This document shows, one piece after another, positions 1-64,000 of a stretch of 64,000 nt of DNA (positions within the stretch are counted from its first letter, which is position 1; the number at the start of each line of letters is the position of its first letter). The position numbers and the translations under genes were made by a program. Under the pieces are notes generated by a model. The model was not told the origin of the DNA and did not search any database. It saw only the letters and a program-made list of their open reading frames with translations. This DNA is from a virus, in the IMG/VR virus record IMGVR_UViG_3300032093_000037, positions 1 to 64,000 of that record; one strand, written 5' to 3'.

Positions 1-2
1 GA

Positions 3-434
3 AAAAATCAACACAAAGATCCTATGATTGTCAATGGAGTTGAATTGAAAAATATGACAACAGTTGCAAGAATTGATCACTTCTCAACAACTCCACCTGT
101 TGGTCCGTCAATTGAATGGTTATTTGAAGCAATACACCAAGGATATGATAAAAAAATTCATTTTATACGTTTTGAAGATTTGACTGTAAATCCTGAAAAA
201 GAAATGAAAAAACTATATAACTATTTAGGATTTGATTATTATCCTCACCACTTTACAAACATGGAACAACTAACACACGAGAATGATGTAATTCATGGAA
301 TTTTTGGCGACCATACAATTAAACCAAATATTGAGCCATATAAAGAAGACTTTATTGAAGTTTTAAGTAAAGAACAATCAGATAGAATTAGATCTCACTA
401 TGATTGGTTTTATAAAAGATTTAACTATTTATAA
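3..434 (+). CDS. sulfotransferase, C-terminal part (cut by window edge)
   Basis: The reading frame is open to the left edge; the first in-frame ATG at 24 is internal, so this is the C-terminal part (about 143 residues) of a longer gene. The segment HFIRFEDLTVNPEKEMKKLY followed by a short helix and YLG is the typical C-terminal region of PAPS-dependent sulfotransferases, which move a sulfate group from PAPS to a hydroxyl or amine. The N-terminal PAPS-binding loop would lie outside the window and cannot be checked. An APS kinase 1.7 kb downstream fits a PAPS-using enzyme. The substrate is unknown; a surface glycan or glycoprotein is likely given the many neighbouring glycosyltransferases. Confidence 0.72.
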   Translation, partial: KNQHKDPMIVNGVELKNMTTVARIDHFSTTPPVGPSIEWLFEAIHQGYDKKIHFIRFEDLTVNPEKEMKKLYNYLGFDYYPHHFTNMEQLTHENDVIHGIFGDHTIKPNIEPYKEDFIEVLSKEQSDRIRSHYDWFYKRFNYL

Positions 435-436
435 TT

Positions 437-697
437 ATGGAAACACAAGACACACCACCAAACCCAAGAAATTCTGTATCGGCAGCCTTTGATTCGGTAA
501 ACTTAATCAATAACACAATACCATCTACAGGAAAAACTATAGATGAAAAAATAGACATTGTGAAACGCAACAAAGACCATTTAGAAATTATGATGGGTAA
601 AAGTTGGTTTACAGAAGCTTTAATAAATGACGAAGGCAATCAAATACAAACCTGTATTGTAAATGCTCAAAATTTCTTAGACTCTAATGGCGGATAA
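437..697 (+). CDS. small hypothetical protein, first of a tandem paralogous pair
   Basis: An 86-residue protein starting 2 nt after the sulfotransferase stop, so very probably co-transcribed. I do not recognise a named family. It has a core of FDSVNLIN, then DEKIDIVKRNKDHLEIM and a C-terminal helix ending FLDSNGG. The same pattern (LDSITMIN, NEIIEFNKKHLMIE, FIENN) recurs in the next gene, whose start overlaps its stop by 11 nt, so the two look like a tandem duplication. It is probably a small helical protein; function unknown. Confidence 0.65.
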   Translation: METQDTPPNPRNSVSAAFDSVNLINNTIPSTGKTIDEKIDIVKRNKDHLEIMMGKSWFTEALINDEGNQIQTCIVNAQNFLDSNGG

Positions 698-1181
698 TTC
701 TTTTGATAGGGTAAAGGTTGCATTAGACTCAATTACAATGATCAATAAATTGATTGAGAATACAAGCACGCCTTCAGGAAATTTAGATCCACCAAATATA
801 AATGAGATTATTGAATTTAATAAAAAACATTTAATGATTGAAAAAGATAAAGGTGGTTTTAGTGAGACTGAACTTACATTGATTGAAAATAAAATTTCTG
901 AGGCTACAACTTTCATAGAAAACAATCCTAATAACGGTGGAGGAGGAGTTTCACCATACGTTGTTTTTTTCCAAGATTGTAAGTTAGGGTTTGAATTTGG
1001 GGTCAATTTTTCTCCCGAATACCCAAATTTAAAAATTGGTGACACATATGGTTTAGACGCCAAAGGATATCGAGGTTGTGGTCAAGTAACATCTACACCA
1101 AAAAAAACACCACCAATTTATAAAAGTCCGTCAATAGTAACGTACTTTGAATTTTGTCAGCAATGTATTGACAAGTTCTAA
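687..1181 (+). CDS. hypothetical protein, paralogue of the upstream gene with a C-terminal extension
   Basis: A 164-residue protein. Residues 1 to about 85 resemble the preceding 86-residue protein (ALDSITMINKL, EIIEFNKKHLMIEKD). A Gly-rich hinge (NNGGGG) then leads to a distinct C-terminal part of about 70 residues, rich in Tyr, Pro, Gly and Lys with four cysteines (DCKLGF, GCGQ, FCQQC). The start overlaps the upstream stop by 11 nt, indicating translational coupling. It could be a small virion or fibre-associated protein, but nothing in the sequence gives a function. Confidence 0.65.
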   Translation: MADNSFDRVKVALDSITMINKLIENTSTPSGNLDPPNINEIIEFNKKHLMIEKDKGGFSETELTLIENKISEATTFIENNPNNGGGGVSPYVVFFQDCKLGFEFGVNFSPEYPNLKIGDTYGLDAKGYRGCGQVTSTPKKTPPIYKSPSIVTYFEFCQQCIDKF

Positions 1182-1238
1182 TATATCTTACTAAAAGATT
1201 TATTTAAAATTTATTTTTCTTATTTTTTTATAAAAAAT

Positions 1239-2117
1239 ATGGAAGAAAAATATATTGTTTGGCATATTGAGGGTGGTTTAGGAAAAAACGTTGCTGCAAC
1301 ATCTTTACTAAAATCCATTAAAGAAAAATATGTCGATAGAAAAATAATTGTTGTTGCTTCTTATCCTGACATTTTTATTAATAACCCAAATATCTACAGA
1401 GTTTATAGAGTAGGTAATACTCAATACTTTTATGATGATTTTATAAAAGATAAAGACACTATAGTGTTTAGACATGAACCATATTATCAAACAAATCATT
1501 TTCATAAAAGAAAACATTTAATAGAAAATTGGTGTGAATTATTAAATTTAGATTACGAAAATCAAACTCCAGATATACAATTTAATTTAGTTCAAGAAAG
1601 AATTGGTTTAAAGTGGAGACGAGAAAAACCTATATTACTCATTCAAACCAATGGTGGTCTAATTACATCTGATCTACCTTATTCTTGGACAAGAGACATA
1701 CCTTTTGATCTATCCCTACAAATTGTAGAAAAATATAAAGAGGAGTACCATATCATACAAGTTTGTAAACCATCCTCAAGAAAAATTCCTGAAGCTGAAG
1801 TGATTGATCAAGAAATGTCAAATATAGATTTATTCACATTACTAACTTATAGTAGTAAAAGAATTCTTATTGATTCTTGTTTACAACATGTTGCTGCGGC
1901 TTTTAATTTAGAATCGTCTGTTTTATGGATTGGTACTTCACCAAAAGTATTTGGTTATACAATTCATAATAATATAGTTGCTAACCCACCTACGGGTAAT
2001 ATTAAACATCCAAATTCATATCTGTTTGATTATTCATTTGAAGGTTTGGCCTTTGAATGTCCTTATTATTCAATAAACGAAATGTTTGATGTTGATAAAC
2101 TTTTAGAAAAAATATAA
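1239..2117 (+). CDS. GT9-like (heptosyltransferase-type) glycosyltransferase
   Basis: A 292-residue protein with a GT-B, GT9-like layout. The N-terminus has a glycine-rich loop (IEGGLGKNVAATSLLKSIKE) followed by a strand-turn (KIIVVASYPDIF), as in ADP-heptose:LPS heptosyltransferases. The C-terminal half has the donor-side signature ILIDSCLQHVAAAF and SSVLWIGTSP. At 292 residues it is slightly short for the family. A second GT9-like gene lies at 7399 and a heptosyltransferase-like domain at 3383-6292. It probably adds a sugar to a surface glycan, fibre protein or host envelope component; donor and acceptor cannot be read from the sequence. The family is fairly secure, the substrate is not. 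Confidence 0.65.
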   Translation: MEEKYIVWHIEGGLGKNVAATSLLKSIKEKYVDRKIIVVASYPDIFINNPNIYRVYRVGNTQYFYDDFIKDKDTIVFRHEPYYQTNHFHKRKHLIENWCELLNLDYENQTPDIQFNLVQERIGLKWRREKPILLIQTNGGLITSDLPYSWTRDIPFDLSLQIVEKYKEEYHIIQVCKPSSRKIPEAEVIDQEMSNIDLFTLLTYSSKRILIDSCLQHVAAAFNLESSVLWIGTSPKVFGYTIHNNIVANPPTGNIKHPNSYLFDYSFEGLAFECPYYSINEMFDVDKLLEKI

Positions 2118-2119
2118 AT

Positions 2120-2572
2120 ATGATTTATTGGTTTACAGGTCAACCTGGTGCGGGTAAGACCTCAATTGCTGAAGTACTAATTACAAAACTACCAAATAAC
2201 ACCTTTCACGTTGATGGTGATGATCTAAGAGAAATCTTTAATAACAAAGATTATAGTGAATTGGGAAGAAGAAAGAATATTGAACTTGCTCAACACATTA
2301 CACATTTTCTACATAACAAAGGTAATGATGTTATTGTAAGTTTAGTTTCTCCTTACAGAGATCAGAGAGAAGAATTTAAATCAAAGTTGGGTAATGACAT
2401 TATCGAGATATATGTTCATACCGAAAATTTAAGAGGACGTGAAGACTTTCACGTTAAGAACTACGAAGAACCATTAGAAAACTTTTTAGACATGGATACT
2501 TCAGATGTAATAATTGAAACTTGTGTTAATCAAATTTTAGGATATGAAAAACTACATAGCAAAAGCAGATAA
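2120..2572 (+). CDS. cysC: adenylylsulfate (APS) kinase-like protein
   Basis: A 150-residue P-loop kinase starting 2 nt after the GT9-like gene. Walker A is GQPGAGKT (residues 7-14), followed by FHVDGDDLR, the RKNIELAQ segment, VSLVSPYRDQREEF and YVHTENLRGREDFHVKNYEE. Order and spacing match APS kinase, which phosphorylates adenylylsulfate with ATP to make PAPS, the sulfate donor of sulfotransferases. The usual lid sequence is shortened, so it is a compact version (bacterial CysC is about 200 residues). The neighbouring sulfotransferase supports the role. A related small nucleoside or polynucleotide kinase is a less likely alternative. Confidence 0.78.
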   Translation: MIYWFTGQPGAGKTSIAEVLITKLPNNTFHVDGDDLREIFNNKDYSELGRRKNIELAQHITHFLHNKGNDVIVSLVSPYRDQREEFKSKLGNDIIEIYVHTENLRGREDFHVKNYEEPLENFLDMDTSDVIIETCVNQILGYEKLHSKSR

Positions 2573-2942
2573 GAAAACCTCATCAACAGACAGACAATAC
2601 TCAATGTTTGTTGGGAGATGGCAACCATTGCATGAAGGTCATCAATGGTTATTTAATCAAGCGTTAGAGGAAGGTAAAAACGTTTTGATTTGTATTAGAG
2701 ATGTAAAACCTGACGATAAAAATCCTTTTACTCCTGATGAGGTTAAAAAGAATATTGAGGACCACTATGGTAACTTAATCACTGAAGAGCGTGTTAAGGT
2801 AATTATTATTCCCGATATAGAATCAATTAACTACGGTAGAGGTGTTGGATACGACGTAATTGAGCATGTACCACCACAAAATATTCACGACATTTCTGCG
2901 ACTAAAGTAAGAGAACAAATGAAGAAAGAAGGTAAGATATGA
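2544..2942 (+). CDS. HxGH-type nucleotidyltransferase (NadM/cytidylyltransferase-like)
   Basis: A 132-residue protein of the nucleotidylyltransferase superfamily. It has the N-terminal motif GRWQPLHEGH and the C-terminal ISATKVREQMKKEG, matching the GRFQPxHxGH and ISxTxIR nucleotide-binding motifs of NMN adenylyltransferases and cytidylyltransferases. The ATG at 2544 overlaps the APS kinase gene by 29 nt; an internal ATG at 2604, just before FVGRWQP, is an equally good start by family comparison. ATP sulfurylase belongs to the same superfamily, so the enzyme could make APS for the kinase next door. Sequence alone does not separate that from an NAD or CDP-sugar role. Confidence 0.72.
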   Translation: MKNYIAKADKKTSSTDRQYSMFVGRWQPLHEGHQWLFNQALEEGKNVLICIRDVKPDDKNPFTPDEVKKNIEDHYGNLITEERVKVIIIPDIESINYGRGVGYDVIEHVPPQNIHDISATKVREQMKKEGKI

Positions 2943-3382
2943 AAGAAAAAATAAAAAAATTCCAAATCAGATTCAATGTTAACAGTACATCTGAAATTGA
3001 TCGATGGAGATTAATTACAGATGGTGATGAAAAATTGGTAAAAGATATTATTATTGATGGTCATACATATACTTCTATGGACTGGATGGAGGATATTAAT
3101 CAATATAAATGGCATGTCAGTTGTGAAGGTTATGTGACAATAACTAATAATGTTGCTTATGTTGTAACCGTGAAAGAAGATGCTGCCATGCTCAGACACA
3201 TATTAAAAACAATATCCTATCGTTTTTTAGGTACTTTTACAACAATTGTGACCGCATATTCATTAGGAGTTTCTTTAGAGTTATCATCTTTATTAGGTGT
3301 TGGTGAACTTATGATAAAACCTGTTATGTATTTTTTTCACGAAAGAATTTGGTATAAATTTGTAAGAATAGGTAAAAAGTAA
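2939..3382 (+). CDS. N-terminal phage domain plus DUF2061 membrane domain
   Basis: A 147-residue protein overlapping the previous gene by 4 nt. Residues 1 to about 80 form a soluble domain of unknown function (KFQIRFNVNSTSEIDRWRLI, then LVKDIIIDGHTYTSMDW). Residues 85-147 match DUF2061: LRHILKTISYRFLGTFTTIV, a second hydrophobic stretch, and KPVMYFFHERIWYKF. Two membrane segments are likely. From memory, DUF2061 genes often sit beside cysC and other sulfate-activation genes in Bacteroidota, which would fit the two genes upstream. Its molecular role is unknown. The gene ends in a hairpin shared with the convergent minus-strand gene. Confidence 0.7.
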   Translation: MKEKIKKFQIRFNVNSTSEIDRWRLITDGDEKLVKDIIIDGHTYTSMDWMEDINQYKWHVSCEGYVTITNNVAYVVTVKEDAAMLRHILKTISYRFLGTFTTIVTAYSLGVSLELSSLLGVGELMIKPVMYFFHERIWYKFVRIGKK

Positions 3383-3391
3383 TTACCTATT
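3367..3391. terminator. hairpin between convergent genes (possible bidirectional terminator)
   Basis: A perfect 9-bp inverted repeat, AATAGGTAA at 3367-3375 and TTACCTATT at 3383-3391, spans the adjacent stop codons of the plus-strand DUF2061 gene and the minus-strand glycosyltransferase. No long T-run follows on either side, so intrinsic termination is uncertain; the position at a convergent junction is the main support. Confidence 0.35.
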
Positions 3392-6292
3392 GTCCATATA
3401 TATTATCACTTCATTATAATATTCTATGAATTCGTCATTCCATAGATTCCATTTAATATCAAGACCATCGACTGAATAAACTTGAATATTATTGAATTGG
3501 GATAAAATATTATCTCTAAACCATCTAAACTTACATTCGTGGTAATTTGAGTCGTTTCTGAGATGAAACTCTGTTACAATTTTTGGAATTGATTTTAAAA
3601 ATTCAATGTTACTTTCTTGAAAAACATCGTATTCCCCACCTTCACAATCACACTTCAAAAAATCAATTTTATCAATTTTATATTCATCTAAAAATTCTTT
3701 GAAACTAAATGTCGGGACGTTTTCTGTCATATTATCCCAAGTGATTTCAATTTTCTTTTTATCAGTTATTGCTCCCTGAATAATTTTTACATTTTCTTGA
3801 CCTACATTGTTTTTTAAAATTTTGATTTGGTGACTTAATGGTTCGACAACATAACATTGTTTTGGTTTTTTCGGTAATATTTTATAAGTAAATGGACCTA
3901 AAGATGCACCTAAATCTACAACAATGTCACCCTCCTCAACCTCAAAAAATCTTTCATAAGTATTACCTTCAAATATTTCTTCCTCAGCTTGTTTTACATA
4001 CCATTCACTTCTTCCACCCCAATCAAAATTAATTTCTTGAGTTATTTCCTTATTTGTGATTTTATTAATTTCTGAAATAACCATTTCAGAAGTAATTTGT
4101 TTTGTACATTCAAATTGACGATCAGTTCCTTTATGGTGAGGACACCAATTCCAATCACCAGCATCTAATCTTTCTGAATTAAAACATCCGTGACAAACAT
4201 TTTGATTTATAACTCTATAGGTATCTAAAGTTGTTTCTGCCCACTTTGCACTAAAACCTGAAATTAAAATAACAGGAAGTTTACATGCCCAAGCCAACCA
4301 AGATAAACCTGATCCTAAACCAATAAAAAATTCACATGTTGATAAATCATCTATAACTTCTTGTATGTTCCCACCTTTATATATTGTAACTCCTTTTGGG
4401 TAAAAATTATTCATATATCCGTCTCCTTCTTTTGAATAAACCATACACTCATATCCTAAACCTATAAGATAATCAACAACCTCTTGCCAACCACTTTGAT
4501 TATTCCAATATTTTGCTTGTGCTGTTGAATGGATCCCAATACCAACTTTTTTAACTTTTTCTACTTTTGGTAGTTTTAATTTTGGTCTAATTTCAGAATA
4601 ATCTAACCCTAAAATATCTGTTGCTGTTTTTTGAAGTGGTTGTCTTCTGAAATCATTTTTATGATTATTTTTATCGTATAAACCTTCTGATGTATAATAC
4701 CAACCAAGCCTGTATTGTGCATATATGTTTTCAACAACTTTACCTGGATCAACAAACTCAATTTCAGGGTATTGGTCAATAAACAAGTCGTTCATGAAAG
4801 TTGAAACGATTAATTTGCAATTGTGTTTTTGTCTAAAAACCTCACAGTATGGAACCCAAGCCATTGTATCACCTAATGATTTTGACCCGAAAGAAATGTA
4901 AACTCTTTTGTTTGTCAGATCCAATGTATTTGTGTAAATTAATTCGTCATTTTCTCTTATTTCTGTTTTCCATTTTACGTAATATTCTGTGTTAATTTTT
5001 ACCCAATGGTTTATAGGTAGAGTATTTTCGTAAATTAAATTATCATTATCATCAAATATTTTTATATTAAATGGATTTTCACTCTGACCTAAAATTTCAA
5101 CAAAAGGATTTATAACGAAATGTTGATTAACAATGTAATCGTTTTTAATTTTTTCATTTTTTTGTTTAGGTGTATGCATTACATTTTTATAAAAATAATA
5201 TAAGCTGTCCCCAAAATCATTTTGATATTCAATCGTATAATTTGAGTCCTTATCTATTAAATCGATTAAGTTATTTTTTATTTCATTATAATCGTCACTT
5301 GATATAGGATAAATGTATTTGTCAAACATACCTACATACTGAGGTAAATTTCTTGTCAATATTTTTAATCCATAATTAATAGATTCTCTAATAACTAATG
5401 GATTACATTCCCAAGTTGAGTTAAACATTAAAACATCAGATGCTATCATGAAATCATCGACATCGTCTCTTTCACCCCAAACCGTCACATTACTTGGTAA
5501 GTTATTCATAATTGGACCCCAATAATCCTCAAAATTTGGTGCTTGGTTTCCAATAAAATGAAAATGAACGTTGGGATGAGATTCCTCAAATAATCTTGCA
5601 ACTTCAACACCCTCTTTTTGATTTTTACCCGATGTCCACAGACCAACGTTTAAAACATGAGTCTTCATATGATCTAAACCTATTTTATCTCTTACCTCAA
5701 TTTTTTTAAGAAGAGGTACTCTATGATCATCATAATATATTTCTAATTCATCTAAAATTGGTTTTACTTTATTTTCATATGGATACATTATGAGTTCTTT
5801 TTTAGATGGTGTGTCTTTAAAAGAAACTTGATTATGGTATGGAGTTACAAGACAATAGTAATCAGGATGTAATTTTTTATTATTAGGATCAAACCAAATG
5901 TTATGACAAGTTTCTACTACTCTCCAAGTTCTATTATTATCATATAATTCGTTTAATAAATCTAATGGCATTTTATTAAAACTTTCAAATGCTTCAGGAA
6001 TTTCTTCAGCATGTACTATATCTATTTTGTTTTCTTTTATAATACGAATCAATTCATATTTTTTTTCTTTTTCTGTTGTTCCACCAAGAGTCCAAAAATG
6101 ACCAGTTTCCAATAAATCAATAATTTTATTTCTTTGCACAACATAAGTGTCACTAAACTGAGAATACTCAACTAAAAAAATTTCAATTTGATTTTTGTAT
6201 TTTTGAAGGGACTGAATTCTTTTCAAAACAAATTGTGGCATACCCCCTGTTGAAAGGTGTGGTGTAAGATATAATAATTTAATTTTTTCCAT
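3383..6292 (-). CDS. three-domain enzyme: GT4 glycosyltransferase, autotransporter-heptosyltransferase-like domain, FkbM methyltransferase
   Basis: A 969-residue fusion. Residues 1 to about 370 are a GT4-type GT-B glycosyltransferase, with a glycine loop (HLSTGGMPQFV) and the E-x7-E motif WECNPLVIRES. Residues about 380-745 resemble bacterial autotransporter O-heptosyltransferases (TibC/Aah type): a beta domain with NHWVKINTEYYVKW, then VYISFGSKSLGDTMAW, and near residues 698-728 four cysteines (CHGC, WCPHH, FECTK) like the iron-binding finger of that family. The C-terminal part, about 750-969, is an FkbM methyltransferase, with VVDLGASLGPFTYKI (SAM motif) and IDFLKCDCEGGEYDVF. It is the only minus-strand gene in this part and lacks a TATTTATA motif upstream. 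Probable role: building a methylated glycan on a protein acceptor; substrates unknown. Confidence 0.85.
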   Translation of the reverse strand: MEKIKLLYLTPHLSTGGMPQFVLKRIQSLQKYKNQIEIFLVEYSQFSDTYVVQRNKIIDLLETGHFWTLGGTTEKEKKYELIRIIKENKIDIVHAEEIPEAFESFNKMPLDLLNELYDNNRTWRVVETCHNIWFDPNNKKLHPDYYCLVTPYHNQVSFKDTPSKKELIMYPYENKVKPILDELEIYYDDHRVPLLKKIEVRDKIGLDHMKTHVLNVGLWTSGKNQKEGVEVARLFEESHPNVHFHFIGNQAPNFEDYWGPIMNNLPSNVTVWGERDDVDDFMIASDVLMFNSTWECNPLVIRESINYGLKILTRNLPQYVGMFDKYIYPISSDDYNEIKNNLIDLIDKDSNYTIEYQNDFGDSLYYFYKNVMHTPKQKNEKIKNDYIVNQHFVINPFVEILGQSENPFNIKIFDDNDNLIYENTLPINHWVKINTEYYVKWKTEIRENDELIYTNTLDLTNKRVYISFGSKSLGDTMAWVPYCEVFRQKHNCKLIVSTFMNDLFIDQYPEIEFVDPGKVVENIYAQYRLGWYYTSEGLYDKNNHKNDFRRQPLQKTATDILGLDYSEIRPKLKLPKVEKVKKVGIGIHSTAQAKYWNNQSGWQEVVDYLIGLGYECMVYSKEGDGYMNNFYPKGVTIYKGGNIQEVIDDLSTCEFFIGLGSGLSWLAWACKLPVILISGFSAKWAETTLDTYRVINQNVCHGCFNSERLDAGDWNWCPHHKGTDRQFECTKQITSEMVISEINKITNKEITQEINFDWGGRSEWYVKQAEEEIFEGNTYERFFEVEEGDIVVDLGASLGPFTYKILPKKPKQCYVVEPLSHQIKILKNNVGQENVKIIQGAITDKKKIEITWDNMTENVPTFSFKEFLDEYKIDKIDFLKCDCEGGEYDVFQESNIEFLKSIPKIVTEFHLRNDSNYHECKFRWFRDNILSQFNNIQVYSVDGLDIKWNLWNDEFIEYYNEVIIYMDNR

Positions 6293-6328
6293 AGCATAAA
6301 AAATAAGTTTAGAGTTTACAAACTAAAG

Positions 6329-6336
6329 TATTTATA
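6329..6336 (+). promoter_or_regulatory. TATTTATA candidate late promoter
   Basis: TATTTATA followed by an A-rich stretch, 20 nt upstream of the LamG-like fibre gene start at 6357. One of at least 19 such sites in front of mostly structural genes. Confidence 0.55.
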
Positions 6337-6356
6337 GAATAAAGATATATTTTACA

Positions 6357-7355
6357 ATGGCAACTGCAAGACCTTTTGCGTACAACACAGGATCGACAAT
6401 TTCGGGAACCATACAAGTTGGTAACTTGGCAGTTGGTTACCCGACTGCAGGATTTGCGTCAACAGGTCTTGAATGGTGGAATGGTCCTGATGAAGATTTG
6501 GGTTACGTTATTGCACAACAAGTTCCTGATGATAGTCAACCAACACCAGTTGTTGGGGTTACAGCATCTGTGGGATTCTTCAGAACTAACGGATTTGATG
6601 ATAATGAATTTGTAACTTTGGCAAATTTAGTGTCAAATGCGAACTATACTAATGCGTCAAATGCCGCTATAGGGTTAACTTCTAATGGGTATTGGACATC
6701 TTATGTTCCTAATTCAAATTTAAAATTACACTTAGATGCATCAGACCCAAATAGTTATTCAGGGGTAGGTACAACATGGTATGATTTGAGTAGTAGTGGT
6801 AATGATGTACAAATGAACAACTCAGGAAGTATTAATTGGGTTAATACGGGTGCTACATATTTTTCCACAGGATCTAATGGTTGGTTTTCAAACCCTTCAG
6901 GAATAGATTTGCCAACAGGTAACACACCTTATACTTTCATTATATGGGCTCAAATAGAATCAGGTTGGAATGCTAACGGTTTCATGAGTATTGGTCCATT
7001 TGGTATTGCTAATCAATCAAATGCATTTAGGACTGGTATAGAAAATCAATTTATAAACTATTGGTGGGCTAATGATTTAGCCGTAGTAGGGTCACTACCT
7101 TCAACCACCTCTTGGTTTAACGCTGTTGCTAAATTTGATGGAACAACAAGAAGTATATTAGTTAATGGTGTACTTTTAGGTTCTGACACTCCTGTAGGTC
7201 ATTACGTTAGCACAAGCGAATTACAAATTGCAAAAACATATACTAATGAGTATTTAAATGGAAATGTTGGTGAAGTGTTAATTTATGATATCGCATTATC
7301 CGATTCAGATATATTACAATATTATAATGATACCAAAACAAGGTTTGGTCTATAA
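6357..7355 (+). CDS. fibre or adhesin protein with a LamG-like domain
   Basis: A 332-residue protein. The N-terminal ~110 residues form a module rich in Gly, Thr and Ala (FAYNTG, then WWNGPDEDLGYVIA) that looks like a virion-attachment or capping domain. Residues about 122-332 look like a concanavalin/LamG jelly roll, with LKLHLDASDPNSY, WYDLSSSGND, TPYTFIIWAQIE, GTTRSILVNG and the usual closing GEVLIYDIALSDSDI. LamG domains bind carbohydrates or proteins, so this is probably a receptor-binding or virion-surface protein. The TATTTATA motif 20 nt upstream links it to late genes. It lies between two glycosyltransferase genes. Confidence 0.72.
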   Translation: MATARPFAYNTGSTISGTIQVGNLAVGYPTAGFASTGLEWWNGPDEDLGYVIAQQVPDDSQPTPVVGVTASVGFFRTNGFDDNEFVTLANLVSNANYTNASNAAIGLTSNGYWTSYVPNSNLKLHLDASDPNSYSGVGTTWYDLSSSGNDVQMNNSGSINWVNTGATYFSTGSNGWFSNPSGIDLPTGNTPYTFIIWAQIESGWNANGFMSIGPFGIANQSNAFRTGIENQFINYWWANDLAVVGSLPSTTSWFNAVAKFDGTTRSILVNGVLLGSDTPVGHYVSTSELQIAKTYTNEYLNGNVGEVLIYDIALSDSDILQYYNDTKTRFGL

Positions 7356-7398
7356 TTAATTTATATATTTTCATTTTTTTTGGTGTATATTTTTCTTG

Positions 7399-8334
7399 AT
7401 GAAAAACATTTGTATTGATATTACACAATGCCGAGCTTTAGGAGATACTTTATGTGCCACACCTGTAGTTAGAAAAATTAGTAAAACATATAATCAAAAA
7501 GTTTCTGTAATCTCCCATCATTCAGAAATATTTTCAAATTTACCTTATGTAGAAAATAATTATCAATATTCCCCCGAAACGTTTGATAAAATAAAAGACG
7601 AGTATGAAATGTTTCAAACTTTCGACGTTTTTTATAAGGAAAGTGGTATTTGTAACAAACATAATACAATGGACATCAGACAACTTCATGCCATTAGTTT
7701 AGGTTTTATGTTAACAAAAAAAGAAATGGAAATGGATTATATCACTGATGACAATGTCATCTTACCTGATTTACCATTAAAATATGTTTTAATTCATCCA
7801 GTTCAAAATTGGGATTCAAGAACTTGGCCGGCAAAAAGTTGGCAAATGTTAACACAACTTTTAAATGAAAAAGGTATTTCAGTAATTTCTGTGGGTAAAG
7901 ATTCTTCAGAAATGGGAGGTTCTAATGTTGATAAACCCGTATTTAATTTTCCAATAAAGCTTGGGTACAACTTAATGAATCAAACGACCTTAGATCAAAC
8001 TTGGCATTTGATTAACAATAGCTCTTGTTTTGTAACTATGGATTCAGGTCTTTTACATTTAGCAGGAACAACAGATGTTAACATAATTCAGTTGGGAAGT
8101 TCCATTGATCCTGAGTTCAGATCGCCCTATAGACAAGGTTCTCAGAATTATAAATACCACTATGTTAGAGGTGGTTGTGGATTAAATTGTGCTTCAGATA
8201 TGAAATATGGTGTTAGAGAATGGGGGACAATTCAAGGAATACCATCTTTAGTTGGGTGTTTAGAAAGAAAAAAAACTTTTGAGTGCCACCCATCTGTTTT
8301 ACAGGTATACCAAAAAATTTTGGAAATAGTGTAG
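7399..8334 (+). CDS. GT9-family (heptosyltransferase-like) glycosyltransferase
   Basis: A 311-residue protein starting at ATG 7399, preferred over the TTG one codon upstream. It has an N-terminal RALGDTLCATPVVRKI loop, central LIHPVQNWDSRTWPAKSW, and C-terminal CFVTMDSGLLHLAGTT followed by IIQLGSS, all GT9 hallmarks. A C-terminal tail with several cysteines (GGCGLNCASD, GCLE, FECH) recalls the cysteine-rich tail of the heptosyltransferase-like domain at 3383-6292. Donors in this family are ADP-heptose or related sugars. It sits between fibre-type genes and has no TATTTATA motif upstream, so it may be expressed at a different time from them. Confidence 0.78.
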   Translation: MKNICIDITQCRALGDTLCATPVVRKISKTYNQKVSVISHHSEIFSNLPYVENNYQYSPETFDKIKDEYEMFQTFDVFYKESGICNKHNTMDIRQLHAISLGFMLTKKEMEMDYITDDNVILPDLPLKYVLIHPVQNWDSRTWPAKSWQMLTQLLNEKGISVISVGKDSSEMGGSNVDKPVFNFPIKLGYNLMNQTTLDQTWHLINNSSCFVTMDSGLLHLAGTTDVNIIQLGSSIDPEFRSPYRQGSQNYKYHYVRGGCGLNCASDMKYGVREWGTIQGIPSLVGCLERKKTFECHPSVLQVYQKILEIV

Positions 8335-8339
8335 TTAGG

Positions 8340-8347
8340 TATTTATA
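8340..8347 (+). promoter_or_regulatory. TATTTATA candidate late promoter
   Basis: TATTTATA just after the preceding stop codon and 6 nt upstream of the start at 8354. The short gap would leave almost no 5' leader if the motif acts as a -10 element. Confidence 0.45.
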
Positions 8348-8353
8348 TTATAT

Positions 8354-8656
8354 ATGCCAAATTACGTAAATATAAATTCAATCGTAGGAACACCTCCATA
8401 CACAATATTTGTATGTGATCAGACTTTTACTTCTTGTTTTTTGGCTGCAGGACCAATTCCAATATCTACACCATATACTTTTATGGTACCACCACCATTA
8501 ACTAATGTGACAGACATTATTGTTAAAATAATTGATAGTAACGGATGTGATACTTGGTATCCACTATCTTGTGGGACTTACTACGGAAAGGAATTCGAAG
8601 ATTTTGCAATATTTTTGTTTCAGGACACAAATATATATTTATTTGAAGGTCAGTAA
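8354..8656 (+). CDS. small fibre-associated protein, Ig-like/SprB-repeat-like
   Basis: A 100-residue protein with a motif close to the site 6 nt upstream. The run GTPPYTIFVCDQ, a Pro-rich middle, then IIVKIIDSNGCDTWYPL resembles the PPYT...D.NGC pattern of SprB-type Ig-like repeats in flavobacterial surface proteins. The match is weak, covers a single copy and is unverified. It has four cysteines. Position between a GT9 gene and the collagen-like fibre gene suggests a small fibre or baseplate accessory protein. Function is otherwise unknown. Confidence 0.55.
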   Translation: MPNYVNINSIVGTPPYTIFVCDQTFTSCFLAAGPIPISTPYTFMVPPPLTNVTDIIVKIIDSNGCDTWYPLSCGTYYGKEFEDFAIFLFQDTNIYLFEGQ

Positions 8657-8664
8657 TATTTATT
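8657..8664 (+). promoter_or_regulatory. TATTTATT candidate late promoter
   Basis: TATTTATT overlapping the end of the upstream gene and only 3 nt before the start at 8668. If functional, the transcript would be close to leaderless. Confidence 0.4.
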
Positions 8665-8667
8665 AGT

Positions 8668-10002
8668 ATGCCAGTTTATAATAGACTCACAGATAGATCT
8701 CAAGTTTCAGCCGTCACAGTTAACGATATTTTTCACGTTGTAGTTACAGGTGATACAAGTCAGAGCCCACAAGGTTCTTCATATTTTGCCCCAATTAGTT
8801 TTTTACAACCAATATTAAGTGGTGCTAGTGGTTCGGCAGGTACTTCAGGTACAAATGGCACAAGTGGTACTAATGGGACTAGCGGGACTTTTGGTACTTC
8901 AGGTACAAATGGCACAAGTGGTACTAATGGTACTAGTGGGACTAACGGTACAAATGGTACTAATGGTACTAGTGGGACTAACGGTACAAATGGTACAAGC
9001 GGAACTAATGGTACAAATGGTACAAATGGTACAAGCGGAACTAATGGCACAAATGGTACTAATGGAACATCAGGTACCCATGGCACATCGGCAACTAACG
9101 GTACGTCAGGTACTAATGGTACAAGTGGAACAACTCCACCGGGTTTTACATCAGGTACTAATGGTACTAATGGTACAAACGGAACATCTGCAACTAATGG
9201 TACAAACGGAACTAATGGTACTTCAGGTACAAATGGGACATCAGGTACCAACGGAACATCAGGGACTAATGGAACTAATGGTACTTCAGGTACATCGCCA
9301 ACTTCAGCAACTACAGTCAGTACTATAGAAAACACAGGAAATACTAAATTTTATGTAACATTTGTTGATTCAAACAATACCGTTGCGCTAGCAGAAAGTT
9401 TATACACAAATGCAGGTATTAGCTTTAATCCAAGTACTGATATTCTTGAAGTTTCTTCCGCATACCAAAGTGGTGACGGAACAGTATCCGCACCATCACA
9501 TAGTTTTACTTCAGACCCAAATACGGGAATTTATAGGATAGGTACCGATAATATCGGTGTTGCCACTGGCGGTGTAAGACGAATGAGTGTTGATAGTAGT
9601 GGTACTTTATATGTTGGTAACGGGAATGAATCTAATGGATCAAACTTCATAATTCCTTTAGGTGGGTACGTCCAAACATCTAACGCAACTCCAACAACAT
9701 TAATAACTTTGGCAACATCAAACGATAATGTTTATACGGTAGAGGCGTTTGTTGCTGGTGCAACAACATCAGGGACTGTTGGTATTGGTGGAATTATAAG
9801 TGCAACTTTTTTAAATAACGGAGGAACTGTTAATCTTATTGGGGCAGTTCAAGGGTCAGTTCAAGAAAACATTATAGGGTCACCAACATTTACACTTCTT
9901 GGGTCGGGTAGTAATATTATTTTACAAGTTACAGGAGTTGCCTCAACTACTATTAATTGGTTCGGTAAAATTAAATATATCACAGGAAGTAGGTCAATTT
10001 AA
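8668..10002 (+). CDS. collagen-like fibre protein
   Basis: A 444-residue protein in three parts. Residues 1-51 are a short N-terminal virion-binding segment. Residues 52-210 are about 50 Gly-X-Y triplets, almost all GTN, GTS or GTx, with one break at about residue 155 (TTPPGF). The C-terminal ~230 residues contain DPNTGIYRIGTDNIGVATGG and VDSSGTLYVGNG, common in phage fibre head domains. Collagen-like stalks form triple helices that extend receptor-binding tips. The stalk has almost no proline, unlike animal collagen, and is extremely rich in Thr and Ser, which could be O-glycosylated. A putative GlcNAc-transferase gene follows directly. Confidence 0.85.
   Translation: MPVYNRLTDRSQVSAVTVNDIFHVVVTGDTSQSPQGSSYFAPISFLQPILSGASGSAGTSGTNGTSGTNGTSGTFGTSGTNGTSGTNGTSGTNGTNGTNGTSGTNGTNGTSGTNGTNGTNGTSGTNGTNGTNGTSGTHGTSATNGTSGTNGTSGTTPPGFTSGTNGTNGTNGTSATNGTNGTNGTSGTNGTSGTNGTSGTNGTNGTSGTSPTSATTVSTIENTGNTKFYVTFVDSNNTVALAESLYTNAGISFNPSTDILEVSSAYQSGDGTVSAPSHSFTSDPNTGIYRIGTDNIGVATGGVRRMSVDSSGTLYVGNGNESNGSNFIIPLGGYVQTSNATPTTLITLATSNDNVYTVEAFVAGATTSGTVGIGGIISATFLNNGGTVNLIGAVQGSVQENIIGSPTFTLLGSGSNIILQVTGVASTTINWFGKIKYITGSRSI
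8821..9297 (+). repeat. collagen-like triplet-coding repeat
   Basis: About 480 bp of degenerate 9-bp units encoding Gly-Thr-Asn/Gly-Thr-Ser. Synonymous codons vary between units (ggt/ggc/gga/ggg, act/acc/aca/acg), so the protein repeat is conserved more strictly than the DNA, consistent with selection on the protein. Confidence 0.9.
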
Positions 10003-10050
10003 CTTTCAGTTTTTCATTTATTTTAATCATTATTTTTTTATTTTTTCTGT

Positions 10051-11295
10051 ATGAGAATATTTGTACAGATTGCTGCTTATCGTGACCCCCAACTTATACC
10101 AACAATCAAATCTATGTTGGAGAATGCAAAAAAACCAAAAAACATTATTATTGGTATCGCAAGACAATTTAATCCTGAAGATGGTTTTGATGATTTAACT
10201 GAATATGAAAATGATGATCGTTTCCGTATTTTAAATATCCCATACACCGAATCAAAAGGAGTGTGTTGGGCAAGACATCAAGTACAACAATTATATGGGG
10301 GTGAAGAATACACACTTCAAATCGATTCTCATATGAGGTTTGAAAAAGATTGGGACGATACTTTAATTAAAATGATTAAAAAATTACAAAAACTTGGTCA
10401 TAAAAAACCTTTGTTAACGGGTTATGTTTCATCTTTTGATCCTGATAATGATCCTGAAGGTAGGGTTAATGAACCTTGGAGAATGGCATTTGATAGATTT
10501 ACACCTGAAGGCGTTGTATTTTTCTTACCTGAAGTGATTCCTGATTGGAAAAAAATTAAAGATCCAATTCCCGCAAGATTTTACTCGGCACACTTTTGTT
10601 TCACTTTAGGTCAATTCTCAACTGAAGTACAACACGATCCTGAATTTTATTTTCACGGAGAAGAAATTTCAATTACGGTTAGAGCTTATACACATGGATA
10701 TGATTTATTTCACCCAAACAAAGTTATTATTTGGCACGAATACACTAGAAAGGGTAGAACTAAACAGTGGGATGATGATAAGGAATGGTATTTGAAAAAT
10801 ACTGCCTGTCATAAAAAAAATAGACAACTTCTTGGTATAGATGGTGAAAAATATGAAGGAGATTATTATGAGTGGTTTGGTAAAGAAAGAACAATAAGAG
10901 ATTATGAAAAATATGCGGGGTTGCTATTTGAGACAAGAGCAGTACAACAAGACACTATAGATAAAAAATATCCACCAAACGAGTACAATTTTGAAAATGA
11001 GAACGAATGGAAAAAAAGTTTTTCCACAATATTCAAACACTGCATTGATTTAGATTTAAATCAAGTTCCTGAAACGGATTATGATTTTTGGGTTGTTGCC
11101 TTCCACGATCAAGAACATCAAACAATTTTTAGACAAGATGTCGACGCAAACGAGATTATAAGAATAAAGTCAGACCCTGAAGGATACGGTAAAATATGGA
11201 GAGAGTTCAACACAACAAAGATACCATCTTATTGGGTAGTGTGGCCTCACTCAATTTCAAAAGATTGGTGTGATAGAATTGTCGGTAATTTATGA
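10051..11295 (+). CDS. GlcNAc-transferase family protein (PF11397-like)
   Basis: A 414-residue GT-A enzyme. It opens with IFVQIAAYRDPQLIPTIKSM, which with YTLQIDSHMRFEKDWDDTL (DxD-type metal site at about residues 92-94) is the signature of the GlcNAc glycosyltransferase family. Its known members include eukaryotic Skp1 hydroxyproline GlcNAc-transferase. Later segments FHGEEISITVRAYTHGYDLF and VIIWHEY fit. Residues about 330-414 form an extra domain of unknown role. It follows the Thr-rich collagen-like fibre gene and its stop overlaps the next glycosyltransferase by 4 nt. A protein acceptor such as the fibre stalk is an attractive inference. Confidence 0.75.
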   Translation: MRIFVQIAAYRDPQLIPTIKSMLENAKKPKNIIIGIARQFNPEDGFDDLTEYENDDRFRILNIPYTESKGVCWARHQVQQLYGGEEYTLQIDSHMRFEKDWDDTLIKMIKKLQKLGHKKPLLTGYVSSFDPDNDPEGRVNEPWRMAFDRFTPEGVVFFLPEVIPDWKKIKDPIPARFYSAHFCFTLGQFSTEVQHDPEFYFHGEEISITVRAYTHGYDLFHPNKVIIWHEYTRKGRTKQWDDDKEWYLKNTACHKKNRQLLGIDGEKYEGDYYEWFGKERTIRDYEKYAGLLFETRAVQQDTIDKKYPPNEYNFENENEWKKSFSTIFKHCIDLDLNQVPETDYDFWVVAFHDQEHQTIFRQDVDANEIIRIKSDPEGYGKIWREFNTTKIPSYWVVWPHSISKDWCDRIVGNL

Positions 11296-12179
11296 AAACA
11301 CTATTTGTAACTTGTTTATATTCTAAACTTTTTGGATCTGAATTTGGTGGTAGAGATAGTAGAGACGGACATTATAAAAATTCATTAAAAAGTCTTTTAA
11401 AAATGTCTGATGCCAAATTTATTTGTTACACATCAGAAAATCAGTTAGAGGATTTAAAAACTTTCTTTTATAAACAAAACAAATTTAATGAGGATCAAAT
11501 TCAATTTAAAATATTTAATTTAAAAAATTGTGAATACCATCAACAAATTTCTGAATTAAGAAAAACACAAAGTAATTTACTACAAGACAGATGTTACGAA
11601 ATACAATACTCTAAATTCTTTTGGTGTTTAGAAAATTGTAACAATTCAGATTTTGATTATGTTTATTGGATTGATGCCGGATTGTCTCATAGTGGATTAA
11701 TACCACCAAAATATTTAGACCAAACAAAGGGGTATTGGGAAAAATATTTTGAGTCTGAATTATTTAACAACACATTTTTAAATAATTTGATTAAACATAC
11801 TGAAGAAAAGATTGTGGTATGTGCAAAAGAAAACCAAAGAAATTATTGGTCAAAAACCTTACCAAAAAAATATTATAACAATTATAGTTTTGATAGACAT
11901 ATCATCGGAGGTTTGTTCGGAGGTAAAAGAGAGAAATTAAAATACTTCTGTGATTTATTTAATAAAGAAATCAAAAAGGTTTTAAATAATGAAGTTGATC
12001 TTTATTTAGAAGAAAATATAATGAGTTTAATATTTTCTAATAATAAAGAGTTATTCAACCCACTTCTATTTGATATTTGGTGGCACGAAGAAGATTACAT
12101 ACCTGGCGTTGATTTGAAAGAATTGACGTTAAAAGAAAAAAGTTTTTATAAAATTATAGAAAATCTAAATAATATATAA
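11292..12179 (+). CDS. HtrL/YibB (WlaTC)-like glycosyltransferase
   Basis: A 295-residue protein overlapping the previous gene by 4 nt. It has LFVTCLYSKLFG at the N-terminus, FDYVYWIDAGLSHSG in the middle (acidic site of the HtrL/YibB family) and RHIIGGLFGGKREKL later. This family appears in LPS or capsule gene clusters as putative glycosyltransferases. The next gene repeats the same domain (YWIDAGL, GGFFGG), so the two probably arose by duplication. Substrate unknown. Confidence 0.65.
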   Translation: MKTLFVTCLYSKLFGSEFGGRDSRDGHYKNSLKSLLKMSDAKFICYTSENQLEDLKTFFYKQNKFNEDQIQFKIFNLKNCEYHQQISELRKTQSNLLQDRCYEIQYSKFFWCLENCNNSDFDYVYWIDAGLSHSGLIPPKYLDQTKGYWEKYFESELFNNTFLNNLIKHTEEKIVVCAKENQRNYWSKTLPKKYYNNYSFDRHIIGGLFGGKREKLKYFCDLFNKEIKKVLNNEVDLYLEENIMSLIFSNNKELFNPLLFDIWWHEEDYIPGVDLKELTLKEKSFYKIIENLNNI

Positions 12180-12180
12180 G

Positions 12181-13848
12181 ATGATAACATTAGTTACAGG
12201 ATTGTGGGATATTGGTAGAGGAGATCTATCAGAAGGATGGTCAAGGTCTTTTGATCATTATTTAAGTAAATTCGAACAACTATTACAGGTAGATTGTAAT
12301 ATGATAATTTTTGGTGATAGTGAATTAGAAAAATTTGTTAATGAAAGAAGAAGTGTAACTAACACACAATTTGTATTGAGAGATTTAAGTTGGTTTAGAA
12401 ATAATGAATTCTTCAATCAAATTCAGTCAATAAGAACAAATCCGAAATGGTGTAATCTTGCTGGTTGGTTAAAGGACTCAACACAAGCGAGATTAGAAAT
12501 GTACAACCCATTAGTCATGTCAAAAATGTTTTTATTACATGATGCGGTCTTATTAGATAAATTTAGTTCTGAAAAACTATATTGGATTGATGCTGGTTTA
12601 GCAAATACTGTCCACATGGGTTATCTAACTCATGATAAAGTATTACCAAGAATTGATAATCTTTTTAGTAATTTTACATTCATTTGTTTCCCGTATGTTG
12701 CCGATAAAGAAATACATGGTTTTGATATTAATAAAATGGATATCATTACAGGAACAAGAGTTGATAAAGTATGTCGAGGAGGATTCTTTGGCGGTCCTGT
12801 AAATTTAATTAGACAAATGAACACCCTCTATTATAATCTGATGAAATCAACATTAGAAAGAGGATTAATGGGGACGGAAGAAAGTCTATTTTCAATTTTA
12901 TTATATAACAACCCAACAATAATAGATTATGTAGAAATTGAGTCCAACGGTTTGATTTATAAATTTTTTGAAGATGTAAAAAACAATAATTTAGTCATCA
13001 AATCATTAAAAAAAGAAAGAGTTATAAAAAATAAAAACAATGGTCAAGTTGGTTTATACGTCATAACATTTAATAGTCCAAAACAATTCGAGACTCTTAT
13101 TAATTCTATGTTATTATATGACTCTGAATTTTTAGAAAAAACTAATAAATTTTTATTAAACAACTCAACTGATCTATCAACAACGCCTGAATATATTAAG
13201 TTGTGTGAGCAATATGGATTTGAACATATCAAAAAAGATAATATAGGGATTACAGGTGGTAGAGTGTTTGTTGCTGAACATTTTGAAAATTCAGACATGG
13301 AGTACTATTTGTTTTTTGAAGACGATATGTTTTTCAACATGGGTGCGGACGATTTATGTAAAAACGGATTTAACAGGAATGTAAGACACTTATATAGAAA
13401 AGTTTTACAAATTATGAGAAAAGAAAATTTTGATTTTTTAAAATTAAATTATACTGAATTTTATGGTAGTCATGAAAGACAATGGTCTTGGTATAATGTG
13501 GATCAAGAATTTAGATCAAAACATTGGCCAAATAATCAAAAACTACCGACACACGGTCAAGATCCTAATTCTCCTTTTTTAGAATTTAAAAATATAAAAT
13601 CTGTTGATGGCTTACCATACGCAACAGGTGAGATTTATTTATCTAATTGGCCAATTATTTTATCAAGAGAGGGAAATTACAAATGTTATATTGAAACTAA
13701 GTTTGATCATCCTTACGAACAAACTTTAATGTCTCACTGTTTCAAAGAAACAATTAAAGGTAGAATACATGCAGGTTTGTTACTTTTAACCCCAACTGAA
13801 CACAACAGGTTTGACTTCTATGATGGTAAATTGAGAAAAGAATTCTAA
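12181..13848 (+). CDS. two-domain glycosyltransferase: HtrL/YibB-like plus GT-A domain
   Basis: A 555-residue protein starting 1 nt after the previous stop. Residues 1 to about 270 repeat the HtrL/YibB-like domain (ITLVTGLWDIGRG, LYWIDAGLANTV, RGGFFGGPVNL). Residues about 285-555 are a GT2-like GT-A domain, with VGLYVITFNSPKQFETLINS, then IGITGGRVFVAEHF and the acidic metal site YYLFFEDDMFF, ending near HAGLLLLTPTEHNRF. One protein may therefore add two sugars in sequence. It closes the run of three glycosyltransferases between the collagen-like fibre and the next fibre genes. Confidence 0.7.
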   Translation: MITLVTGLWDIGRGDLSEGWSRSFDHYLSKFEQLLQVDCNMIIFGDSELEKFVNERRSVTNTQFVLRDLSWFRNNEFFNQIQSIRTNPKWCNLAGWLKDSTQARLEMYNPLVMSKMFLLHDAVLLDKFSSEKLYWIDAGLANTVHMGYLTHDKVLPRIDNLFSNFTFICFPYVADKEIHGFDINKMDIITGTRVDKVCRGGFFGGPVNLIRQMNTLYYNLMKSTLERGLMGTEESLFSILLYNNPTIIDYVEIESNGLIYKFFEDVKNNNLVIKSLKKERVIKNKNNGQVGLYVITFNSPKQFETLINSMLLYDSEFLEKTNKFLLNNSTDLSTTPEYIKLCEQYGFEHIKKDNIGITGGRVFVAEHFENSDMEYYLFFEDDMFFNMGADDLCKNGFNRNVRHLYRKVLQIMRKENFDFLKLNYTEFYGSHERQWSWYNVDQEFRSKHWPNNQKLPTHGQDPNSPFLEFKNIKSVDGLPYATGEIYLSNWPIILSREGNYKCYIETKFDHPYEQTLMSHCFKETIKGRIHAGLLLLTPTEHNRFDFYDGKLRKEF

Positions 13849-13854
13849 TCGAAG

Positions 13855-13862
13855 TATTTATA
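13855..13862 (+). promoter_or_regulatory. TATTTATA candidate late promoter
   Basis: TATTTATA followed by an A-rich stretch, 13 nt upstream of the structural gene at 13876. Confidence 0.55.
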
Positions 13863-13875
13863 GATAAAAGATTAG

Positions 13876-14571
13876 ATGGAGTTTTTTATCAGAAAAAATG
13901 CAACACTCCCTGTGTTGAAGATTAATGCTATTAAAGACGGAAGAAGTGACTACAATAGATCTATGAGATTTATTGAGGATACCGACATCTTTTTTTCTAT
14001 GGTGGACACAGAAACAAACATCCCAAGAATTACTTCTCGACCTGCGGGTTTGATGAAAAAAGACCCATTAGATATTAGTACTGATGCCGAGTATTATGTT
14101 TATTATCAATTTACACCATTTGACACAAAAAAAGTTGCAAGATATAAAGGTCAGTTTTTATTCAGAAATGAAACTGGAATATTAACATTACCATTAAGTG
14201 AAGAAATATATATAAACGTAATAGAAAGTTTTATAATTGATGACTTCGAGTTTCAAAGTTGTTACGTAGTTGATTATCCTTGTTGTTTCGGACCTGTACC
14301 ACCAAAACCACCTGGACCTATTCCACCAGGACCATCAACAACTACTACAACGACTATAATACCAACTACCACAACTACTACGATATTTGTATCACCGACC
14401 CCTACGGTTACGCCGACTAATACGGTTACACCAACCCCTACGGTAACACCAACTAACACCCCTACACCAACACCAACATCATCTCAACCGGTTGAGGAAC
14501 TTATAGATCCAATTATTACTGAAAATAATGAGTATATTAATATTGGTAATAACGAATACCTAAAATATTAA
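13876..14571 (+). CDS. virion protein with BppU-like N-terminal domain and Pro/Thr linker
   Basis: A 231-residue protein. Residues 1 to about 135 form a beta domain (LPVLKINAIKDG, IFFSMVDTETNIPRI, EYYVYYQFTPFDTKKVARYKGQF, YINVIESFI) that resembles the N-terminal domain of phage baseplate upper proteins (BppU); that is a pattern judgement only. It is followed by Pro/Gly, poly-Thr and PTPT segments (about residues 140-205) and a short tail. The N-terminal domain is duplicated in the gene at 16655. It probably anchors a fibre or cap to the baseplate through a flexible, possibly glycosylated linker. Confidence 0.68.
   Translation: MEFFIRKNATLPVLKINAIKDGRSDYNRSMRFIEDTDIFFSMVDTETNIPRITSRPAGLMKKDPLDISTDAEYYVYYQFTPFDTKKVARYKGQFLFRNETGILTLPLSEEIYINVIESFIIDDFEFQSCYVVDYPCCFGPVPPKPPGPIPPGPSTTTTTTIIPTTTTTTIFVSPTPTVTPTNTVTPTPTVTPTNTPTPTPTSSQPVEELIDPIITENNEYINIGNNEYLKY
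14335..14487 (+). repeat. Thr-rich and Pro/Thr linker-coding repeat
   Basis: Low-complexity DNA encoding a poly-Thr run and then PTPTVTPTNT-type units. Similar Pro/Thr linkers occur in the proteins at 16655, 27810 and 35565. Confidence 0.8.
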
Positions 14572-14574
14572 AAC

Positions 14575-14582
14575 TATTTATA
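14575..14582 (+). promoter_or_regulatory. TATTTATA candidate late promoter
   Basis: TATTTATA 12 nt upstream of the beta-helix protein start at 14595, followed by an A-rich run. Confidence 0.55.
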
Positions 14583-14594
14583 AAATAAAAAACT

Positions 14595-16634
14595 ATGGCA
14601 CTAACAGGAAAAACAATCGGAGAATTAGAATACCTACAATTCCCAACTAATGATACATTACTCCCCGTACAATATATTGGGGATACTTTTCATATTTCAT
14701 TTTCTTCGATAACTTATAACGAAGGGACATACGCACAATTTGTTTCAGAATCAATCGCTGGCATATTAACACCAGGAAGGTTTTACCTAATGACGGATTT
14801 CCAAACTTGTTATGACCAACCAAATTACACTAATGAGGGTGTTGCAATAACAACAGGAAATTATAAGACAGGTAGTACCGAACCAATCTTGTTATTGGCA
14901 ATATCAACAACAGAGTTTTCACCAACGGTATATTCTACAATATATATAAATGATAAAATAACATATGATTTCACTTGGGATACTACTGAAGTAACAATTT
15001 CACCGGCAAAAGGTAGAATAACCGAAAGAATTGATAGGTTTAATAACAGAGCTGACTACGATTTCAGAGCCGTTCAGTTTATTAGATATCAGGCATTTTT
15101 ATCTGAAAACTATTATAACGGCACTGTGTCAATAGATGGTTCAGGTAATGTTGTTGGTGTCGGTACAACATTTGATACTGATTTTAGTGTTGGGCAAATT
15201 TTGGGTATACATAGCCCTAACTATGGAAACCTTATTGGTGGTTTTGCGTATTATGAAATTTTAACCATCACGGATGCAACAAATATGACAGTAACAGGAA
15301 CAACTTTCTATACTGAAAGTAACAAATTTTATTCACGAGGTACTGGAGGAGGTATAAGGTCTCCATTCAAATGTAACGTACCTACACCGTCATACACAGG
15401 GTCCTCAGAATATTATACCTTTAATGAAAATGATAACGTAAACACATATTTGGGGGATAATCAAAATTATGATACATTTATTCTATCCAACAACGTGTTT
15501 TTGAATGGTAGTTATCAAGATATGGTATTTGGTGGTAATGTTGTTGGTAACACGTTTGACAATTTTATGACTAGTAGTACCTGTGGGCCATTTTTCCAAT
15601 TTAACATCATAACAAATAATTTTGATAGAAATACTATTGGTCCTGATTTTACATTCAATTTTATAGAGTGTGATATGCAAGGTAATACTGTCGTTGGTAA
15701 TTTTGACTATAACATGCTTGGGGATAATGACGGATTTGATTTTGATTTTAATCAAGTAGGTTGGGGTTTCCGAAATAACTTTTTAACAATGTATGATGAT
15801 GATTTTATTTACAATACGATTGGTCCTAATTTCAATTCAAACTTGATTCATTATGGTTTTTCAAATAATCTAATTGGTAATAATTTTAATAATAATATTC
15901 TTAGGAATAATTTTGACGAAAATGAAATTGGGGTGGCGTTCTATAGTAATACTGTTAGAGCACCTTTCTTCAATAATAAAATAGGTAGCACATTTTATAA
16001 CAACATTTTCTACAGTAATGTTAATGGTAATGTTTTCGGTAATAACTCATTTGGAAATACTTTTGGTGACCTAAATAATGTAGGCGTTTATAATTTCCAA
16101 AATAACCAAATTGGTAGTGATATGACGAATAATTATTTTTCGGGAGCAACTTTCAGTAATATTATAGGTGATGCCTGTCAAAGTAACAACATTGACACAA
16201 ACTTTTCCTATAACCAAATTGGTAGTAATTTCCAATCAAACACAATTGCAAATGATTTTGGTTTTGGTGGAGGAATAACAAGAGGTAATGTTATTGGAAA
16301 TCAATTTTCAAATAATGTAGTTGGTGAATATTGTTATGATAACACTTTTGGTGATAATTGTACAAGTAATGTTTTAAACGATAATTTTGTGAATAATAAA
16401 ATTTCACACGGAGCTACCCTAATAACAGGAGATTTTGACAATTCAGGAAGCTTTCAAAATAATGTCCTAACATTTGGTTATTACTCCGCAAACTTAACAC
16501 TTTCTGGTGGTACTGGTGGTAATCCATACCTTTATACTGATGTTAGTTGTAATATTGTTAGAGATGTGAATGCAACAATTTATGTGACTTTCTTAAGTGG
16601 TGGTACTGCTTCGTCACAAACGGTAATAATTTAA
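14595..16634 (+). CDS. beta-helix repeat tail-spike/fibre protein
   Basis: A 679-residue protein. Residues 1-190 are an N-terminal module (MALTGKTIGELEYLQFP, then GRFYLMTDFQTCYDQP) likely to bind the virion. Residues about 290-615 are some 30 imperfect 10-11-residue repeats of the form N-x-IG-x-x-F-x-x-N (IGPNFNSNLI, IGSNFQSNTI, IGNQFSNNVV). The stacked Asn, Phe and Ile/Val positions fit a parallel beta-helix or pentapeptide-like solenoid. The last ~60 residues are a beta cap (LTLSGGTGGNPYLYTDVS). Such solenoids form tail spikes that bind or cut surface polysaccharide; no catalytic residues are identifiable. It lies between two paralogous BppU-like genes. Confidence 0.75.
   Translation: MALTGKTIGELEYLQFPTNDTLLPVQYIGDTFHISFSSITYNEGTYAQFVSESIAGILTPGRFYLMTDFQTCYDQPNYTNEGVAITTGNYKTGSTEPILLLAISTTEFSPTVYSTIYINDKITYDFTWDTTEVTISPAKGRITERIDRFNNRADYDFRAVQFIRYQAFLSENYYNGTVSIDGSGNVVGVGTTFDTDFSVGQILGIHSPNYGNLIGGFAYYEILTITDATNMTVTGTTFYTESNKFYSRGTGGGIRSPFKCNVPTPSYTGSSEYYTFNENDNVNTYLGDNQNYDTFILSNNVFLNGSYQDMVFGGNVVGNTFDNFMTSSTCGPFFQFNIITNNFDRNTIGPDFTFNFIECDMQGNTVVGNFDYNMLGDNDGFDFDFNQVGWGFRNNFLTMYDDDFIYNTIGPNFNSNLIHYGFSNNLIGNNFNNNILRNNFDENEIGVAFYSNTVRAPFFNNKIGSTFYNNIFYSNVNGNVFGNNSFGNTFGDLNNVGVYNFQNNQIGSDMTNNYFSGATFSNIIGDACQSNNIDTNFSYNQIGSNFQSNTIANDFGFGGGITRGNVIGNQFSNNVVGEYCYDNTFGDNCTSNVLNDNFVNNKISHGATLITGDFDNSGSFQNNVLTFGYYSANLTLSGGTGGNPYLYTDVSCNIVRDVNATIYVTFLSGGTASSQTVII
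15480..16430 (+). repeat. solenoid (beta-helix) repeat-coding region
   Basis: About 950 bp encoding roughly 30 units with periodic GGT-AAT and TTT-x-x-AAT codons (IG..F..N). The DNA is diverged but the protein periodicity is obvious. Confidence 0.8.
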
Positions 16635-16638
16635 TGGA

Positions 16639-16646
16639 TATTTAAT
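16639..16646 (+). promoter_or_regulatory. TATTTAAT, variant of the candidate late promoter
   Basis: TATTTAAT 8 nt upstream of the start at 16655, differing from the common octamer in the last two bases. Confidence 0.35.
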
Positions 16647-16654
16647 AATAACAA

Positions 16655-17506
16655 ATGGAATTCACAATAGGACAAAATTCAACCTTACCATTACTTAAAC
16701 TACAAGTAGTGAATGATGGTACCCAAAATTTTGACTCAATGATGAAGTTTATTGAGACCTCATCTGTGTTTTTTTCAATGATTAGAACAGAAAATGGAAT
16801 TCCAAAAATATTAACAAAAAGCGCGGGGTTTGTTGAAAAGTTAGAGATGGACCCAAATGCTTCACCTGAGTATTATGTTTACTACAGATTTACAACTCAG
16901 GACACTTCAAAAGTTGGGAGATATGAAGGTCAGTTTTTATTCATAAACGAGGAAGGTACTTTAGTTTTACCAATAAGAGAAAGTTTATATATTAATATTA
17001 TTGAAAGTTTTATTGCCAATGATTTAACTTATGATCCTTGTTATGTTTTAGAATATAAATGTTGTACAACACCATTTCCATCACCGACTCCTACACCAAC
17101 AAAAGAACCTGTTATTAGTCCTACACCAACAACTACAGTCACACCTACACCAACATTAACACCAACACCAACCACAACATCAAATAAACCTGTTTGTCCT
17201 CACCCAATAAGAAGAACTTTAGTTTATGGTACAGATCAACATGGTCCATTTGGTGACAGTCAAGGTAAGGCTTGTGAGGCATATTTTTGTTTTACTTTGG
17301 GGTCATGTTCTACTTCAGATTACTTGACCAGATATTTCAACATTGGGGGACCTAATGTTGGTTCATTAGTTTTTGATACAGAAATTTCGTGTTATAAAAC
17401 AAATGATACAGGATATTTTATTTCATGGTATGCCGGTGGGTATACTGTATATTATATTGACAATGGTGTCATCACTGACGTTGTTGATTGTGAATGTGAT
17501 GTTTAA
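16655..17506 (+). CDS. virion protein, paralogue of 13876, with distinct C-terminal domain
   Basis: A 283-residue protein. Residues 1 to about 135 clearly repeat the N-terminal domain of the gene at 13876 (LPLLKLQVVNDG, VFFSMIRTENGIPKI, EYYVYYRFTTQDTSKVGRYEGQF, INIIESFI). A PTPT linker follows (about 145-187). The last ~95 residues are a cysteine-containing domain (VCPHPIRRT, YFCFTLGSCS, CYKTND, DCECDV) absent from the paralogue. Domain swapping downstream of a conserved anchor is typical of receptor-binding proteins. Confidence is high that it is a real structural gene, lower for the exact role. Confidence 0.7.
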   Translation: MEFTIGQNSTLPLLKLQVVNDGTQNFDSMMKFIETSSVFFSMIRTENGIPKILTKSAGFVEKLEMDPNASPEYYVYYRFTTQDTSKVGRYEGQFLFINEEGTLVLPIRESLYINIIESFIANDLTYDPCYVLEYKCCTTPFPSPTPTPTKEPVISPTPTTTVTPTPTLTPTPTTTSNKPVCPHPIRRTLVYGTDQHGPFGDSQGKACEAYFCFTLGSCSTSDYLTRYFNIGGPNVGSLVFDTEISCYKTNDTGYFISWYAGGYTVYYIDNGVITDVVDCECDV

Positions 17507-17537
17507 TACTTATTGACGATAATAAATTAATCATTTA

Positions 17538-17545
17538 TATTTATT
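17538..17545 (+). promoter_or_regulatory. TATTTATT motif upstream of DNA polymerase (weak)
   Basis: TATTTATT at 56 nt upstream of the polymerase ATG, farther than at structural genes. It may be a chance match in AT-rich DNA. Confidence 0.2.
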
Positions 17546-17557
17546 TACGAAGGTAAA

Positions 17558-17575
17558 TGCCGACCTAATTCGGTA
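17558..17575 (+). promoter_or_regulatory. hairpin in the DNA polymerase leader (possible translational operator)
   Basis: A 6-bp stem, TGCCGA at 17558-17563 with TCGGTA at 17570-17575 (one G-T pair) and a CCTAAT loop, in the 95-nt leader of the polymerase gene. T4 and RB69 gp43 repress their own translation by binding a leader hairpin, so a similar role is possible. It ends 26 nt before the ATG, farther away than in T4. Confidence 0.35.
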
Positions 17576-17601
17576 GCTAATACACCAAAAGTAAAAAATA
17601 T

Positions 17602-20463
17602 ATGATATCACAAGAAGAAATTGAAAACTTCCTTGTGGGTAATGACCCCGAGGAATATATCGTATCGGTAGAGTACGATTACGTATCTGACAAAATCTAC
17701 AAAATCAAAGAAGTTCCTGGTAAAGGTAAACAGATCCAACGAGACACATTGATCTCATTTGCTTGGGTTGGTGATCTACGTGGTCAAAACTTTTACTCAT
17801 CATCAAAAGGTTTACAAAAAGAAGCCATGACCAAACATGGTATTATGATTGAGAAACTTAAAACTGAAGGTAATGATCGCTTAGAACGAGGGCTCACTTT
17901 TATGGTTAAGTCTATGAAAGGTTATCGAAATCTTATACAATTTTTTAGAGAAGGTGGTGTTGATCCTTGGGGTGAAAAAACAAAAGACCTCATCATGATA
18001 CTCCCTCCTGTTGAACAATATCTAATCTCAAAAGAGAAAAGATTGTTTAAAGGATTTGAAGAATACAACGACATCACGAGGATGGTATTCGACTTGGAGA
18101 CGACCTCACTTGAACCCAAGGATGGTCGTATCTTCATGATTGGAATCAAAACAAACAAAGGTTATAAAAAAGTTATCGAATGTGCAACACCTGATGATGA
18201 AAGAAGAGGACTTGTTGAGTTCTTCAACATCATTGATGATATCAAACCTTCAATCCTTTCAGGTTACAATTCATTTAACTTTGACTGGTATTGGATCTAT
18301 GAAAGATGTAAGGCACTAAACCTTGACATAAAAAAAGTTGCAAAATCACTAAATCCTGATAAATCAATTTCAATGAAGGAATCAATGTTGAAATTGGCGA
18401 ATGAAGTTGAGAAGTTTAATCAAACTCAAATGTGGGGTTATAATATTATTGATATTCTACATTCAGTTCGTAGGGCTCAGGCGATTAACTCGAACATCAA
18501 AGAGGCAGGTTTGAAGTACATTACCAAGTATATCGAAGCTGAAGCTCCTGATCGTGTATATGTTGACCATGATAAGATTGGATCTATGTATCGAGACAAA
18601 GAAGAATATTGGTTAAACATTGAAAATGGTAAGTATAAGAAAGTAGGTAACGATCCAAAAGTTGATGATGTATGTGGAAGACATTCTAAAGTATATATCA
18701 AAACAACGGGGGACGACATCATTGAGCGTTATCTCGACGATGACTTGGAAGAAACTCTTTTGGTCGATGAAGAATTTAATCAAGGTTCATTCTTGTTGGC
18801 ATCATTACTTCCAACAACGTATGAAAGAGTTTCAACAATGGGTACTGCTACATTATGGAAAATGTTGATGTTGGCTTGGTCTTACAAACATAACTTGGCA
18901 ATTCCTGCTAAGAATGACAAAGGGAACTTCGTAGGTGGACTTTCTCGATTGATCCGAACAGGATACTCAAAGAATGTGTTAAAACTTGACTACTCGTCTC
19001 TATATCCATCTATTCAGTTGGTACACGATGTATTTCCCGAGTGTGATGTTACAGGTGCAATGAAAGGGTTATTATCTTATTTCCGTAACACTCGTATCAA
19101 ATACAAACAACTCGCTGAGGAATATGCAAGTATTGATAAGAAAAAATCTACATCTTACGACCGTAAACAATTACCGATTAAGATCTTTATTAATTCGATG
19201 TTCGGTGCGTTATCTGCCCCTCAAGTATTCCATTGGGGTGATATGGACAAGGGTGAGATGATTACTTGTACAGGTCGTCAGTATCTTAGAATGATGATTA
19301 ACTTTTTTATGGATCGTGGTTATACACCTTTAGTGATGGACACGGACGGTATTAACTTCTCGGTTCCTGAAGGTGTGGAGACAAGAAAATATGTTGGTAA
19401 AGGTTTAAATTGGAAAGTAAAAGAGGGTAAAGAATACATCGGTGAAGAAGCTGATGTAATGGAGTTCAATGATCTTGCAATGAGAGGTGAAATGGCACTT
19501 GATACTGATGGACAATGGCCAGCTTGTATTAACTTAGCTCGTAAGAACTATGCTCTGATTACTGCAAAAGGTAAGATTAAACTTACGGGTAACTCAATCA
19601 AATCTAAAAAAATGCCGATATATATTGAAAAGTTTTTGGATAAAGGGATTAAGTTATTACTTGATGGTAAAGGACAAGAGTTTGTTGAGTGGTATTACGA
19701 ATATGTACAAAAGATATTTGATCAGAAAATTCCATTGATGGATATTGCAAATAAAGCAAAGATCAAACAAACAATTGAGGATTATATAGTTCGTAGTAAA
19801 CAAACAACTAAATCAGGAGCATTAATGTCTCGTCAAGCACACATGGAGTTGGCAATCAAAGACAAACTAAATGCTAATCTTGGTGAAGTTATCTTCTATG
19901 TAAACAACGGTACAAAGGCATCTCACGGTGATGTTCAGAAAGTTAATAAACCAAAGAAAGGTTGGTCACAAGAACATATTGACAATTACATGAGAGATTG
20001 GGGAACTACAATACCTGAGGATGTCGATTCAATAATTCAATTAAATTGTTATAGAATTGACCCGTTAGATCTTGAAAGTAACCCCACTATGACAGGAGAA
20101 TATAATATTCAAAGAGCAATTGCAACATTTAACAAACGTGTTGAACCTCTGTTAGTAGTTTTCAAACAAGAAGTTCGTAATGGGTTGTTGGTTAAAAACC
20201 CTGAAGAGAGACCATTCTTTACTAAAGTCCAATGTGAATTAATCAATGGACAACCTTTTGAAGAGGGAGACCAAGACAAATTAGAAGATGTAATGGAAAT
20301 CTCTGATGAGGAAATGTCTTTTTGGAATCGTGTTGGTGAAACGCCTTATCACATGTATAAAGATGCGGATCAAACTATGTGGAGATATGTACCTGAAAAA
20401 GAGTTAGTCCATTTTAATTCCGTCGGAGGAAAGGATGTACCAAACACCGTTGACATTTTGTAA
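17602..20463 (+). CDS. 43: family B DNA polymerase (T4 gp43-like)
   Basis: A 953-residue replicative polymerase with 3'-5' proofreading. Exonuclease motifs: Exo I MVFDLETTSLEP (about residue 163), Exo II SGYNSFNFDWYW (about 221), Exo III probably ERYLDDDLEE (about 375). Polymerase motifs: A KLDYSSLYPSIQ (about 462), B KIFINSMFGAL (about 527), C LVMDTDGINFS (about 579). All key acidic residues are present, so it should be active. T4 gp43 has 898 residues, so this is slightly long. The ATG at 17602 follows an A-rich leader with a possible operator hairpin. The last 60 nt overlap, antisense, the minus-strand gene at 20404-20751. The other replication genes are 30 kb away. Confidence 0.95.
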   Translation: MISQEEIENFLVGNDPEEYIVSVEYDYVSDKIYKIKEVPGKGKQIQRDTLISFAWVGDLRGQNFYSSSKGLQKEAMTKHGIMIEKLKTEGNDRLERGLTFMVKSMKGYRNLIQFFREGGVDPWGEKTKDLIMILPPVEQYLISKEKRLFKGFEEYNDITRMVFDLETTSLEPKDGRIFMIGIKTNKGYKKVIECATPDDERRGLVEFFNIIDDIKPSILSGYNSFNFDWYWIYERCKALNLDIKKVAKSLNPDKSISMKESMLKLANEVEKFNQTQMWGYNIIDILHSVRRAQAINSNIKEAGLKYITKYIEAEAPDRVYVDHDKIGSMYRDKEEYWLNIENGKYKKVGNDPKVDDVCGRHSKVYIKTTGDDIIERYLDDDLEETLLVDEEFNQGSFLLASLLPTTYERVSTMGTATLWKMLMLAWSYKHNLAIPAKNDKGNFVGGLSRLIRTGYSKNVLKLDYSSLYPSIQLVHDVFPECDVTGAMKGLLSYFRNTRIKYKQLAEEYASIDKKKSTSYDRKQLPIKIFINSMFGALSAPQVFHWGDMDKGEMITCTGRQYLRMMINFFMDRGYTPLVMDTDGINFSVPEGVETRKYVGKGLNWKVKEGKEYIGEEADVMEFNDLAMRGEMALDTDGQWPACINLARKNYALITAKGKIKLTGNSIKSKKMPIYIEKFLDKGIKLLLDGKGQEFVEWYYEYVQKIFDQKIPLMDIANKAKIKQTIEDYIVRSKQTTKSGALMSRQAHMELAIKDKLNANLGEVIFYVNNGTKASHGDVQKVNKPKKGWSQEHIDNYMRDWGTTIPEDVDSIIQLNCYRIDPLDLESNPTMTGEYNIQRAIATFNKRVEPLLVVFKQEVRNGLLVKNPEERPFFTKVQCELINGQPFEEGDQDKLEDVMEISDEEMSFWNRVGETPYHMYKDADQTMWRYVPEKELVHFNSVGGKDVPNTVDIL

Positions 20464-20751
20464 CTCAACACAAGCACCCCTACCAACTGATATTTCATCC
20501 CAATCTTCGTCTATTCGACCTATGTCGGGAATGATTATACAGTTGGTAAGTGTTTTTATTTTAATTCGTTCTGTTGTTGTTGAGTCAAGTTTTATTTTTG
20601 ATTGTACAACATCCCTTACGATTAAAAGGGTTTCACCATTAGTTATGTAAGTTTCATTACTGTTTATTACAATATCAAACGATTCAAAACTATATGATTG
20701 ATTTCCTTTTATTACGGTTTTTCTAACTGGTTTGTTTTTTATAATTGACAT
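20404..20751 (-). CDS. small structural protein (beta-rich), hypothetical
   Basis: A 115-residue beta-rich protein. Its C-terminal half, TNCIIIPDIGRIDEDWDEIS, then GRGACVELQNVNGVWYILSS, resembles beta-strand modules seen in phage virion proteins. It starts 4 nt after the stop of the gp13-like neck gene on the same strand and is probably co-transcribed. Its 3' end overlaps the end of the DNA polymerase gene by 60 nt in opposite orientation. Function unknown; a neck or capsid accessory protein is plausible. Confidence 0.62.
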   Translation of the reverse strand: MSIIKNKPVRKTVIKGNQSYSFESFDIVINSNETYITNGETLLIVRDVVQSKIKLDSTTTERIKIKTLTNCIIIPDIGRIDEDWDEISVGRGACVELQNVNGVWYILSSDGIKMD

Positions 20752-20755
20752 AAAA

Positions 20756-21883
20756 TTAAATTACATATATCTGACGAGGCATAGCTCTAAACTTAAGAGT
20801 TTTGTTTAAGTTTTCTGCTAGTAAAGCTTCTCTTTCCATAACTTTTTCAGGACGAAGTCTTGTTAATCTTCCTTCAGCTCCGATCAATTCTTCTATTAGT
20901 TTAGCCTTTTCATCTTTTCCTTCAGTACCTAATGTTGCATAATCCATAGTTAAGTCACCATCAGGAGTCTTTAAGTTACCACTAAATTTACCACGAACTC
21001 TTGCTAAAGTTTCTTTACAGTATGCTATAAACCATCTACGAACCCAAACTTGTGCAGGATTATTTAGTTTGTACCAACTTATCTTATTGAATGGTACATC
21101 TGAAGGTAAAAGAACAATATCAGGATTATCCGCCAAACATTTGTCTCTATCACCTTGTGAAGTATCATAATACCAATACCAAACTTGACCTTTTGCCAAC
21201 TCCGCATTACCAAAGTCAAATTTACCACCTGGTGTGTTTAAAAGGTGTAGTGCTTTTTTACCACCAGGAAGTGCAGTGATATAATAAGTCAAATCACCCG
21301 CAAATATTCTTCTTTGGATATTAACTTCTTGCATTCTTAATAATGTATCAAATGCTGGTGTTAAATAATAACTTCCTGCCATATTACCAATTTGTGCAAG
21401 CCCTCCACCACCACCAAGTCCAGTTCCATTACCAACACCCGCAAAACCACCCAAACCAAACATTAAGTTGTTTAATGTTGATGGGGTAAACCATAATACT
21501 TCATTTATCTCACGACCTGCAGGTATTTCATAAATCTGTTGGTTGGGTACTAACTGAATATAATCTTTTTTGATTTCCCAATCACCACCTGCTTGTAATC
21601 CAACTATTTTTGAATACGCATAGGTATAACGAGTTTCAAAGTCTAAACTTTTAGTTATGAAAGCTCTTGATAAAGATTGGGTATCTAAATTCAAATTATT
21701 TAATGTGGTCCATTGAGATTCAATTAACCAATCTTGGACATATTGAGAATAATCGTCAATTGAATATTCTAATAATGTGTCCATCATTTCGTCTTCCAAT
21801 TCCACAGATCTTAAAGGTGCACCTAATAAGTGTCTAACTTTTTGATAGAATTGACTTCTTTCTGGTTCGTCGATTATTGCCAT
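20756..21883 (-). CDS. 13: neck protein, gp13-like
   Basis: A 375-residue protein. The N-terminus (FYQKVRHLLGAPLRSVELED, then LEYSIDDYSQYVQDW) matches the opening pattern of T4-type neck protein gp13 and its cyanophage relatives (RLGAP...VEL.D). Near the C-terminus, CKETLARVRGKFSG followed by DYATLGTEGKDEKAKLIEEL also fits. A Gly-rich loop (residues about 145-170) is an insertion; T4 gp13 has 309 residues. gp13 joins the filled head to the tail with gp14. A TATTTATA motif lies 12 nt upstream. It is encoded on the strand opposite to the gp14- and gp15-like genes. Confidence 0.6.
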   Translation of the reverse strand: MAIIDEPERSQFYQKVRHLLGAPLRSVELEDEMMDTLLEYSIDDYSQYVQDWLIESQWTTLNNLNLDTQSLSRAFITKSLDFETRYTYAYSKIVGLQAGGDWEIKKDYIQLVPNQQIYEIPAGREINEVLWFTPSTLNNLMFGLGGFAGVGNGTGLGGGGGLAQIGNMAGSYYLTPAFDTLLRMQEVNIQRRIFAGDLTYYITALPGGKKALHLLNTPGGKFDFGNAELAKGQVWYWYYDTSQGDRDKCLADNPDIVLLPSDVPFNKISWYKLNNPAQVWVRRWFIAYCKETLARVRGKFSGNLKTPDGDLTMDYATLGTEGKDEKAKLIEELIGAEGRLTRLRPEKVMEREALLAENLNKTLKFRAMPRQIYVI

Positions 21884-21895
21884 AGAGTTTTTCTC

Positions 21896-21903
21896 TATAA
21901 ATA
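21896..21903 (-). promoter_or_regulatory. TATTTATA candidate late promoter (minus strand)
   Basis: Reads TATTTATA on the minus strand, 12 nt upstream of the gp13-like gene start at 21883, with A-rich DNA after it. Shows the motif keeps its orientation relative to the gene. Confidence 0.55.
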
Positions 21904-21923
21904 TCTTTAATAATTAATTTGTG

Positions 21924-24119
21924 TTAGATGGGGCAAATGATCTTTTCTCTATCTTTAGATTTGACAGTCAAAGTGGTAGACTCTAAGGTGTTTTTGTCTT
22001 TGAAAAAGAATCCATTAATTTTGTCGTATTCAGGTTTTATTCTAAATCTTATTGATAATCTTTTTTCATCACAACCTCGTTGACCTTTGTTGGACCAATA
22101 TAAATCTATATATTCAATAGGAACAATTAAGTCACCTTCATAAATTATACCTGACATTTTGCTTTTAACCTTATTTAAGTACTCCTCAGCTGAAGGTTTA
22201 CTATTTAACCAAGTGTATAATTTATCTATCAATTCATTATATAATTTTATGTATATTGGTTTTTCACTTGATAATGAAGATTGTTTAAATATAGAAAAGA
22301 ACTCAGACAAATAACTATCAATGAATGGGTCCATTTTTTTAACCTCAAAAAGTGAATTAGTAGGAAATATTGTATTACCATCCTCATCTTTTAGTTCTTG
22401 TTTAGTTATTAAATCCGCTTTGATATAATAACTACCACTTTTGAATGACTTAGATAAACAAGAAGTTATTTGAAAAAAAGTATAGTTTAAACTTTCAGTA
22501 CCTGAATGGATTTTTTTCAAAAGGTCAATTAATGTTTCTTTTGCATCATCAGAACACTTATAATTCAATTGTAGTTTTGTTTGGTTTTTTTCAAAATAAT
22601 CACCAACAAATCTATCTTCATATTTACTGTGTTCTTTTTGTCTTGCATATGCTAACAATCCTTCAATATCATTTGGTATTGTTGTTACGTACCTTTGTTT
22701 ATTTAGTATTTTTTTAACTTGGTCATCCTCAAATTCTTTATCAACAATGAAGTCCGATACTAATTCTAAAAAGTTTACAGTTCTATTTGTGTCTTGGAGA
22801 GCCAATTGAATTATCACAGGAAATGTACCGACATTTTTTTTGCCAAAAAATTGGTCTAGTATAAAAATTGATCTTTCTAATTCATGAATCAAATATTGAT
22901 CTTCTAAACCATCTCTAAAATTTTTTAATTGACAATATGGTGATTTTTCAGATTTTGATTGTACACATAAATAATCTATTTTAGAACTTCTTCTAAGAGC
23001 AATTTCATTTATTTCTTCAGATTCATTAAGTTTTTTTTTTGATGTTCTACTCACAAATAAATCATTAACAAATTCCCAATTAACAACATCCCAAAACTTT
23101 TTAATATATTCATCACGTTTGTTTTGATATTTCAAATAGTAAGCGTGTTCCCAAACGTCCAAACCTAACAGAGGATACCCACCTTTTTTAACTATGTTCA
23201 TCAATGGATTATCTTGATTTGGTGTAGACATAATCTTCAAATTACCTTCACTGTTAAGATACAACCAAGCCCATCCTGAACCAAAACGATCCTGAGCGGC
23301 TTTGTTAAACTCATCCTTCATTTTTTTTATGTTACCAAAATCTTTTTTAATTTTTTTCAAAATTTCTCCTCTTGGGAGTTGTTTTTTTGGGGACAACATC
23401 TTCCAAAATAATGCATGATTAAATGCTCCACCAGCATTATTTCTAACCTTATTGTCAAATTTACTTATAGTTCTTACAATATCCTCTAACTCCAAATCAC
23501 CATCAATGTCTTTGATTGCTTTATTCAATTTATCAACATATCCTTTGTAGTGTTTATTGTAATGAATATTCATAGTTTTTGAATCTATAAATCTATTCAA
23601 AGAAGAATATGAGTAAGGTAACTTTTCAATACCAATTGATTTCATTTCAGAAATCAAATTTTTTTTGATTAATTGTTTTTCGTTTAATAAAATTTGTTCA
23701 GATAGAAGACTAACTTTTCCTTCGATTCCTTTATGTTCATACATCAGTTCTTCAAGTTCAGGATATTTTTTTTCAAATTTTTTAACAATCTGTCCCGCAA
23801 ATGCATTTGCTTCGTCTTCATTAATACCACCAATGTTAGGTCCGTGTTCTCTACCAAGAATTGTCATTTGATATTCATGAACCCATTCATGGGCTAATGT
23901 TCTCATGATGTCACGATTTAATCTTCCTTTAGCAAGAACTTTAATTAGGTGATCACCTCTTCTACTACCTGTAGACATCTCACCTTTTCTACCATTTAAA
24001 AACATAATTTTTAAATCATTTTTAAGTGGGTATTCTTCTTGTAGTAAAGAAATAAACTTTTTAACAAAGTCTTTTCGATTTTTAATATCGGGATTTTCGT
24101 ATTTGATAGAAACTTTCAT
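21924..24119 (-). CDS. fusion of HExxH metalloprotease, Mn-type superoxide dismutase and an unknown C-terminal domain
   Basis: A 731-residue protein. Residues 1 to about 125 look like a small zinc metalloprotease: HEWVH at 77-81 and a downstream EDEANAFA glutamate. Residues about 165-355 are a complete Fe/Mn superoxide dismutase. All four metal ligands are there (H186, H235, D321, H325), with the active-site H190 and Y194, and GSGWAWL and DVWEHAYY. Gly230-231 and Gln302 match the Mn-type arrangement. Residues about 365-731 match nothing I recognise. A TATTTATC motif 4 nt upstream suggests late expression, so it may be a virion protein. Possible roles: detoxifying superoxide and cutting an envelope or virion protein. 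Confidence 0.82.
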   Translation of the reverse strand: MKVSIKYENPDIKNRKDFVKKFISLLQEEYPLKNDLKIMFLNGRKGEMSTGSRRGDHLIKVLAKGRLNRDIMRTLAHEWVHEYQMTILGREHGPNIGGINEDEANAFAGQIVKKFEKKYPELEELMYEHKGIEGKVSLLSEQILLNEKQLIKKNLISEMKSIGIEKLPYSYSSLNRFIDSKTMNIHYNKHYKGYVDKLNKAIKDIDGDLELEDIVRTISKFDNKVRNNAGGAFNHALFWKMLSPKKQLPRGEILKKIKKDFGNIKKMKDEFNKAAQDRFGSGWAWLYLNSEGNLKIMSTPNQDNPLMNIVKKGGYPLLGLDVWEHAYYLKYQNKRDEYIKKFWDVVNWEFVNDLFVSRTSKKKLNESEEINEIALRRSSKIDYLCVQSKSEKSPYCQLKNFRDGLEDQYLIHELERSIFILDQFFGKKNVGTFPVIIQLALQDTNRTVNFLELVSDFIVDKEFEDDQVKKILNKQRYVTTIPNDIEGLLAYARQKEHSKYEDRFVGDYFEKNQTKLQLNYKCSDDAKETLIDLLKKIHSGTESLNYTFFQITSCLSKSFKSGSYYIKADLITKQELKDEDGNTIFPTNSLFEVKKMDPFIDSYLSEFFSIFKQSSLSSEKPIYIKLYNELIDKLYTWLNSKPSAEEYLNKVKSKMSGIIYEGDLIVPIEYIDLYWSNKGQRGCDEKRLSIRFRIKPEYDKINGFFFKDKNTLESTTLTVKSKDREKIICPI

Positions 24120-24123
24120 CTTT

Positions 24124-24131
24124 GATAAATA
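24124..24131 (-). promoter_or_regulatory. TATTTATC candidate late promoter (minus strand)
   Basis: Reads TATTTATC on the minus strand, 4 nt upstream of the protease-superoxide dismutase start at 24119. Confidence 0.4.
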
Positions 24132-24148
24132 TTATACTGATCAAAAGA

Positions 24149-25915
24149 TTATCGTCTATTGTTAATTAGGTTTAATATTTCTTCAACAATGTCACCTGTG
24201 TTTTCTACAATACCATCACCCATTACGGTTCTAATGATTTCTTTTTTACGATTAAGGATGTCATAAATTGCACCTTCAATCGTATTTTCAAACAGTGGAT
24301 AATAAACCAATACGTTTGATTTCTGACCATATCGATAAGCTCTATCTTCAGCTTGGGCGTGTTCTGCAGGAACAAAAGATAAATCGTTCATAATCACAGC
24401 TTCTGCAGATGTTAAAGTTAAACCAACTCCTGCCGCTTTTAGGTTACCAACAAAAACTTTGACTTTATCGTCATTTTGAAATTGGTCGACAGCTTGTTGA
24501 CGAATTGCATTAGAACAACTACCATCGAGATAAACCGCTTGTTTTTCAAAATGTTGGTATATGGTTTGGAGTGTGTCTGTAAAGTTTGTGAATATTATAA
24601 CTTTCTTACCTTGATCAATGATATTTTCAGCAAACTCAATTGTTTGTTTTGTTTTTTCATTCGCAATTACTTTTCTAACTTTCATTAGTTTAGAAAACTG
24701 AACCGTTAAAGATGAAGACTCATCGGGGTTTTTATCATACCAATCAAAATATTCACCCATTAAATCCTCATACTCTTTTGATTTTAATCTTAGGTAAACA
24801 GGAGTGATAATTTTATCTGGTAAGTCTAAAACATCTTCTTTTAATCTACGAAGAATTTGTTTTGATGTCCTATCTCTTAATTCTTCAAGATTAGATGCAC
24901 CTGAAACATTCCACACTTTTCTTTTACCTGCTGTAAATTGAAACCCTTGACAATACCTAATCGCATAAGCCTTCCAATTCTGAGCAACAGAACTTTCAAT
25001 TAGATTTAACAAATTATAATAATTCATTGGTCGAGAAGTCATTGGTGTTCCTGTTAACAACCAAACTCTATCTATTTTTTTTGCAAAACTATTAATAATC
25101 TTTGTTCTTTGTGCCTGAACATTTGATATCATGTGAGCTTCATCTAAGATTACCAAATCAAATCCACTTTTTAATAATAGAGACTCATCCTTTTTTTTCG
25201 GATCTGAGTCGTGAAAATTTTTAAGAATGTCATAATTAACAATGACAAAATCATCTTCAGTTGAAAATTTTTTACCTTCCGCAATAAAAACAGGTCTATC
25301 TGAATAATTTGCAATTTCTCTTTGCCAATTTATTTTTAAAGATGCGGGACAAACAATTAATATTTTTTTTGCACCTGTCTCTAATGCTGCAATAATAGTT
25401 GAGGTTGTTTTACCAAGACCCATATCATCAGCAAGAATAAATCTTTTTGATCCTGCTAATTTTTCGATTGCAATTTTTTGATGATCAAGCGGAGGACGAT
25501 GGGAATATTTCGAATAATCAATACTAACAGACTGTACATTATGTGTTTTAATTAAAGCCGATTTTGGAATCCAAAATTCGGATAGTTTATCCTTCTCAAA
25601 AAACTTACCCCAAACGTGATAAGACTTTTCCTTCTCAACCAAAAGCTTTTCAATAAAAATTTCCTTTGGTACCTCAATAAGATATTTTTCTTCAGCAAAC
25701 TTTTTGGCAAAGTAGTTGTCTAACTCGACCCATTTACGAGCAATCTTAGGCGTTGAGTCGTAATATGTTGTAATATATTCGGATTGACTTCTAGTGGGAT
25801 AAAATTTACTAGAAACTTCTTTTTTATGTTTTAGATATAGTATATAATTATTCGCACCACTATAACTTTCGAGCAACTCTAATGCTTTATGTTCTATCAG
25901 TGTTTTTGTTTCCAA
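24149..25915 (-). CDS. SNF2-family helicase/ATPase
   Basis: A 588-residue SF2 helicase of the SNF2 type. Motif I is ADDMGLGKTTS, Ia ILIVCPASLKINWQ, II VILDEAHMIS, III VWLLTGTPMTSRP, V GVGLTLTSAEAVI and VI QAEDRAYRYGQKSNV. The Q-x4-RxxRxGQ form of motif VI separates it from T4 UvsW, an ordinary SF2 helicase, although it may do a similar job in fork remodelling and recombination-dependent replication. The N-terminal ~140 residues are an unknown substrate-binding part. No TATTTATA motif precedes it, which fits an early or middle gene. Confidence 0.88.
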   Translation of the reverse strand: METKTLIEHKALELLESYSGANNYILYLKHKKEVSSKFYPTRSQSEYITTYYDSTPKIARKWVELDNYFAKKFAEEKYLIEVPKEIFIEKLLVEKEKSYHVWGKFFEKDKLSEFWIPKSALIKTHNVQSVSIDYSKYSHRPPLDHQKIAIEKLAGSKRFILADDMGLGKTTSTIIAALETGAKKILIVCPASLKINWQREIANYSDRPVFIAEGKKFSTEDDFVIVNYDILKNFHDSDPKKKDESLLLKSGFDLVILDEAHMISNVQAQRTKIINSFAKKIDRVWLLTGTPMTSRPMNYYNLLNLIESSVAQNWKAYAIRYCQGFQFTAGKRKVWNVSGASNLEELRDRTSKQILRRLKEDVLDLPDKIITPVYLRLKSKEYEDLMGEYFDWYDKNPDESSSLTVQFSKLMKVRKVIANEKTKQTIEFAENIIDQGKKVIIFTNFTDTLQTIYQHFEKQAVYLDGSCSNAIRQQAVDQFQNDDKVKVFVGNLKAAGVGLTLTSAEAVIMNDLSFVPAEHAQAEDRAYRYGQKSNVLVYYPLFENTIEGAIYDILNRKKEIIRTVMGDGIVENTGDIVEEILNLINNRR

Positions 25916-25949
25916 TTAATCTTTTTTAAAAAAATACTAATAAAAAAGA

Positions 25950-25957
25950 TATTTATC
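25950..25957 (+). promoter_or_regulatory. TATTTATC candidate late promoter
   Basis: TATTTATC 14 nt upstream of the neck gene at 25972, followed by an A-rich stretch. Confidence 0.5.
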
Positions 25958-25971
25958 AATAAAATCGTATT

Positions 25972-26484
25972 ATGAGAAGTAATGTTCCTATTACAAGATT
26001 CGGTAAATTCTTTGGAGATCGTGATTTCGAACTAGAAATTGGTATGGGTCAAGAATGGTTAATTGGTGACATGAACTTCACTTGTGTACTATATAGAGTA
26101 GACAAAAACAAAATAAAAACTGATGACGTATATGGTGAAGCGGTAACTGACGGAATTAAATTTTTACCACCTGTGGAGTTTAATGCTTATGTTGGTATTG
26201 CAGCCCCTGAAAACAAAATGATTGGTTCTACTCGTATGGATCAATTTGAACCAGGTAATATAACAATGTCCGTTTACATGAAAACTCTTGAAGATTTAGA
26301 TATTGAAATAGATTTTGGTGATTATGTGGGATACTACGATAGTGAAAATTTTGTAAGATACTATACTGTTGTTAACGATGGTCGTGTGACTTCAGATATA
26401 AAACATACCTATAAGGGGTTCAAGCCCTTTTATAGAACAATAATTGCGGCTCCTGTTGGACCAAATGAATTCAGAGGACTATAA
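25972..26484 (+). CDS. neck protein, gp14-like (tentative)
   Basis: A 170-residue protein just ahead of a gp15-like gene and the tail sheath. The pattern DDVYGEAVTDGIKF, then aromatic strands, FEPGNITMSVYMKTLEDLDI and DFGDYVGYYDSENFVRYY resembles the DxxYGE...F plus GD(Y/F)V layout of T4-type neck protein gp14. Its order before gp15 and sheath is the T4 order. The stop overlaps the next start (TAATG). Another head-tail connector is possible, but a head-completion or neck role is likely. Confidence 0.55.
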   Translation: MRSNVPITRFGKFFGDRDFELEIGMGQEWLIGDMNFTCVLYRVDKNKIKTDDVYGEAVTDGIKFLPPVEFNAYVGIAAPENKMIGSTRMDQFEPGNITMSVYMKTLEDLDIEIDFGDYVGYYDSENFVRYYTVVNDGRVTSDIKHTYKGFKPFYRTIIAAPVGPNEFRGL

Positions 26485-27527
26485 TGGCTTTACCAAAAAA
26501 ACACCCAATAAAACCGGCAATACCTTTAACGTATCCTAAAACTCTTTTACCAAGAAGAGAAGAGATAAAAGACATGATCACTAAGGATGGTACATACCTT
26601 CCTAAGTCATTATTACATGCCGATTTAGATGGTGGTTTTTTAGAATTTGTTAAAAATACTTTAAAAATTTCATCAGAAGGAAAAACAGTTCCTGTTGCCG
26701 ATATTCTAATAACAACACAAAACTGGTCACAGTTTGTTGAAACATGGGACTTTCAAAATATTGATAAGAACATTGAACCTCCATTCATTACGGTAATTAG
26801 AAATCCTGAAGTAAAATACGGAAATAATCCTGCGGTAATGTACAATATACCAAACAGGAGAATGTATTATTATATGGAGGTTCCTACTTGGGATGGAAAT
26901 AGAGTTGGTGCTGACATTTATAAAATACCACAACCTGTACCTGCAGATTTTAAATATACAGTGGCGATTGTGTGTAATAGAATGAGAGAATTAAACTCAT
27001 TTAATAAAAAAGTTTTAGAGACTTTCGCATCAAGACAAGCATATCAAGTTATTAAAGGACATTACATTCCAATTATAAATGATAGTATGACCGATGAATC
27101 AGTTTTAGATTTAGAAAAAAGAAAATACTACATTCAAAAATACGAATTTACAATGATGGGGTTCTTAATTGATGAGGATGAATTTGAAGTTTTTCCTGCA
27201 TTATCAAGAACATTTCAAATGTATGAGGTTGATCAAAGACCTGTTAAGAGACATCAGAAAAAACAAACACCAGTACAACCAGAAACAATACGTTTGATAT
27301 ATCCTGTAGATAATTTGTCTCAAGAATACTTTTTTGAATACACGTGTGATTTGAATTTTGATATCTCAGATAATTTAGAAAGTTATTCTGTATACATAAA
27401 TGACCAATATTATGGTGATAATGTTGATAGAATTCAAATCAATACTAACGACACATTGAGAATTGATGTTGTCAAACAAGTAAGTGCCGCCGAATCTTCA
27501 TTAGCGTTCACACAATTCTTAGTTTAA
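26484..27527 (+). CDS. tail completion/sheath stabiliser protein, gp15-like (tentative)
   Basis: A 347-residue protein overlapping the upstream stop by 1 nt and followed by the sheath gene. Residues about 95-240 (PVPADFKYTVAIVCNRMREL, VLETFASRQAYQVI, YYIQKYEFTMMGFLIDEDEF) match the general pattern of T4 gp15 (tail sheath stabiliser), in which a PVPY strand, a long helix and a closing FTM strand form the core. The C-terminal ~90 residues are an extra beta domain; T4 gp15 has 272 residues. In T4 gp15 hexamers cap the finished tail and bind the neck. Confidence 0.55.
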   Translation: MALPKKHPIKPAIPLTYPKTLLPRREEIKDMITKDGTYLPKSLLHADLDGGFLEFVKNTLKISSEGKTVPVADILITTQNWSQFVETWDFQNIDKNIEPPFITVIRNPEVKYGNNPAVMYNIPNRRMYYYMEVPTWDGNRVGADIYKIPQPVPADFKYTVAIVCNRMRELNSFNKKVLETFASRQAYQVIKGHYIPIINDSMTDESVLDLEKRKYYIQKYEFTMMGFLIDEDEFEVFPALSRTFQMYEVDQRPVKRHQKKQTPVQPETIRLIYPVDNLSQEYFFEYTCDLNFDISDNLESYSVYINDQYYGDNVDRIQINTNDTLRIDVVKQVSAAESSLAFTQFLV

Positions 27528-27685
27528 CTTTCCCCGTATATATCTTTCTTTTCCTTACATTTTTCAACTATAAGGTTTTCTAAAAATTTATACATTTTAA
27601 TACCTCTCTTATCGCAATATTTTTTCAGGACATCGTGTACTTCAACATCAATTTTTAAGTTTTTTATCTTCTTAGGTTCTTTCAT
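27524..27685 (-). CDS. small ribbon-helix-helix-like protein
   Basis: A 53-residue protein read from the ATG at 27685. The longer frame reaches 27742, but its first 19 residues are hydrophobic and include the region between promoter and gene. The sequence IKNLKIDVEVHDVLKKYCDK then MYKFLENLIVEKCKE has the strand-helix-helix pattern of small Arc/MetJ-type DNA-binding proteins common in phages. It is convergent with the gp15-like gene (4-nt overlap). A minus-strand TATTTATA lies 41 nt upstream. It may be a regulator; targets unknown. Confidence 0.6.
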   Translation of the reverse strand: MKEPKKIKNLKIDVEVHDVLKKYCDKRGIKMYKFLENLIVEKCKEKKDIYGES

Positions 27686-27726
27686 AACGGTAGGTAGAAA
27701 AAAGGCAGAATAAAATCTTACCAAAA

Positions 27727-27734
27727 TATAAATA
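27727..27734 (-). promoter_or_regulatory. TATTTATA candidate late promoter (minus strand)
   Basis: Reads TATTTATA on the minus strand, 41 nt upstream of the small ribbon-helix-helix-like gene at 27685. It lies back to back with the plus-strand copy at 27771. Confidence 0.45.
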
Positions 27735-27770
27735 GTTTGCACAATGTAAAGTTTTTACTAAAAACTCGAA

Positions 27771-27778
27771 TATTTATA
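27771..27778 (+). promoter_or_regulatory. TATTTATA candidate late promoter of the tail sheath gene
   Basis: TATTTATA 31 nt upstream of the sheath ATG at 27810, followed by an A-rich leader. Together with 27727-27734 it forms a divergent pair. Confidence 0.6.
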
Positions 27779-27809
27779 GGTAAAATAAATAAGTAAAGAC
27801 ATTTTAAAC

Positions 27810-30800
27810 ATGGCAACAAACAGTAAAGTTTTCGTTTCACCTGGTGTTTATACTTCTGAAGTAGATTTGAGCTTTGTTGCTCAAAGCGTCGGGGTAACAA
27901 CATTAGGTATCGTAGGTGAAACTTTGATAGGTCCAGCTTTTGAACCGATTTTTATTACAAATTTTGATGAATTCCAAACAGTATTTGGAGGTACTTCACC
28001 AGAAAAATTTGTTAATACCCAAATTCCAAAGTATGAAGCGGCTTACATTGCAAAAGCATATCTACAACAATCCAATCAATTATTCGTAACAAGAATCTTA
28101 GGATTATCAGGTTACGATGCAGGACCATCTTGGTCAATAACTACGGTTGCTAACGTAGATCCATCAACAATTGGTGTTTGGTGTCTAAGTTCAGTAACTA
28201 ATTCGGCAACTTGTGTTACAACATGTGTAGTTCCAAAAGAACTCACATTTACAGTTCCGTTTACTGCTTGTACTAATTCAACAACAACAATAGGTTTCCA
28301 AGGAAGCTTCCCTTCAATTATTCAAGACATAATTACAGAACAATATGAAGAGTTTAACGGAGATACTTCTACATTAGAAACTCAAATTAATAATTTAATT
28401 TTTGATGTTATCACAAGTAACAATCCTTATCTTGCGGAAGATGAACAAATTGCTTACTTTGGTTCTATTGCTACTGACGACTATAACACATTAAATGGTG
28501 CTGGTTGGACAGCGGGAACTAATGTATTTAATGTTCCATCTGTATCGTTTGATGCCACTGATTTAACTTCTCCTTTGAATGATTCTTGGTACTATGCGTT
28601 ATTTACAAATACAGGTAATACAAATTACTCAGGATATTCATTCTCTACTTTGGTGTCAGGTTTAACGGCTTATTATCCAAACCCAACTCCTACACCACAA
28701 GCATCATCATCACCAACACCTACACCATCGGCAGCTAATCCTTGTATTACACCGTCACCTTTTGTGTCACCTACACCTACTCCTACACCTGTTAATATTG
28801 ATTGTTATTCAGGAACTATTGTTGGTAAAATTTATTACTACACAGGGACATCATATGTTGATTACGATAATGTAGTTGTTGCAACTTTAAGATCAAGAGG
28901 TATTGCAACTTATACAAACTCAACTAACCCAGCATACTCAGTAACGGCAACAACAGATGCTAGTTTAGATATGACAGGAAAATATGCTGGAGTTCTTAAA
29001 AACCCATACTTGACATTTGCGGTTAATTGTACTGATAAATTTGGTCAAAACTTTACGTTTGAAACTTCTTTAACTCAAAATGATCCTGAGTATATTAGTA
29101 AAGTGTTTGGGATTGCAAACTTCCAAAAACCAAGAATTGAAGTTCCATTATTTAATGAGGAAGTATTCCAATCTTGGTTAAACTACTCTTGGAAAAAAGG
29201 ATACGTTAGAGGTTTAAATCCAAACTTTATTGAATTAGACTCTGCTCAAAGTGGTGACCCTAACTCAATTGGATGGTATTTGGACAGATATCAAACGCCT
29301 AATTCTCCTTGGGTTGTATCAGAATTAAGAGGTAATAAAGTTTATGACCTATTCAGGTTCTACACAATTTCTGATGGTGATGCCGCTAACACGTTAATTA
29401 AAGTTTCACTTATCAATCAAACTTATAACAACTTAACGTTTGATGTATTGATTCGTGACTATTTTGATACTGATGCAAACCCTGTAGTTCTTGAGAAATT
29501 TACAAACTGTACAATGGATCCAGGACAAAACAACTTTATTGCAAATAAAATTGGTACATTGGATGGAGAATACGCACTGAATTCTAAATACGTAATGGTT
29601 GAAATGAACGAGGATGCCCCAATTGACGCACTTCCTTGTGGATTCAACGGATTTAACTTCAGAAATTATGCAGGAGCTCAATCACCATTCCCAATTATTA
29701 AAGGTAAATATGATTTCCCTGGCGAAGTAATTTATAACCCACCATTTGGTTTGTCTTCAGGTAATGATGATGCGTTGGTAAGTCCGGGAGATAATGTTAG
29801 AAGAACATACTTAGGTATATCTAACAATTTAGGATGGGATGCCGCTTACTTCGAATACGTTGGTAAGAGAAATCCTAATAATACTTGTGATATTGATGGT
29901 TTACCATTCAACTACAGATCTGCAGGTTTCCACATGGACGTAAATGCAAGTGGTTTAACAATCGGGCCTGAGTTCTCGACGAGTGGTGACCCAAGATTTA
30001 TCTGTGGTAACTCACCATTCATCACTGAACCTGAACTTCCAACAAACGCATACTATAGATTGTTCGCACGTAAATTCACATTCTTAGTACAAGGTGGATT
30101 TGACGGATGGGATATCTACAGAGAATGGAGAACTAACGAAGATAGATTCCAAATCGGTAGAACAGGATTCCTATTCGGAGCTTGTCCATCTACAAGATAC
30201 CCACAAGCAACAGGTTGGGGAGCGTTTAAAGAAATTTCTTTAGGTGACGGAACTCAGAATTGGGCAAATACCGACTACTATGCATACTTGTTAGGTCAAC
30301 AAACATTTGCAAACCCTGAGGCGGTTAACATTAACGTGTTTGTAACACCGGGTATTGATTATGTAAATAACAGTAACCTTGTAGAAGATGCGGTTAATAT
30401 GATTGAATTCAACAGAGCGGACTCATTATACATTTGTACAACTCCTGACGTTGATATGTATGTTGCAACTACAACAGGGATTGATGTATTTATCTACCCA
30501 ACAGAAGCAGTTGACAACTTAGAGAATACAGGAATTGACTCTAACTACACGGCTACTTACTATCCGTGGGTATTGACAAGAGATAGTGTAAATAACACTC
30601 AAATCTATATCCCACCAACAGCTGAAGTAACAAGAAACTTAGCGTTGACAGATAACATCGCGTTCCCTTGGTTCGCTGCGGCGGGTTACACTCGTGGTAT
30701 TGTTAACTGTATTAAAGCTCGTAAGAAGTTAACTCAAGAAGATAGAGACATCCTTTACGTAGGTAGACTTAACCCAATCGCAACCTTCTCTGATGTCGGT

Positions 30801-31160
30801 ACCGTAATTTGGGGTAACAAAACTCTACAAGTAAGAGAATCGGCTCTTGACAGAATCAACGTTAGAAGATTGTTGTTACAAGCTCGTAAATTGATTTCAG
30901 CAGTTTCTGTAAGACTATTGTTTGAACAAAACGACTCACAAGTAAGACAAGACTTCTTAAATGCTGTTAACCCAATCTTAGATGCAATCAGAAGAGATCG
31001 TGGTTTATATGACTTCCGAGTTACAGTTTCTTCAGATCCTGAGGATTTAGATAGAAACCAAATGACAGGTAAGATTTATATCAAACCAACAAGATCACTT
31101 GAATTTATCGACATTACATTCTATATCACTCCAACAGGAGCATCGTTTGAGAATATATAA
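27810..31160 (+). CDS. 18: tail sheath protein (gp18-like), enlarged
   Basis: A 1116-residue contractile sheath subunit. The N-terminus (VFVSPGVYTSEVDLSF, then GIVGETLIGPAFEP) and the C-terminal domain (AAGYTRGIVNCIKARKKLTQ, LLLQARKLISAVSVRLLFEQ, FRVTVSSDPEDLDRN, IDITFYITPTGASFE) are the conserved sheath core that contracts. Residues about 130-430 are a large insertion with cysteine-rich strands and a PTPT linker near 290-330. T4 gp18 has 659 residues, so about 450 extra residues probably form surface domains on the tail. The tube gene follows after one intervening gene. A strong terminator lies just downstream. Confidence 0.92.
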   Translation: MATNSKVFVSPGVYTSEVDLSFVAQSVGVTTLGIVGETLIGPAFEPIFITNFDEFQTVFGGTSPEKFVNTQIPKYEAAYIAKAYLQQSNQLFVTRILGLSGYDAGPSWSITTVANVDPSTIGVWCLSSVTNSATCVTTCVVPKELTFTVPFTACTNSTTTIGFQGSFPSIIQDIITEQYEEFNGDTSTLETQINNLIFDVITSNNPYLAEDEQIAYFGSIATDDYNTLNGAGWTAGTNVFNVPSVSFDATDLTSPLNDSWYYALFTNTGNTNYSGYSFSTLVSGLTAYYPNPTPTPQASSSPTPTPSAANPCITPSPFVSPTPTPTPVNIDCYSGTIVGKIYYYTGTSYVDYDNVVVATLRSRGIATYTNSTNPAYSVTATTDASLDMTGKYAGVLKNPYLTFAVNCTDKFGQNFTFETSLTQNDPEYISKVFGIANFQKPRIEVPLFNEEVFQSWLNYSWKKGYVRGLNPNFIELDSAQSGDPNSIGWYLDRYQTPNSPWVVSELRGNKVYDLFRFYTISDGDAANTLIKVSLINQTYNNLTFDVLIRDYFDTDANPVVLEKFTNCTMDPGQNNFIANKIGTLDGEYALNSKYVMVEMNEDAPIDALPCGFNGFNFRNYAGAQSPFPIIKGKYDFPGEVIYNPPFGLSSGNDDALVSPGDNVRRTYLGISNNLGWDAAYFEYVGKRNPNNTCDIDGLPFNYRSAGFHMDVNASGLTIGPEFSTSGDPRFICGNSPFITEPELPTNAYYRLFARKFTFLVQGGFDGWDIYREWRTNEDRFQIGRTGFLFGACPSTRYPQATGWGAFKEISLGDGTQNWANTDYYAYLLGQQTFANPEAVNINVFVTPGIDYVNNSNLVEDAVNMIEFNRADSLYICTTPDVDMYVATTTGIDVFIYPTEAVDNLENTGIDSNYTATYYPWVLTRDSVNNTQIYIPPTAEVTRNLALTDNIAFPWFAAAGYTRGIVNCIKARKKLTQEDRDILYVGRLNPIATFSDVGTVIWGNKTLQVRESALDRINVRRLLLQARKLISAVSVRLLFEQNDSQVRQDFLNAVNPILDAIRRDRGLYDFRVTVSSDPEDLDRNQMTGKIYIKPTRSLEFIDITFYITPTGASFENI
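28680..28793 (+). repeat. Pro/Thr linker-coding segment inside the sheath gene
   Basis: Encodes PNPTPTPQ, SPTPTPS and SPTPTPTPV-type units within the sheath insertion, indicating a flexible exposed linker between added domains. Confidence 0.75.
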
Positions 31161-31180
31161 GTTGGTTTATTATTCATACA

Positions 31181-31206
31181 AAGGGGGACGAAAGTTCCCC
31201 TTTTTT
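31181..31206 (+). terminator. intrinsic terminator after the tail sheath gene
   Basis: AAGGGGGA and TTCCCCTT pair (with one G-T) around a CGAAAG loop, followed by a T-run. It lies 20 nt past the sheath stop. Confidence 0.85.
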
Positions 31207-31216
31207 ATTTAAGAGA

Positions 31217-31224
31217 TATTTATT
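31217..31224 (+). promoter_or_regulatory. TATTTATT candidate late promoter
   Basis: TATTTATT between the sheath terminator and the HAD-like gene, only 3 nt before its ATG at 31228. Placement right after a terminator supports a fresh transcription start. Confidence 0.45.
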
Positions 31225-31227
31225 AAT

Positions 31228-32058
31228 ATGAATTACAAAAAATTTGTTAAAGAAATTTTATCTGAAATCATTCACGATCAGATGAAACCCACAATGAAGT
31301 ATTATGCTTTTGACTGGGATGATAACCTTATGTATATGCCAACAAAAATTTATCTTGTAGATGATAAAGGTAAAACTGTTGGTATGTCTACGGAAGATTT
31401 TGCGGAGTATAGAACTGATATTGGTAAAGAACCGTTCAAATATGAGGGTCACACTATTGTAGATTTTGATAAGGATGCCTTCAGAGACTTTAAAGTACCA
31501 GGTGACAAGGCTTTCATTAGTGATGCTATGAAAGCAGAAACAGGTCCTGCATGGAGTGACTTTGTTGAGGCGGTTAATAATGGGTCTATTTTTGCAATCA
31601 TCACAGCAAGAGGACACACCCCTTCGGTTCTTAAAAATGCGATTTATAATCTAATTAAGAAAAACAAACACGGATTAAGTGAAAAAGAACTTGTTAAAAA
31701 TCTTAAAAAATATAGAGATTTGGCAGATGAAGAAGAATTGTCGGATGATGAATTGGTAAGAGTATATTTAGATATGAACAAATATCATCCTGTAAGTTTC
31801 GGTGAAGGTTCTGCTGCGAATCCTGAAGAACTTAAAGTAAAAGCAATGAGTGAGTTTATGAGATACGTTCAAGAACTTTCAAGGAAACTACAAGAAAAAG
31901 CTTTTATGAAAAATAAAATAAGTAATTATTTTGTACCTTATATTGGGTTTTCAGATGATGATTTAAGAAACGTTCAAGCAATGAAGAAACATTTTGATGA
32001 TGAATCTGGATTAGATATTTATCATACAGGAGGAGGTAAAAAAACTAAATTTGAATAA
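31228..32058 (+). CDS. HAD-superfamily phosphatase-like protein
   Basis: A 276-residue protein between sheath and tube genes. HAD motif I is YAFDWDDNL (about residues 26-34, two aspartates), motif II FAIITARGH (about 130), and a late acidic motif YIGFSDDDL (about 246) fits motif IV. The region 140-225 is a helical, charged insertion. HAD enzymes hydrolyse phosphate esters; the substrate here cannot be told. It is unusual to find one inside a tail gene cluster. It is flanked by a terminator upstream and a motif-preceded tube gene downstream, so it is its own unit. Confidence 0.7.
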   Translation: MNYKKFVKEILSEIIHDQMKPTMKYYAFDWDDNLMYMPTKIYLVDDKGKTVGMSTEDFAEYRTDIGKEPFKYEGHTIVDFDKDAFRDFKVPGDKAFISDAMKAETGPAWSDFVEAVNNGSIFAIITARGHTPSVLKNAIYNLIKKNKHGLSEKELVKNLKKYRDLADEEELSDDELVRVYLDMNKYHPVSFGEGSAANPEELKVKAMSEFMRYVQELSRKLQEKAFMKNKISNYFVPYIGFSDDDLRNVQAMKKHFDDESGLDIYHTGGGKKTKFE

Positions 32059-32126
32059 TAACTGGGACTAGTTAAGATATAATTTGAAAAATAATTGAAG
32101 TAAATAGAAAAATTTTTATTTCATAG

Positions 32127-32134
32127 TATTTATA
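32127..32134 (+). promoter_or_regulatory. TATTTATA candidate late promoter of the tail tube gene
   Basis: TATTTATA 32 nt upstream of the tube ATG at 32167, followed by an A-rich leader very like that of the sheath gene. Confidence 0.6.
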
Positions 32135-32166
32135 ATAAAAATAAAACAAAATTTAAACAATAAGAT

Positions 32167-32655
32167 ATGGCTGATTTATTAATGAAAATGCCGATCCCTT
32201 ACGAACCGAAAAGGGAGAACCGATGGATCTTAAGATTCCCTTCATCACTTGGAATTAACGAGTGGTATGTGGAAAGTGCGTCAAGACCAAAACTTACGAT
32301 CAACTCAAAAGAGATCGAATTTTTAAATACTTCAACGTTTGTTGCTGGTAGATTTAAATGGGATGCAATTTCAGTTAAATTCCGTGACCCTATTGGACCT
32401 TCAGCATCACAAGCTATTATGGAGTGGATTCGTTTATGTGCTGAGTCGGTAACGGGACGTATGGGTTATGCAGCAGGTTACAAAAAAAATGTTGACCTTG
32501 AAATGTTGGATCCAACAGGGGTAGTTGTTGAAAAATGGATATTAGAAGGAGCATTTCTTTTAGGGTATGATGGAGGTTCTTTAGCTTACAACTCTGATAA
32601 TATCGCAGGTATCACATGTCAAATGCAAATGGATAGATGTATCTTAGTATACTAA
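32167..32655 (+). CDS. 19: tail tube protein (gp19-like)
   Basis: A 162-residue protein, essentially the size of T4 gp19 (163). It has NRWILRFPSSLGINEWYVES at the N-terminus, SRPKLTINSKEIEFLNTSTF, a central VKFRDPIGPSASQAIMEWI and the closing strands LEMLDPTGVVVEKWIL and GITCQMQMDRCIL, matching the T4 tail tube family. Hexamer rings of this protein form the inner tube for DNA passage. It has its own TATTTATA signal and a terminator, as expected for an abundant late product. Confidence 0.93.
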   Translation: MADLLMKMPIPYEPKRENRWILRFPSSLGINEWYVESASRPKLTINSKEIEFLNTSTFVAGRFKWDAISVKFRDPIGPSASQAIMEWIRLCAESVTGRMGYAAGYKKNVDLEMLDPTGVVVEKWILEGAFLLGYDGGSLAYNSDNIAGITCQMQMDRCILVY

Positions 32656-32677
32656 TCTAAATAATACTAAAACATAT

Positions 32678-32710
32678 AACCGTAGACTTTACAGTTTACG
32701 GTTTTTTTTT
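32678..32710 (+). terminator. intrinsic terminator after the tail tube gene
   Basis: An 11-bp stem (AACCGTAGACT with AGTTTACGGTT, one G-T pair) and a TTAC loop, followed by nine or more T. Confidence 0.88.
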
Positions 32711-32737
32711 ATCATTTAAGTTGAAATTATATATAAT

Positions 32738-33508
32738 ATGGAACAAAATGAATATACAGTAGGTCACGGTAATTTGAATTTACCTCATGACGTTATAACT
32801 CTACCAACACAGGGGATTTTTTATAAATCAAAAAAGAAATCAGTTAAAGTGGGTTATTTGACTGCGGTTGATGAAAACATACTTTCAGATTACGATGGAA
32901 CAAGAAATGTTACTGAGTCAATTATTCTACCATTGTTAAGGAACAAAGTATATGAAAGAGAAATCAGACCTGAAGAACTTTTAGATGGAGATGTTGAAGC
33001 AATCTTGTTGTTCTTAAGAAACACAGCTTTTGGACCTGAATACAAAGTGACAGTCACAGATCCCGTAACCGAACAAAAATTTACTTCAACAATTAAGTTA
33101 GATGAACTTAATTTCAAAAAGACAGAGGTAGAACCTGATGAAAACGGACTTTTCAATGTGACATTACCTATGTCAAAAAACAAAGTAACTTTAAAATTAT
33201 TATCAATATATGATACGTTAGAAATTAACGCAATTTTAAAATCGTATCCTTCTGACAGAACTGCACCGACAATCACAACTAAGTTGAACAAGCACATTGT
33301 AAGTTTAAATGGTGATACGGACAGAATTAAAATTTCAACATTTGTTGAAAGTATGCCAATTGCTGATTCTAAATTTATTAGAAGATTTCTAGTTGATAAC
33401 GAACCAAGATTAGATTTAAGAAAAGAAGTAATAGCCCCGTCAGGAGAAAGAGTAATGGTCAACATTGCTTTTGGGGTGGAGTTTTTTCGGCCTTTCTTCG
33501 CAATATAA
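32738..33508 (+). CDS. 26: baseplate hub/tail assembly protein, gp26-like
   Basis: A 256-residue protein of the T4 baseplate (gp26) type. LPTQGIFYKSKKKSVKVGYL at the start, LLDGDVEAILLFLRNTAFGP in the middle and YKVTVTDPV follow the family pattern (LPS.G.fY, GD..a.l...R...fG..Y). In T4 gp26 takes part in baseplate hub assembly, and gene 51 lies directly downstream. Here a +1-frame open extension overlaps the 3' end (GAG TTT TTT CGG at 33479-33490) and would add about 50 residues by frameshifting; see the next entry. The tape-measure gene follows, as expected for a tail assembly chaperone. Confidence 0.72.
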   Translation: MEQNEYTVGHGNLNLPHDVITLPTQGIFYKSKKKSVKVGYLTAVDENILSDYDGTRNVTESIILPLLRNKVYEREIRPEELLDGDVEAILLFLRNTAFGPEYKVTVTDPVTEQKFTSTIKLDELNFKKTEVEPDENGLFNVTLPMSKNKVTLKLLSIYDTLEINAILKSYPSDRTAPTITTKLNKHIVSLNGDTDRIKISTFVESMPIADSKFIRRFLVDNEPRLDLRKEVIAPSGERVMVNIAFGVEFFRPFFAI

Positions 33509-33641
33509 GATAACCATATTAGATGAGTTTTATTATTTCTCTAAAATTTTTAGAACACAATATTCTGAGTTTATGTCTATGCCTACATACATAAGAAAAT
33601 ATTTAATTAACAAATATGTTGAAGAAATTGAAAATAAATAA
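33480..33641 (+). CDS. probable programmed-frameshift extension of the gp26-like protein (gp51 position)
   Basis: The +1 frame relative to the gp26-like gene is open from 33456 to the stop at 33639-33641. It encodes about 52 residues including ITILDEFYYFSKIFRTQYSE, MSMPTYIRKYLIN and VEEIENK, the acidic-helix-MP-R pattern found at the ends of phage tail chaperones and in T4-like gp26/gp51 proteins. It has no usable start of its own: the first ATG is near the middle, within the MSMP segment. A six-T run at 33482-33487 could let the ribosome shift by +1 or -2. This resembles the conserved frameshift in tail assembly chaperone genes such as lambda G/GT and Mu. Confidence 0.68.
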   Translation, partial: SFFGLSSQYKITILDEFYYFSKIFRTQYSEFMSMPTYIRKYLINKYVEEIENK

Positions 33642-33646
33642 AATGA

Positions 33647-33654
33647 TATTTATG
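33647..33654 (+). promoter_or_regulatory. TATTTATG candidate late promoter
   Basis: TATTTATG 18 nt upstream of the tape-measure-like gene at 33673. Confidence 0.5.
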
Positions 33655-33672
33655 AGTAAATAGGTAATTAGA

Positions 33673-35517
33673 ATGAGTGATGAAAAGACATATAGTAAAG
33701 AAGAAATTGATAAGTTAGTCAAGGAAGCCTACAAAAAAGGTAGGAAAGAATCTGGTGATGATGATGGAGACGAAAAACCCGATCTACTTAATTTTGAAAA
33801 AGATTATGTAAAAAGTTGGCAAATTGGTCTAAAGGATATTAAAGATATTACTCAAGAAACAATGAAAGCAGTTGCCGATTCTTTTGTTGATCAAAGTTTA
33901 GGTGAAAATACTTTTATTAAATTATTAGATCAACAAGCTACTGAACTTTCTGCACAATTTGGTGTTGGAAAGGGTAGGATGGAGGAATTCCGTCAATCTA
34001 TCGCAGATGTGTCTCCTGCTCTTATAAGAATGGGTATAGACCAAGAAACTGCAATCAAGAACATAGGTAAAATGGGTGAGGCATTGGGATCCGCGGCAAG
34101 TTTAGGAAGTGAGGCTATAATTGAACTATCCGCCGCTTCTAAAGCAACTGGACAAGATGTTGGTGTTTTAACTGGAAAATTCAGAGAAGTCGGTATATCG
34201 GTTTATGATGTCGGTGAAAAAATGTTAGAAGTTGCAAATTCTGCAAGAGCTGCTGGTGTTTCAGTCGGTGCGGTATCTTCAGCTGTTGCCACAAACATAG
34301 GAAAATTAAACGTATATAATTTTGAAGGTGGTATTAACGGTCTAACAAAAATGTCTATACAGGCATCTAGACTTGGTGTTGATATGGGTAAAGTATTCAA
34401 AATTGCCGATGATTTATTCTCACCTGAAAAAGCGATTGAGTTATCAGCATCATTACAAAGATTAGGTGTTACATCAAGTGGGTTGTTAGATCCATTAAGA
34501 GCGATGGACATGGCTCAAAACGATCCTGAAGCCTTACAAAAAGAAATAGTCAATATGTCAAAAGAATTTACCAAGTTCAATGAACAAACAGGTAAATTTG
34601 AAATTATGCCAGGGTCAAAACGAAGATTAAGAGAGGTTGCCGAAGCTATGGGTATGACTGCTGAAGAGTTAGCAGGTATGTCAATAAAAGCTTCTGAGTT
34701 CGACAAAAAAATGTCACAAATCAAATTACCAAGTTTTGCTGAGGGTAATGAAGAAACTAAAGAACTCATTGCTAGTATGGCACAGATGAAGGATGGTGTT
34801 GCCACGGTTAATGTAAAAGATGAAAAAACAGGTGAAGTATTATTAAAACAAGTTGATCAATTAACACCCGAGGATATTGAAAAACTAAAAGAGTCTCAAA
34901 CAACTCAGGCTCAAACCGTTGAAGAGTTAGCTTATGATCAATTAACAGAGTTACAACAGATTAATTATAGTATATCGGGAACAAAGGCTGCAGTTGGGTT
35001 TGGGAAAGCTACTTCAGAACCAATCGAAAAACTCTTCACAACTATGATGGGTATCAATAAAGATGTTGCCGTGGGCATGAATAGAGGTGTAACGACAAAA
35101 TCTATTAGAGAACCATTAACACAACTAACCCAACCAATTGAAGATGCAATAACCTCATTATTGAAAGAAGATAAAGAAGGTGCGAATTTAGCATTAACTA
35201 ATTTTTTAACAAACGCCGCTAAAATAGAAGAAGAATCAAAAGTTAAAATTCAAGCTTCATTTGATGCAACTTTAAAAAGTATTCAGGATACATTTAATAA
35301 AGCGTATAATCCACAAAAACCTGCAGAGGGACAAGTAATAACCGTTAATTGGAATATTTCAGGTGATCCTAATATTACTAAAAACGTTGATCAAGAAACC
35401 GTCAATAAAATGATGATCAAAGGATCGGACACTCCTGAGGTTAAAGTCAATTTAAATAGTAATTTAAATTCTAAAAACGCACCATCAGCTATGACAGGAG
35501 GAAAAAATCAACCTTAA
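33673..35517 (+). CDS. tape measure protein (gp29-like), probable
   Basis: A 614-residue, mostly helical protein placed directly after the tail assembly chaperone, where tape-measure genes normally sit. Its size is close to T4 gp29 (590). The N-terminus is highly charged (SKEEIDKLVKEAYKKGRKES). The body is rich in Ala, Gly, Leu and Lys with long predicted helices (IGKMGEALGSAASLGSEAII, KATGQDVGVLTGKFREV). A Pro/Asn-rich tail ends MTGGKNQP. No catalytic motif is seen. Tape-measure proteins set tail length and pass into the cell at DNA ejection. The call rests on position, size and composition. Confidence 0.65.
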   Translation: MSDEKTYSKEEIDKLVKEAYKKGRKESGDDDGDEKPDLLNFEKDYVKSWQIGLKDIKDITQETMKAVADSFVDQSLGENTFIKLLDQQATELSAQFGVGKGRMEEFRQSIADVSPALIRMGIDQETAIKNIGKMGEALGSAASLGSEAIIELSAASKATGQDVGVLTGKFREVGISVYDVGEKMLEVANSARAAGVSVGAVSSAVATNIGKLNVYNFEGGINGLTKMSIQASRLGVDMGKVFKIADDLFSPEKAIELSASLQRLGVTSSGLLDPLRAMDMAQNDPEALQKEIVNMSKEFTKFNEQTGKFEIMPGSKRRLREVAEAMGMTAEELAGMSIKASEFDKKMSQIKLPSFAEGNEETKELIASMAQMKDGVATVNVKDEKTGEVLLKQVDQLTPEDIEKLKESQTTQAQTVEELAYDQLTELQQINYSISGTKAAVGFGKATSEPIEKLFTTMMGINKDVAVGMNRGVTTKSIREPLTQLTQPIEDAITSLLKEDKEGANLALTNFLTNAAKIEEESKVKIQASFDATLKSIQDTFNKAYNPQKPAEGQVITVNWNISGDPNITKNVDQETVNKMMIKGSDTPEVKVNLNSNLNSKNAPSAMTGGKNQP

Positions 35518-35546
35518 TATACTATTCAAAAAAATAGACTATAATC

Positions 35547-35554
35547 TATTTATA
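35547..35554 (+). promoter_or_regulatory. TATTTATA candidate late promoter
   Basis: TATTTATA 10 nt upstream of the 1704-residue baseplate gene at 35565, followed by an A-rich run. Confidence 0.58.
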
Positions 35555-35564
35555 AAATAAAAGT

Positions 35565-38500
35565 ATGGCTGAGAGTTTTTTATCTTTTGGTAACTCAGAA
35601 TTGTTTAGAAAACAGTTATTAGTTAGAAATTTACAACCCTATGGAGTACCAGGTGCTTATACATCACCTGGTAACCCTGTAAATTATGAAACAAATTTAA
35701 CAGTTTCTAATGTGGTAGATTCGCCTAATAATTACGTTTCAACAAATATATTTGCTTCTGACCTTTATCCTTTAAATGAATATGGACCTGAAGGTGGTTT
35801 TGGAAACCCAATTGGTGTTAATCTTACACCGGTTTTAGAACCAAATCAAGGACCATACTACCCAATTAATGGAGAACAAAGTCAAGGATTGGTACTTGTA
35901 AATGAATTCTTTATAGAATCCGCATACGTAACTAACAGATGGGGACCATCAGGAGGATATAAAGATTTAGTCATTATAACAGATGTTCAACAATCAGGAC
36001 TTATATACCAACCATATTGGTACCCTGGTTATTATAGTTATTCTAGTTACTCAACATACGGAATAGTTTTTTCGGACGATCCGTTGGGGTCAAATGGACC
36101 TTTATCTGCCGATAGTTATTTGGCAAAAATTGGTGCAGAACAATTAAAGTTTGCCTTCAATGAAAGAATTGCACAAGAATTAGAACAGGCAACAATTGGT
36201 GCTATTAACTTAGATACAATATCTGATCCTTTCTCTGCGAGTTTATTAGCAACAGGACAACAACCATTCTTTATACGAAATTGGAAAATTACAGTTCCTG
36301 AAAATCCCGCTTTGGCTGCGGTATCTTTAGCTAATAGATTAACAGGTACTTATTTCCCTGTTTCATTTATCCCTGGTGATTATTTTGATGATGATAATCC
36401 TATTAATGGACCACAAAATGCTGCGGCCTTAGGTGTTGCGAATAATCTAACAGGTGGTTTGTTAGCACCGATATTGAATAAGTATAGAAGTCCATCTGAA
36501 GTATTTGTTGCAAATACAGGTAATGGTCAAAGATCTGCATTATTTTCGGCATTAGATTATAACCTTTATAGACCGGCCTATAATAGAGGTATAGTTGGTG
36601 GTCTGATTGCGGGTGCATCGGCAGCAGTAAATAGATTATTTGACCAAGACAAAGCTCAATCTTCGGGATATTATGTTGGTAGTGAAAATGCTGAACCATC
36701 ACAAATTGATGGACCCCCTAATCAATTACCTGTTAATCAATTTGGAGTTCAACAACAAACTATAGTTTATGGACCACAAGAGTTAGGTATTTTATATGAA
36801 GGTAATGAAAACCAACTTAATTTCGGATTGAAAGGTAAATCTTATACTGATGGAGGTGGAACATCAGGTCAAATGGTTTGGACTTCACCAAAGTATAAAG
36901 GGGATGCTGGTTTCCATGCGACTGTGGGTGGTGGTGCAGGAAGTTTAGATGACGAGTTTAATCAGATTTCAGGTGATTATTTAAGATATCAATCAATAGA
37001 TGTTCCTTTCAGACCTGGTTCTATTCTTTATGAGACACAAAGATTAGTAGATTCGGCGGATCAAGTACAAGGACAAGCAAGGTTAAAACATGTTGGGACG
37101 GCAATCAATCAAGTCTCAAAAGTTTTTAATGATGGTTATAAAGAATTAACGAAAGGTTCTAGAGTTTTATCTTATGTTAATCAAGCGGACGGAACTCAAG
37201 CAGGATTAGAATATTGTAGAGTGTTCCAAAAAGATACTCCATATTACACATATGCTGACTTACAAAAAGTTGACGGTATAACAACTTCAGGTAGAAGATT
37301 CGACTATTCAATATTTGATAATACATACAACTTAAACATTGCACCTTTAAGAAATCCGGGCTCAACAAATATTGTTGACGGTAAAGTTAAAAAGTATATG
37401 TTCTCAATTGAAAACTTGGCTTGGAGAACTTCAGACAGACCGGGTTACACTTACGATGATTTACCTGTTTGTGAGAAAGGACCAAATGGAGGAAGAATTA
37501 TGTGGTTCCCACCATATAATGTTAAGTTTAGTGATGACACCAAACCCGATTTTAATGCAACAAGCTTCATAGGCAGACCCGAACCAATTTACACTTATAA
37601 GAATACATCCAGAAGTGGACAGATCAGTTGGACCATCATTGTGGATAATCCATCCATGATGAACACTATTATTGAAAAACAAATGAAAGGTGCATCAAAA
37701 GACAGAATTCAAAGTATAATTGATTCATTCTATGCTGGTTGTACTAAATATGATATATATGAATTAGGTATTAAATTTAATACTATACCAACAAAAGATT
37801 TATACACTTATCAACAAATTTTAAACAACCCAAGACTAACCACTGAAGAACAAGTAGAAGTTTTACAAAGTATACCTACAAATCAAGAAACTACAAATGC
37901 TAATGATGCTTCAGGTGCCGATGGTACTGAAGGAACTACAGGTACTGGTAATCAACAAGCCCAAAACATCCAATATGTGGATGCTGATTTAAGTAATTAC
38001 GTTGGGTATGGTTTTTATTTTGAGAATGATGTTCCTGGAGGACCTAATGGGACAAAACCTGGAGAAAACAAAGAAGGTGGTACTTCTGCTTACAATTACG
38101 ATTACTATTATAATCAATATATAGGTTTAGAACCAACTTATTTGCAACAAGCACCTCAAACTGTTTATGTTGGTACGGACCAATTTACAAAAGAAGGTAT
38201 CCCAAACTTCTTCTCAACAGTGGTTACAGGAAACTTTAACATAATTCAAACCGACTTGATTCAAAAACAATTGAATGAAATTTTAGTTGATAAAAAAGGT
38301 AAGGTTGAAATAGAACTCGTTGGGTCGGCATCTGCACCACAAAAAGTTTCTTACAACAAAAAATTATCAGAAAGAAGAAATGATTCAGTTAAAAAATGGT
38401 TTTTAGCGCAAAAACTTAAAGATGGAAAAACTTTACAAGAATATCAATCTGCTGGATTTTTTAAGATGACATTAAACGCTAATGGAGAACAACTTGTGAT

Positions 38501-40679
38501 CCCAAAAACCAAAGAAGAAGCCGCAGCCACAACAGGAGATACAACCGATATTAGTGTAACAAATGCTCAAGGGGGTAATGTTCTAAATGCTAGTGTTAAC
38601 TGTACTAAAAATATAACGTTAGTTGCGACAGAGAACCCAACTTCAGGAGATATTCAAGAATCAAGTAAAGCTCAATGGTATAGTATTCCTGCAATGGCTT
38701 GTCGTAGAGTTGCGATCCAAAGGATTAAAGCGGAAATTCCAAAAGATGAAACTCCGCAACCAAGTCCTGTACCGCCAAAACCGGTACCAACACCTGTCCC
38801 GAACATTCTTACAGGTCAGACTCAAAGTATTAAACCTGAACCTAAAATTACTATTGAACAAAAAATTAAAGAAGGTATTTCTAAAAAAATATTAAGAAAT
38901 CTTTTTACTGAGTGTGATTATTTCCAAATCATAAAAGAAAGTGATCCTATGATATACGATTCTATAAAAGATAGAATTAAATATTTTAGTCCTGCTTTCC
39001 ACTCGATGACACCTGAAGGTTTAAATGCTCGTTTGACTTTCTTACAACAATGTATGAGACCTGGTCAAACAATTCCTGTTATAGGTGCCGACGGTAGACC
39101 AAAATATAATGACGCATTAAATACTACATTTGGTGCACCACCAATTCTGATTTTAAGATTTGGTGACTTTTATCATACCAAAATAGTGCCGACAAATCTT
39201 GGTATTAGTTACGACCCACTTCATTTAGATATAAATCCTGAAGGGATTGGAGTACAACCAATGTTGGCTAACATATCATTGTCTTTTAATATAATTGGAG
39301 GTATGGGTCTTAAAGAACCAGTCCAAGAATTACAAAACGCACTTTCTTTCAATTATTATGCTAATACAGAAATTTATGATGAAAGAGCAACCGCAACTGA
39401 AGATACGAGTAAGATGGATCAATACGTTGTTCAAAAAATAACTTCTGCATTCCCAACTGTAAGTTCACAGGAAGCGGCAAACATAGTTAATAACGTACAA
39501 CCTAAAAAAGGTGGAAGTACTATGGGTGTAATTGCAAGTGATACCGATATTGACTATACAACTCTATTAACTTCATTACAAGACGGACTACAAGGATATT
39601 TTAAAGCCTATTATGATGCGATTAGTAAAATTAATACGGATTATAATTTTGGAGTTTTACAAATTGCATTACAAGATAAATCATATACTGAAGGAGAACT
39701 TTCAGAATATACAAATGATAAAGTTAAAACCACACTTTATGGTAAAAGTAATAATTATCAAGAATATGTTGAGAACTTAATCAAAGAAGTTAAAAAAGAC
39801 ATTGAACAAAATGATGACCCAATTCTTTCTTATTTGAAGGGAGAAAACCAAATGACAAATAAAATTAAAAGAGAATTAGAAGATAAATTACAAGCGTATG
39901 CAACACAAAGACAACAACCAATTTTAGATGTTATAACAAACAACACATCAAACATAACAAAAGTTGAAACTGATTTAAATTATTTGTTTAGACAATTAGA
40001 TGTTGTATCTGATAAATTAGATGGTTATTTAGGATCCAATAACGAACCAATTGGATATGATCTAAGTGGAGATACTTTCTTTGGGCCAGCAACTACAGAT
40101 GGAACATTAGCTAATTTATATACCAAAAAAGTACCTGAAACGATAACCAAGTTTGAAAAACTTTTGGAAAGTTATAAAATAATATCGAAAGATGGATTCT
40201 TTAAAAAGAGAACATCAACTATTGAAAATGGGAGTGGTTGTAAATTTGTGGTAAATAATCAAGGATATTTTGGTTTGAATGGTGATTGTCCTTGGAATAG
40301 ATTTTATATCGCAATGTCCCCTTTATTTACTAAAGAACAATCATATACTGAATTTGTAAATGATTTGGTAAGTGGACCTGAAATAAAAAATAACCCAACT
40401 ATTATCGACTTAGTAAAAAGGGCGTGTAACAATGTAAAAGAAGATTACATTCCATTCCAAGAAATATGGACAAAAGTTTTTACTGATATAGAAAAATCAC
40501 AAGATTATGTTACAGTTACAACATTTAAATTACCCGACGGACAAGTGAAGGTGTGTAACTATAAAACACCAATAACCGACAACACAAATCAAAAAAACAA
40601 AAAATTAAAAGACCTGTACTCAAGTGTTAACTTGAACGACAATAAAAAGACCTTCAATGGTAAAGTAACATTCAATTAA
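35565..40679 (+). CDS. large baseplate protein with OmpA-like domain
   Basis: A 1704-residue structural protein. Residues about 600-760 include MFSIENLAWRTSDRPGYTYD, TSFIGRPEPIYTYKNTSRSG and ISWTIIVDNPSM, a pattern typical of T4-type baseplate/tube-initiator proteins. Residues about 890-950 look like an OmpA-type peptidoglycan-binding domain (VEIELVGSASAPQKVSYNKK, then LSERRNDSVKKWFL). A Pro-rich linker (PQPSPVPPKPVPTPVP, about 1063) follows. A second block near 1180-1260 (ILRFGDFYHTKIVPTNLGIS, MLANISLSFNIIGGMG) is probably another tube-contact domain. It is co-transcribed with the gp53-like and 2478-residue genes. It probably sits in the hub or inner baseplate; the exact T4 equivalent (gp48/gp54) is uncertain. 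Confidence 0.75.
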   Translation: MAESFLSFGNSELFRKQLLVRNLQPYGVPGAYTSPGNPVNYETNLTVSNVVDSPNNYVSTNIFASDLYPLNEYGPEGGFGNPIGVNLTPVLEPNQGPYYPINGEQSQGLVLVNEFFIESAYVTNRWGPSGGYKDLVIITDVQQSGLIYQPYWYPGYYSYSSYSTYGIVFSDDPLGSNGPLSADSYLAKIGAEQLKFAFNERIAQELEQATIGAINLDTISDPFSASLLATGQQPFFIRNWKITVPENPALAAVSLANRLTGTYFPVSFIPGDYFDDDNPINGPQNAAALGVANNLTGGLLAPILNKYRSPSEVFVANTGNGQRSALFSALDYNLYRPAYNRGIVGGLIAGASAAVNRLFDQDKAQSSGYYVGSENAEPSQIDGPPNQLPVNQFGVQQQTIVYGPQELGILYEGNENQLNFGLKGKSYTDGGGTSGQMVWTSPKYKGDAGFHATVGGGAGSLDDEFNQISGDYLRYQSIDVPFRPGSILYETQRLVDSADQVQGQARLKHVGTAINQVSKVFNDGYKELTKGSRVLSYVNQADGTQAGLEYCRVFQKDTPYYTYADLQKVDGITTSGRRFDYSIFDNTYNLNIAPLRNPGSTNIVDGKVKKYMFSIENLAWRTSDRPGYTYDDLPVCEKGPNGGRIMWFPPYNVKFSDDTKPDFNATSFIGRPEPIYTYKNTSRSGQISWTIIVDNPSMMNTIIEKQMKGASKDRIQSIIDSFYAGCTKYDIYELGIKFNTIPTKDLYTYQQILNNPRLTTEEQVEVLQSIPTNQETTNANDASGADGTEGTTGTGNQQAQNIQYVDADLSNYVGYGFYFENDVPGGPNGTKPGENKEGGTSAYNYDYYYNQYIGLEPTYLQQAPQTVYVGTDQFTKEGIPNFFSTVVTGNFNIIQTDLIQKQLNEILVDKKGKVEIELVGSASAPQKVSYNKKLSERRNDSVKKWFLAQKLKDGKTLQEYQSAGFFKMTLNANGEQLVIPKTKEEAAATTGDTTDISVTNAQGGNVLNASVNCTKNITLVATENPTSGDIQESSKAQWYSIPAMACRRVAIQRIKAEIPKDETPQPSPVPPKPVPTPVPNILTGQTQSIKPEPKITIEQKIKEGISKKILRNLFTECDYFQIIKESDPMIYDSIKDRIKYFSPAFHSMTPEGLNARLTFLQQCMRPGQTIPVIGADGRPKYNDALNTTFGAPPILILRFGDFYHTKIVPTNLGISYDPLHLDINPEGIGVQPMLANISLSFNIIGGMGLKEPVQELQNALSFNYYANTEIYDERATATEDTSKMDQYVVQKITSAFPTVSSQEAANIVNNVQPKKGGSTMGVIASDTDIDYTTLLTSLQDGLQGYFKAYYDAISKINTDYNFGVLQIALQDKSYTEGELSEYTNDKVKTTLYGKSNNYQEYVENLIKEVKKDIEQNDDPILSYLKGENQMTNKIKRELEDKLQAYATQRQQPILDVITNNTSNITKVETDLNYLFRQLDVVSDKLDGYLGSNNEPIGYDLSGDTFFGPATTDGTLANLYTKKVPETITKFEKLLESYKIISKDGFFKKRTSTIENGSGCKFVVNNQGYFGLNGDCPWNRFYIAMSPLFTKEQSYTEFVNDLVSGPEIKNNPTIIDLVKRACNNVKEDYIPFQEIWTKVFTDIEKSQDYVTVTTFKLPDGQVKVCNYKTPITDNTNQKNKKLKDLYSSVNLNDNKKTFNGKVTFN

Positions 40680-40680
40680 A

Positions 40681-41004
40681 ATGCCTTTTCAATATTGGAA
40701 TAGATATACGAATTTTTTAATCAACGGAGAACAAACTGTTGTCCCCTTTGTACCAGTACCAGCAAAAACCTCAGATAAAAATTATATTTTTATAATTGGT
40801 CAATCAAGATTGGATAAAGCATCACAACAATTTTATGGATCACCCTACTTTGGATGGTTAATAATGGCGGCGAATCCCCAATATTCAGGAAATGAGTACT
40901 CAATACCTGATGGTGCTGTATTGACAATTCCATTTCCGTTAGTAGCTTCTTTACAAGACTATAAAAACGCATTAGAAAATTACTTCTTCTACTATGGCAG
41001 ATAA
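40681..41004 (+). CDS. 53: baseplate wedge gp53-like protein with LysM-type fold
   Basis: A 107-residue protein starting 1 nt after the 1704-residue gene. FIIGQSRLDKASQQFYGSPY, then FGWLIMAANPQ and SIPDGAVLTIPFPL, is the pattern of LysM-like tail proteins (gp53/tail protein X), in which a short LysM fold helps baseplate wedge or hub assembly. T4 gp53 has 196 residues, so this is a minimal version. Its end overlaps the next gene by 11 nt, so translation of these three baseplate genes is coupled. Confidence 0.75.
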   Translation: MPFQYWNRYTNFLINGEQTVVPFVPVPAKTSDKNYIFIIGQSRLDKASQQFYGSPYFGWLIMAANPQYSGNEYSIPDGAVLTIPFPLVASLQDYKNALENYFFYYGR

Positions 41005-44000
41005 CGGCGAAAATATATTAGTAGAATTTGACTACGATAATATTACTTTAATTGACCCAAATAAATTAATTGACGAACAAGGTAATGTTAAGGACCGACT
41101 TGTAAAACAAGAGGACTTAGTTTTCTATGCAAATTTGGAATGTAATGTTTTACCAAGAACAAAATTAGCGGTAGGGTCTGCGATGAACGATCAACAAAGA
41201 ACAATCTCTGTTGGTAAGATTAATTTTTTAAATCCTGGTCATAAAACATTTTTGGATACTGCTTGGTCAGATGAACTAACAGGTAAGGGTACTTTGGAAG
41301 GTAAAGGTGTTAACCAACCTAAATTAACCGCAGTTAAAAACCCAAACAAATCCGACGATTTTTATATAACTCAAAACCTTTGGTCAAATGGAACACCTGG
41401 CGCAGTTGATAATGGATTTTTAGGTATTAAAAGTATTAGATTTTCAATAGGTACAGATTTCTTACCTGTGATTGATATTGAATTAGAGGACGTTAAGGGT
41501 AGAGCTTTATTCGAAGGGGGTAATAGTTCACCATACTCAGCATTTTTTCAGTTACCATATCCACAGTTTACACTAACAATGAAGGGTTATTATGGAAAGG
41601 CGGTTAAGTTCCCTATTATGTTACAATCATTCAGTTCCAAATTCAATCCATCTTCCCATAATTTTGAAATATCATTAAAGTTCTACGGATACAAGTATAC
41701 TCTATTATCTTACGTGAATTATGGATCACTGATGGCGGTTCCACACATGTATAATAACGTTGTTAATCAGGCTACCGTATCAAAGACGCAAGGAAGTAAC
41801 ACAAATGAACAATCTGCACAAACACCAACAATTGTTAGTAGAGGTTATCAAAAAATGAAAGAAATTTATTCTGATTATAAATCAAAAGGATTAATTCCTG
41901 ATGATTTTCCAGAAATAACTTTGAACCAACTTAATTTTAGATTACAAAAATTTATTGACGATGTATTAAGTGAGTTTGCAAAAGAAAATCTTGGTGTTCT
42001 AACCGAGATGACAAATTATACAAACGCATTAACTTTGTACCAACAAAAAGTTTATTTGTATGGGTCTTCATGGTTCAATAATTATATGAATGTAAAATCA
42101 CCCATAGTTTTAAAAAATGGGCAAAATATATATGACTTCAAACCTGACTTGGACGCTCAAAAACAAGAAACCGCTTTAACGGAACTTGATGGTATTATTA
42201 AAGACAATAATGCAAAATTAAACGAAAATAGTATTTTTGGAACAAACGGATCGTATACTGTTGGAAACAAAACAGTTCAGTCTAAAATATCTGTCCCAAT
42301 AGAAATGAAGACATTTGCGAAAGGTGAGTTAATAACTAATGTAGATTTAGAAAAAACTTTCAGAGCATCACCAAACGCACCTAAAGGAACATTGTCACCT
42401 TTAAATACACCACAGACCGGATTGACCGCTACAGATTTGGCATTTGCAACATTTAAAACCAACTTGGAAACTAAATTTAAAGAAACGAATGGACAATTTT
42501 TTATTTTTGACGGACCCAATACCTTTATGAGTATTACAGATACGGCTGGTAAATCTGCACAAAAGTTTAGAACTCAAATTGAACAACAAATTACAGAAAG
42601 TTTAGCATCTAAATTTAATAGTCAGGGTGAAAATAGTTTAGGATTTATTCCATCCATAAGAAACATATTGGCAATTTTTTATTGTCAAGGTGAGGCATTT
42701 TTAAGATTGTTAGATGAGGTTCATAAAAAAGCTTGGGACCAAAGAGAAAACCCATATAGAAGGGCTGCTATTTTTGGAAATCAAACAACGGCCCCAAGTG
42801 TTGACATTAAAGACTCGACACAAAATAACGAACCAATTTATCCTTGGCCACAAGTGATCCAAGAAACCGTTGGGGACGACAATCAAGAAAAGTTTCAAGT
42901 AATTTATCCTGGTGCTCAAAATGTTGCAAACTCATATAGAGCTTACGATCCTGAAATATGGCCCGAGGTTGAATTTGTTGAACAATTTATTAAAGGGTAC
43001 ACTCAAAGACAAAACGACGCTGATAAAAGAGGTGCTGAATTTAATGAAATAGATCTACAACCATCTCGAATCTCTTTGAACGGAATTGATTTTCCTGTTT
43101 CAAATGAAGTATTTCAGAATAAAGAAGAGTCTAAATACTTCTTTGAGATATATGAAAGACTTCTTTTGAATTCATATTACAGTAGACTAAACAGACAATC
43201 AGGTTATAATCTATCTATTTATGAAGCTGAAGCTGATGATGAAGCTGTAAACATATTAAAAAGTCTTGGTCAAGATAATCCATTCTTATCTAAAACAATT
43301 AAAGAATATCTCTTAGATAGTAATAATTATTTACCATTCTTAAGACATATATCAAATCAAGGTCAAGGTGAAAGTTGGCAATCATACATAAGAGGTGAGT
43401 TTGTTACTAACTATATCAAAAATGATGTAAGGAACCCAAATGTGTTATATAATGAGGATATTATTGTTTCTACTAAATCTCAACCTAACGTTTCTTTAAG
43501 TAACCCAAAAAATTTAACAAATTTAAATAAATACCTTGCAGGAACTTCAGTTTCTAATGTGTTTGAGTTTGGTGATACATACCCACTCACTGATTTAGAT
43601 TGGGATAAAAAGAATTTGGCCGATGGTAAATCATTAAACAATGCAAACGAAGCATTTGATACAAAAGATGTTTTAAACTACAACCCTATACAATTAACAA
43701 TAACTAATTTCTTAGATAATACAAACGAAAATCAAAGGAGACCTTTTACACACTTCAATTTTGTAGACCTAAATGTAACCCCTAATCTTTTAATTCTTAA
43801 AAATTTTTATAAAGACAGAGAATACAAAGACCAACTAGTCACTGAAGGTAATATATCATACTCCAATTATTCAGGAAATGTGTTTTCTGAACAGACAACA
43901 TCTATGTTGAATACACCTTACTTTATAAACGCAATACAACAAGGGGTTTTTAATTTTAGATACAAACAAAACGATCCATACCCATACAAAAGTGCCGCGT

Positions 44001-47000
44001 ATTTGTTTTTGAATAGTTTACCATTAGGGACACTAAGAGAAAAATATAAAACTTTCGATGGTCAAGCCACAACTGATTTGAACTACATTTTAGCAACAAT
44101 GAAAAAATTTGGGGCGGTTCATAAATTACCGTATGCTTGGATTTTAAAATACGGTTCTATTTGGCATAGATATAAAATCTACGACAAAACAGGAAAAGAC
44201 TTTTTAGATGACGTATGGAAAAACTTTAACTACTTAGAAAATTGGGATCCAGGATTTTCTTCATCAACAAAGACATACTCATTGTTGATTGATGGTGATC
44301 AAAAAAATCTTGTATTACAAAATACTACAGGAACACCTCCATTCACAGATATGACAACAGGGTTCTACCCCCAACTAATTGATGACTTTAATGTGTTCTT
44401 ACAAGGATTAAAATTATTTAGTGGTAAAACACAAGTTTCTGGTAACTGTGAGGTTAAATCAATTAGTGGTAATTGTAAAACTTTCCAAGTCACGGGAACT
44501 TGTTCAAATAACGGTACAGGAATAACAATAAATTCAATCACAAACAATTATATTTCTTTACCTCACAAAATTTATATTCCTTCATTGAATATTAATTTAC
44601 AATTAATAACGCAAGTCACTGGTACTACAGGAGGTACTGGATTTTATAATACATCATCAAACTTAAACGCAACATTTAATAATTTACCTTTTGTTTTAGG
44701 GACGTTTGCAAATATCACAAATCCAACATCTACTCAAATACAAAATGGACAAATTTTAGGAGGATCACCCAATATATCTGGTATAACAATATTAAATGTA
44801 ATTTCAGCGTCAACAACCACAACCTCAACTTCAGGAGTGACTAATACTCAAGCTTTACCACCACCACCAACAAAAAGTGGCAACGCAACGGAAGTCACAA
44901 CATTACTAATTTCAAACGTTACATACACAGTCACTATCTATGTTTTTGGACCACAAAAATATGCAGTACTAAGAGATCAAAATCAAGTCGTACTTCAAAT
45001 AGGACAAAACGCTTCAAATGCTAGCGTCACAAACCAACAACTAAGAGAAGAAATTGTCTACAGTTATTTTAACTCTTTAGTTACTAACCCAAACAATCCA
45101 CAATTCATTCAAAGTGTACAAAGTGTTCAAGGGGCAACACCGGCAATTACTTCTTCAGTTGTTACTAGTTTATGTGAAGTATCTTCTGCAAGTTCACAAA
45201 CATTTAACTATACAGTTTTGAACCCACCAATCCAAATTTTGGATGTGTTGAGTAATGTGTTAAATAATGGAACAATCATAAATGGATTAAATTTAAATGG
45301 GAATGTAGTTTTAACATCACAAATTTCAGGGACAACTGGAGGTGTTGGTTTATATAATACAACAACAATACAATCGGCAACAACCTCACCATTTGTAGTT
45401 CAAAATCAATATGTACAAGGTATTGCATCATCATCAATACAACCATTATTAGACAATAAAAAACTAATAATGTTTAATACCACTAACTCTACCATATTTG
45501 GAGCGCCAGGTTTTGACCCAAATAATTCAACAAGAAGTATGAGGATATCTCCTTACTCTGTCATCGTTAGAAGTACAGATGAAACAGGTTATTACGTTCT
45601 ACCTTCGTTCGGGTCAAATATAAATCAAGCGAGAGAAGAATCTTTCAAAAACGGATCAATGAAGATAGAATTATATAACAATCCTTCTATGTTCAATGGA
45701 ACCGTAAGATTATTTTGGAATGCACCACAATACGGATGGTTCAACAATGACCAAGTCAAAAAAAATAATCCCTTAACTTATTTAAAAGAAATTTTAAACG
45801 AACAAAAAGAACAGCAAAACTTTTTGATATCAGGAGAAATTACCGATTACACAAGTTTTGAAGAATTATTTACTACGTTTAATACTCAAACTTTAGATCT
45901 ATTTGAATCTGAGTTTTTAAATTTTAGTAGATCATTATATGATTATGTCGACACATTACCTGAGACTACAAAAGCTGAGGTTTCCGTTGGTACAAGTAAT
46001 CAAGTTAAAAATCCTGATGGTAGTGTGGTTCAACTCCAAAACCCTGATGGAAGTGTTGGTTCACTATCCCAAAAAACATTTAAGAATTTTCATTTCTTGA
46101 TGAGAGAACTAATGAAAATACAGACACCAACAGGAACTTCACCTGAAACAAAACTTAGTGAAATAATCACAAGTCAAAACACTCAGTTCCAACAAGTTTT
46201 GTCATCTTTTGTGAACTATGATGTAGCGTTTAAGTTTGGAAACCCGACTCAATTTGATAGAAGATTGTATTTAACTTTCTCAACAAGGTTTTTAGAGAAC
46301 CCAATTATTTATGGGCCATATGAACAAGGAACACTACCACCACAAGTTACTGTTGCTCAATCACAACAACAGAGTCCTGAAACTTGGAAAAAGTTATTAT
46401 ACTATGTTGGTGAATCATCAATACCTAAATTACAATATAAAAATAACGGGTCATATATTACTGACTTCTTTATTGATTTAAATGTACAATTTAATGAAAA
46501 AAATGTTGAAGACTTTGCACCACTCATTAAAGTTTATGCTAGTGAAAAATTAAAAAAGAATAACTTGAATTTAGCGTCATTTTATTCTTTGATGGACAAC
46601 TACATAATTGCATCTGATAATTACATAGGTAATGTTATTAATGTAATGTTACCTCAAGTAAGAAAAGAATTACCAACAGTCTTAATTAATCAAGAGTTGA
46701 CTGAAAATAGGGCTAATTTGGAGGCAGGTTTTACTGAACAAACAAGAACTGAATTATGGGAAACATTCAAAGCATTAAATGATAGTTGGATTGCAGGATT
46801 TGATTTTCAAAACAAAACATTATTTGAAGATGTTCTTTTGGTTGATAGGGCAAGTAGAAATGTAGGTGACAAGATTATCGTAGATATTTTTGAAATTCAA
46901 GAATTAATCAAAGACGGAAGTTATAAAAATACATTGTTAGACATGGTTACAACAATATTGGTTCAAAATAACTTCCAATATTTTATGTTACCTGCATTTG

Positions 47001-48430
47001 TCAATTTTTATAATATCCAAGACGTTGAAAAAAACCCAACACCTAGACCTGACGGAACTTTAGAATTTGGTAATTCTTTATTTGGAACATTCTTAAATGT
47101 TGATTACAGAAATAGTTCACCAAAATTCTTATGTTATTACGTTAACAAACCAAGTGAACACTTGGATATGAACGATAATATTGATTACAGATACCGAGAT
47201 GACGCCTTTGATCTTAGACGTGCTAGTGATAACCCACTTCAAGAAAATCAGGCTTACAAATTAGATTGGGATAAATCAAACAAAGTGGTTGGTTTTAACG
47301 TGGATGTAACAAAACCAAATCAACAAATCTTTAAAAGTTTTAGTGTTAACCAAAATCCTGGAAAACCAACATCAGAATCTTTAGAAATGTTAAATCAAAT
47401 GGCAAACTTGGGTGGAAACAGACGATCAACAACTCAATCCGTTTCTTTATATAATCTTTATAAGAATAGAAGCTATGAATGTAGTGTTGAAATGATGGGA
47501 TGTGCATTAATCCAACCATTGATGTACTTTAATATTAGAAACGTCCCTATGTTCTCGGGGCCATATATGATTACAAAGGTGACTCATGACATCACTGAAG
47601 ATAATTTCAGTACTTCATTTACAGGAACAAGACAACCGTTTTATGCACTACCTAAGATTGATAATTTTATTCAAACATTGAATATTAAAATTTTGAATAC
47701 AATACAATCTAGAATCCAACAGAATGAAAAGAAAGAAAGAGAAAGTTCGGCAAATGTATTGGCCCAAAAAGAAAATGTTTTATCTAATATCAAAGCGGAA
47801 GAACAACTAACTAAAAATCAAGATTGTGTTGCTAATATCAACCCAAGATATCTAAACTATACAGGACTTGATACACCGGCACAAACATCTCAAACTACAA
47901 AAGAATTGTTTAATGCGATAAGAGATGAATTATTAAGTAGAGGTTATACAGCGACTGGAGACACAACGCCGTTGGTTGCAGGGTTAGCATTTACAATGGT
48001 ATATGTTGATTCAGGTAAAGGATCAGGAATAAATGCATACGAGAACAACTACAGTACTATAAATCTGACCGAAGTTTATGGACCTAATTTTGTAAATTAC
48101 ATTAAGAAAAGTTATTATTGTATTACAAGAGGAACTAACAGTAACTTACCTGTTGCATCATTTAATACATTTAAAGACTTCATAAAATTTGTAGTAGATA
48201 AAACATCGACATTATATACATTATTAAATCAAGATAAAAATAATTTTGATTTCTCAACACTAGAAGGATTATCAGCGGCAACTGCAAAACAATATGTATT
48301 AAGTTATCCTGTTGAACAACCTGCAAATGTGTATACTACTTTAACAGAACAAGAAAAATTAACACTACAACAAGAATTTGTTGCGGCTTATAATGTTTAC
48401 GAAACAGTACAAACTTTCAAAATAAGCTGA
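40994..48430 (+). CDS. giant baseplate/tail hub protein (2478 residues)
   Basis: A very large structural protein overlapping the gp53-like gene by 11 nt. Residues about 130-250 (KSIRFSIGTDFLPVIDIELE, FFQLPYPQFTLTMKGYYGKA, FSSKFNPSSHNFEISLKFYG) form a baseplate-type beta domain. Two copies of a TGTTGGxGxYNT module (near residues 1210 and 1450) lie in a Cys- and Thr-rich central part and resemble beta modules in T4-like cyanophage fibres. Residues about 2130-2210 include SYECSVEMMGCALIQPLMYF and ISKVTHDIT-like segments. The C-terminal ~150 residues (LVAGLAFTMVYVDSGKGSGI, then PVASFNTFKDFIKFVVDK) vaguely recall glucosaminidase-type hydrolases. Probably a hub or tail-tip protein formed by fusion. 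Confidence 0.75.
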   Translation: MADNGENILVEFDYDNITLIDPNKLIDEQGNVKDRLVKQEDLVFYANLECNVLPRTKLAVGSAMNDQQRTISVGKINFLNPGHKTFLDTAWSDELTGKGTLEGKGVNQPKLTAVKNPNKSDDFYITQNLWSNGTPGAVDNGFLGIKSIRFSIGTDFLPVIDIELEDVKGRALFEGGNSSPYSAFFQLPYPQFTLTMKGYYGKAVKFPIMLQSFSSKFNPSSHNFEISLKFYGYKYTLLSYVNYGSLMAVPHMYNNVVNQATVSKTQGSNTNEQSAQTPTIVSRGYQKMKEIYSDYKSKGLIPDDFPEITLNQLNFRLQKFIDDVLSEFAKENLGVLTEMTNYTNALTLYQQKVYLYGSSWFNNYMNVKSPIVLKNGQNIYDFKPDLDAQKQETALTELDGIIKDNNAKLNENSIFGTNGSYTVGNKTVQSKISVPIEMKTFAKGELITNVDLEKTFRASPNAPKGTLSPLNTPQTGLTATDLAFATFKTNLETKFKETNGQFFIFDGPNTFMSITDTAGKSAQKFRTQIEQQITESLASKFNSQGENSLGFIPSIRNILAIFYCQGEAFLRLLDEVHKKAWDQRENPYRRAAIFGNQTTAPSVDIKDSTQNNEPIYPWPQVIQETVGDDNQEKFQVIYPGAQNVANSYRAYDPEIWPEVEFVEQFIKGYTQRQNDADKRGAEFNEIDLQPSRISLNGIDFPVSNEVFQNKEESKYFFEIYERLLLNSYYSRLNRQSGYNLSIYEAEADDEAVNILKSLGQDNPFLSKTIKEYLLDSNNYLPFLRHISNQGQGESWQSYIRGEFVTNYIKNDVRNPNVLYNEDIIVSTKSQPNVSLSNPKNLTNLNKYLAGTSVSNVFEFGDTYPLTDLDWDKKNLADGKSLNNANEAFDTKDVLNYNPIQLTITNFLDNTNENQRRPFTHFNFVDLNVTPNLLILKNFYKDREYKDQLVTEGNISYSNYSGNVFSEQTTSMLNTPYFINAIQQGVFNFRYKQNDPYPYKSAAYLFLNSLPLGTLREKYKTFDGQATTDLNYILATMKKFGAVHKLPYAWILKYGSIWHRYKIYDKTGKDFLDDVWKNFNYLENWDPGFSSSTKTYSLLIDGDQKNLVLQNTTGTPPFTDMTTGFYPQLIDDFNVFLQGLKLFSGKTQVSGNCEVKSISGNCKTFQVTGTCSNNGTGITINSITNNYISLPHKIYIPSLNINLQLITQVTGTTGGTGFYNTSSNLNATFNNLPFVLGTFANITNPTSTQIQNGQILGGSPNISGITILNVISASTTTTSTSGVTNTQALPPPPTKSGNATEVTTLLISNVTYTVTIYVFGPQKYAVLRDQNQVVLQIGQNASNASVTNQQLREEIVYSYFNSLVTNPNNPQFIQSVQSVQGATPAITSSVVTSLCEVSSASSQTFNYTVLNPPIQILDVLSNVLNNGTIINGLNLNGNVVLTSQISGTTGGVGLYNTTTIQSATTSPFVVQNQYVQGIASSSIQPLLDNKKLIMFNTTNSTIFGAPGFDPNNSTRSMRISPYSVIVRSTDETGYYVLPSFGSNINQAREESFKNGSMKIELYNNPSMFNGTVRLFWNAPQYGWFNNDQVKKNNPLTYLKEILNEQKEQQNFLISGEITDYTSFEELFTTFNTQTLDLFESEFLNFSRSLYDYVDTLPETTKAEVSVGTSNQVKNPDGSVVQLQNPDGSVGSLSQKTFKNFHFLMRELMKIQTPTGTSPETKLSEIITSQNTQFQQVLSSFVNYDVAFKFGNPTQFDRRLYLTFSTRFLENPIIYGPYEQGTLPPQVTVAQSQQQSPETWKKLLYYVGESSIPKLQYKNNGSYITDFFIDLNVQFNEKNVEDFAPLIKVYASEKLKKNNLNLASFYSLMDNYIIASDNYIGNVINVMLPQVRKELPTVLINQELTENRANLEAGFTEQTRTELWETFKALNDSWIAGFDFQNKTLFEDVLLVDRASRNVGDKIIVDIFEIQELIKDGSYKNTLLDMVTTILVQNNFQYFMLPAFVNFYNIQDVEKNPTPRPDGTLEFGNSLFGTFLNVDYRNSSPKFLCYYVNKPSEHLDMNDNIDYRYRDDAFDLRRASDNPLQENQAYKLDWDKSNKVVGFNVDVTKPNQQIFKSFSVNQNPGKPTSESLEMLNQMANLGGNRRSTTQSVSLYNLYKNRSYECSVEMMGCALIQPLMYFNIRNVPMFSGPYMITKVTHDITEDNFSTSFTGTRQPFYALPKIDNFIQTLNIKILNTIQSRIQQNEKKERESSANVLAQKENVLSNIKAEEQLTKNQDCVANINPRYLNYTGLDTPAQTSQTTKELFNAIRDELLSRGYTATGDTTPLVAGLAFTMVYVDSGKGSGINAYENNYSTINLTEVYGPNFVNYIKKSYYCITRGTNSNLPVASFNTFKDFIKFVVDKTSTLYTLLNQDKNNFDFSTLEGLSAATAKQYVLSYPVEQPANVYTTLTEQEKLTLQQEFVAAYNVYETVQTFKIS

Positions 48431-48438
48431 TATTTATA
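48431..48438 (+). promoter_or_regulatory. TATTTATA candidate late promoter
   Basis: TATTTATA overlapping the end of the giant baseplate gene and 12 nt upstream of the small gene at 48451. Confidence 0.55.
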
Positions 48439-48450
48439 AATAAAATACTT

Positions 48451-48675
48451 ATGAGTACTAAAATGTTATTGGATAATTACTTGGGGAAAAATACAAGAGT
48501 ATCCGAAAAAGATATGGGTGACGGAACAAAACAAGTTTGTGACTTAGACACAGGAGATTGTTATACTGTCAGAATCAAAGACGGACTCATCGAAAGAGTC
48601 GACAACACTATGAGAACATTTAAAAAAATTCAAGTAGAAACTAATCAAGGTTATAAAACATTATTAAACGGTTAA
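48451..48675 (+). CDS. small hypothetical protein
   Basis: A 74-residue protein after the giant baseplate gene, with a TATTTATA motif 12 nt upstream and only 1 nt before the next gene. It has KDMGDGTKQVCDLDTGDCYT (two cysteines in a beta hairpin-like segment) followed by VRIKDGLIERVDNTMRTFKK. I do not recognise the family. Late expression is likely from the motif. It could be a small virion or chaperone protein. Confidence 0.62.
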   Translation: MSTKMLLDNYLGKNTRVSEKDMGDGTKQVCDLDTGDCYTVRIKDGLIERVDNTMRTFKKIQVETNQGYKTLLNG

Positions 48676-48676
48676 G

Positions 48677-49384
48677 ATGAATATAGACGATAAAATTTTA
48701 AAAGAGATCGCAAGATACAATTCGATCAACAAATATATCATGGAACAAGATATTCCGGCACCACCTGCAGATGCGGGAGCAATACCTCCACCTCCGGCAG
48801 ACGCTGCCGCACCGGTTGATCCTGCTGCAGATCCTGCGGCGGCAGGTGTAGATCCTGCGGCACCAACACCTCCAGCGGCTCCTGGAGCTGAAGGAGAAGC
48901 AGCACCTGTTGATGTTGCGGCGGATCCTGATGTTGAAGAAGTCCCTGCTGAAGGAGAAGAAGGTGAAGGAGAAACTGAAGAGTTAGACATCACCGATCTT
49001 GTTGATTCGCAAAAAACAATTGCTGATAAACAAGAAGAATATTTCACAAATCTTTTTGACCAAATCAAAACTATGGAAGAAAAATTAGCAGAGATGGATA
49101 CTATTGTATCTAAGTTAGATTCTTTAGAGGCTAAAGTTGAAAAATACAGACCAAAAACGGCACAAGAAAAATTGCAACTTAGATCATTAGATTCAGGACC
49201 ATTTAAACAAAACTTGGCGGATTTCTTTGATGAGAAAAAAGATGAGATGGAACAAACAGGTAAAAATGAATATGTTCTAACCCAAGATGAAGTTGAAAGT
49301 TATAGCCCATCTGACATAGAAAAATCTTTCAACGAACCAATGGAGGATGAAGATGATATTTTATTAAACAAATTTAATTCATAA
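48677..49384 (+). CDS. Ala/Pro-rich, coiled-coil acidic protein (hypothetical virion protein)
   Basis: A 235-residue, very acidic protein. Residues 1-24 form a short amphipathic N-terminus (DKILKEIARYNSINKYIMEQ). Residues about 25-80 are a low-complexity Ala-Pro-Asp tract (PAPPADAGAIPPPPADAAAP and further). Residues about 80-105 are Glu-rich. Residues 110-160 form a coiled coil (KTMEEKLAEMDTIVSKLDSL). The tail is acidic (EPMEDEDDILLNKF). The low-complexity DNA (48760-48960) is clearly more GC-rich than its surroundings. Probably a virion or assembly-scaffold protein; the function is unknown. It closes the tail transcription unit and is followed by a terminator. Confidence 0.65.
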   Translation: MNIDDKILKEIARYNSINKYIMEQDIPAPPADAGAIPPPPADAAAPVDPAADPAAAGVDPAAPTPPAAPGAEGEAAPVDVAADPDVEEVPAEGEEGEGETEELDITDLVDSQKTIADKQEEYFTNLFDQIKTMEEKLAEMDTIVSKLDSLEAKVEKYRPKTAQEKLQLRSLDSGPFKQNLADFFDEKKDEMEQTGKNEYVLTQDEVESYSPSDIEKSFNEPMEDEDDILLNKFNS

Positions 49385-49386
49385 GT

Positions 49387-49423
49387 TTTAAGGTCGATAA
49401 ATTCGACCTTAAACTTTTTTTTT
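49387..49423 (+). terminator. intrinsic terminator closing the tail gene cluster
   Basis: An 11-bp perfect stem (TTTAAGGTCGA with TCGACCTTAAA) and a TAAAT loop, followed by a run of nine T. Confidence 0.9.
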
Positions 49424-49434
49424 GGCGACACAAT

Positions 49435-49463
49435 TTGACTATAACTTTTTATACACTTATAAT
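49435..49463 (+). promoter_or_regulatory. sigma70-like promoter of the gp32-like gene
   Basis: TTGACT at 49435-49440 and TATAAT at 49458-49463, separated by exactly 17 bp. It is placed between a terminator and the gp32-like gene (start 49495), with a leader of about 25 nt. It lacks the TATTTATA motif, so it is probably read by host RNA polymerase early. A Bacteroidota-type TTTG and TAnnTTT reading also overlaps it. Confidence 0.6.
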
Positions 49464-49494
49464 TTTAACATAAACCTTTAATTTTTATTTACAC

Positions 49495-50361
49495 ATGGCG
49501 ACAAATTCATTAGACGCAGTACTTGCACAGTACGAAAAATCAACACAGAACACATCATCGAATGGTTCTAAAATGTCTTCAGAAGACCGAATGAAGAAAT
49601 ATTTCGCGGCTCTTTTGAAAGATAATGAAAAACAAGGACAGAGACGAGTACGTATTCTTCCTACAACAGACGGTTCTTCACCGTTTAAAGAAGTATGGTT
49701 CCACGAAATCCTTGTGGACGGTAAATATCAAAAATTTTACGATCCAGGAAAAAATGACAACGAACGTTCACCTTTGAATGAAGTTTACGAAGAACTTATG
49801 TCAACAGGTAAGGAAGCCGACAAACAATTGGCAACACAATACAAAGCTCGTAAGTTTTATATCGTAAAAGTTATTGATCGTGATAACGAACAAGACGGAG
49901 TTAAATTTTGGAGATTTAAACACAACTACAAACAAGAGGGAATTCTTGATAAAATTATTCCAATTTGGAAAGCAAAAGGTGATATCACAGATCCTGATAA
50001 AGGACGTGACTTAATCCTTGAATTAACAAAGGCAAAAACTCCTAAAGGTGCTTTCTATACGGTAATCCAAACAGTTATGTATGATGACCCATCTGCAATT
50101 TCAGAAGATGAAACTCAAATGTCAGAGTGGGTTAGTGATGAATTGACTTGGGAAGATGTATATTCTAAAAAACCTGTTGAATACCTTGAGGCAATTTCAA
50201 GAGGAGAAACACCACGTTGGGACTCTGAAAAAGGTGGATATGTTTATTCTAATGATGAAACTTCAGAAGTTTCTATGGGAGGAAAATCAGCACCAAAATC
50301 AATCAATGAAGTTTCTGATCCTCAAGCAAACGACGAGGTTGATGAAGAATTACCATTCTAA
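49495..50361 (+). CDS. 32: single-stranded DNA-binding protein (gp32-like)
   Basis: A 288-residue SSB in T4 gp32 style, the first gene of the replication unit. The N-terminus has a basic/Ser stretch, then MKKYFAALLKDNEKQGQRRV and RILPTTDGSSPFKEVWFHEI, like the gp32 core. KFYIVKVIDRDNEQDGVKFW also fits. There is no cysteine in the whole protein, so the zinc site of T4 gp32 is absent. The C-terminus is acidic and ends EVDEELPF, like the acidic-tail-plus-PF ending of bacterial SSBs, a docking site for partner proteins. It coats ssDNA and organises replication and recombination with UvsX and the helicase. A terminator lies just after it. Confidence 0.82.
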   Translation: MATNSLDAVLAQYEKSTQNTSSNGSKMSSEDRMKKYFAALLKDNEKQGQRRVRILPTTDGSSPFKEVWFHEILVDGKYQKFYDPGKNDNERSPLNEVYEELMSTGKEADKQLATQYKARKFYIVKVIDRDNEQDGVKFWRFKHNYKQEGILDKIIPIWKAKGDITDPDKGRDLILELTKAKTPKGAFYTVIQTVMYDDPSAISEDETQMSEWVSDELTWEDVYSKKPVEYLEAISRGETPRWDSEKGGYVYSNDETSEVSMGGKSAPKSINEVSDPQANDEVDEELPF

Positions 50362-50380
50362 TTTTAATTATTAAAAATGT

Positions 50381-50410
50381 AACGGGAGCAGTTTATTGTT
50401 CCCGTTTTTT
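50381..50410 (+). terminator. intrinsic terminator after the gp32-like gene
   Basis: AACGGGA and TCCCGTT arms (plus inner CA/TG pairs) with an A/T-rich loop, followed by seven T. It allows separate, high expression of the SSB. Confidence 0.8.
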
Positions 50411-50413
50411 TGT

Positions 50414-50428
50414 CTATATTTTATATAG
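50414..50428. promoter_or_regulatory. palindrome upstream of uvsX
   Basis: CTATAT-TTT-ATATAG, a perfect 6+6 inverted repeat 13 nt upstream of the UvsX ATG and right after the gp32 terminator. It could be part of a promoter or operator for UvsX, or an AT-rich coincidence. Confidence 0.25.
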
Positions 50429-50441
50429 TAACACAAAAATT

Positions 50442-51449
50442 ATGGCACTTAAAAAAAACGACTTTAGTTCATTGAAGAAAAAGTTTTCTTCGGACGCGAA
50501 ATATAAACCACAAAGATTTTTTGATCTTGGTCCTGAATTTTTGGATGCAGTAGGATTACCTGGACCTGCTATTGGTCACCTTAACATGTTATTAGGTCAC
50601 TCCGATACAGGTAAAACAACAGCACTTATTAAAACTGCTGTTGATGCTCAAAAGAAAGGTATTCTTCCTGTATTCATTATTACAGAACAAAAATGGTCTT
50701 TTGATCACTCAAAAATAATGGGGTTTGAATGTGATGAAGTGGTTGATGAAGAAACAGGTGAATTAACTTGGGACGGATTCTTCTTGTTTAATAATAACTT
50801 CAGTTATATTGAACAAATTACTGATTACATTAACGATCTATTGGACGCACAAGAAAAAGGTGAATTAGACTATTCACTTTGTATTATGTGGGATTCAGTT
50901 GGATCAGTTCCTTGTAAAATGACTTACGAGGGTAAAGGAGGTAAACAACACAATGCAAGTGTTTTAGCCGACAAAATTGGTATGGGTATAAACCAACGTA
51001 TTTCAGGATCTCGTAAGGCAGATTCTAAATACGAAAATACCTTAATCATTGTTAACCAACCTTGGGTAGAATTACCTGACAATCCATTTGGTCAACCTAA
51101 GATCAAGGCAAAAGGTGGTGAAGCAATTTGGTTAAACTCTTCTTTGGTATTCTTATTTGGTAATCAAAAAGGTGCGGGTACAACAAAGATCACTGCAACA
51201 AAAGATAAGAGAACTGTAAAGTTTGCTTCAAGAACAAAAGTGTCGGTTATGAAAAACCACATCAATGGTCTTGGTTTTGAAGACGGTCGAATCATTGTAA
51301 CACCACACGGATTCTTGCCAGGTAAAGATACCACCGAAGAAAAATCATCAATAGAAAAGTATAAGAAAGAATACGCCGATTATTGGAAAGACATTATCGG
51401 AGTTGACGGAGACTTTGATTTAAAAACAGAAAAAGAAGAAAACGAATAA
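50442..51449 (+). CDS. uvsX: RecA-like recombinase (UvsX)
   Basis: A 335-residue RecA-family recombinase. Walker A is LLGHSDTGKTTALI (about residues 50-60). The IIVNQPWVELPDNPF segment and CIMWDSVGSVP (Walker B, DS) follow, and the C-terminus is acidic (DLKTEKEENE). Size and layout fit T4 UvsX (391 residues) in compact form. UvsX forms filaments on gp32-coated ssDNA and drives recombination-dependent replication. It is preceded by a terminator and an AT palindrome. The next gene starts 1 nt after its stop. Confidence 0.92.
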   Translation: MALKKNDFSSLKKKFSSDAKYKPQRFFDLGPEFLDAVGLPGPAIGHLNMLLGHSDTGKTTALIKTAVDAQKKGILPVFIITEQKWSFDHSKIMGFECDEVVDEETGELTWDGFFLFNNNFSYIEQITDYINDLLDAQEKGELDYSLCIMWDSVGSVPCKMTYEGKGGKQHNASVLADKIGMGINQRISGSRKADSKYENTLIIVNQPWVELPDNPFGQPKIKAKGGEAIWLNSSLVFLFGNQKGAGTTKITATKDKRTVKFASRTKVSVMKNHINGLGFEDGRIIVTPHGFLPGKDTTEEKSSIEKYKKEYADYWKDIIGVDGDFDLKTEKEENE

Positions 51450-51450
51450 T

Positions 51451-52014
51451 ATGAACAATTGGAATATAATTAGAACAATACCTGAATGGGATTATTCAAG
51501 TGTTGATGCAAGATGTCTTACTCATGACGGAGATATAATAGATTTGGGATGTTTAGATTGGGACTGGTCAAATTTTTTTATTGGAAAAAAAAGAGTAATT
51601 GGTGCTGATCCCTACGAAAATGAAAAAGATGGAACAGAACTATTCAAAGGAATCGTATGGAATTTTGAAGGAAAAATGAAAATACAAAATAATGGTGTTG
51701 GGACAACTATTTTTACAGAAGGTGAAGATGAATTTGATGTTATCACATGGAAAACGTTTTGCGATAGATTCAAAATCAGTAAAATATCTGTTTTAAAACT
51801 TAATATTGAAGGTGCAGAGTACGACCTTTTAAGAAGTTTTACGGATGAAGATTTTGATAATATAGATCAAATAGTTGTTAGTTTTCATCATAGAATTAAC
51901 CCTGAATGGCAAAAAGATACCAATGAGTGTATAGAACTTTTAAACAAAAAAAACTTTAGCATTCAAAAGATTAACCATAATTGGGATTGGTTTTTAGCAG
52001 TAAAAAATATTTAG
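51451..52014 (+). CDS. FkbM-family methyltransferase
   Basis: A 187-residue methyltransferase. The SAM-binding motif is IIDLGCLDWDWSNFFIG, followed by RVIGADPYEN. The FkbM post-motif is ISVLKLNIEGAEYDLL, and IVVSFHHRI follows. The usual N-terminal extension is short. It lies between uvsX and the RNase H gene, 1 nt after uvsX. FkbM enzymes O-methylate sugars or small molecules, not DNA, as far as known. An FkbM domain also ends the fusion protein at 3383-6292. Why it sits in the replication unit is unclear; either glycan decoration or a different target is possible. Confidence 0.78.
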   Translation: MNNWNIIRTIPEWDYSSVDARCLTHDGDIIDLGCLDWDWSNFFIGKKRVIGADPYENEKDGTELFKGIVWNFEGKMKIQNNGVGTTIFTEGEDEFDVITWKTFCDRFKISKISVLKLNIEGAEYDLLRSFTDEDFDNIDQIVVSFHHRINPEWQKDTNECIELLNKKNFSIQKINHNWDWFLAVKNI

Positions 52015-52035
52015 AAATCACTTAAAAAACAAAAA

Positions 52036-53046
52036 GTGACCAAAACATTATTAGTAGACGGAAATAATTTATTAAAAATTGGTTTCCATGGTGTTAGAGA
52101 ATTCTACCACAATGGAAAACATGTTGGAGGTGTTTGGCACTTCTTAAATACTCTTCGTAAATTTTTGGAAGAACACAACTATGGTAAAGTTGTCGTATTT
52201 TGGGATTCTAAAACTTCATCTTCACAAAGAAGATTGATATACCCAAAATATAAATTAAATCGAAGACCTTCCGAATCAGAGCAAAAAGAAGAATCTTTTT
52301 TAGAACAAAAACAAAGAGTTAGACAATACCTCGAGGAGATGTTTGTAAGACAACTGGAGACAGAACACGCAGAAGCTGATGACTTAATTGCATATTACTG
52401 TCAAGTGTCATTAGATGAGACAAAAACTATATTCTCGAGTGATAGAGATTTAACTCAATTAATTTCTGAAAAAGTTTCAATTTACTCACCATCAACAAAA
52501 CAATATTATAAGTTCGGAGATAAAATAAAATTACATGATATTGAAATTCCACACTTTAATGTTAAGACAGTAAAGATTCTCACTGGAGACAGTTCAGATA
52601 ACATTGATGGTATCTTTTATCTTGGTGAGAAAACTTTGATCAAATTGTTTCCTGAGTTACTTGAAGAATTAGTACAAATACCATATATTTTGGATAAGAG
52701 TTCTAATTTACTTAAAGAAGAAAAGGGGAACGTAGCTCTTCAGAACCTGTTAAGTGGTAAAACAAAAGAAGGTATTTTTGGGGATGAATTTTATGTCATC
52801 AATCAAAAACTTGTAGACTTAGATGAACCCCTTTTAAGTGATGAAGAAAAAGAATTAGTTAGATTATATTACTCAGAGTCGATGGATCCCGACGGAAGAG
52901 GACATAGAAATCTAATTAGAATGATGATGGAAGATGGTTTTTTTAAATACTTACCTAAGGGTGACGACGCTTGGGTAAGTTTTTTGAAACCATTTTTGAA
53001 GTTAACAAGAAAAGAAAAAACAAATTTTAGAAACAAAAAAAATTAA
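52036..53046 (+). CDS. rnh: 5'-3' exonuclease / RNase H (T4 Rnh-like, FEN family)
   Basis: A 336-residue PIN/FEN-type nuclease with a GTG start (52036); translation then reads MTKTLLVDGNNLLKIG. The acidic metal sites are all present: LVDGNN, VVFWDSKTS, HAEADDLIAYY, FSSDRDLTQL and GDSSDNIDG. The helix-hairpin-helix region follows the last aspartates. T4 Rnh has 305 residues and removes RNA primers from Okazaki fragments. It is downstream of uvsX and upstream of the helicase, as expected for the replication unit. The GTG start is supported by the conserved VDGNN motif lying close to the N-terminus. Confidence 0.88.
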   Translation: MTKTLLVDGNNLLKIGFHGVREFYHNGKHVGGVWHFLNTLRKFLEEHNYGKVVVFWDSKTSSSQRRLIYPKYKLNRRPSESEQKEESFLEQKQRVRQYLEEMFVRQLETEHAEADDLIAYYCQVSLDETKTIFSSDRDLTQLISEKVSIYSPSTKQYYKFGDKIKLHDIEIPHFNVKTVKILTGDSSDNIDGIFYLGEKTLIKLFPELLEELVQIPYILDKSSNLLKEEKGNVALQNLLSGKTKEGIFGDEFYVINQKLVDLDEPLLSDEEKELVRLYYSESMDPDGRGHRNLIRMMMEDGFFKYLPKGDDAWVSFLKPFLKLTRKEKTNFRNKKN

Positions 53047-53055
53047 AAAAAACAA

Positions 53056-53505
53056 ATGAAAGAACAGGATATTACCAAAGTTGAATTTTTGTTAATGTGT
53101 AACGATAACATTGTGGTTCAGAGATTCTTTAATGTTAGAAACTTTAATAAAAATGCTCATAAATCTGAGGATTTTTATTATCACATTGAGAGTATTTGCA
53201 ATGAGCTAAAATACGATCTTAAGATGAGATCAGTAACCTACATGTTGGATAACCAATATGAAATTTCAGAAAATCCAGATGTACTAAACACATCAATTAC
53301 CGATGGTCCGGAAAATTTTAATCTAATTATTAAGCTTGGAGATATGACAATTTGTCAGCGTGAGTTTGACGCGAAAGTATACCCCCCAAAGGTAAGATAT
53401 ACCGTAGACCTACGCCCAAAGTTAAAAAGCATCCTTTCCTCACTTACTGACATTTTTTCAGGTAAAAATTTTAATTATTTTTATCCTGAATTTATCAAAA
53501 ACTAA
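53056..53505 (+). CDS. hypothetical protein in the replication unit
   Basis: A 149-residue protein 9 nt after the Rnh-like gene. It has VEFLLMCNDNIVVQRFFNVR at the start, MRSVTYMLDNQYEIS in the middle and VDLRPKLKSILSSLTDIFSG near the end. The pattern is beta-rich with a C-terminal helix. I do not recognise the family; small conserved proteins of this kind occur between replication genes in T4-like phages. A TATTTATT motif and a Shine-Dalgarno sequence lie just past its end, belonging to the next gene. Confidence 0.65.
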   Translation: MKEQDITKVEFLLMCNDNIVVQRFFNVRNFNKNAHKSEDFYYHIESICNELKYDLKMRSVTYMLDNQYEISENPDVLNTSITDGPENFNLIIKLGDMTICQREFDAKVYPPKVRYTVDLRPKLKSILSSLTDIFSGKNFNYFYPEFIKN

Positions 53506-53508
53506 TAC

Positions 53509-53516
53509 TATTTATT
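53509..53516 (+). promoter_or_regulatory. TATTTATT motif before the helicase gene
   Basis: TATTTATT 23 nt upstream of the helicase ATG at 53540, at the start of an intergenic leader. It is one of few motif copies in front of a replication gene, so it may be chance. Confidence 0.35.
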
Positions 53517-53523
53517 TTTACTA

Positions 53524-53530
53524 AAGGAGA
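53524..53530 (+). promoter_or_regulatory. strong Shine-Dalgarno site of the helicase gene
   Basis: AAGGAGA lies 9 nt upstream of the helicase ATG at 53540. Most other genes here have only A-rich leaders, so this classical site stands out and supports the 53540 start. Confidence 0.65.
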
Positions 53531-53539
53531 GAAAACTAT

Positions 53540-54922
53540 ATGGCGACAGGTAAAAATTTTGAGTATTTAGGTAATACGTTTCAGTTACAATTACTTAATC
53601 AAATCATTGTGGATAAAGACTTTTCACATTCAATTATCGATGTGATCGAGAATAATTATTTTGAGAACAAGTACTTCAAAATCATCATTCAAATGATTAG
53701 AGAGTATTACACGAAATATGACCACACACCGTCGTTTGATACGTTAGAACAAATCACAAAATCTGAATTACAACAAGAAATTGCATCCAAGATTGTTATG
53801 GATACAATCAAGAAAATTAAAGATGCACCTATCGATGGCGTAGCTTTTGTACAAGAAAAAGCGTTGAAGTTCTGTAAACAACAAGAACTACAAAAGGTAA
53901 TGGGTAAGGCTCAAAAGATCATTGATGGTGGTGAGTTTGAGAGTTACGACACACTTGAAGAAATGGTTAAAACGGCTCTTCAGGTTGGTGCAAAAGACAC
54001 TACTATGTTAGATGTGTTTTCCAACCTTGATCAAGTTCTTGAGGATGATTACAGACACCCAATCCCAATGGGAATACCTGGAATCGATAGATTATTAAAA
54101 GGAGGTTTGGCAAAAGGGGAAATTGGTGTTATCTTAGCACCTACAGGTGTCGGTAAGTCAACTATATTAACCAAAATGGCTAATCACGCTTTTAACTTAG
54201 GATTTAATGTACTTCAGATCTTTTTTGAGGACAACCCAAAGGTTATCCAAAGAAAGCATTTCACATTATGGACGAAAGTTCATCCTGACGATTTGTCAGA
54301 GAAAAAAGATGAGGTTATGAAGAGAGTTAGGGAAATTGAGGAATCAATGCCAAATAAATTGATAATGAAAAAGTTACCATCTGATACTATGACGATGTTA
54401 CAAATTAAAAATCAAATTAGAAAAATGGTATCTGATGGGATCAAAGTAGATATGATTGTTTTAGATTATATCGATTGTATTGTTCCTGACAAAAATTTAG
54501 GTGATGAATGGAAGAGTGAAGGGTCAGTGATGAGAGCATTTGAAGCAATGTGTCACGAAATGAATATTGTGGGTTGGACAGCAACTCAAGGTAACAGATC
54601 TTCAATATCTTCCGAAGTTGTTACAACAGATCAAATGGGTGGATCAATTAAAAAGGCTCAAGTTGGTCACGTTATTATATCAGTTGCAAAGACATTACAA
54701 CAAAAAGAAATGAAACTAGCAACAATTGCAATCACAAAATCACGTATTGGTGATGATGGTGTTGTATTTGAAAACTGTAAGTTTGATAACGCAATGATTG
54801 ATATAGATACTGAAAGCTCAATGACGTTCTTAGGTCTTGAAGAACAAAAAGAAGAAAGACAAAGACAAAGAGTTAAGGAACTCTTAGAAAAGAGAAAACA
54901 AAGAGAAACACAATCAAATTAA
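53540..54922 (+). CDS. 41: replicative DNA helicase (DnaB/gp41-like)
   Basis: A 460-residue helicase of the DnaB/RecA-like type. The N-terminal ~150 residues are the helicase-associated helical domain. The ATPase core has [18 protein letters not shown] (Walker A, about 190-205), [32 protein letters not shown] (Walker B) and the late [12 protein letters not shown] and [20 protein letters not shown] segments. T4 gp41 has 475 residues. It unwinds DNA ahead of the polymerase on the lagging strand. No separate primase (gp61) is in the window. It precedes nrdB and nrdA. Confidence 0.92.
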
Positions 54923-54944
54923 CAAAATAAGTAAATTTATAAAA

Positions 54945-55892
54945 ATGGAAAAAATACTAGTAGAAAATCCTGGTCGGTTTGTCATCTTCCCTATCGAACA
55001 CAATGATATATGGGAATTTTACAAACAACACCAAGCAGCGTTTTGGACGGCAGAAGAGGTGGATTTAACTAATGACATCAGAGATTGGGAAAATTTAACA
55101 GACAATGAAAAATACTTTATCAAAAACGTATTGTCATTTTTCGCGGCTTCTGACGGTATTGTAAACGAAAACTTGGCGGAAAATTTTTACCGAGAAGTGC
55201 AATATCCCGAAGCTAAATTCTTTTACGGATTCCAATTGGCGATGGAGAACATTCACTCATTAATGTATTCGTTGTTGATCGATACGTACATTAATAACCC
55301 AAAGGAGAAAGATGAATGTTTCAATGCAATTGATAGACTACCCGCGGTTCAGAAGAAAGCCAAATGGGCTTTGGAATGGATTGAAAAGGCATCTTTTGCA
55401 GAAAGATTAGTTGCGTTTGCTGCTGTCGAAGGTATCTTTTTCTCAGGTTCATTCTGTTCTATTTTTTGGATGAAATCAAGAGGGATTATGCAAGGTTTGT
55501 GTAACGCTAACTCATTAATCTTTAAAGATGAAAATTTACATTGTGATTTTGCAATTCACTTATTAAATAACCATTTAGAAAATAAACCTTCCGAAAAAAG
55601 AATTAAAGAGATTTTACTTTCGGCATTAGAAATTGAAAAGGAATTCATAACAGAATCACTTCCTGTTTCTTTAATTGGAATGAACTCAAACTTAATGAAA
55701 CAATATCTTGAATTTGTAGTTGATGGATTACTCGTTAAGATGGGATGTAGTAAAGAATTCAACGTAGAACAACCGTTTAAGTTTATGGAGCAAATTGCTG
55801 TTGAAACTAAAGGTAACTTCTTTGAATCAAGAACTATGGAGTATCAGAAGGCAAAACTGAATGAAACCATAACATTTACAGACGACTTTTAA
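54945..55892 (+). CDS. nrdB: ribonucleotide reductase small subunit, class Ia
   Basis: A 315-residue R2 subunit. Diiron ligands and surroundings are [17 protein letters not shown] (Glu), [20 protein letters not shown] (Glu, His) and [17 protein letters not shown] plus [15 protein letters not shown] (Glu, Glu, His). The radical tyrosine is at HSLMYS, as in eukaryotic R2. The overall style ([18 protein letters not shown]) is closer to eukaryotic/Bacteroidota R2 than to the T4 or E. coli form. It supplies the tyrosyl radical to NrdA. A 10-nt gap separates the two genes. Confidence 0.96.
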
Positions 55893-55902
55893 TTTTTGGA
55901 AT

Positions 55903-58332
55903 ATGTCATTAAAAATAAATAAAAGAGGAGGAGACAGTGTATCATTTAATCCTCAAAAAATTTACAACAGAGTTAAGAGAGCATCAAAAGGCTTGAATGT
56001 TAACTCTGATGAAATTTTCATTAAAGTAATTACTTCTGTACCAACGGAAGGTGAGGTAACTACAAAAGAACTTGATAAATTAGTTTATGAGATTGCAGCT
56101 TCATACACAGGTAGTCACCATGATTACTCAAGATTGGCTGCGAGTGTTGCGATTTCTTCATACCACAAAGAAACTAATGAAAGTTTTTCACAAACAATGA
56201 TGCAACTTTATGAAGATGGAATTATCAATGAAAAATTGATTGAAACTATTAAAGAATATGGTGAAGATACTATTGATGCGGCTATTAATCATGAAAATGA
56301 TTATAACTTCGATTACTTTGCTTGGAGATCATTACAAGAAATGTATTTGTTGAAAAGACCAAATGGTAAAGTAGTTGAAAGACCACAACATATGTATATG
56401 AGAGTTGCTCTTTGGGTTACTACCAATATGTCTGACGCATTTGAGTACTACAAATCATTATCAAATCAGTTGATTTCAAAGGCAACACCAATAATGATTA
56501 ATGCTGGAACAAAAGTTCCACAATTAGCATCATGTGTACTTCACTATAACAACTCCGACTCAAGAAAAGGTTTATTAGATACATTAACAGATATTTCAAC
56601 TTTCTCCTCTGATGCTGCTGGTATTGGATTATCTATGTCTAACATTAGAAGTAAAGAAAGTAGAATCTCAAGTTCAGGTGGATATGCTGGAGGTCTTTTA
56701 AAATATTTAAAAATTGTTAATGAATCACTTAGATTCTTTAACCAACAAGGTCGTAGACCTGGTAGTGCCGCTATCTATCTTGAACCTTGGCACAAAGACA
56801 TCTTTGATCTTTTAGACATCAAGAAGAACACAGGTGCGGAAGAATTGAGAGCTCGTGATTTGTTTACCGCACTTTGGATTCCTGATAACTTCATGAGAGC
56901 GGTTAGAAATAACACTAGTTGGTATTTGTTCTGTCCTAATGATATCACTAAGGCTGGTTTAAAACCTTTACAAGAATGTTTTGGTGATGAATATGAAGAG
57001 GTGTATGAAAAGGCAGTATCAATGGGGTTAGGTAAAAAAGTAAAAGCTCAGGACATTTGGAGTAAAGTTGTTGAATCTCAAATCGAAACAGGAGTTCCTT
57101 ATTTATGTTCTAAAGATAATGCTAATAGAAAAACTAACCACCAAAATATTGGGGTCATTAAACAATCTAATTTGTGTAATGAAATATATCAATATACTGA
57201 TGAAGAAACTACAGCGATTTGTACACTTTCATCGATGGTTTTAAAGAATTTTATTCAAGGGGGTAAATTTGATTTTGAACTTTTATTTAATGAGGTTAGA
57301 AAAGTTGTTAGATCACTTAATAAGGTAGTTGATATCAACAACTACTCAACTGAAAAAGGTAGAAAAGGTGGTTTGGAACAAAGAGCAATTGCAATTGGTA
57401 CACAAGGTTTGGCTGATGTATTTTATTTAATGGATTATATCTTCACATCTAATGAAGCTAAGAAATTGAACAAGGACATTTTTGAAACAATCTATTATGC
57501 GGCAATCTATGAAAGTAATCAGTTGTGCATGAACGGTAAGTATAAACCTTATTCATTCTTCAACGGATCACCAATGTCTCAAGGAGTATTCCAATTTGAT
57601 ATGTGGGGATTAGACGAAACTCAACTTTCAGGAATGTGGGATTGGAACAAACTCAAGAATAGTGTTTCACAATATGGGGTTTGTAATTCATTATTCACGG
57701 CTCAAATGCCCGTGGCATCTTCAGCTAAAATTACAGGTTCATATGAAATGACAGAACCAGCACACTCTGCAATCTTTAATAGACGAGTTGTTGGTGGTGA
57801 AATCATGATAGTTAACAAATATCTAATCAACGACTTTGAAAAGATAGGTATTTGGTGTGAAGATTTAAAAAATGAAATCATTATAAATGAAGGATCAATT
57901 CAAAATATTAACTTTAATAACTATTTGGATTCTGAAGATAAAAACTACAATAAGAAAGTTAAACGAATTGAACATTTAATTCCTAAGTATAAAACTATTT
58001 GGGAGATCTCACAAAGAGAACTTATTGATATGGCTGCAGATAGAGCTCCATTTATTGATCAATCACAGTCAATGAACATCTATATGGCAAACCCAACCCT
58101 ATCTAAGATTACATCATCACATTTCCACTCTTGGGAAAAAGGATTAAAAACTTTATGTTATTATGTAAGAACTAAGGCAATATCAACAGGAGCTAAACAT
58201 TTGGCGTTAGATATGTCTAAACGTGAAAAACCTAAAGTAACTCCTGAACCACCAAAAGTTGACTATTCTCACCTAAACTTACCACCAAGACCTGAGAATT
58301 CTGATTTTGAATGTTTTGGATGTTCATCCTAA
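55903..58332 (+). CDS. nrdA: ribonucleotide reductase large subunit, class Ia
   Basis: An 809-residue R1 subunit that reduces NDPs to dNDPs. An ATP-cone lies at residues 1-90 (INKRGGDSVSFNPQKIYNRV). The active site has PQLASCVLHY (Cys), QSNLCNEIYQ (Asn, Cys, Glu) and AICTLSSMVL (Cys). The C-terminus ends ECFGCSS, the swinging redox cysteines. Length and motifs indicate an active class Ia enzyme under ATP/dATP control. Together with nrdB it makes dNTPs for phage replication. A UUCG-loop terminator follows directly. Confidence 0.97.
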   Translation: MSLKINKRGGDSVSFNPQKIYNRVKRASKGLNVNSDEIFIKVITSVPTEGEVTTKELDKLVYEIAASYTGSHHDYSRLAASVAISSYHKETNESFSQTMMQLYEDGIINEKLIETIKEYGEDTIDAAINHENDYNFDYFAWRSLQEMYLLKRPNGKVVERPQHMYMRVALWVTTNMSDAFEYYKSLSNQLISKATPIMINAGTKVPQLASCVLHYNNSDSRKGLLDTLTDISTFSSDAAGIGLSMSNIRSKESRISSSGGYAGGLLKYLKIVNESLRFFNQQGRRPGSAAIYLEPWHKDIFDLLDIKKNTGAEELRARDLFTALWIPDNFMRAVRNNTSWYLFCPNDITKAGLKPLQECFGDEYEEVYEKAVSMGLGKKVKAQDIWSKVVESQIETGVPYLCSKDNANRKTNHQNIGVIKQSNLCNEIYQYTDEETTAICTLSSMVLKNFIQGGKFDFELLFNEVRKVVRSLNKVVDINNYSTEKGRKGGLEQRAIAIGTQGLADVFYLMDYIFTSNEAKKLNKDIFETIYYAAIYESNQLCMNGKYKPYSFFNGSPMSQGVFQFDMWGLDETQLSGMWDWNKLKNSVSQYGVCNSLFTAQMPVASSAKITGSYEMTEPAHSAIFNRRVVGGEIMIVNKYLINDFEKIGIWCEDLKNEIIINEGSIQNINFNNYLDSEDKNYNKKVKRIEHLIPKYKTIWEISQRELIDMAADRAPFIDQSQSMNIYMANPTLSKITSSHFHSWEKGLKTLCYYVRTKAISTGAKHLALDMSKREKPKVTPEPPKVDYSHLNLPPRPENSDFECFGCSS

Positions 58333-58339
58333 AATTAAG

Positions 58340-58369
58340 AATCACTACTTCGGTAGTGATTTTTTTTTT
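58340..58369 (+). terminator. intrinsic terminator after nrdA
   Basis: A 9-bp perfect stem (AATCACTAC with GTAGTGATT) closed by a stable TTCG tetraloop and followed by a long T-run. It separates the replication unit from the baseplate wedge genes. Confidence 0.92.
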
Positions 58370-58390
58370 ACTTAAAAATTCTATAACTTA

Positions 58391-58398
58391 TATTTATA
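58391..58398 (+). promoter_or_regulatory. TATTTATA candidate late promoter
   Basis: TATTTATA between the nrdA terminator and the gp25-like gene, 6 nt before its ATG. A motif right after a terminator supports promoter function. Confidence 0.52.
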
Positions 58399-58404
58399 TG
58401 TGAT

Positions 58405-58863
58405 ATGGCAAATGGTATTACATACGGTATAGGGTTTCCCTTCGTTGATTCGTTTACAGGTAGATATTTGGATGTTACTGAAACTACCGAAGCTGAAATT
58501 AGAGGTAATCTAGTTCACTTACTTTTAACAAGAAAAGGAAGTAGATATTTTTTACCTGATTTTGGGACAAGATTATATGAATATATATTCGAACCACTTG
58601 ATGGTCCTACGTTTTCAGATATTGAGGCGGAGATAAGGGACACCATTAGAACATTTATGCCAAACTTACAAGTTACAAATATTGTTGTTGAACCAGCATC
58701 TGCAGGACTTGAAGATAAAGGTTATACGGTTAACCAATATGGTGAACGAGAATTTAAAGTTACAAACATTGCCAATTTAGAACACACGGCAAGAATCAAA
58801 ATTGATTATAAAATCACTGATTCGGCATTTGAATCACAAGATTTTGTTATATTAAATATTTAA
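58405..58863 (+). CDS. 25: baseplate wedge protein gp25-like
   Basis: A 152-residue protein of the gp25/W family. IRGNLVHLLLTRKGSRYFLP, then FGTRLYEYIFEPLDG and FSDIEAEIRDTIRTFMP show the core; TARIKIDYKITD closes it. T4 gp25 has 132 residues. It is part of the wedge that triggers sheath contraction. The gene directly after it encodes gp6, as in cyanophages. Confidence 0.93.
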   Translation: MANGITYGIGFPFVDSFTGRYLDVTETTEAEIRGNLVHLLLTRKGSRYFLPDFGTRLYEYIFEPLDGPTFSDIEAEIRDTIRTFMPNLQVTNIVVEPASAGLEDKGYTVNQYGEREFKVTNIANLEHTARIKIDYKITDSAFESQDFVILNI

Positions 58864-58869
58864 TGATAT

Positions 58870-60711
58870 ATGGCTGAAAAAAAGATATCCTATACGGTCC
58901 GAGATTTTCAAGGAGTAAGATCTGAGTTAATAAATTTCACAAGAACTTACTATCCTGATTTAGTTCAGAACTTTAATGATGCTGGGATTTTTTCAGTTAT
59001 GTTGGATCTTAACGCCGCGGTAACTGATAACTTGAATTATCAAATTGATAGAAGTATCCAAGAAACTGTATTACAATTTGCACAACAAAAGAATTCGGTT
59101 TATAATATTGCAAGAACTTATGGTCTTAAAGTACCTGGTCAAAGACCATCGGTTGCTTTAGTTGATTTCTCAATAACAGTTCCTGCTTTTGGTGATAGAG
59201 AAGACATAAGATATTGTGGAATCTTAAGAAGAGGATCTTTAGTTAATGGTGCTGGACAACCTTTTGAAACTGTCTATGACATTGATTTTGCATCACCAAT
59301 TAATGCTGAAGGATCACCAAACAGATTAAAAATACCAAATTTTGATTCAAGTGGTAAATTGATAAATTACACCATTGTTAAAAGAGAAGTTGTTGTAAAT
59401 GGAGTTACAAAAGTGTTCAAAAGAACAATTACCGCAAATGATGTAAAACCATATTTAGAGTTATTTCTCCCTGAAAAAAATATATTAGGAATTACAAGTG
59501 TGTTGTTGAAACCAGGAACACAATATTCAACAGTACCAAATCCGCAAGATTTTTTAAGTTTGGGGCCTGAAAGATGGTTTGAGGTTGATGCATTAGTTCA
59601 AGATAGAGTTTTTGTTGAAGACCCAACTAAAGTTTCAGATCAACCAGGTATTAAAGTTGGAAGATACATCACAACCTCTAATAAATTTATTTCTGAATAC
59701 ACACCACAAGGTTTCTGTAAAATGACTTTTGGTGGTGGTAACATTTCGGCCGAAGAACAACTAAGAGAATTCGCTAGAGATGGTAAAGGATTTGATTTAA
59801 GTAGATATACTAACAATTACGCTATGGGTGCGGCTTTAACACCAAATACAACACTATTCGTTCAATACAGAATTGGGGGTGGATTAGCTAGTAATGTAGG
59901 TCTAAATACAATCAATCAAATTGGTACAGTTTCATTCGCAGTTAATGGACCTTCTGATTCTGTAAATAGAAGTGTTATTAATAGTCTTCAGTGTAATAAC
60001 GTAACTGCCGCAATTGGTGGTGCTAATTTACCAACAACAGAAGATGTTAGAAATATGGTTTCATTTAACTTCGCAGCTCAGAACAGAGCAGTAACTGTTA
60101 ATGATTATAATTCATTAATAAGAACAATGCCGTCACAATATGGCGCACCAGCAAAAGTTGCAATCACTGAAGAAAATAATAAAATTAGAATCAAAATGTT
60201 GTCATACGACACTAATGGTAGTTTATCTAATGTTGTTTCAAATACTTTAAAACAAAACATCGCAAATTATTTATCTAACTTCAGAATGATCAATGATTAT
60301 ATTTCCGTTGAAGCGGCAGAAACAATTGATTTGGCTGTTACTGTTGATGTTGTATTAGATAATAGTCAAAACCAAGGTGCAATTATTTCAAAAACAATTG
60401 AAATTGTTAGTAACTTCTTTAATCCATTAGTTATACAGTTAGGTCAAAATGTAAACATATCTGAACTTAGAAGACTAATACAAGCAGAAAACGGTATAGT
60501 TAGTATTTCTGACATTTCATTCTTTAATCAAGTTGGAGGTCAATACTCTTCGGCACAAACATCTATGCCTTATTCGGATCCTGTAACAAGACAAATACAA
60601 CCAACGGCAGATACTTTGTTTGCAACTCCAACACAAATCTATCAAATTCGATTCCCAAACAAAGATATTAATGTAAGAGTATTGAACTTGAAATCCGTTA
60701 ATTTCTCATAG
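58870..60711 (+). CDS. 6: baseplate wedge protein gp6-like (baseplate J family)
   Basis: A 613-residue protein of the gp6/J type (T4 gp6 has 660 residues). Residues 1-100 contain ISYTVRDFQGVRSELINFTR, GIFSVMLDLNAAVTDNLNYQ, IDRSIQETVLQFAQQKNSVY and ARTYGLKVPGQRPS. FNFAAQNRAVTVNDYNSLIR (about 400) is the conserved J-family signature. TIDLAVTVDVVLDNSQN starts the C-terminal domain. gp6 dimers hold the wedges together in a ring. It starts 6 nt after gp25 and is probably translated from the same message. Confidence 0.93.
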   Translation: MAEKKISYTVRDFQGVRSELINFTRTYYPDLVQNFNDAGIFSVMLDLNAAVTDNLNYQIDRSIQETVLQFAQQKNSVYNIARTYGLKVPGQRPSVALVDFSITVPAFGDREDIRYCGILRRGSLVNGAGQPFETVYDIDFASPINAEGSPNRLKIPNFDSSGKLINYTIVKREVVVNGVTKVFKRTITANDVKPYLELFLPEKNILGITSVLLKPGTQYSTVPNPQDFLSLGPERWFEVDALVQDRVFVEDPTKVSDQPGIKVGRYITTSNKFISEYTPQGFCKMTFGGGNISAEEQLREFARDGKGFDLSRYTNNYAMGAALTPNTTLFVQYRIGGGLASNVGLNTINQIGTVSFAVNGPSDSVNRSVINSLQCNNVTAAIGGANLPTTEDVRNMVSFNFAAQNRAVTVNDYNSLIRTMPSQYGAPAKVAITEENNKIRIKMLSYDTNGSLSNVVSNTLKQNIANYLSNFRMINDYISVEAAETIDLAVTVDVVLDNSQNQGAIISKTIEIVSNFFNPLVIQLGQNVNISELRRLIQAENGIVSISDISFFNQVGGQYSSAQTSMPYSDPVTRQIQPTADTLFATPTQIYQIRFPNKDINVRVLNLKSVNFS

Positions 60712-60764
60712 GGATTTATTTTTTTTCAAAAGGGACTATTTTTCTATGAAAATAGGAAATAAAC

Positions 60765-60772
60765 TATTTATG
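60765..60772 (+). promoter_or_regulatory. TATTTATG candidate late promoter
   Basis: TATTTATG in the gap after gp6, 17 nt upstream of the ATG at 60790, followed by an A-rich stretch. Confidence 0.5.
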
Positions 60773-60789
60773 AAAAAACGATTTTTTTA

Positions 60790-63700
60790 ATGCCAAAATC
60801 ATACAGAATAAGAACCGAAGTTGGTGTTGACAAGTACATCAATGTAAATTTAGAACAAGATTGGGAGTCTTTAGAAGTACTCTCACTGAAAATACTTGCA
60901 AATGATGTTTATACAAGAATGTGTGCTGATTACGGAGTTGTGGTTGGTAGAGTTTTTGTGAATAATGGTTTTGGTTTACCAAATGCAAGGGTTTCTGTTT
61001 TTATTCCCCTTGATGATGCGGATGAACTAAATCCTGTAATTTCAGAATTATACCCATACAAAACTATCACAGATACTAATGAAGAAGGTTATAGATATAA
61101 CTTACTTCCCAAGTTACCATCATACAGAGGTCACCAATCTACAGGATCATTCCCAAATGTGTCTGATGTATTAATGGATGACTCATACATTGAAGTCTAC
61201 GATAAGTATTATAGATTTACTGTTAAAACTAATGAGAGTGGTGACTTTATGATTTTTGGTGTTCCTGTTGGAAACCAAACTATTGTTATGGATGTTGATC
61301 TTTCCGATATTGGATGTTTTTCATTATCACCACAAGATTTAATTCAACAAGGATTAGCAACAGAGTCTCAAGTGAATGGATCTACATTCAAATCCTCAAC
61401 AAATCTAAGAGAGTTACCACAAATTAAAAATTTAGTTTTTGACGTTGACGTATCTCCTTTTTGGGGAGATCCTGATTTATGTCAAGTTGCGATAACACGA
61501 GTTGATTTTGATTTGACAAAATTAGCAAACATTAATATACAACCGACCTCAATTTTCATGGGGTCAATTATATCTACAACAGATGATGATGCATTAAAAG
61601 TAAGTTGTAAACCAAAAAACAATACAGGAAATCTTTGTGAAATAGTTTCAGGACCTGGCGAAATTTTGGCAATTAGACACACAATCAATTCTGACGATCA
61701 AGGATTACCAATACTTGAACAATATCAAATAGAAGAGGAAGGAAAAGTTATCGATCAAGATGGAACATACCTATTGAATGTTCCTATGAATTTGGATTAC
61801 GTTTTTACAAATGAATTTGGTCAACAAGTATTATCTGACGACCCATCAAAAGGTATCCCAACAAAAGGTAGATATAGATTTAAATTTAAATGGCAAAACG
61901 AACAAGGATTACAAGGGAGTTTTTTACGAGCCAATTTTTTAGTCCCTAATGTTAAAGAATATGGATGGACAAATTATACTGTAGATCCATTAACAAATAA
62001 CACACCCTCAACATACCCTTATAATTTAGGTGTTGGTGTTGTCACAGGATCTACAGTTGTTTTTGGGACGGCACAAGGATTGGCAGACCCAACAACAACC
62101 AATGTCCAATCTTATATAATATACATAAATGGACAACCATATACAGGAACTCTAAACGCTATTGAAATAACACCAGGAGATCAACTTCAAATTGTTGCAA
62201 ATCCTGTTGACCCCTCTCAACCACAAGTTATAACATTTAAACAATACCCACAAGCTCTATTTGATCTTTACAGATCATATGCCTTTAGTACCGATTGGGA
62301 TGATTATGTTAACAAACAAGAAGCAATCAATTGTGAAGATACCTTTTACGAATTCCAATACAATAAAGTCTATACAACGGCAATGTTCCTTGATAGATAT
62401 AAAAACGGAATTGGAAGGGCAAAACATTTAGGTATAAAAGAAATTGACAACAGAACTTGTAAATCAACTGTTAACACTTTTCCAGTAAATGATATAATAA
62501 GGAACTTTGATCCTATTTTTTTTGTTTTTAATGTACTTGTTAATATTTTGACATTCCCAATTTTGGTATTGTTATTTGTCGCCCACTTGATTGCGTTATT
62601 GTGGCCTGTATTGAAATACTTGTTATTATTCCTTGGACCATATATTGTATATCAGGGTGTTTCTGCGGGAATAGATTTAGTTTATTATATTACTAGTCTT
62701 GGTGATTTTGCACCATTAGGAGGACCGGTAATTTCAATTGGTACTATTTTACAAATTATTGCTCAAGGGCTCAAAGTTATAATTCAAGTCGCAGCTGGTT
62801 TGGCGTTTACATATTTTTATACAAAATTCTTTCTTGATAATACCCAAAATGGTAAGATAGACAATTTCCCAAGAATTGGTCTACCTATGATTGCATATCC
62901 TGACTGTACAAGTTGTGATTGTGATTGTGGAACAGCAACTTTGGATGATGACTTTGATGCAAATACTTTAGCACAAGAACAACAGGAAATTCAAAATAGT
63001 TTACAAGACCCCTCAAGCGGACTTGGGTTTGATGTAGTATTGACTCAAACAAATAGTGTAATTGCGCCTGTTAATTCTCCTGGATCATACGATGTTTCCC
63101 ATCCTAATTTTGAAAACGATGATAATGGAGACGACCCATTCCAATGTGGAAGTACGGGCGGATTCAAAAGTTTTGAGTCATTATTAGGACAAAACGATAT
63201 TAGCACTGCGGTTGCTGTAAAGGCGGCCTTGGATTTCAAAAGAATAATTTCAGGTTATGATGTATTATCATCAACCGACCCAAATAAATTATATAGTAAC
63301 GAACAATATTTGTTACATGCTCCTCAACCGTTTTTATGGTCTGCAAACAAACAAGGGGCTGGTATTGCAGATGAAAGGTATTTTGCTTACCCAACAACGG
63401 CAACTTTTCCACAACAATTAAATCAATTCAATACAAGAGATAAATATTTTTCAGGTGTTAACCAAATCAAAACAACTGTAAACCCAATTTCAGGTTCAAC
63501 ACCATTTTTTGATCAAGTTGTTGTTGTTTTGATGAATTCAGGAACCGCAGCGTCAATTACACCTGGTGGTATTTGTTCTTTCCAAGATCCAAACTATATG
63601 GATTCAGGTTCTCAGTTTAGAATGAGAAACCTTACGGGTGCAACACTGAATCAATTTGGTAACAATGCAATTACAGGTTTAACAACCACAGGTGTTACAA

Positions 63701-64000
63701 CATATACTGTGAATTATGCAGACCCATCTAACTCAAATGGAACATCAAGTTTACCGGCAATAATTTATATTGATCAACCACAAGTTAGTCAAGTTGCGGG
63801 AACTATAACACAAGAACAAAGTTTTTTACAATATCCGACAGATATAGAATATTTCCAATTGTTAACTGGTTTAACTGTAACAGACTTTGTAAACACTTCT
63901 TTAGGAACATCAGGATATTACAAAAGTGCTTATTTAGAACACAATGTACAATTTAATTATCCAATATGTAATGGAAATAATGTGCCTATTTGTCCTTCTT
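60790..64000 (+). CDS. very large baseplate-type protein, truncated by the window edge
   Basis: The frame from ATG 60790 has no stop before the right edge, giving at least 1070 residues; it directly follows gp6, where T4 has gp7. The N-terminus (YRIRTEVGVDKYINVNLEQD, VVVGRVFVNNGFGLPNARVS and GDFMIFGVPVGNQTIVM) includes carboxypeptidase-regulatory/Cna-B-like beta modules. Residues about 575-685 form a strongly hydrophobic region with at least three segments long enough to span a membrane (VFNVLVNILTFPILVLLFVA, LKYLLLFLGPYIVY, LKVIIQVAAGLAFTYFYTKF). A cluster YPDCTSCDCDCG (about 705-715) follows. The C-terminal part is Asn/Thr-rich like fibre proteins. It may be a wedge or tail-tip protein; the equivalence to gp7 is positional only. 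Confidence 0.72.
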   Translation, partial: MPKSYRIRTEVGVDKYINVNLEQDWESLEVLSLKILANDVYTRMCADYGVVVGRVFVNNGFGLPNARVSVFIPLDDADELNPVISELYPYKTITDTNEEGYRYNLLPKLPSYRGHQSTGSFPNVSDVLMDDSYIEVYDKYYRFTVKTNESGDFMIFGVPVGNQTIVMDVDLSDIGCFSLSPQDLIQQGLATESQVNGSTFKSSTNLRELPQIKNLVFDVDVSPFWGDPDLCQVAITRVDFDLTKLANINIQPTSIFMGSIISTTDDDALKVSCKPKNNTGNLCEIVSGPGEILAIRHTINSDDQGLPILEQYQIEEEGKVIDQDGTYLLNVPMNLDYVFTNEFGQQVLSDDPSKGIPTKGRYRFKFKWQNEQGLQGSFLRANFLVPNVKEYGWTNYTVDPLTNNTPSTYPYNLGVGVVTGSTVVFGTAQGLADPTTTNVQSYIIYINGQPYTGTLNAIEITPGDQLQIVANPVDPSQPQVITFKQYPQALFDLYRSYAFSTDWDDYVNKQEAINCEDTFYEFQYNKVYTTAMFLDRYKNGIGRAKHLGIKEIDNRTCKSTVNTFPVNDIIRNFDPIFFVFNVLVNILTFPILVLLFVAHLIALLWPVLKYLLLFLGPYIVYQGVSAGIDLVYYITSLGDFAPLGGPVISIGTILQIIAQGLKVIIQVAAGLAFTYFYTKFFLDNTQNGKIDNFPRIGLPMIAYPDCTSCDCDCGTATLDDDFDANTLAQEQQEIQNSLQDPSSGLGFDVVLTQTNSVIAPVNSPGSYDVSHPNFENDDNGDDPFQCGSTGGFKSFESLLGQNDISTAVAVKAALDFKRIISGYDVLSSTDPNKLYSNEQYLLHAPQPFLWSANKQGAGIADERYFAYPTTATFPQQLNQFNTRDKYFSGVNQIKTTVNPISGSTPFFDQVVVVLMNSGTAASITPGGICSFQDPNYMDSGSQFRMRNLTGATLNQFGNNAITGLTTTGVTTYTVNYADPSNSNGTSSLPAIIYIDQPQVSQVAGTITQEQSFLQYPTDIEYFQLLTGLTVTDFVNTSLGTSGYYKSAYLEHNVQFNYPICNGNNVPICPS

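Follow-up and report, generated by a model that had tools for sequence, protein, structure and literature searches.

The heptamer TATTTAT stands ahead of many genes in a 64-kb stretch of phage DNA (the window) and in the genomes of its relatives. We consider it, with a probability of about 0.75, to be the -10-like core of a T4-type late promoter, read by the host RNA polymerase with a gp55-like sigma factor. The initial annotation had proposed a novel late promoter. A late-promoter reading is the best supported because of a conserved A in register with the motif, distinct distance classes, the position of the motif at unit heads, its conservation, and the presence of gp55-like sigma factors in independent motif-bearing phages. 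The phages concerned are freshwater relatives of T4, distant from it, and form a large group that is mostly uncultured (the RpoD-like sigma factor described below occurs in 155 stretches, the gp55-like protein in at least 520). They would thereby gain a readable late regulon, and genes without a database match could be called late from sequence.

Placement and conservation of TATTTAT

In the window as a whole TATTTAT is not over-represented (37 matches against 42.6 expected), and what is unusual about it is its placement alone. Of the 44 segments of 50 nt that precede ATG gene calls, 17 contain it, against a mean of 2.1 in 300 dinucleotide shuffles (s.d. 1.4, maximum 7); the reverse complement ATAAATA occurs in 4 (2.6 in shuffles). 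The excess over chance that the initial annotation claimed for intergenic DNA holds upstream of starts. Across the whole 106,888-base record, which has a GC content of 32%, 24 of 86 upstream regions contain the motif (3.4 in shuffles). With a slightly different gene set the count is 25 of 90, and TATTTAT ranks first among all 7-mers (3.1, 4.5 and 8.0 expected under first-, second- and third-order Markov models). The T4-type core TATAAAT is near background in the record (5 of 86, against 3.4). In each of the nine records tested, the window record and eight relatives, TATTTAT ranks first among upstream 7-mers. Position-specific enrichment over shuffled DNA, whose absence was to have counted against the element, is thus present.

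All 15 plus-strand and 3 minus-strand copies in the initial annotation were located (Table 1), and its TATTTAAT variant at 16639 was seen in the upstream sequence. For many genes both the presence of the motif and its spacing are conserved across relatives. Copies at 426 and 8636 had not been listed; the one at 426 lies 11 nt before a small ORF and within the preceding ORF, and the single ortholog of the small ORF lacks the motif.

Table 1. Motif copies and candidate two-box promoters in the window; d is the distance in nt from the first T of the motif to the A of the ATG.
Feature	Position	Strand	Downstream gene	d	Relatives
core	6329..6335	+	6357 (332 aa, weak virion-protein match)	28	2 orthologs, 21 and 19
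core	8340..8346	+	8354 (100 aa)	14	5 orthologs: 21, 21, 28, two without
core	8657..8663	+	8668 (tail-fibre-like), predicted leaderless	11	3 orthologs: 14, 15, 15
core	13855..13861	+	13876 (231 aa)	21	same d in 3/3 with ortholog
core	14575..14581	+	14595 (679 aa)	20	absent in 2 orthologs (38% identity)
TATTTAAT variant	16639..16646	+	16655		exact TATTTAT in 5/5 orthologs, d 20-21
core	21897..21903	-	20756-21883 (head-tail-adaptor-like)	20	8/8 genomes, d 18-23
core	24125..24131	-	21924-24119 (731 aa), predicted leaderless	12	d 12 in 7/8 genomes
core	25950..25956	+	25972 (170 aa)	22	7/8 genomes
core	27771..27777	+	27810 (tail sheath)	39	8/8 genomes, d 39-44
core	31217..31223	+	31228 (276 aa), predicted leaderless	11	6/8 genomes
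core	32127..32133	+	32167 (tail tube)	40	8/8 genomes, d 40-45
core	33647..33653	+	33673 (614 aa)	26	8/8 genomes, d 17-28
core	35547..35553	+	35565 (1704 aa)	18	8/8 genomes, d 18-23
core	48431..48437	+	48451 (74 aa)	20	8/8 genomes, d 19-24
core	53509..53515	+	53540 (DnaB-like helicase)	31	8/8 genomes having the gene, d 30-31
core	58391..58397	+	58405 (baseplate wedge), predicted leaderless or 2-nt leader	14	7/8 genomes; over-extended ORF call in the eighth
core	60765..60771	+	60790 (1863 aa)	25	9/9 genomes, d 22-25
doubtful TATTTAT copy	27728..27734	-	53-aa ORF only	49	
TTGA-N19-TATA	17513..17539	+	17602 (DNA polymerase)		
TTGA-N19-TATA	49435..49461	+	49495 (gp32-like SSB)		

Genes preceded by TATTTAT in the window record include those for sheath, tube, baseplate wedge, and tail-fibre-like and adaptor-like proteins; in the cultured Flavobacterium phage immuto they include terminase, portal, sheath, tube and tape measure. 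The association with structural genes noted initially thus applies to many of them but is not exclusive, as the copy at 53509 precedes a replicative helicase. No TATTTAT lies ahead of the baseplate hub gene. For gp23, no exact copy was found within the 80 or 60 nt examined in G009 and immuto, and one lies at 48 nt in G005. Genes with the motif head their units: an intergenic gap of less than 15 nt precedes 20 of 307 motif genes, compared with 507 of 854 other genes.

Probable start base and predicted leader classes

In the nine records the distance from TATTTAT to the ATG is bimodal, with classes at 11-14 and 18-25 nt. Among sites with d 18-25, an A stands at +12 from the first T in 140 of 145 (122 of 127 once clustered at 80% identity), compared with 173 of 549 genic TATTTAT controls (32%), and it is held in 93-100% of sites at each d from 20 to 25. 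This near-invariant A is in register with the motif and not with the ATG. It likely marks the start base, which would then lie roughly one helical turn downstream of the box. The class at d 11-14 would be leaderless, because the start base would fall at or near the A of the ATG; several of the genes predicted to be leaderless have N-termini that align from residue 1 across relatives. The initial annotation took copies 3-6 nt from the ATG to argue for leaderless mRNA or, instead, a translational role. Leaderless transcripts made from this same promoter would account for them, and they make no case for the second option. Against the late-promoter reading stand seven sites at d 5-7 among the nine records and the helicase sites at d 30-31, which mostly lack the A at +12.

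The position directly after the core is G in 5% of sites, and the sequence is A-rich from +8 to +14. Upstream of the sites, a search for a -35 consensus found no conserved position beyond weak AT blocks. GC content dips to 7% at 15 nt before the motif, close to where Flavobacterium promoters have an AT-rich block at -28 (PMC6847099).

We propose that a gp55-like late sigma factor on the host RNA polymerase would open the DNA at this lone AT-only box, unaided by a -35 element, and that transcription would start at an A about 11-13 bases past the first T, the box spanning roughly -12 to -6. In a leaderless design the start A would be the A of the ATG or lie within 1-2 nt of it, and in a short-leader design an A-rich leader of about 8-13 nt would result. 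A few genes (sheath, tube, helicase) would carry longer leaders of conserved length; the helicase leader in the window record contains AAAGGAG. The group seems to use three promoter classes: host-type TAnnTTTG for the operon of an RpoD-like phage sigma factor, TTGA-N19-TATA for replication genes and TATTTAT for late genes. More speculatively, a gp55 lineage may have switched to an inverted core and start placement may act as a translation switch, the choice between a leaderless message and an 8-13 nt A-rich leader being kept over the long term, so that one late sigma factor would feed two translation modes in hosts without Shine-Dalgarno signals. On that speculative view the A-run at the start may even allow 5' A additions through slippage. 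With predicted leaderless and short-leader late genes side by side, the fate of leaderless messages in such a host becomes directly testable.

Candidate sigma factors and alternative readings

The gp55-like protein matches the late sigma family phrog_234 (E = 1.4e-4, on a 78-aa fragment). Its profile finds T4 gp55 best among T4 proteins (E = 0.002; next 0.051), and T4 gp55 is also its best PDB sequence match (E = 0.12). At 247 aa, compared with 185 aa for T4 gp55, it has an extra helical C-terminal part. Residues 26-129 of a structure model (mean pLDDT 72.5) align with DNA-bound region 2 of sigmaE, in complex with the -10 element, at Z = 9.7 and rmsd 2.6 over 93 residues, although the model is all-helical, so a Z near 10 is not strong; the predicted fold is sigma-2-like. 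A Foldseek search with the model gave nothing at E ≤0.001 (best 0.036).

The gene was not found in the window's record, which is partial, and lies outside it. The dedicated sigma factor suggested initially gains support from phages that carry both gene and motif, including immuto and the cultured Microcystis phage Mel-JY01. TATTTAT stands in 33 of 211 upstream regions of immuto and in 21 of 229 of Mel-JY01, against 6.6 in shuffles for each. Of the 28 immuto sites with d ≥16, 24 have A at +11 and 22 have it at +12 (35-41% in 71 controls); in Mel-JY01 this signature is weak (+12 in 13 of 25, control 29%). Across 80 gp55-like loci, TATTTAT precedes 296 of 1788 genes and ATAAATA 226, a modest excess, with TATTTAT more frequent in 45 loci, equal in 16 and less frequent in 19. 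The 163 distinct sites in these loci have the same bimodal distance shape (four lie at d 7-10); 74 of 90 have A at +12, and A also peaks at +13 and +14. LR756508 speaks against the pairing of motif and sigma factor: its gp55-like protein shares 41% identity with that of immuto, yet no TATTTAT was found upstream of its genes (2.1 expected; 200 kb examined, standard code). Upstream enrichment was also not seen in T4 or in PTm1, which infects Tenacibaculum. Profiles for gp33 (PF16805) and gp45 (PF02916) score over cut-off in T4 and gave no such match in immuto, Mel-JY01, PTm1 or eight group records, three of which lack the gp55-like region; G011 has one sub-cut-off PF16805 match (E = 0.006).

A late promoter might instead be read by an RpoD-like phage sigma factor, encoded at record position 95049-95849, which we regard as unlikely. 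This protein matches Pfam regions 1.2, 2 and 4 (region 3 is unmatched) and is closest to the RpoD of Bacteroidota, the source of its seven best matches in a plasmid collection (41.8-43.0% identity). It is conserved in the 155 stretches and shares a record with the motif in all nine motif-rich records. Yet TATTTAT is enriched in immuto and Mel-JY01, where tblastn gave no match to it at E 1 and the best profile matches have E = 0.085 and 0.024, respectively, and its region 4 has no -35 consensus to answer to at TATTTAT sites. The separate two-box class TTGA-N19-TATA, found ahead of replication genes and not enriched in immuto, suits it better.

Less probable still is that the host primary sigma factor reads TATTTAT as a relaxed TAnnTTTG. 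T-12, A-11, T-8 and T-6 match the Bacteroidota -7 element, with similar AT-rich blocks and a similar predicted start spacing (PMC6847099), but T-7 and G-5, near-invariant in the host element, are missing. TAnnTTTG is itself scarce in the regions of motif genes (8 forward, 25 reverse), whereas the operon of the RpoD-like sigma factor keeps it exactly in 31 of 33 clusters, and the lack of TATTTAT enrichment in PTm1 also speaks against a host reader.

An AU-rich leader element that acts in translation or RNA processing, in place of a promoter, would account for a motif near the ATG followed by A-rich DNA, and adenines before the start help initiation in Flavobacterium (PMC6847099). We consider it very improbable given that the motif-ATG distance spans 30 nt in classes, that the near-invariant A tracks the motif, and that so few motif genes closely follow another gene. 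A by-product of AT-rich intergenic DNA, as the low GC content and chance-level window count might suggest, is negligible beside a strand and position bias far above dinucleotide shuffles and conserved across relatives.

Comparison with known promoter systems

The T4 late promoter TATAAATA is read by gp55 with gp33 and gp45. It has a single box of A and T only, roughly a helical turn ahead of the start, lacks a -35 element and is followed directly by AT-rich DNA (PMC2988020). The element described here is alike in having an AT-only box without a -35, in its position ahead of structural genes and in a probably gp55-related sigma factor in the group. It differs in its core, TATTTAT, the reverse complement, which does not fit the TATAAATA consensus. 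The difference in core pointed out initially therefore stands, and a changed T4 late promoter fits better than an unrelated element. The group would offer a natural example of a box that seems to have changed under a late sigma factor of the T4 type, and immuto allows testing in culture. T4 late sites lie mostly 21-48 nt from the ATG, with one at 12, so T4 has no clear leaderless class. The cyanophage late promoter NATAAATA of S-PM2 and Syn9, a T4-type system in another host group (PMC2984593), keeps the T4 core orientation, whereas the Microcystis phage Mel-JY01 is enriched in TATTTAT.

The primary promoter of Bacteroidota has -33 TTTG and -7 TAnnTTTG elements, and predicted host leaders are longer than 10 nt in 87% of cases (PMC6847099). 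TATTTAT sites resemble it in T-12, A-11, a distance of 4-5 nt to the predicted start and AT-rich blocks near -18 and -28, and depart from it at two near-invariant core positions. Minimal and RpoD-like sigma factors have already been described in the T4-like group 2 jumbo phages (PMC7824862); the available text of that source gives no late promoter sequence for them. Phage transcripts are said often to be leaderless (PMC5312081), so a leaderless message would by itself be nothing new. What differs here is that two predicted leader classes occur on one core and are kept by gene.

Placement and conservation of TATTTAT

The TATTTAT sites named in the initial annotation, which had proposed the string as a candidate late promoter, were all found in the sequence. 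Over-representation across the whole window was ruled out (37 matches, 42.6 expected); what is not due to chance is the placement of TATTTAT ahead of genes. The annotation had staked its proposal on enrichment over shuffled DNA, and this comparison came out in its favor: TATTTAT occurs in 17 of the 44 upstream regions of the window against a shuffle mean of 2.1 (sd 1.4, maximum 7 in 300 shuffles), and in 24 of 86 across the record against 3.4 in shuffles. The reverse complement, ATAAATA, is near background. TATTTAT is also the top-ranked upstream 7-mer of the record (25/90, versus 3.1, 4.5, and 8.0 under Markov models of order 1, 2, and 3). As a check of the method on T4, TATAAAT was recovered in 25 of 244 regions versus 5.9 (rank 1 with 50-nt regions, rank 4 with 60 nt), and TATTTAT in 6 versus 4.3.

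The source record comprises 106,888 bases, of which the window is bases 1-64,000, and is probably a fragment, because the gp23 family finds no match in it and related records reach ~270-305 kb. With its RpoD-like sigma gene, 155 stretches were retrieved from IMG/VR, and eight relatives were taken whole (G003, G004, G005, G008, G009, G010, G013, and G015; RpoD-like sigma 79-94% identical). Genes were called from ATG starts only with a simple overlap rule, and some open reading frames were called too far upstream, masking motifs (as happened with genes 31228 and 58405 in their G004 orthologs; genes are named by start position). TATTTAT tops the upstream 7-mers in nine of nine records (22-93 genes versus 3.8-17.8 expected), and ATAAATA occurs at 0.8-1.7 times expectation. 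The records are relatives, so site counts are non-independent, and clustering at 80% identity reduced 307 sites to 265. Genes with the motif head transcription units: the gap to the previous gene is below 15 nt in 20 of 307, versus 507 of 854 other genes.

Conservation was followed gene by gene, using the distance d from the first T of the motif to the A of the ATG. In the ortholog table, the motif lies at d 39-44 ahead of the sheath gene and d 40-45 ahead of the tube gene in 8/8 genomes each, at d 22-25 ahead of gene 60790 in 9/9, and at exactly 12 ahead of gene 21924 in 7/8. Gene 82685 has TATTTAT at d 13-14 in all eight relatives and TATTTAC at that place in this record. Gene 8354 is poorly kept (d 14 here; 21, 21, and 28 in relatives, two others having no motif), and the motif is absent from the two distant orthologs of gene 14595 and the one ortholog of gene 437. 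The initial annotation had also stated that the motif does not precede gp32 or uvsX, and this was borne out: neither these genes nor DNA polymerase have TATTTAT within 48 nt in any of eight genomes. Gene 53540, wrongly taken as the major capsid protein, encodes a DnaB-like helicase. Its leader carries a Shine-Dalgarno-like GGAG in four of eight genomes, which is odd if the hosts lack such signals.

Predicted start-site register and leader classes

Distances to the start codon fall into classes. Across the nine records, 7 sites lie at d 5-7, none at 8-10, 92 at 11-14, 14 at 15-17, and 150 at 18-25; among 163 distinct sites of 80 gp55-like loci, at least three of which sit in records also used in other counts (G009, G010, and G012), 4 lie at 7-10, 49 at 11-14, none at 15-17, and 90 at 18-25. 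Among the 145 sites of the nine records with d 18-25, 140 carry an A 12 positions after the first T (+12), compared with 173 of 549 intragenic TATTTAT; after the 80% clustering (265 clusters) the figure is 122/127. This A is fixed in 93-100% of sites as the ATG shifts from d 20 to d 25. Because it stays in place while the ATG moves, it would look like an initiating A rather than a ribosome-tied signal. The register is blunter outside these records: the gp55-like loci have A at +12 in 74 of 90 sites, with +13 and +14 higher; phage immuto, which encodes a gp55-like protein, has A at +11 in 24/28 and at +12 in 22/28, and phage Mel-JY01 shows no clear start-base signal at +12 (13/25).

In the d 11-14 class the A of the ATG itself occupies +11 to +14, and these messages would therefore be leaderless or nearly so. 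Several of these genes align from residue 1 among relatives (such as MANGITYG, MAYIIKNTSG, and MPTQIT, with small changes), which makes it likely that their start codons are right.

Two phage sigma factors and the reading of the motif

The initial annotation had called for a search for a gp55/gp33-like sigma factor. The sigma encoded by this record is RpoD-like, with no region 3 match, and its best seven rows in the plasmid collection are Bacteroidota RpoD (41.8-43.0% identity). T4 gp55 as query gave a match in one of six records (E 0.026), and the view that the group lacks gp55 proved premature when a protein search found a gp55-like protein in 6 of 20 RpoD-like records; phrog_234 also matched 6 of 20, one differing from the protein-search set, and matched Lak-B8. 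Conversely, of 18 records with the gp55-like gene, 2 also carry the RpoD-like one. Single-sigma records within the group are uninformative, since most look like fragments.

The gp55-like protein is ~247 aa long and occurs in at least 520 IMG/VR stretches. A 78-aa fragment matches the PHROG "late sigma transcription factor" (E 1.4e-4), and its profile has gp55 as best match in T4 (E 0.002). The predicted model has a sigma-2-like fold, although Foldseek returned nothing at E <0.001. A sigma-4 assignment of the C-terminal part is not established (no strong match when modelled alone, best Z 4.9); whole-chain alignments extend through this helical part, but with large rmsd. Profile comparison of the two sigmas gave no decisive relation either way. 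The gp55-like gene lies close behind a glycosyltransferase-like gene (assigned from sequence) and so shows no visible promoter of its own.

Inside the group, both sigmas are features of the same large genomes, so the comparison was moved outside it. Flavobacterium phage immuto (analysed minus its last 410 bases) and Microcystis phage Mel-JY01 encode gp55-like proteins (E 1.5e-18 and 5e-14); no RpoD-like sigma was found in them by tblastn at E 1, the best profile matches being E 0.085 and 0.024. TATTTAT is present in 33 of 211 and 21 of 229 upstream regions, respectively, each versus 6.6. The immuto sites precede terminase, portal gp20, sheath, tube, hub, tape measure, and tail spike genes, among others that include PhoH-like genes; the capsid gene is not preceded by one. 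Four of the sites lie at d 11-12 and one at 9. Most Mel-JY01 sites lie at d 20-60, followed by Shine-Dalgarno-like leaders. Tenacibaculum phage PTm1, whose only gp55-like candidate, if any, is a brief frame with a weak score (E 0.002-0.006), shows no enrichment (8/282 versus 8.4). The RpoD-like sigma, at first assumed to read TATTTAT, was dropped because immuto and Mel-JY01 have the motif without a match to it, and the comparison with PTm1 likewise points to the gp55-like sigma as the reader. LR756508 goes against this: it has a gp55-like gene, yet no upstream TATTTAT in 200 kb under the standard code (stretches L294-L303), although chance alone would give only 2.1 there. The modest excess in the 80 gp55-like loci, the Mel-JY01 result, and the weak Foldseek scores also count against the reading, qualifying its details and not the main tests. 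Overall, we put at about three in four the probability that TATTTAT is a T4-type late promoter with a changed core, read by the gp55-like sigma.

Locations of sigma genes, promoters, and leaders in the record, its relatives, and cultured phages (L handles, retrieved stretches)
Feature	Location	Remarks
gp55-like sigma, immuto	NC_055915 78174-78872	KNV73_gp118, annotated hypothetical
gp55-like sigma, Mel-JY01	PP395634 near 158761	annotated hypothetical
gp55-like gene	L122:5962-6702	also in relatives
RpoD-like phage sigma	L010:13049-13846 = record position 95049-95849	regions 1.2, 2, 4
TTGA-N19-TATA	window 49435-49461	before gp32 gene; also in relatives
TTGA-N19-TATA	window 17513-17539	before DNA polymerase gene; also in relatives
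DNA polymerase leader	window 17536-17602
Helicase leader	window 53509-53540

Proposed promoter classes and known systems

Two further candidate promoter types are at chance window-wide and distinctive only by place and conservation. In 74 of 80 loci a host-type TAnnTTTG (0.046 expected per locus) lies 21-33 nt ahead of the gene that precedes the RpoD-like sigma, as it does in 31 of 33 upstream clusters; the sigma gene itself has TATTTAT within 60 nt in 0/80. The sigma and a DUF6576 gene are part of one operon, whose conserved promoter is of host type (TATATTTG or TATCTTTG). A scan of genome contigs for the host of these phages matched only L154, which is 3.3 kb long and binned in an Alphaproteobacteria MAG; the sigma that it encodes shares 67% identity with the phage protein, and the contig is probably misbinned phage DNA.

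TTGA-N19-TATA was found 34 times versus 1.2 among 232 unit-head genes without TATTTAT or TAnnTTTG, and in all nine records it exceeds the mean of other spacings. The gp32 and DNA polymerase genes have it upstream in 8/8 genomes and the primase gene in 7/9, one of these seven with a TATTTAT call too. It is not raised over other spacings in immuto (1 versus 0.6) or T4 (1 versus 0.8), and falls inside their range in PTm1 (5 versus 1.8, maximum 6) and Mel-JY01 (5 versus 2.8, maximum 6). Its spacing is canonical for sigma-70; the likely hosts use TAnnTTTG. The DNA polymerase leader holds a TATTTACGAAGGTAAATG(C/T)CGACC...TCG block in six of eight genomes, which may form a hairpin or encode a short upstream ORF. 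Of the sigmas that would read the three classes, the host's would act first, the RpoD-like one second, and the gp55-like one last.

Minimal and RpoD-like sigmas of T4-like jumbo phages are already described in the relevant passages of PMC7824862, and phage transcripts are reportedly often leaderless (in part of PMC5312081). In open-licence PMC literature we found no description of TATTTAT as a phage late promoter, the string itself being absent from the matches listed for it (20 of 268 and 15 of 362). Judged from sequence, the initial finding is real, and placement, start-site register, conservation, and the gp55-like link support the late-promoter idea. New are the register, the conservation, the division into predicted leaderless and short-leader genes, and the apparent link to a diverged gp55-like sigma. 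The cyanophage late promoter is given as NATAAATA in a passage of PMC2984593. Flavobacterium johnsoniae promoters, as outlined in sections of PMC6847099, have the element T-12 A-11 nn T-8 T-7 T-6 G-5, which ends 4-5 nt before the start; they also have AT-rich blocks around -18 and -28, and their leaders mostly exceed 10 nt. The TATTTAT sites appear to share the upstream AT blocks (GC 7% at 15 nt before the motif). T4 late promoters, in the portion of PMC2988020 concerned, have a single TATA box of 8 bp, placed about one turn upstream of the start, no -35 element, and AT-rich DNA downstream. The TATTTAT sites seem to share this layout and are predicted to work like a T4 late promoter, but their core lies outside the TATAAATA set.
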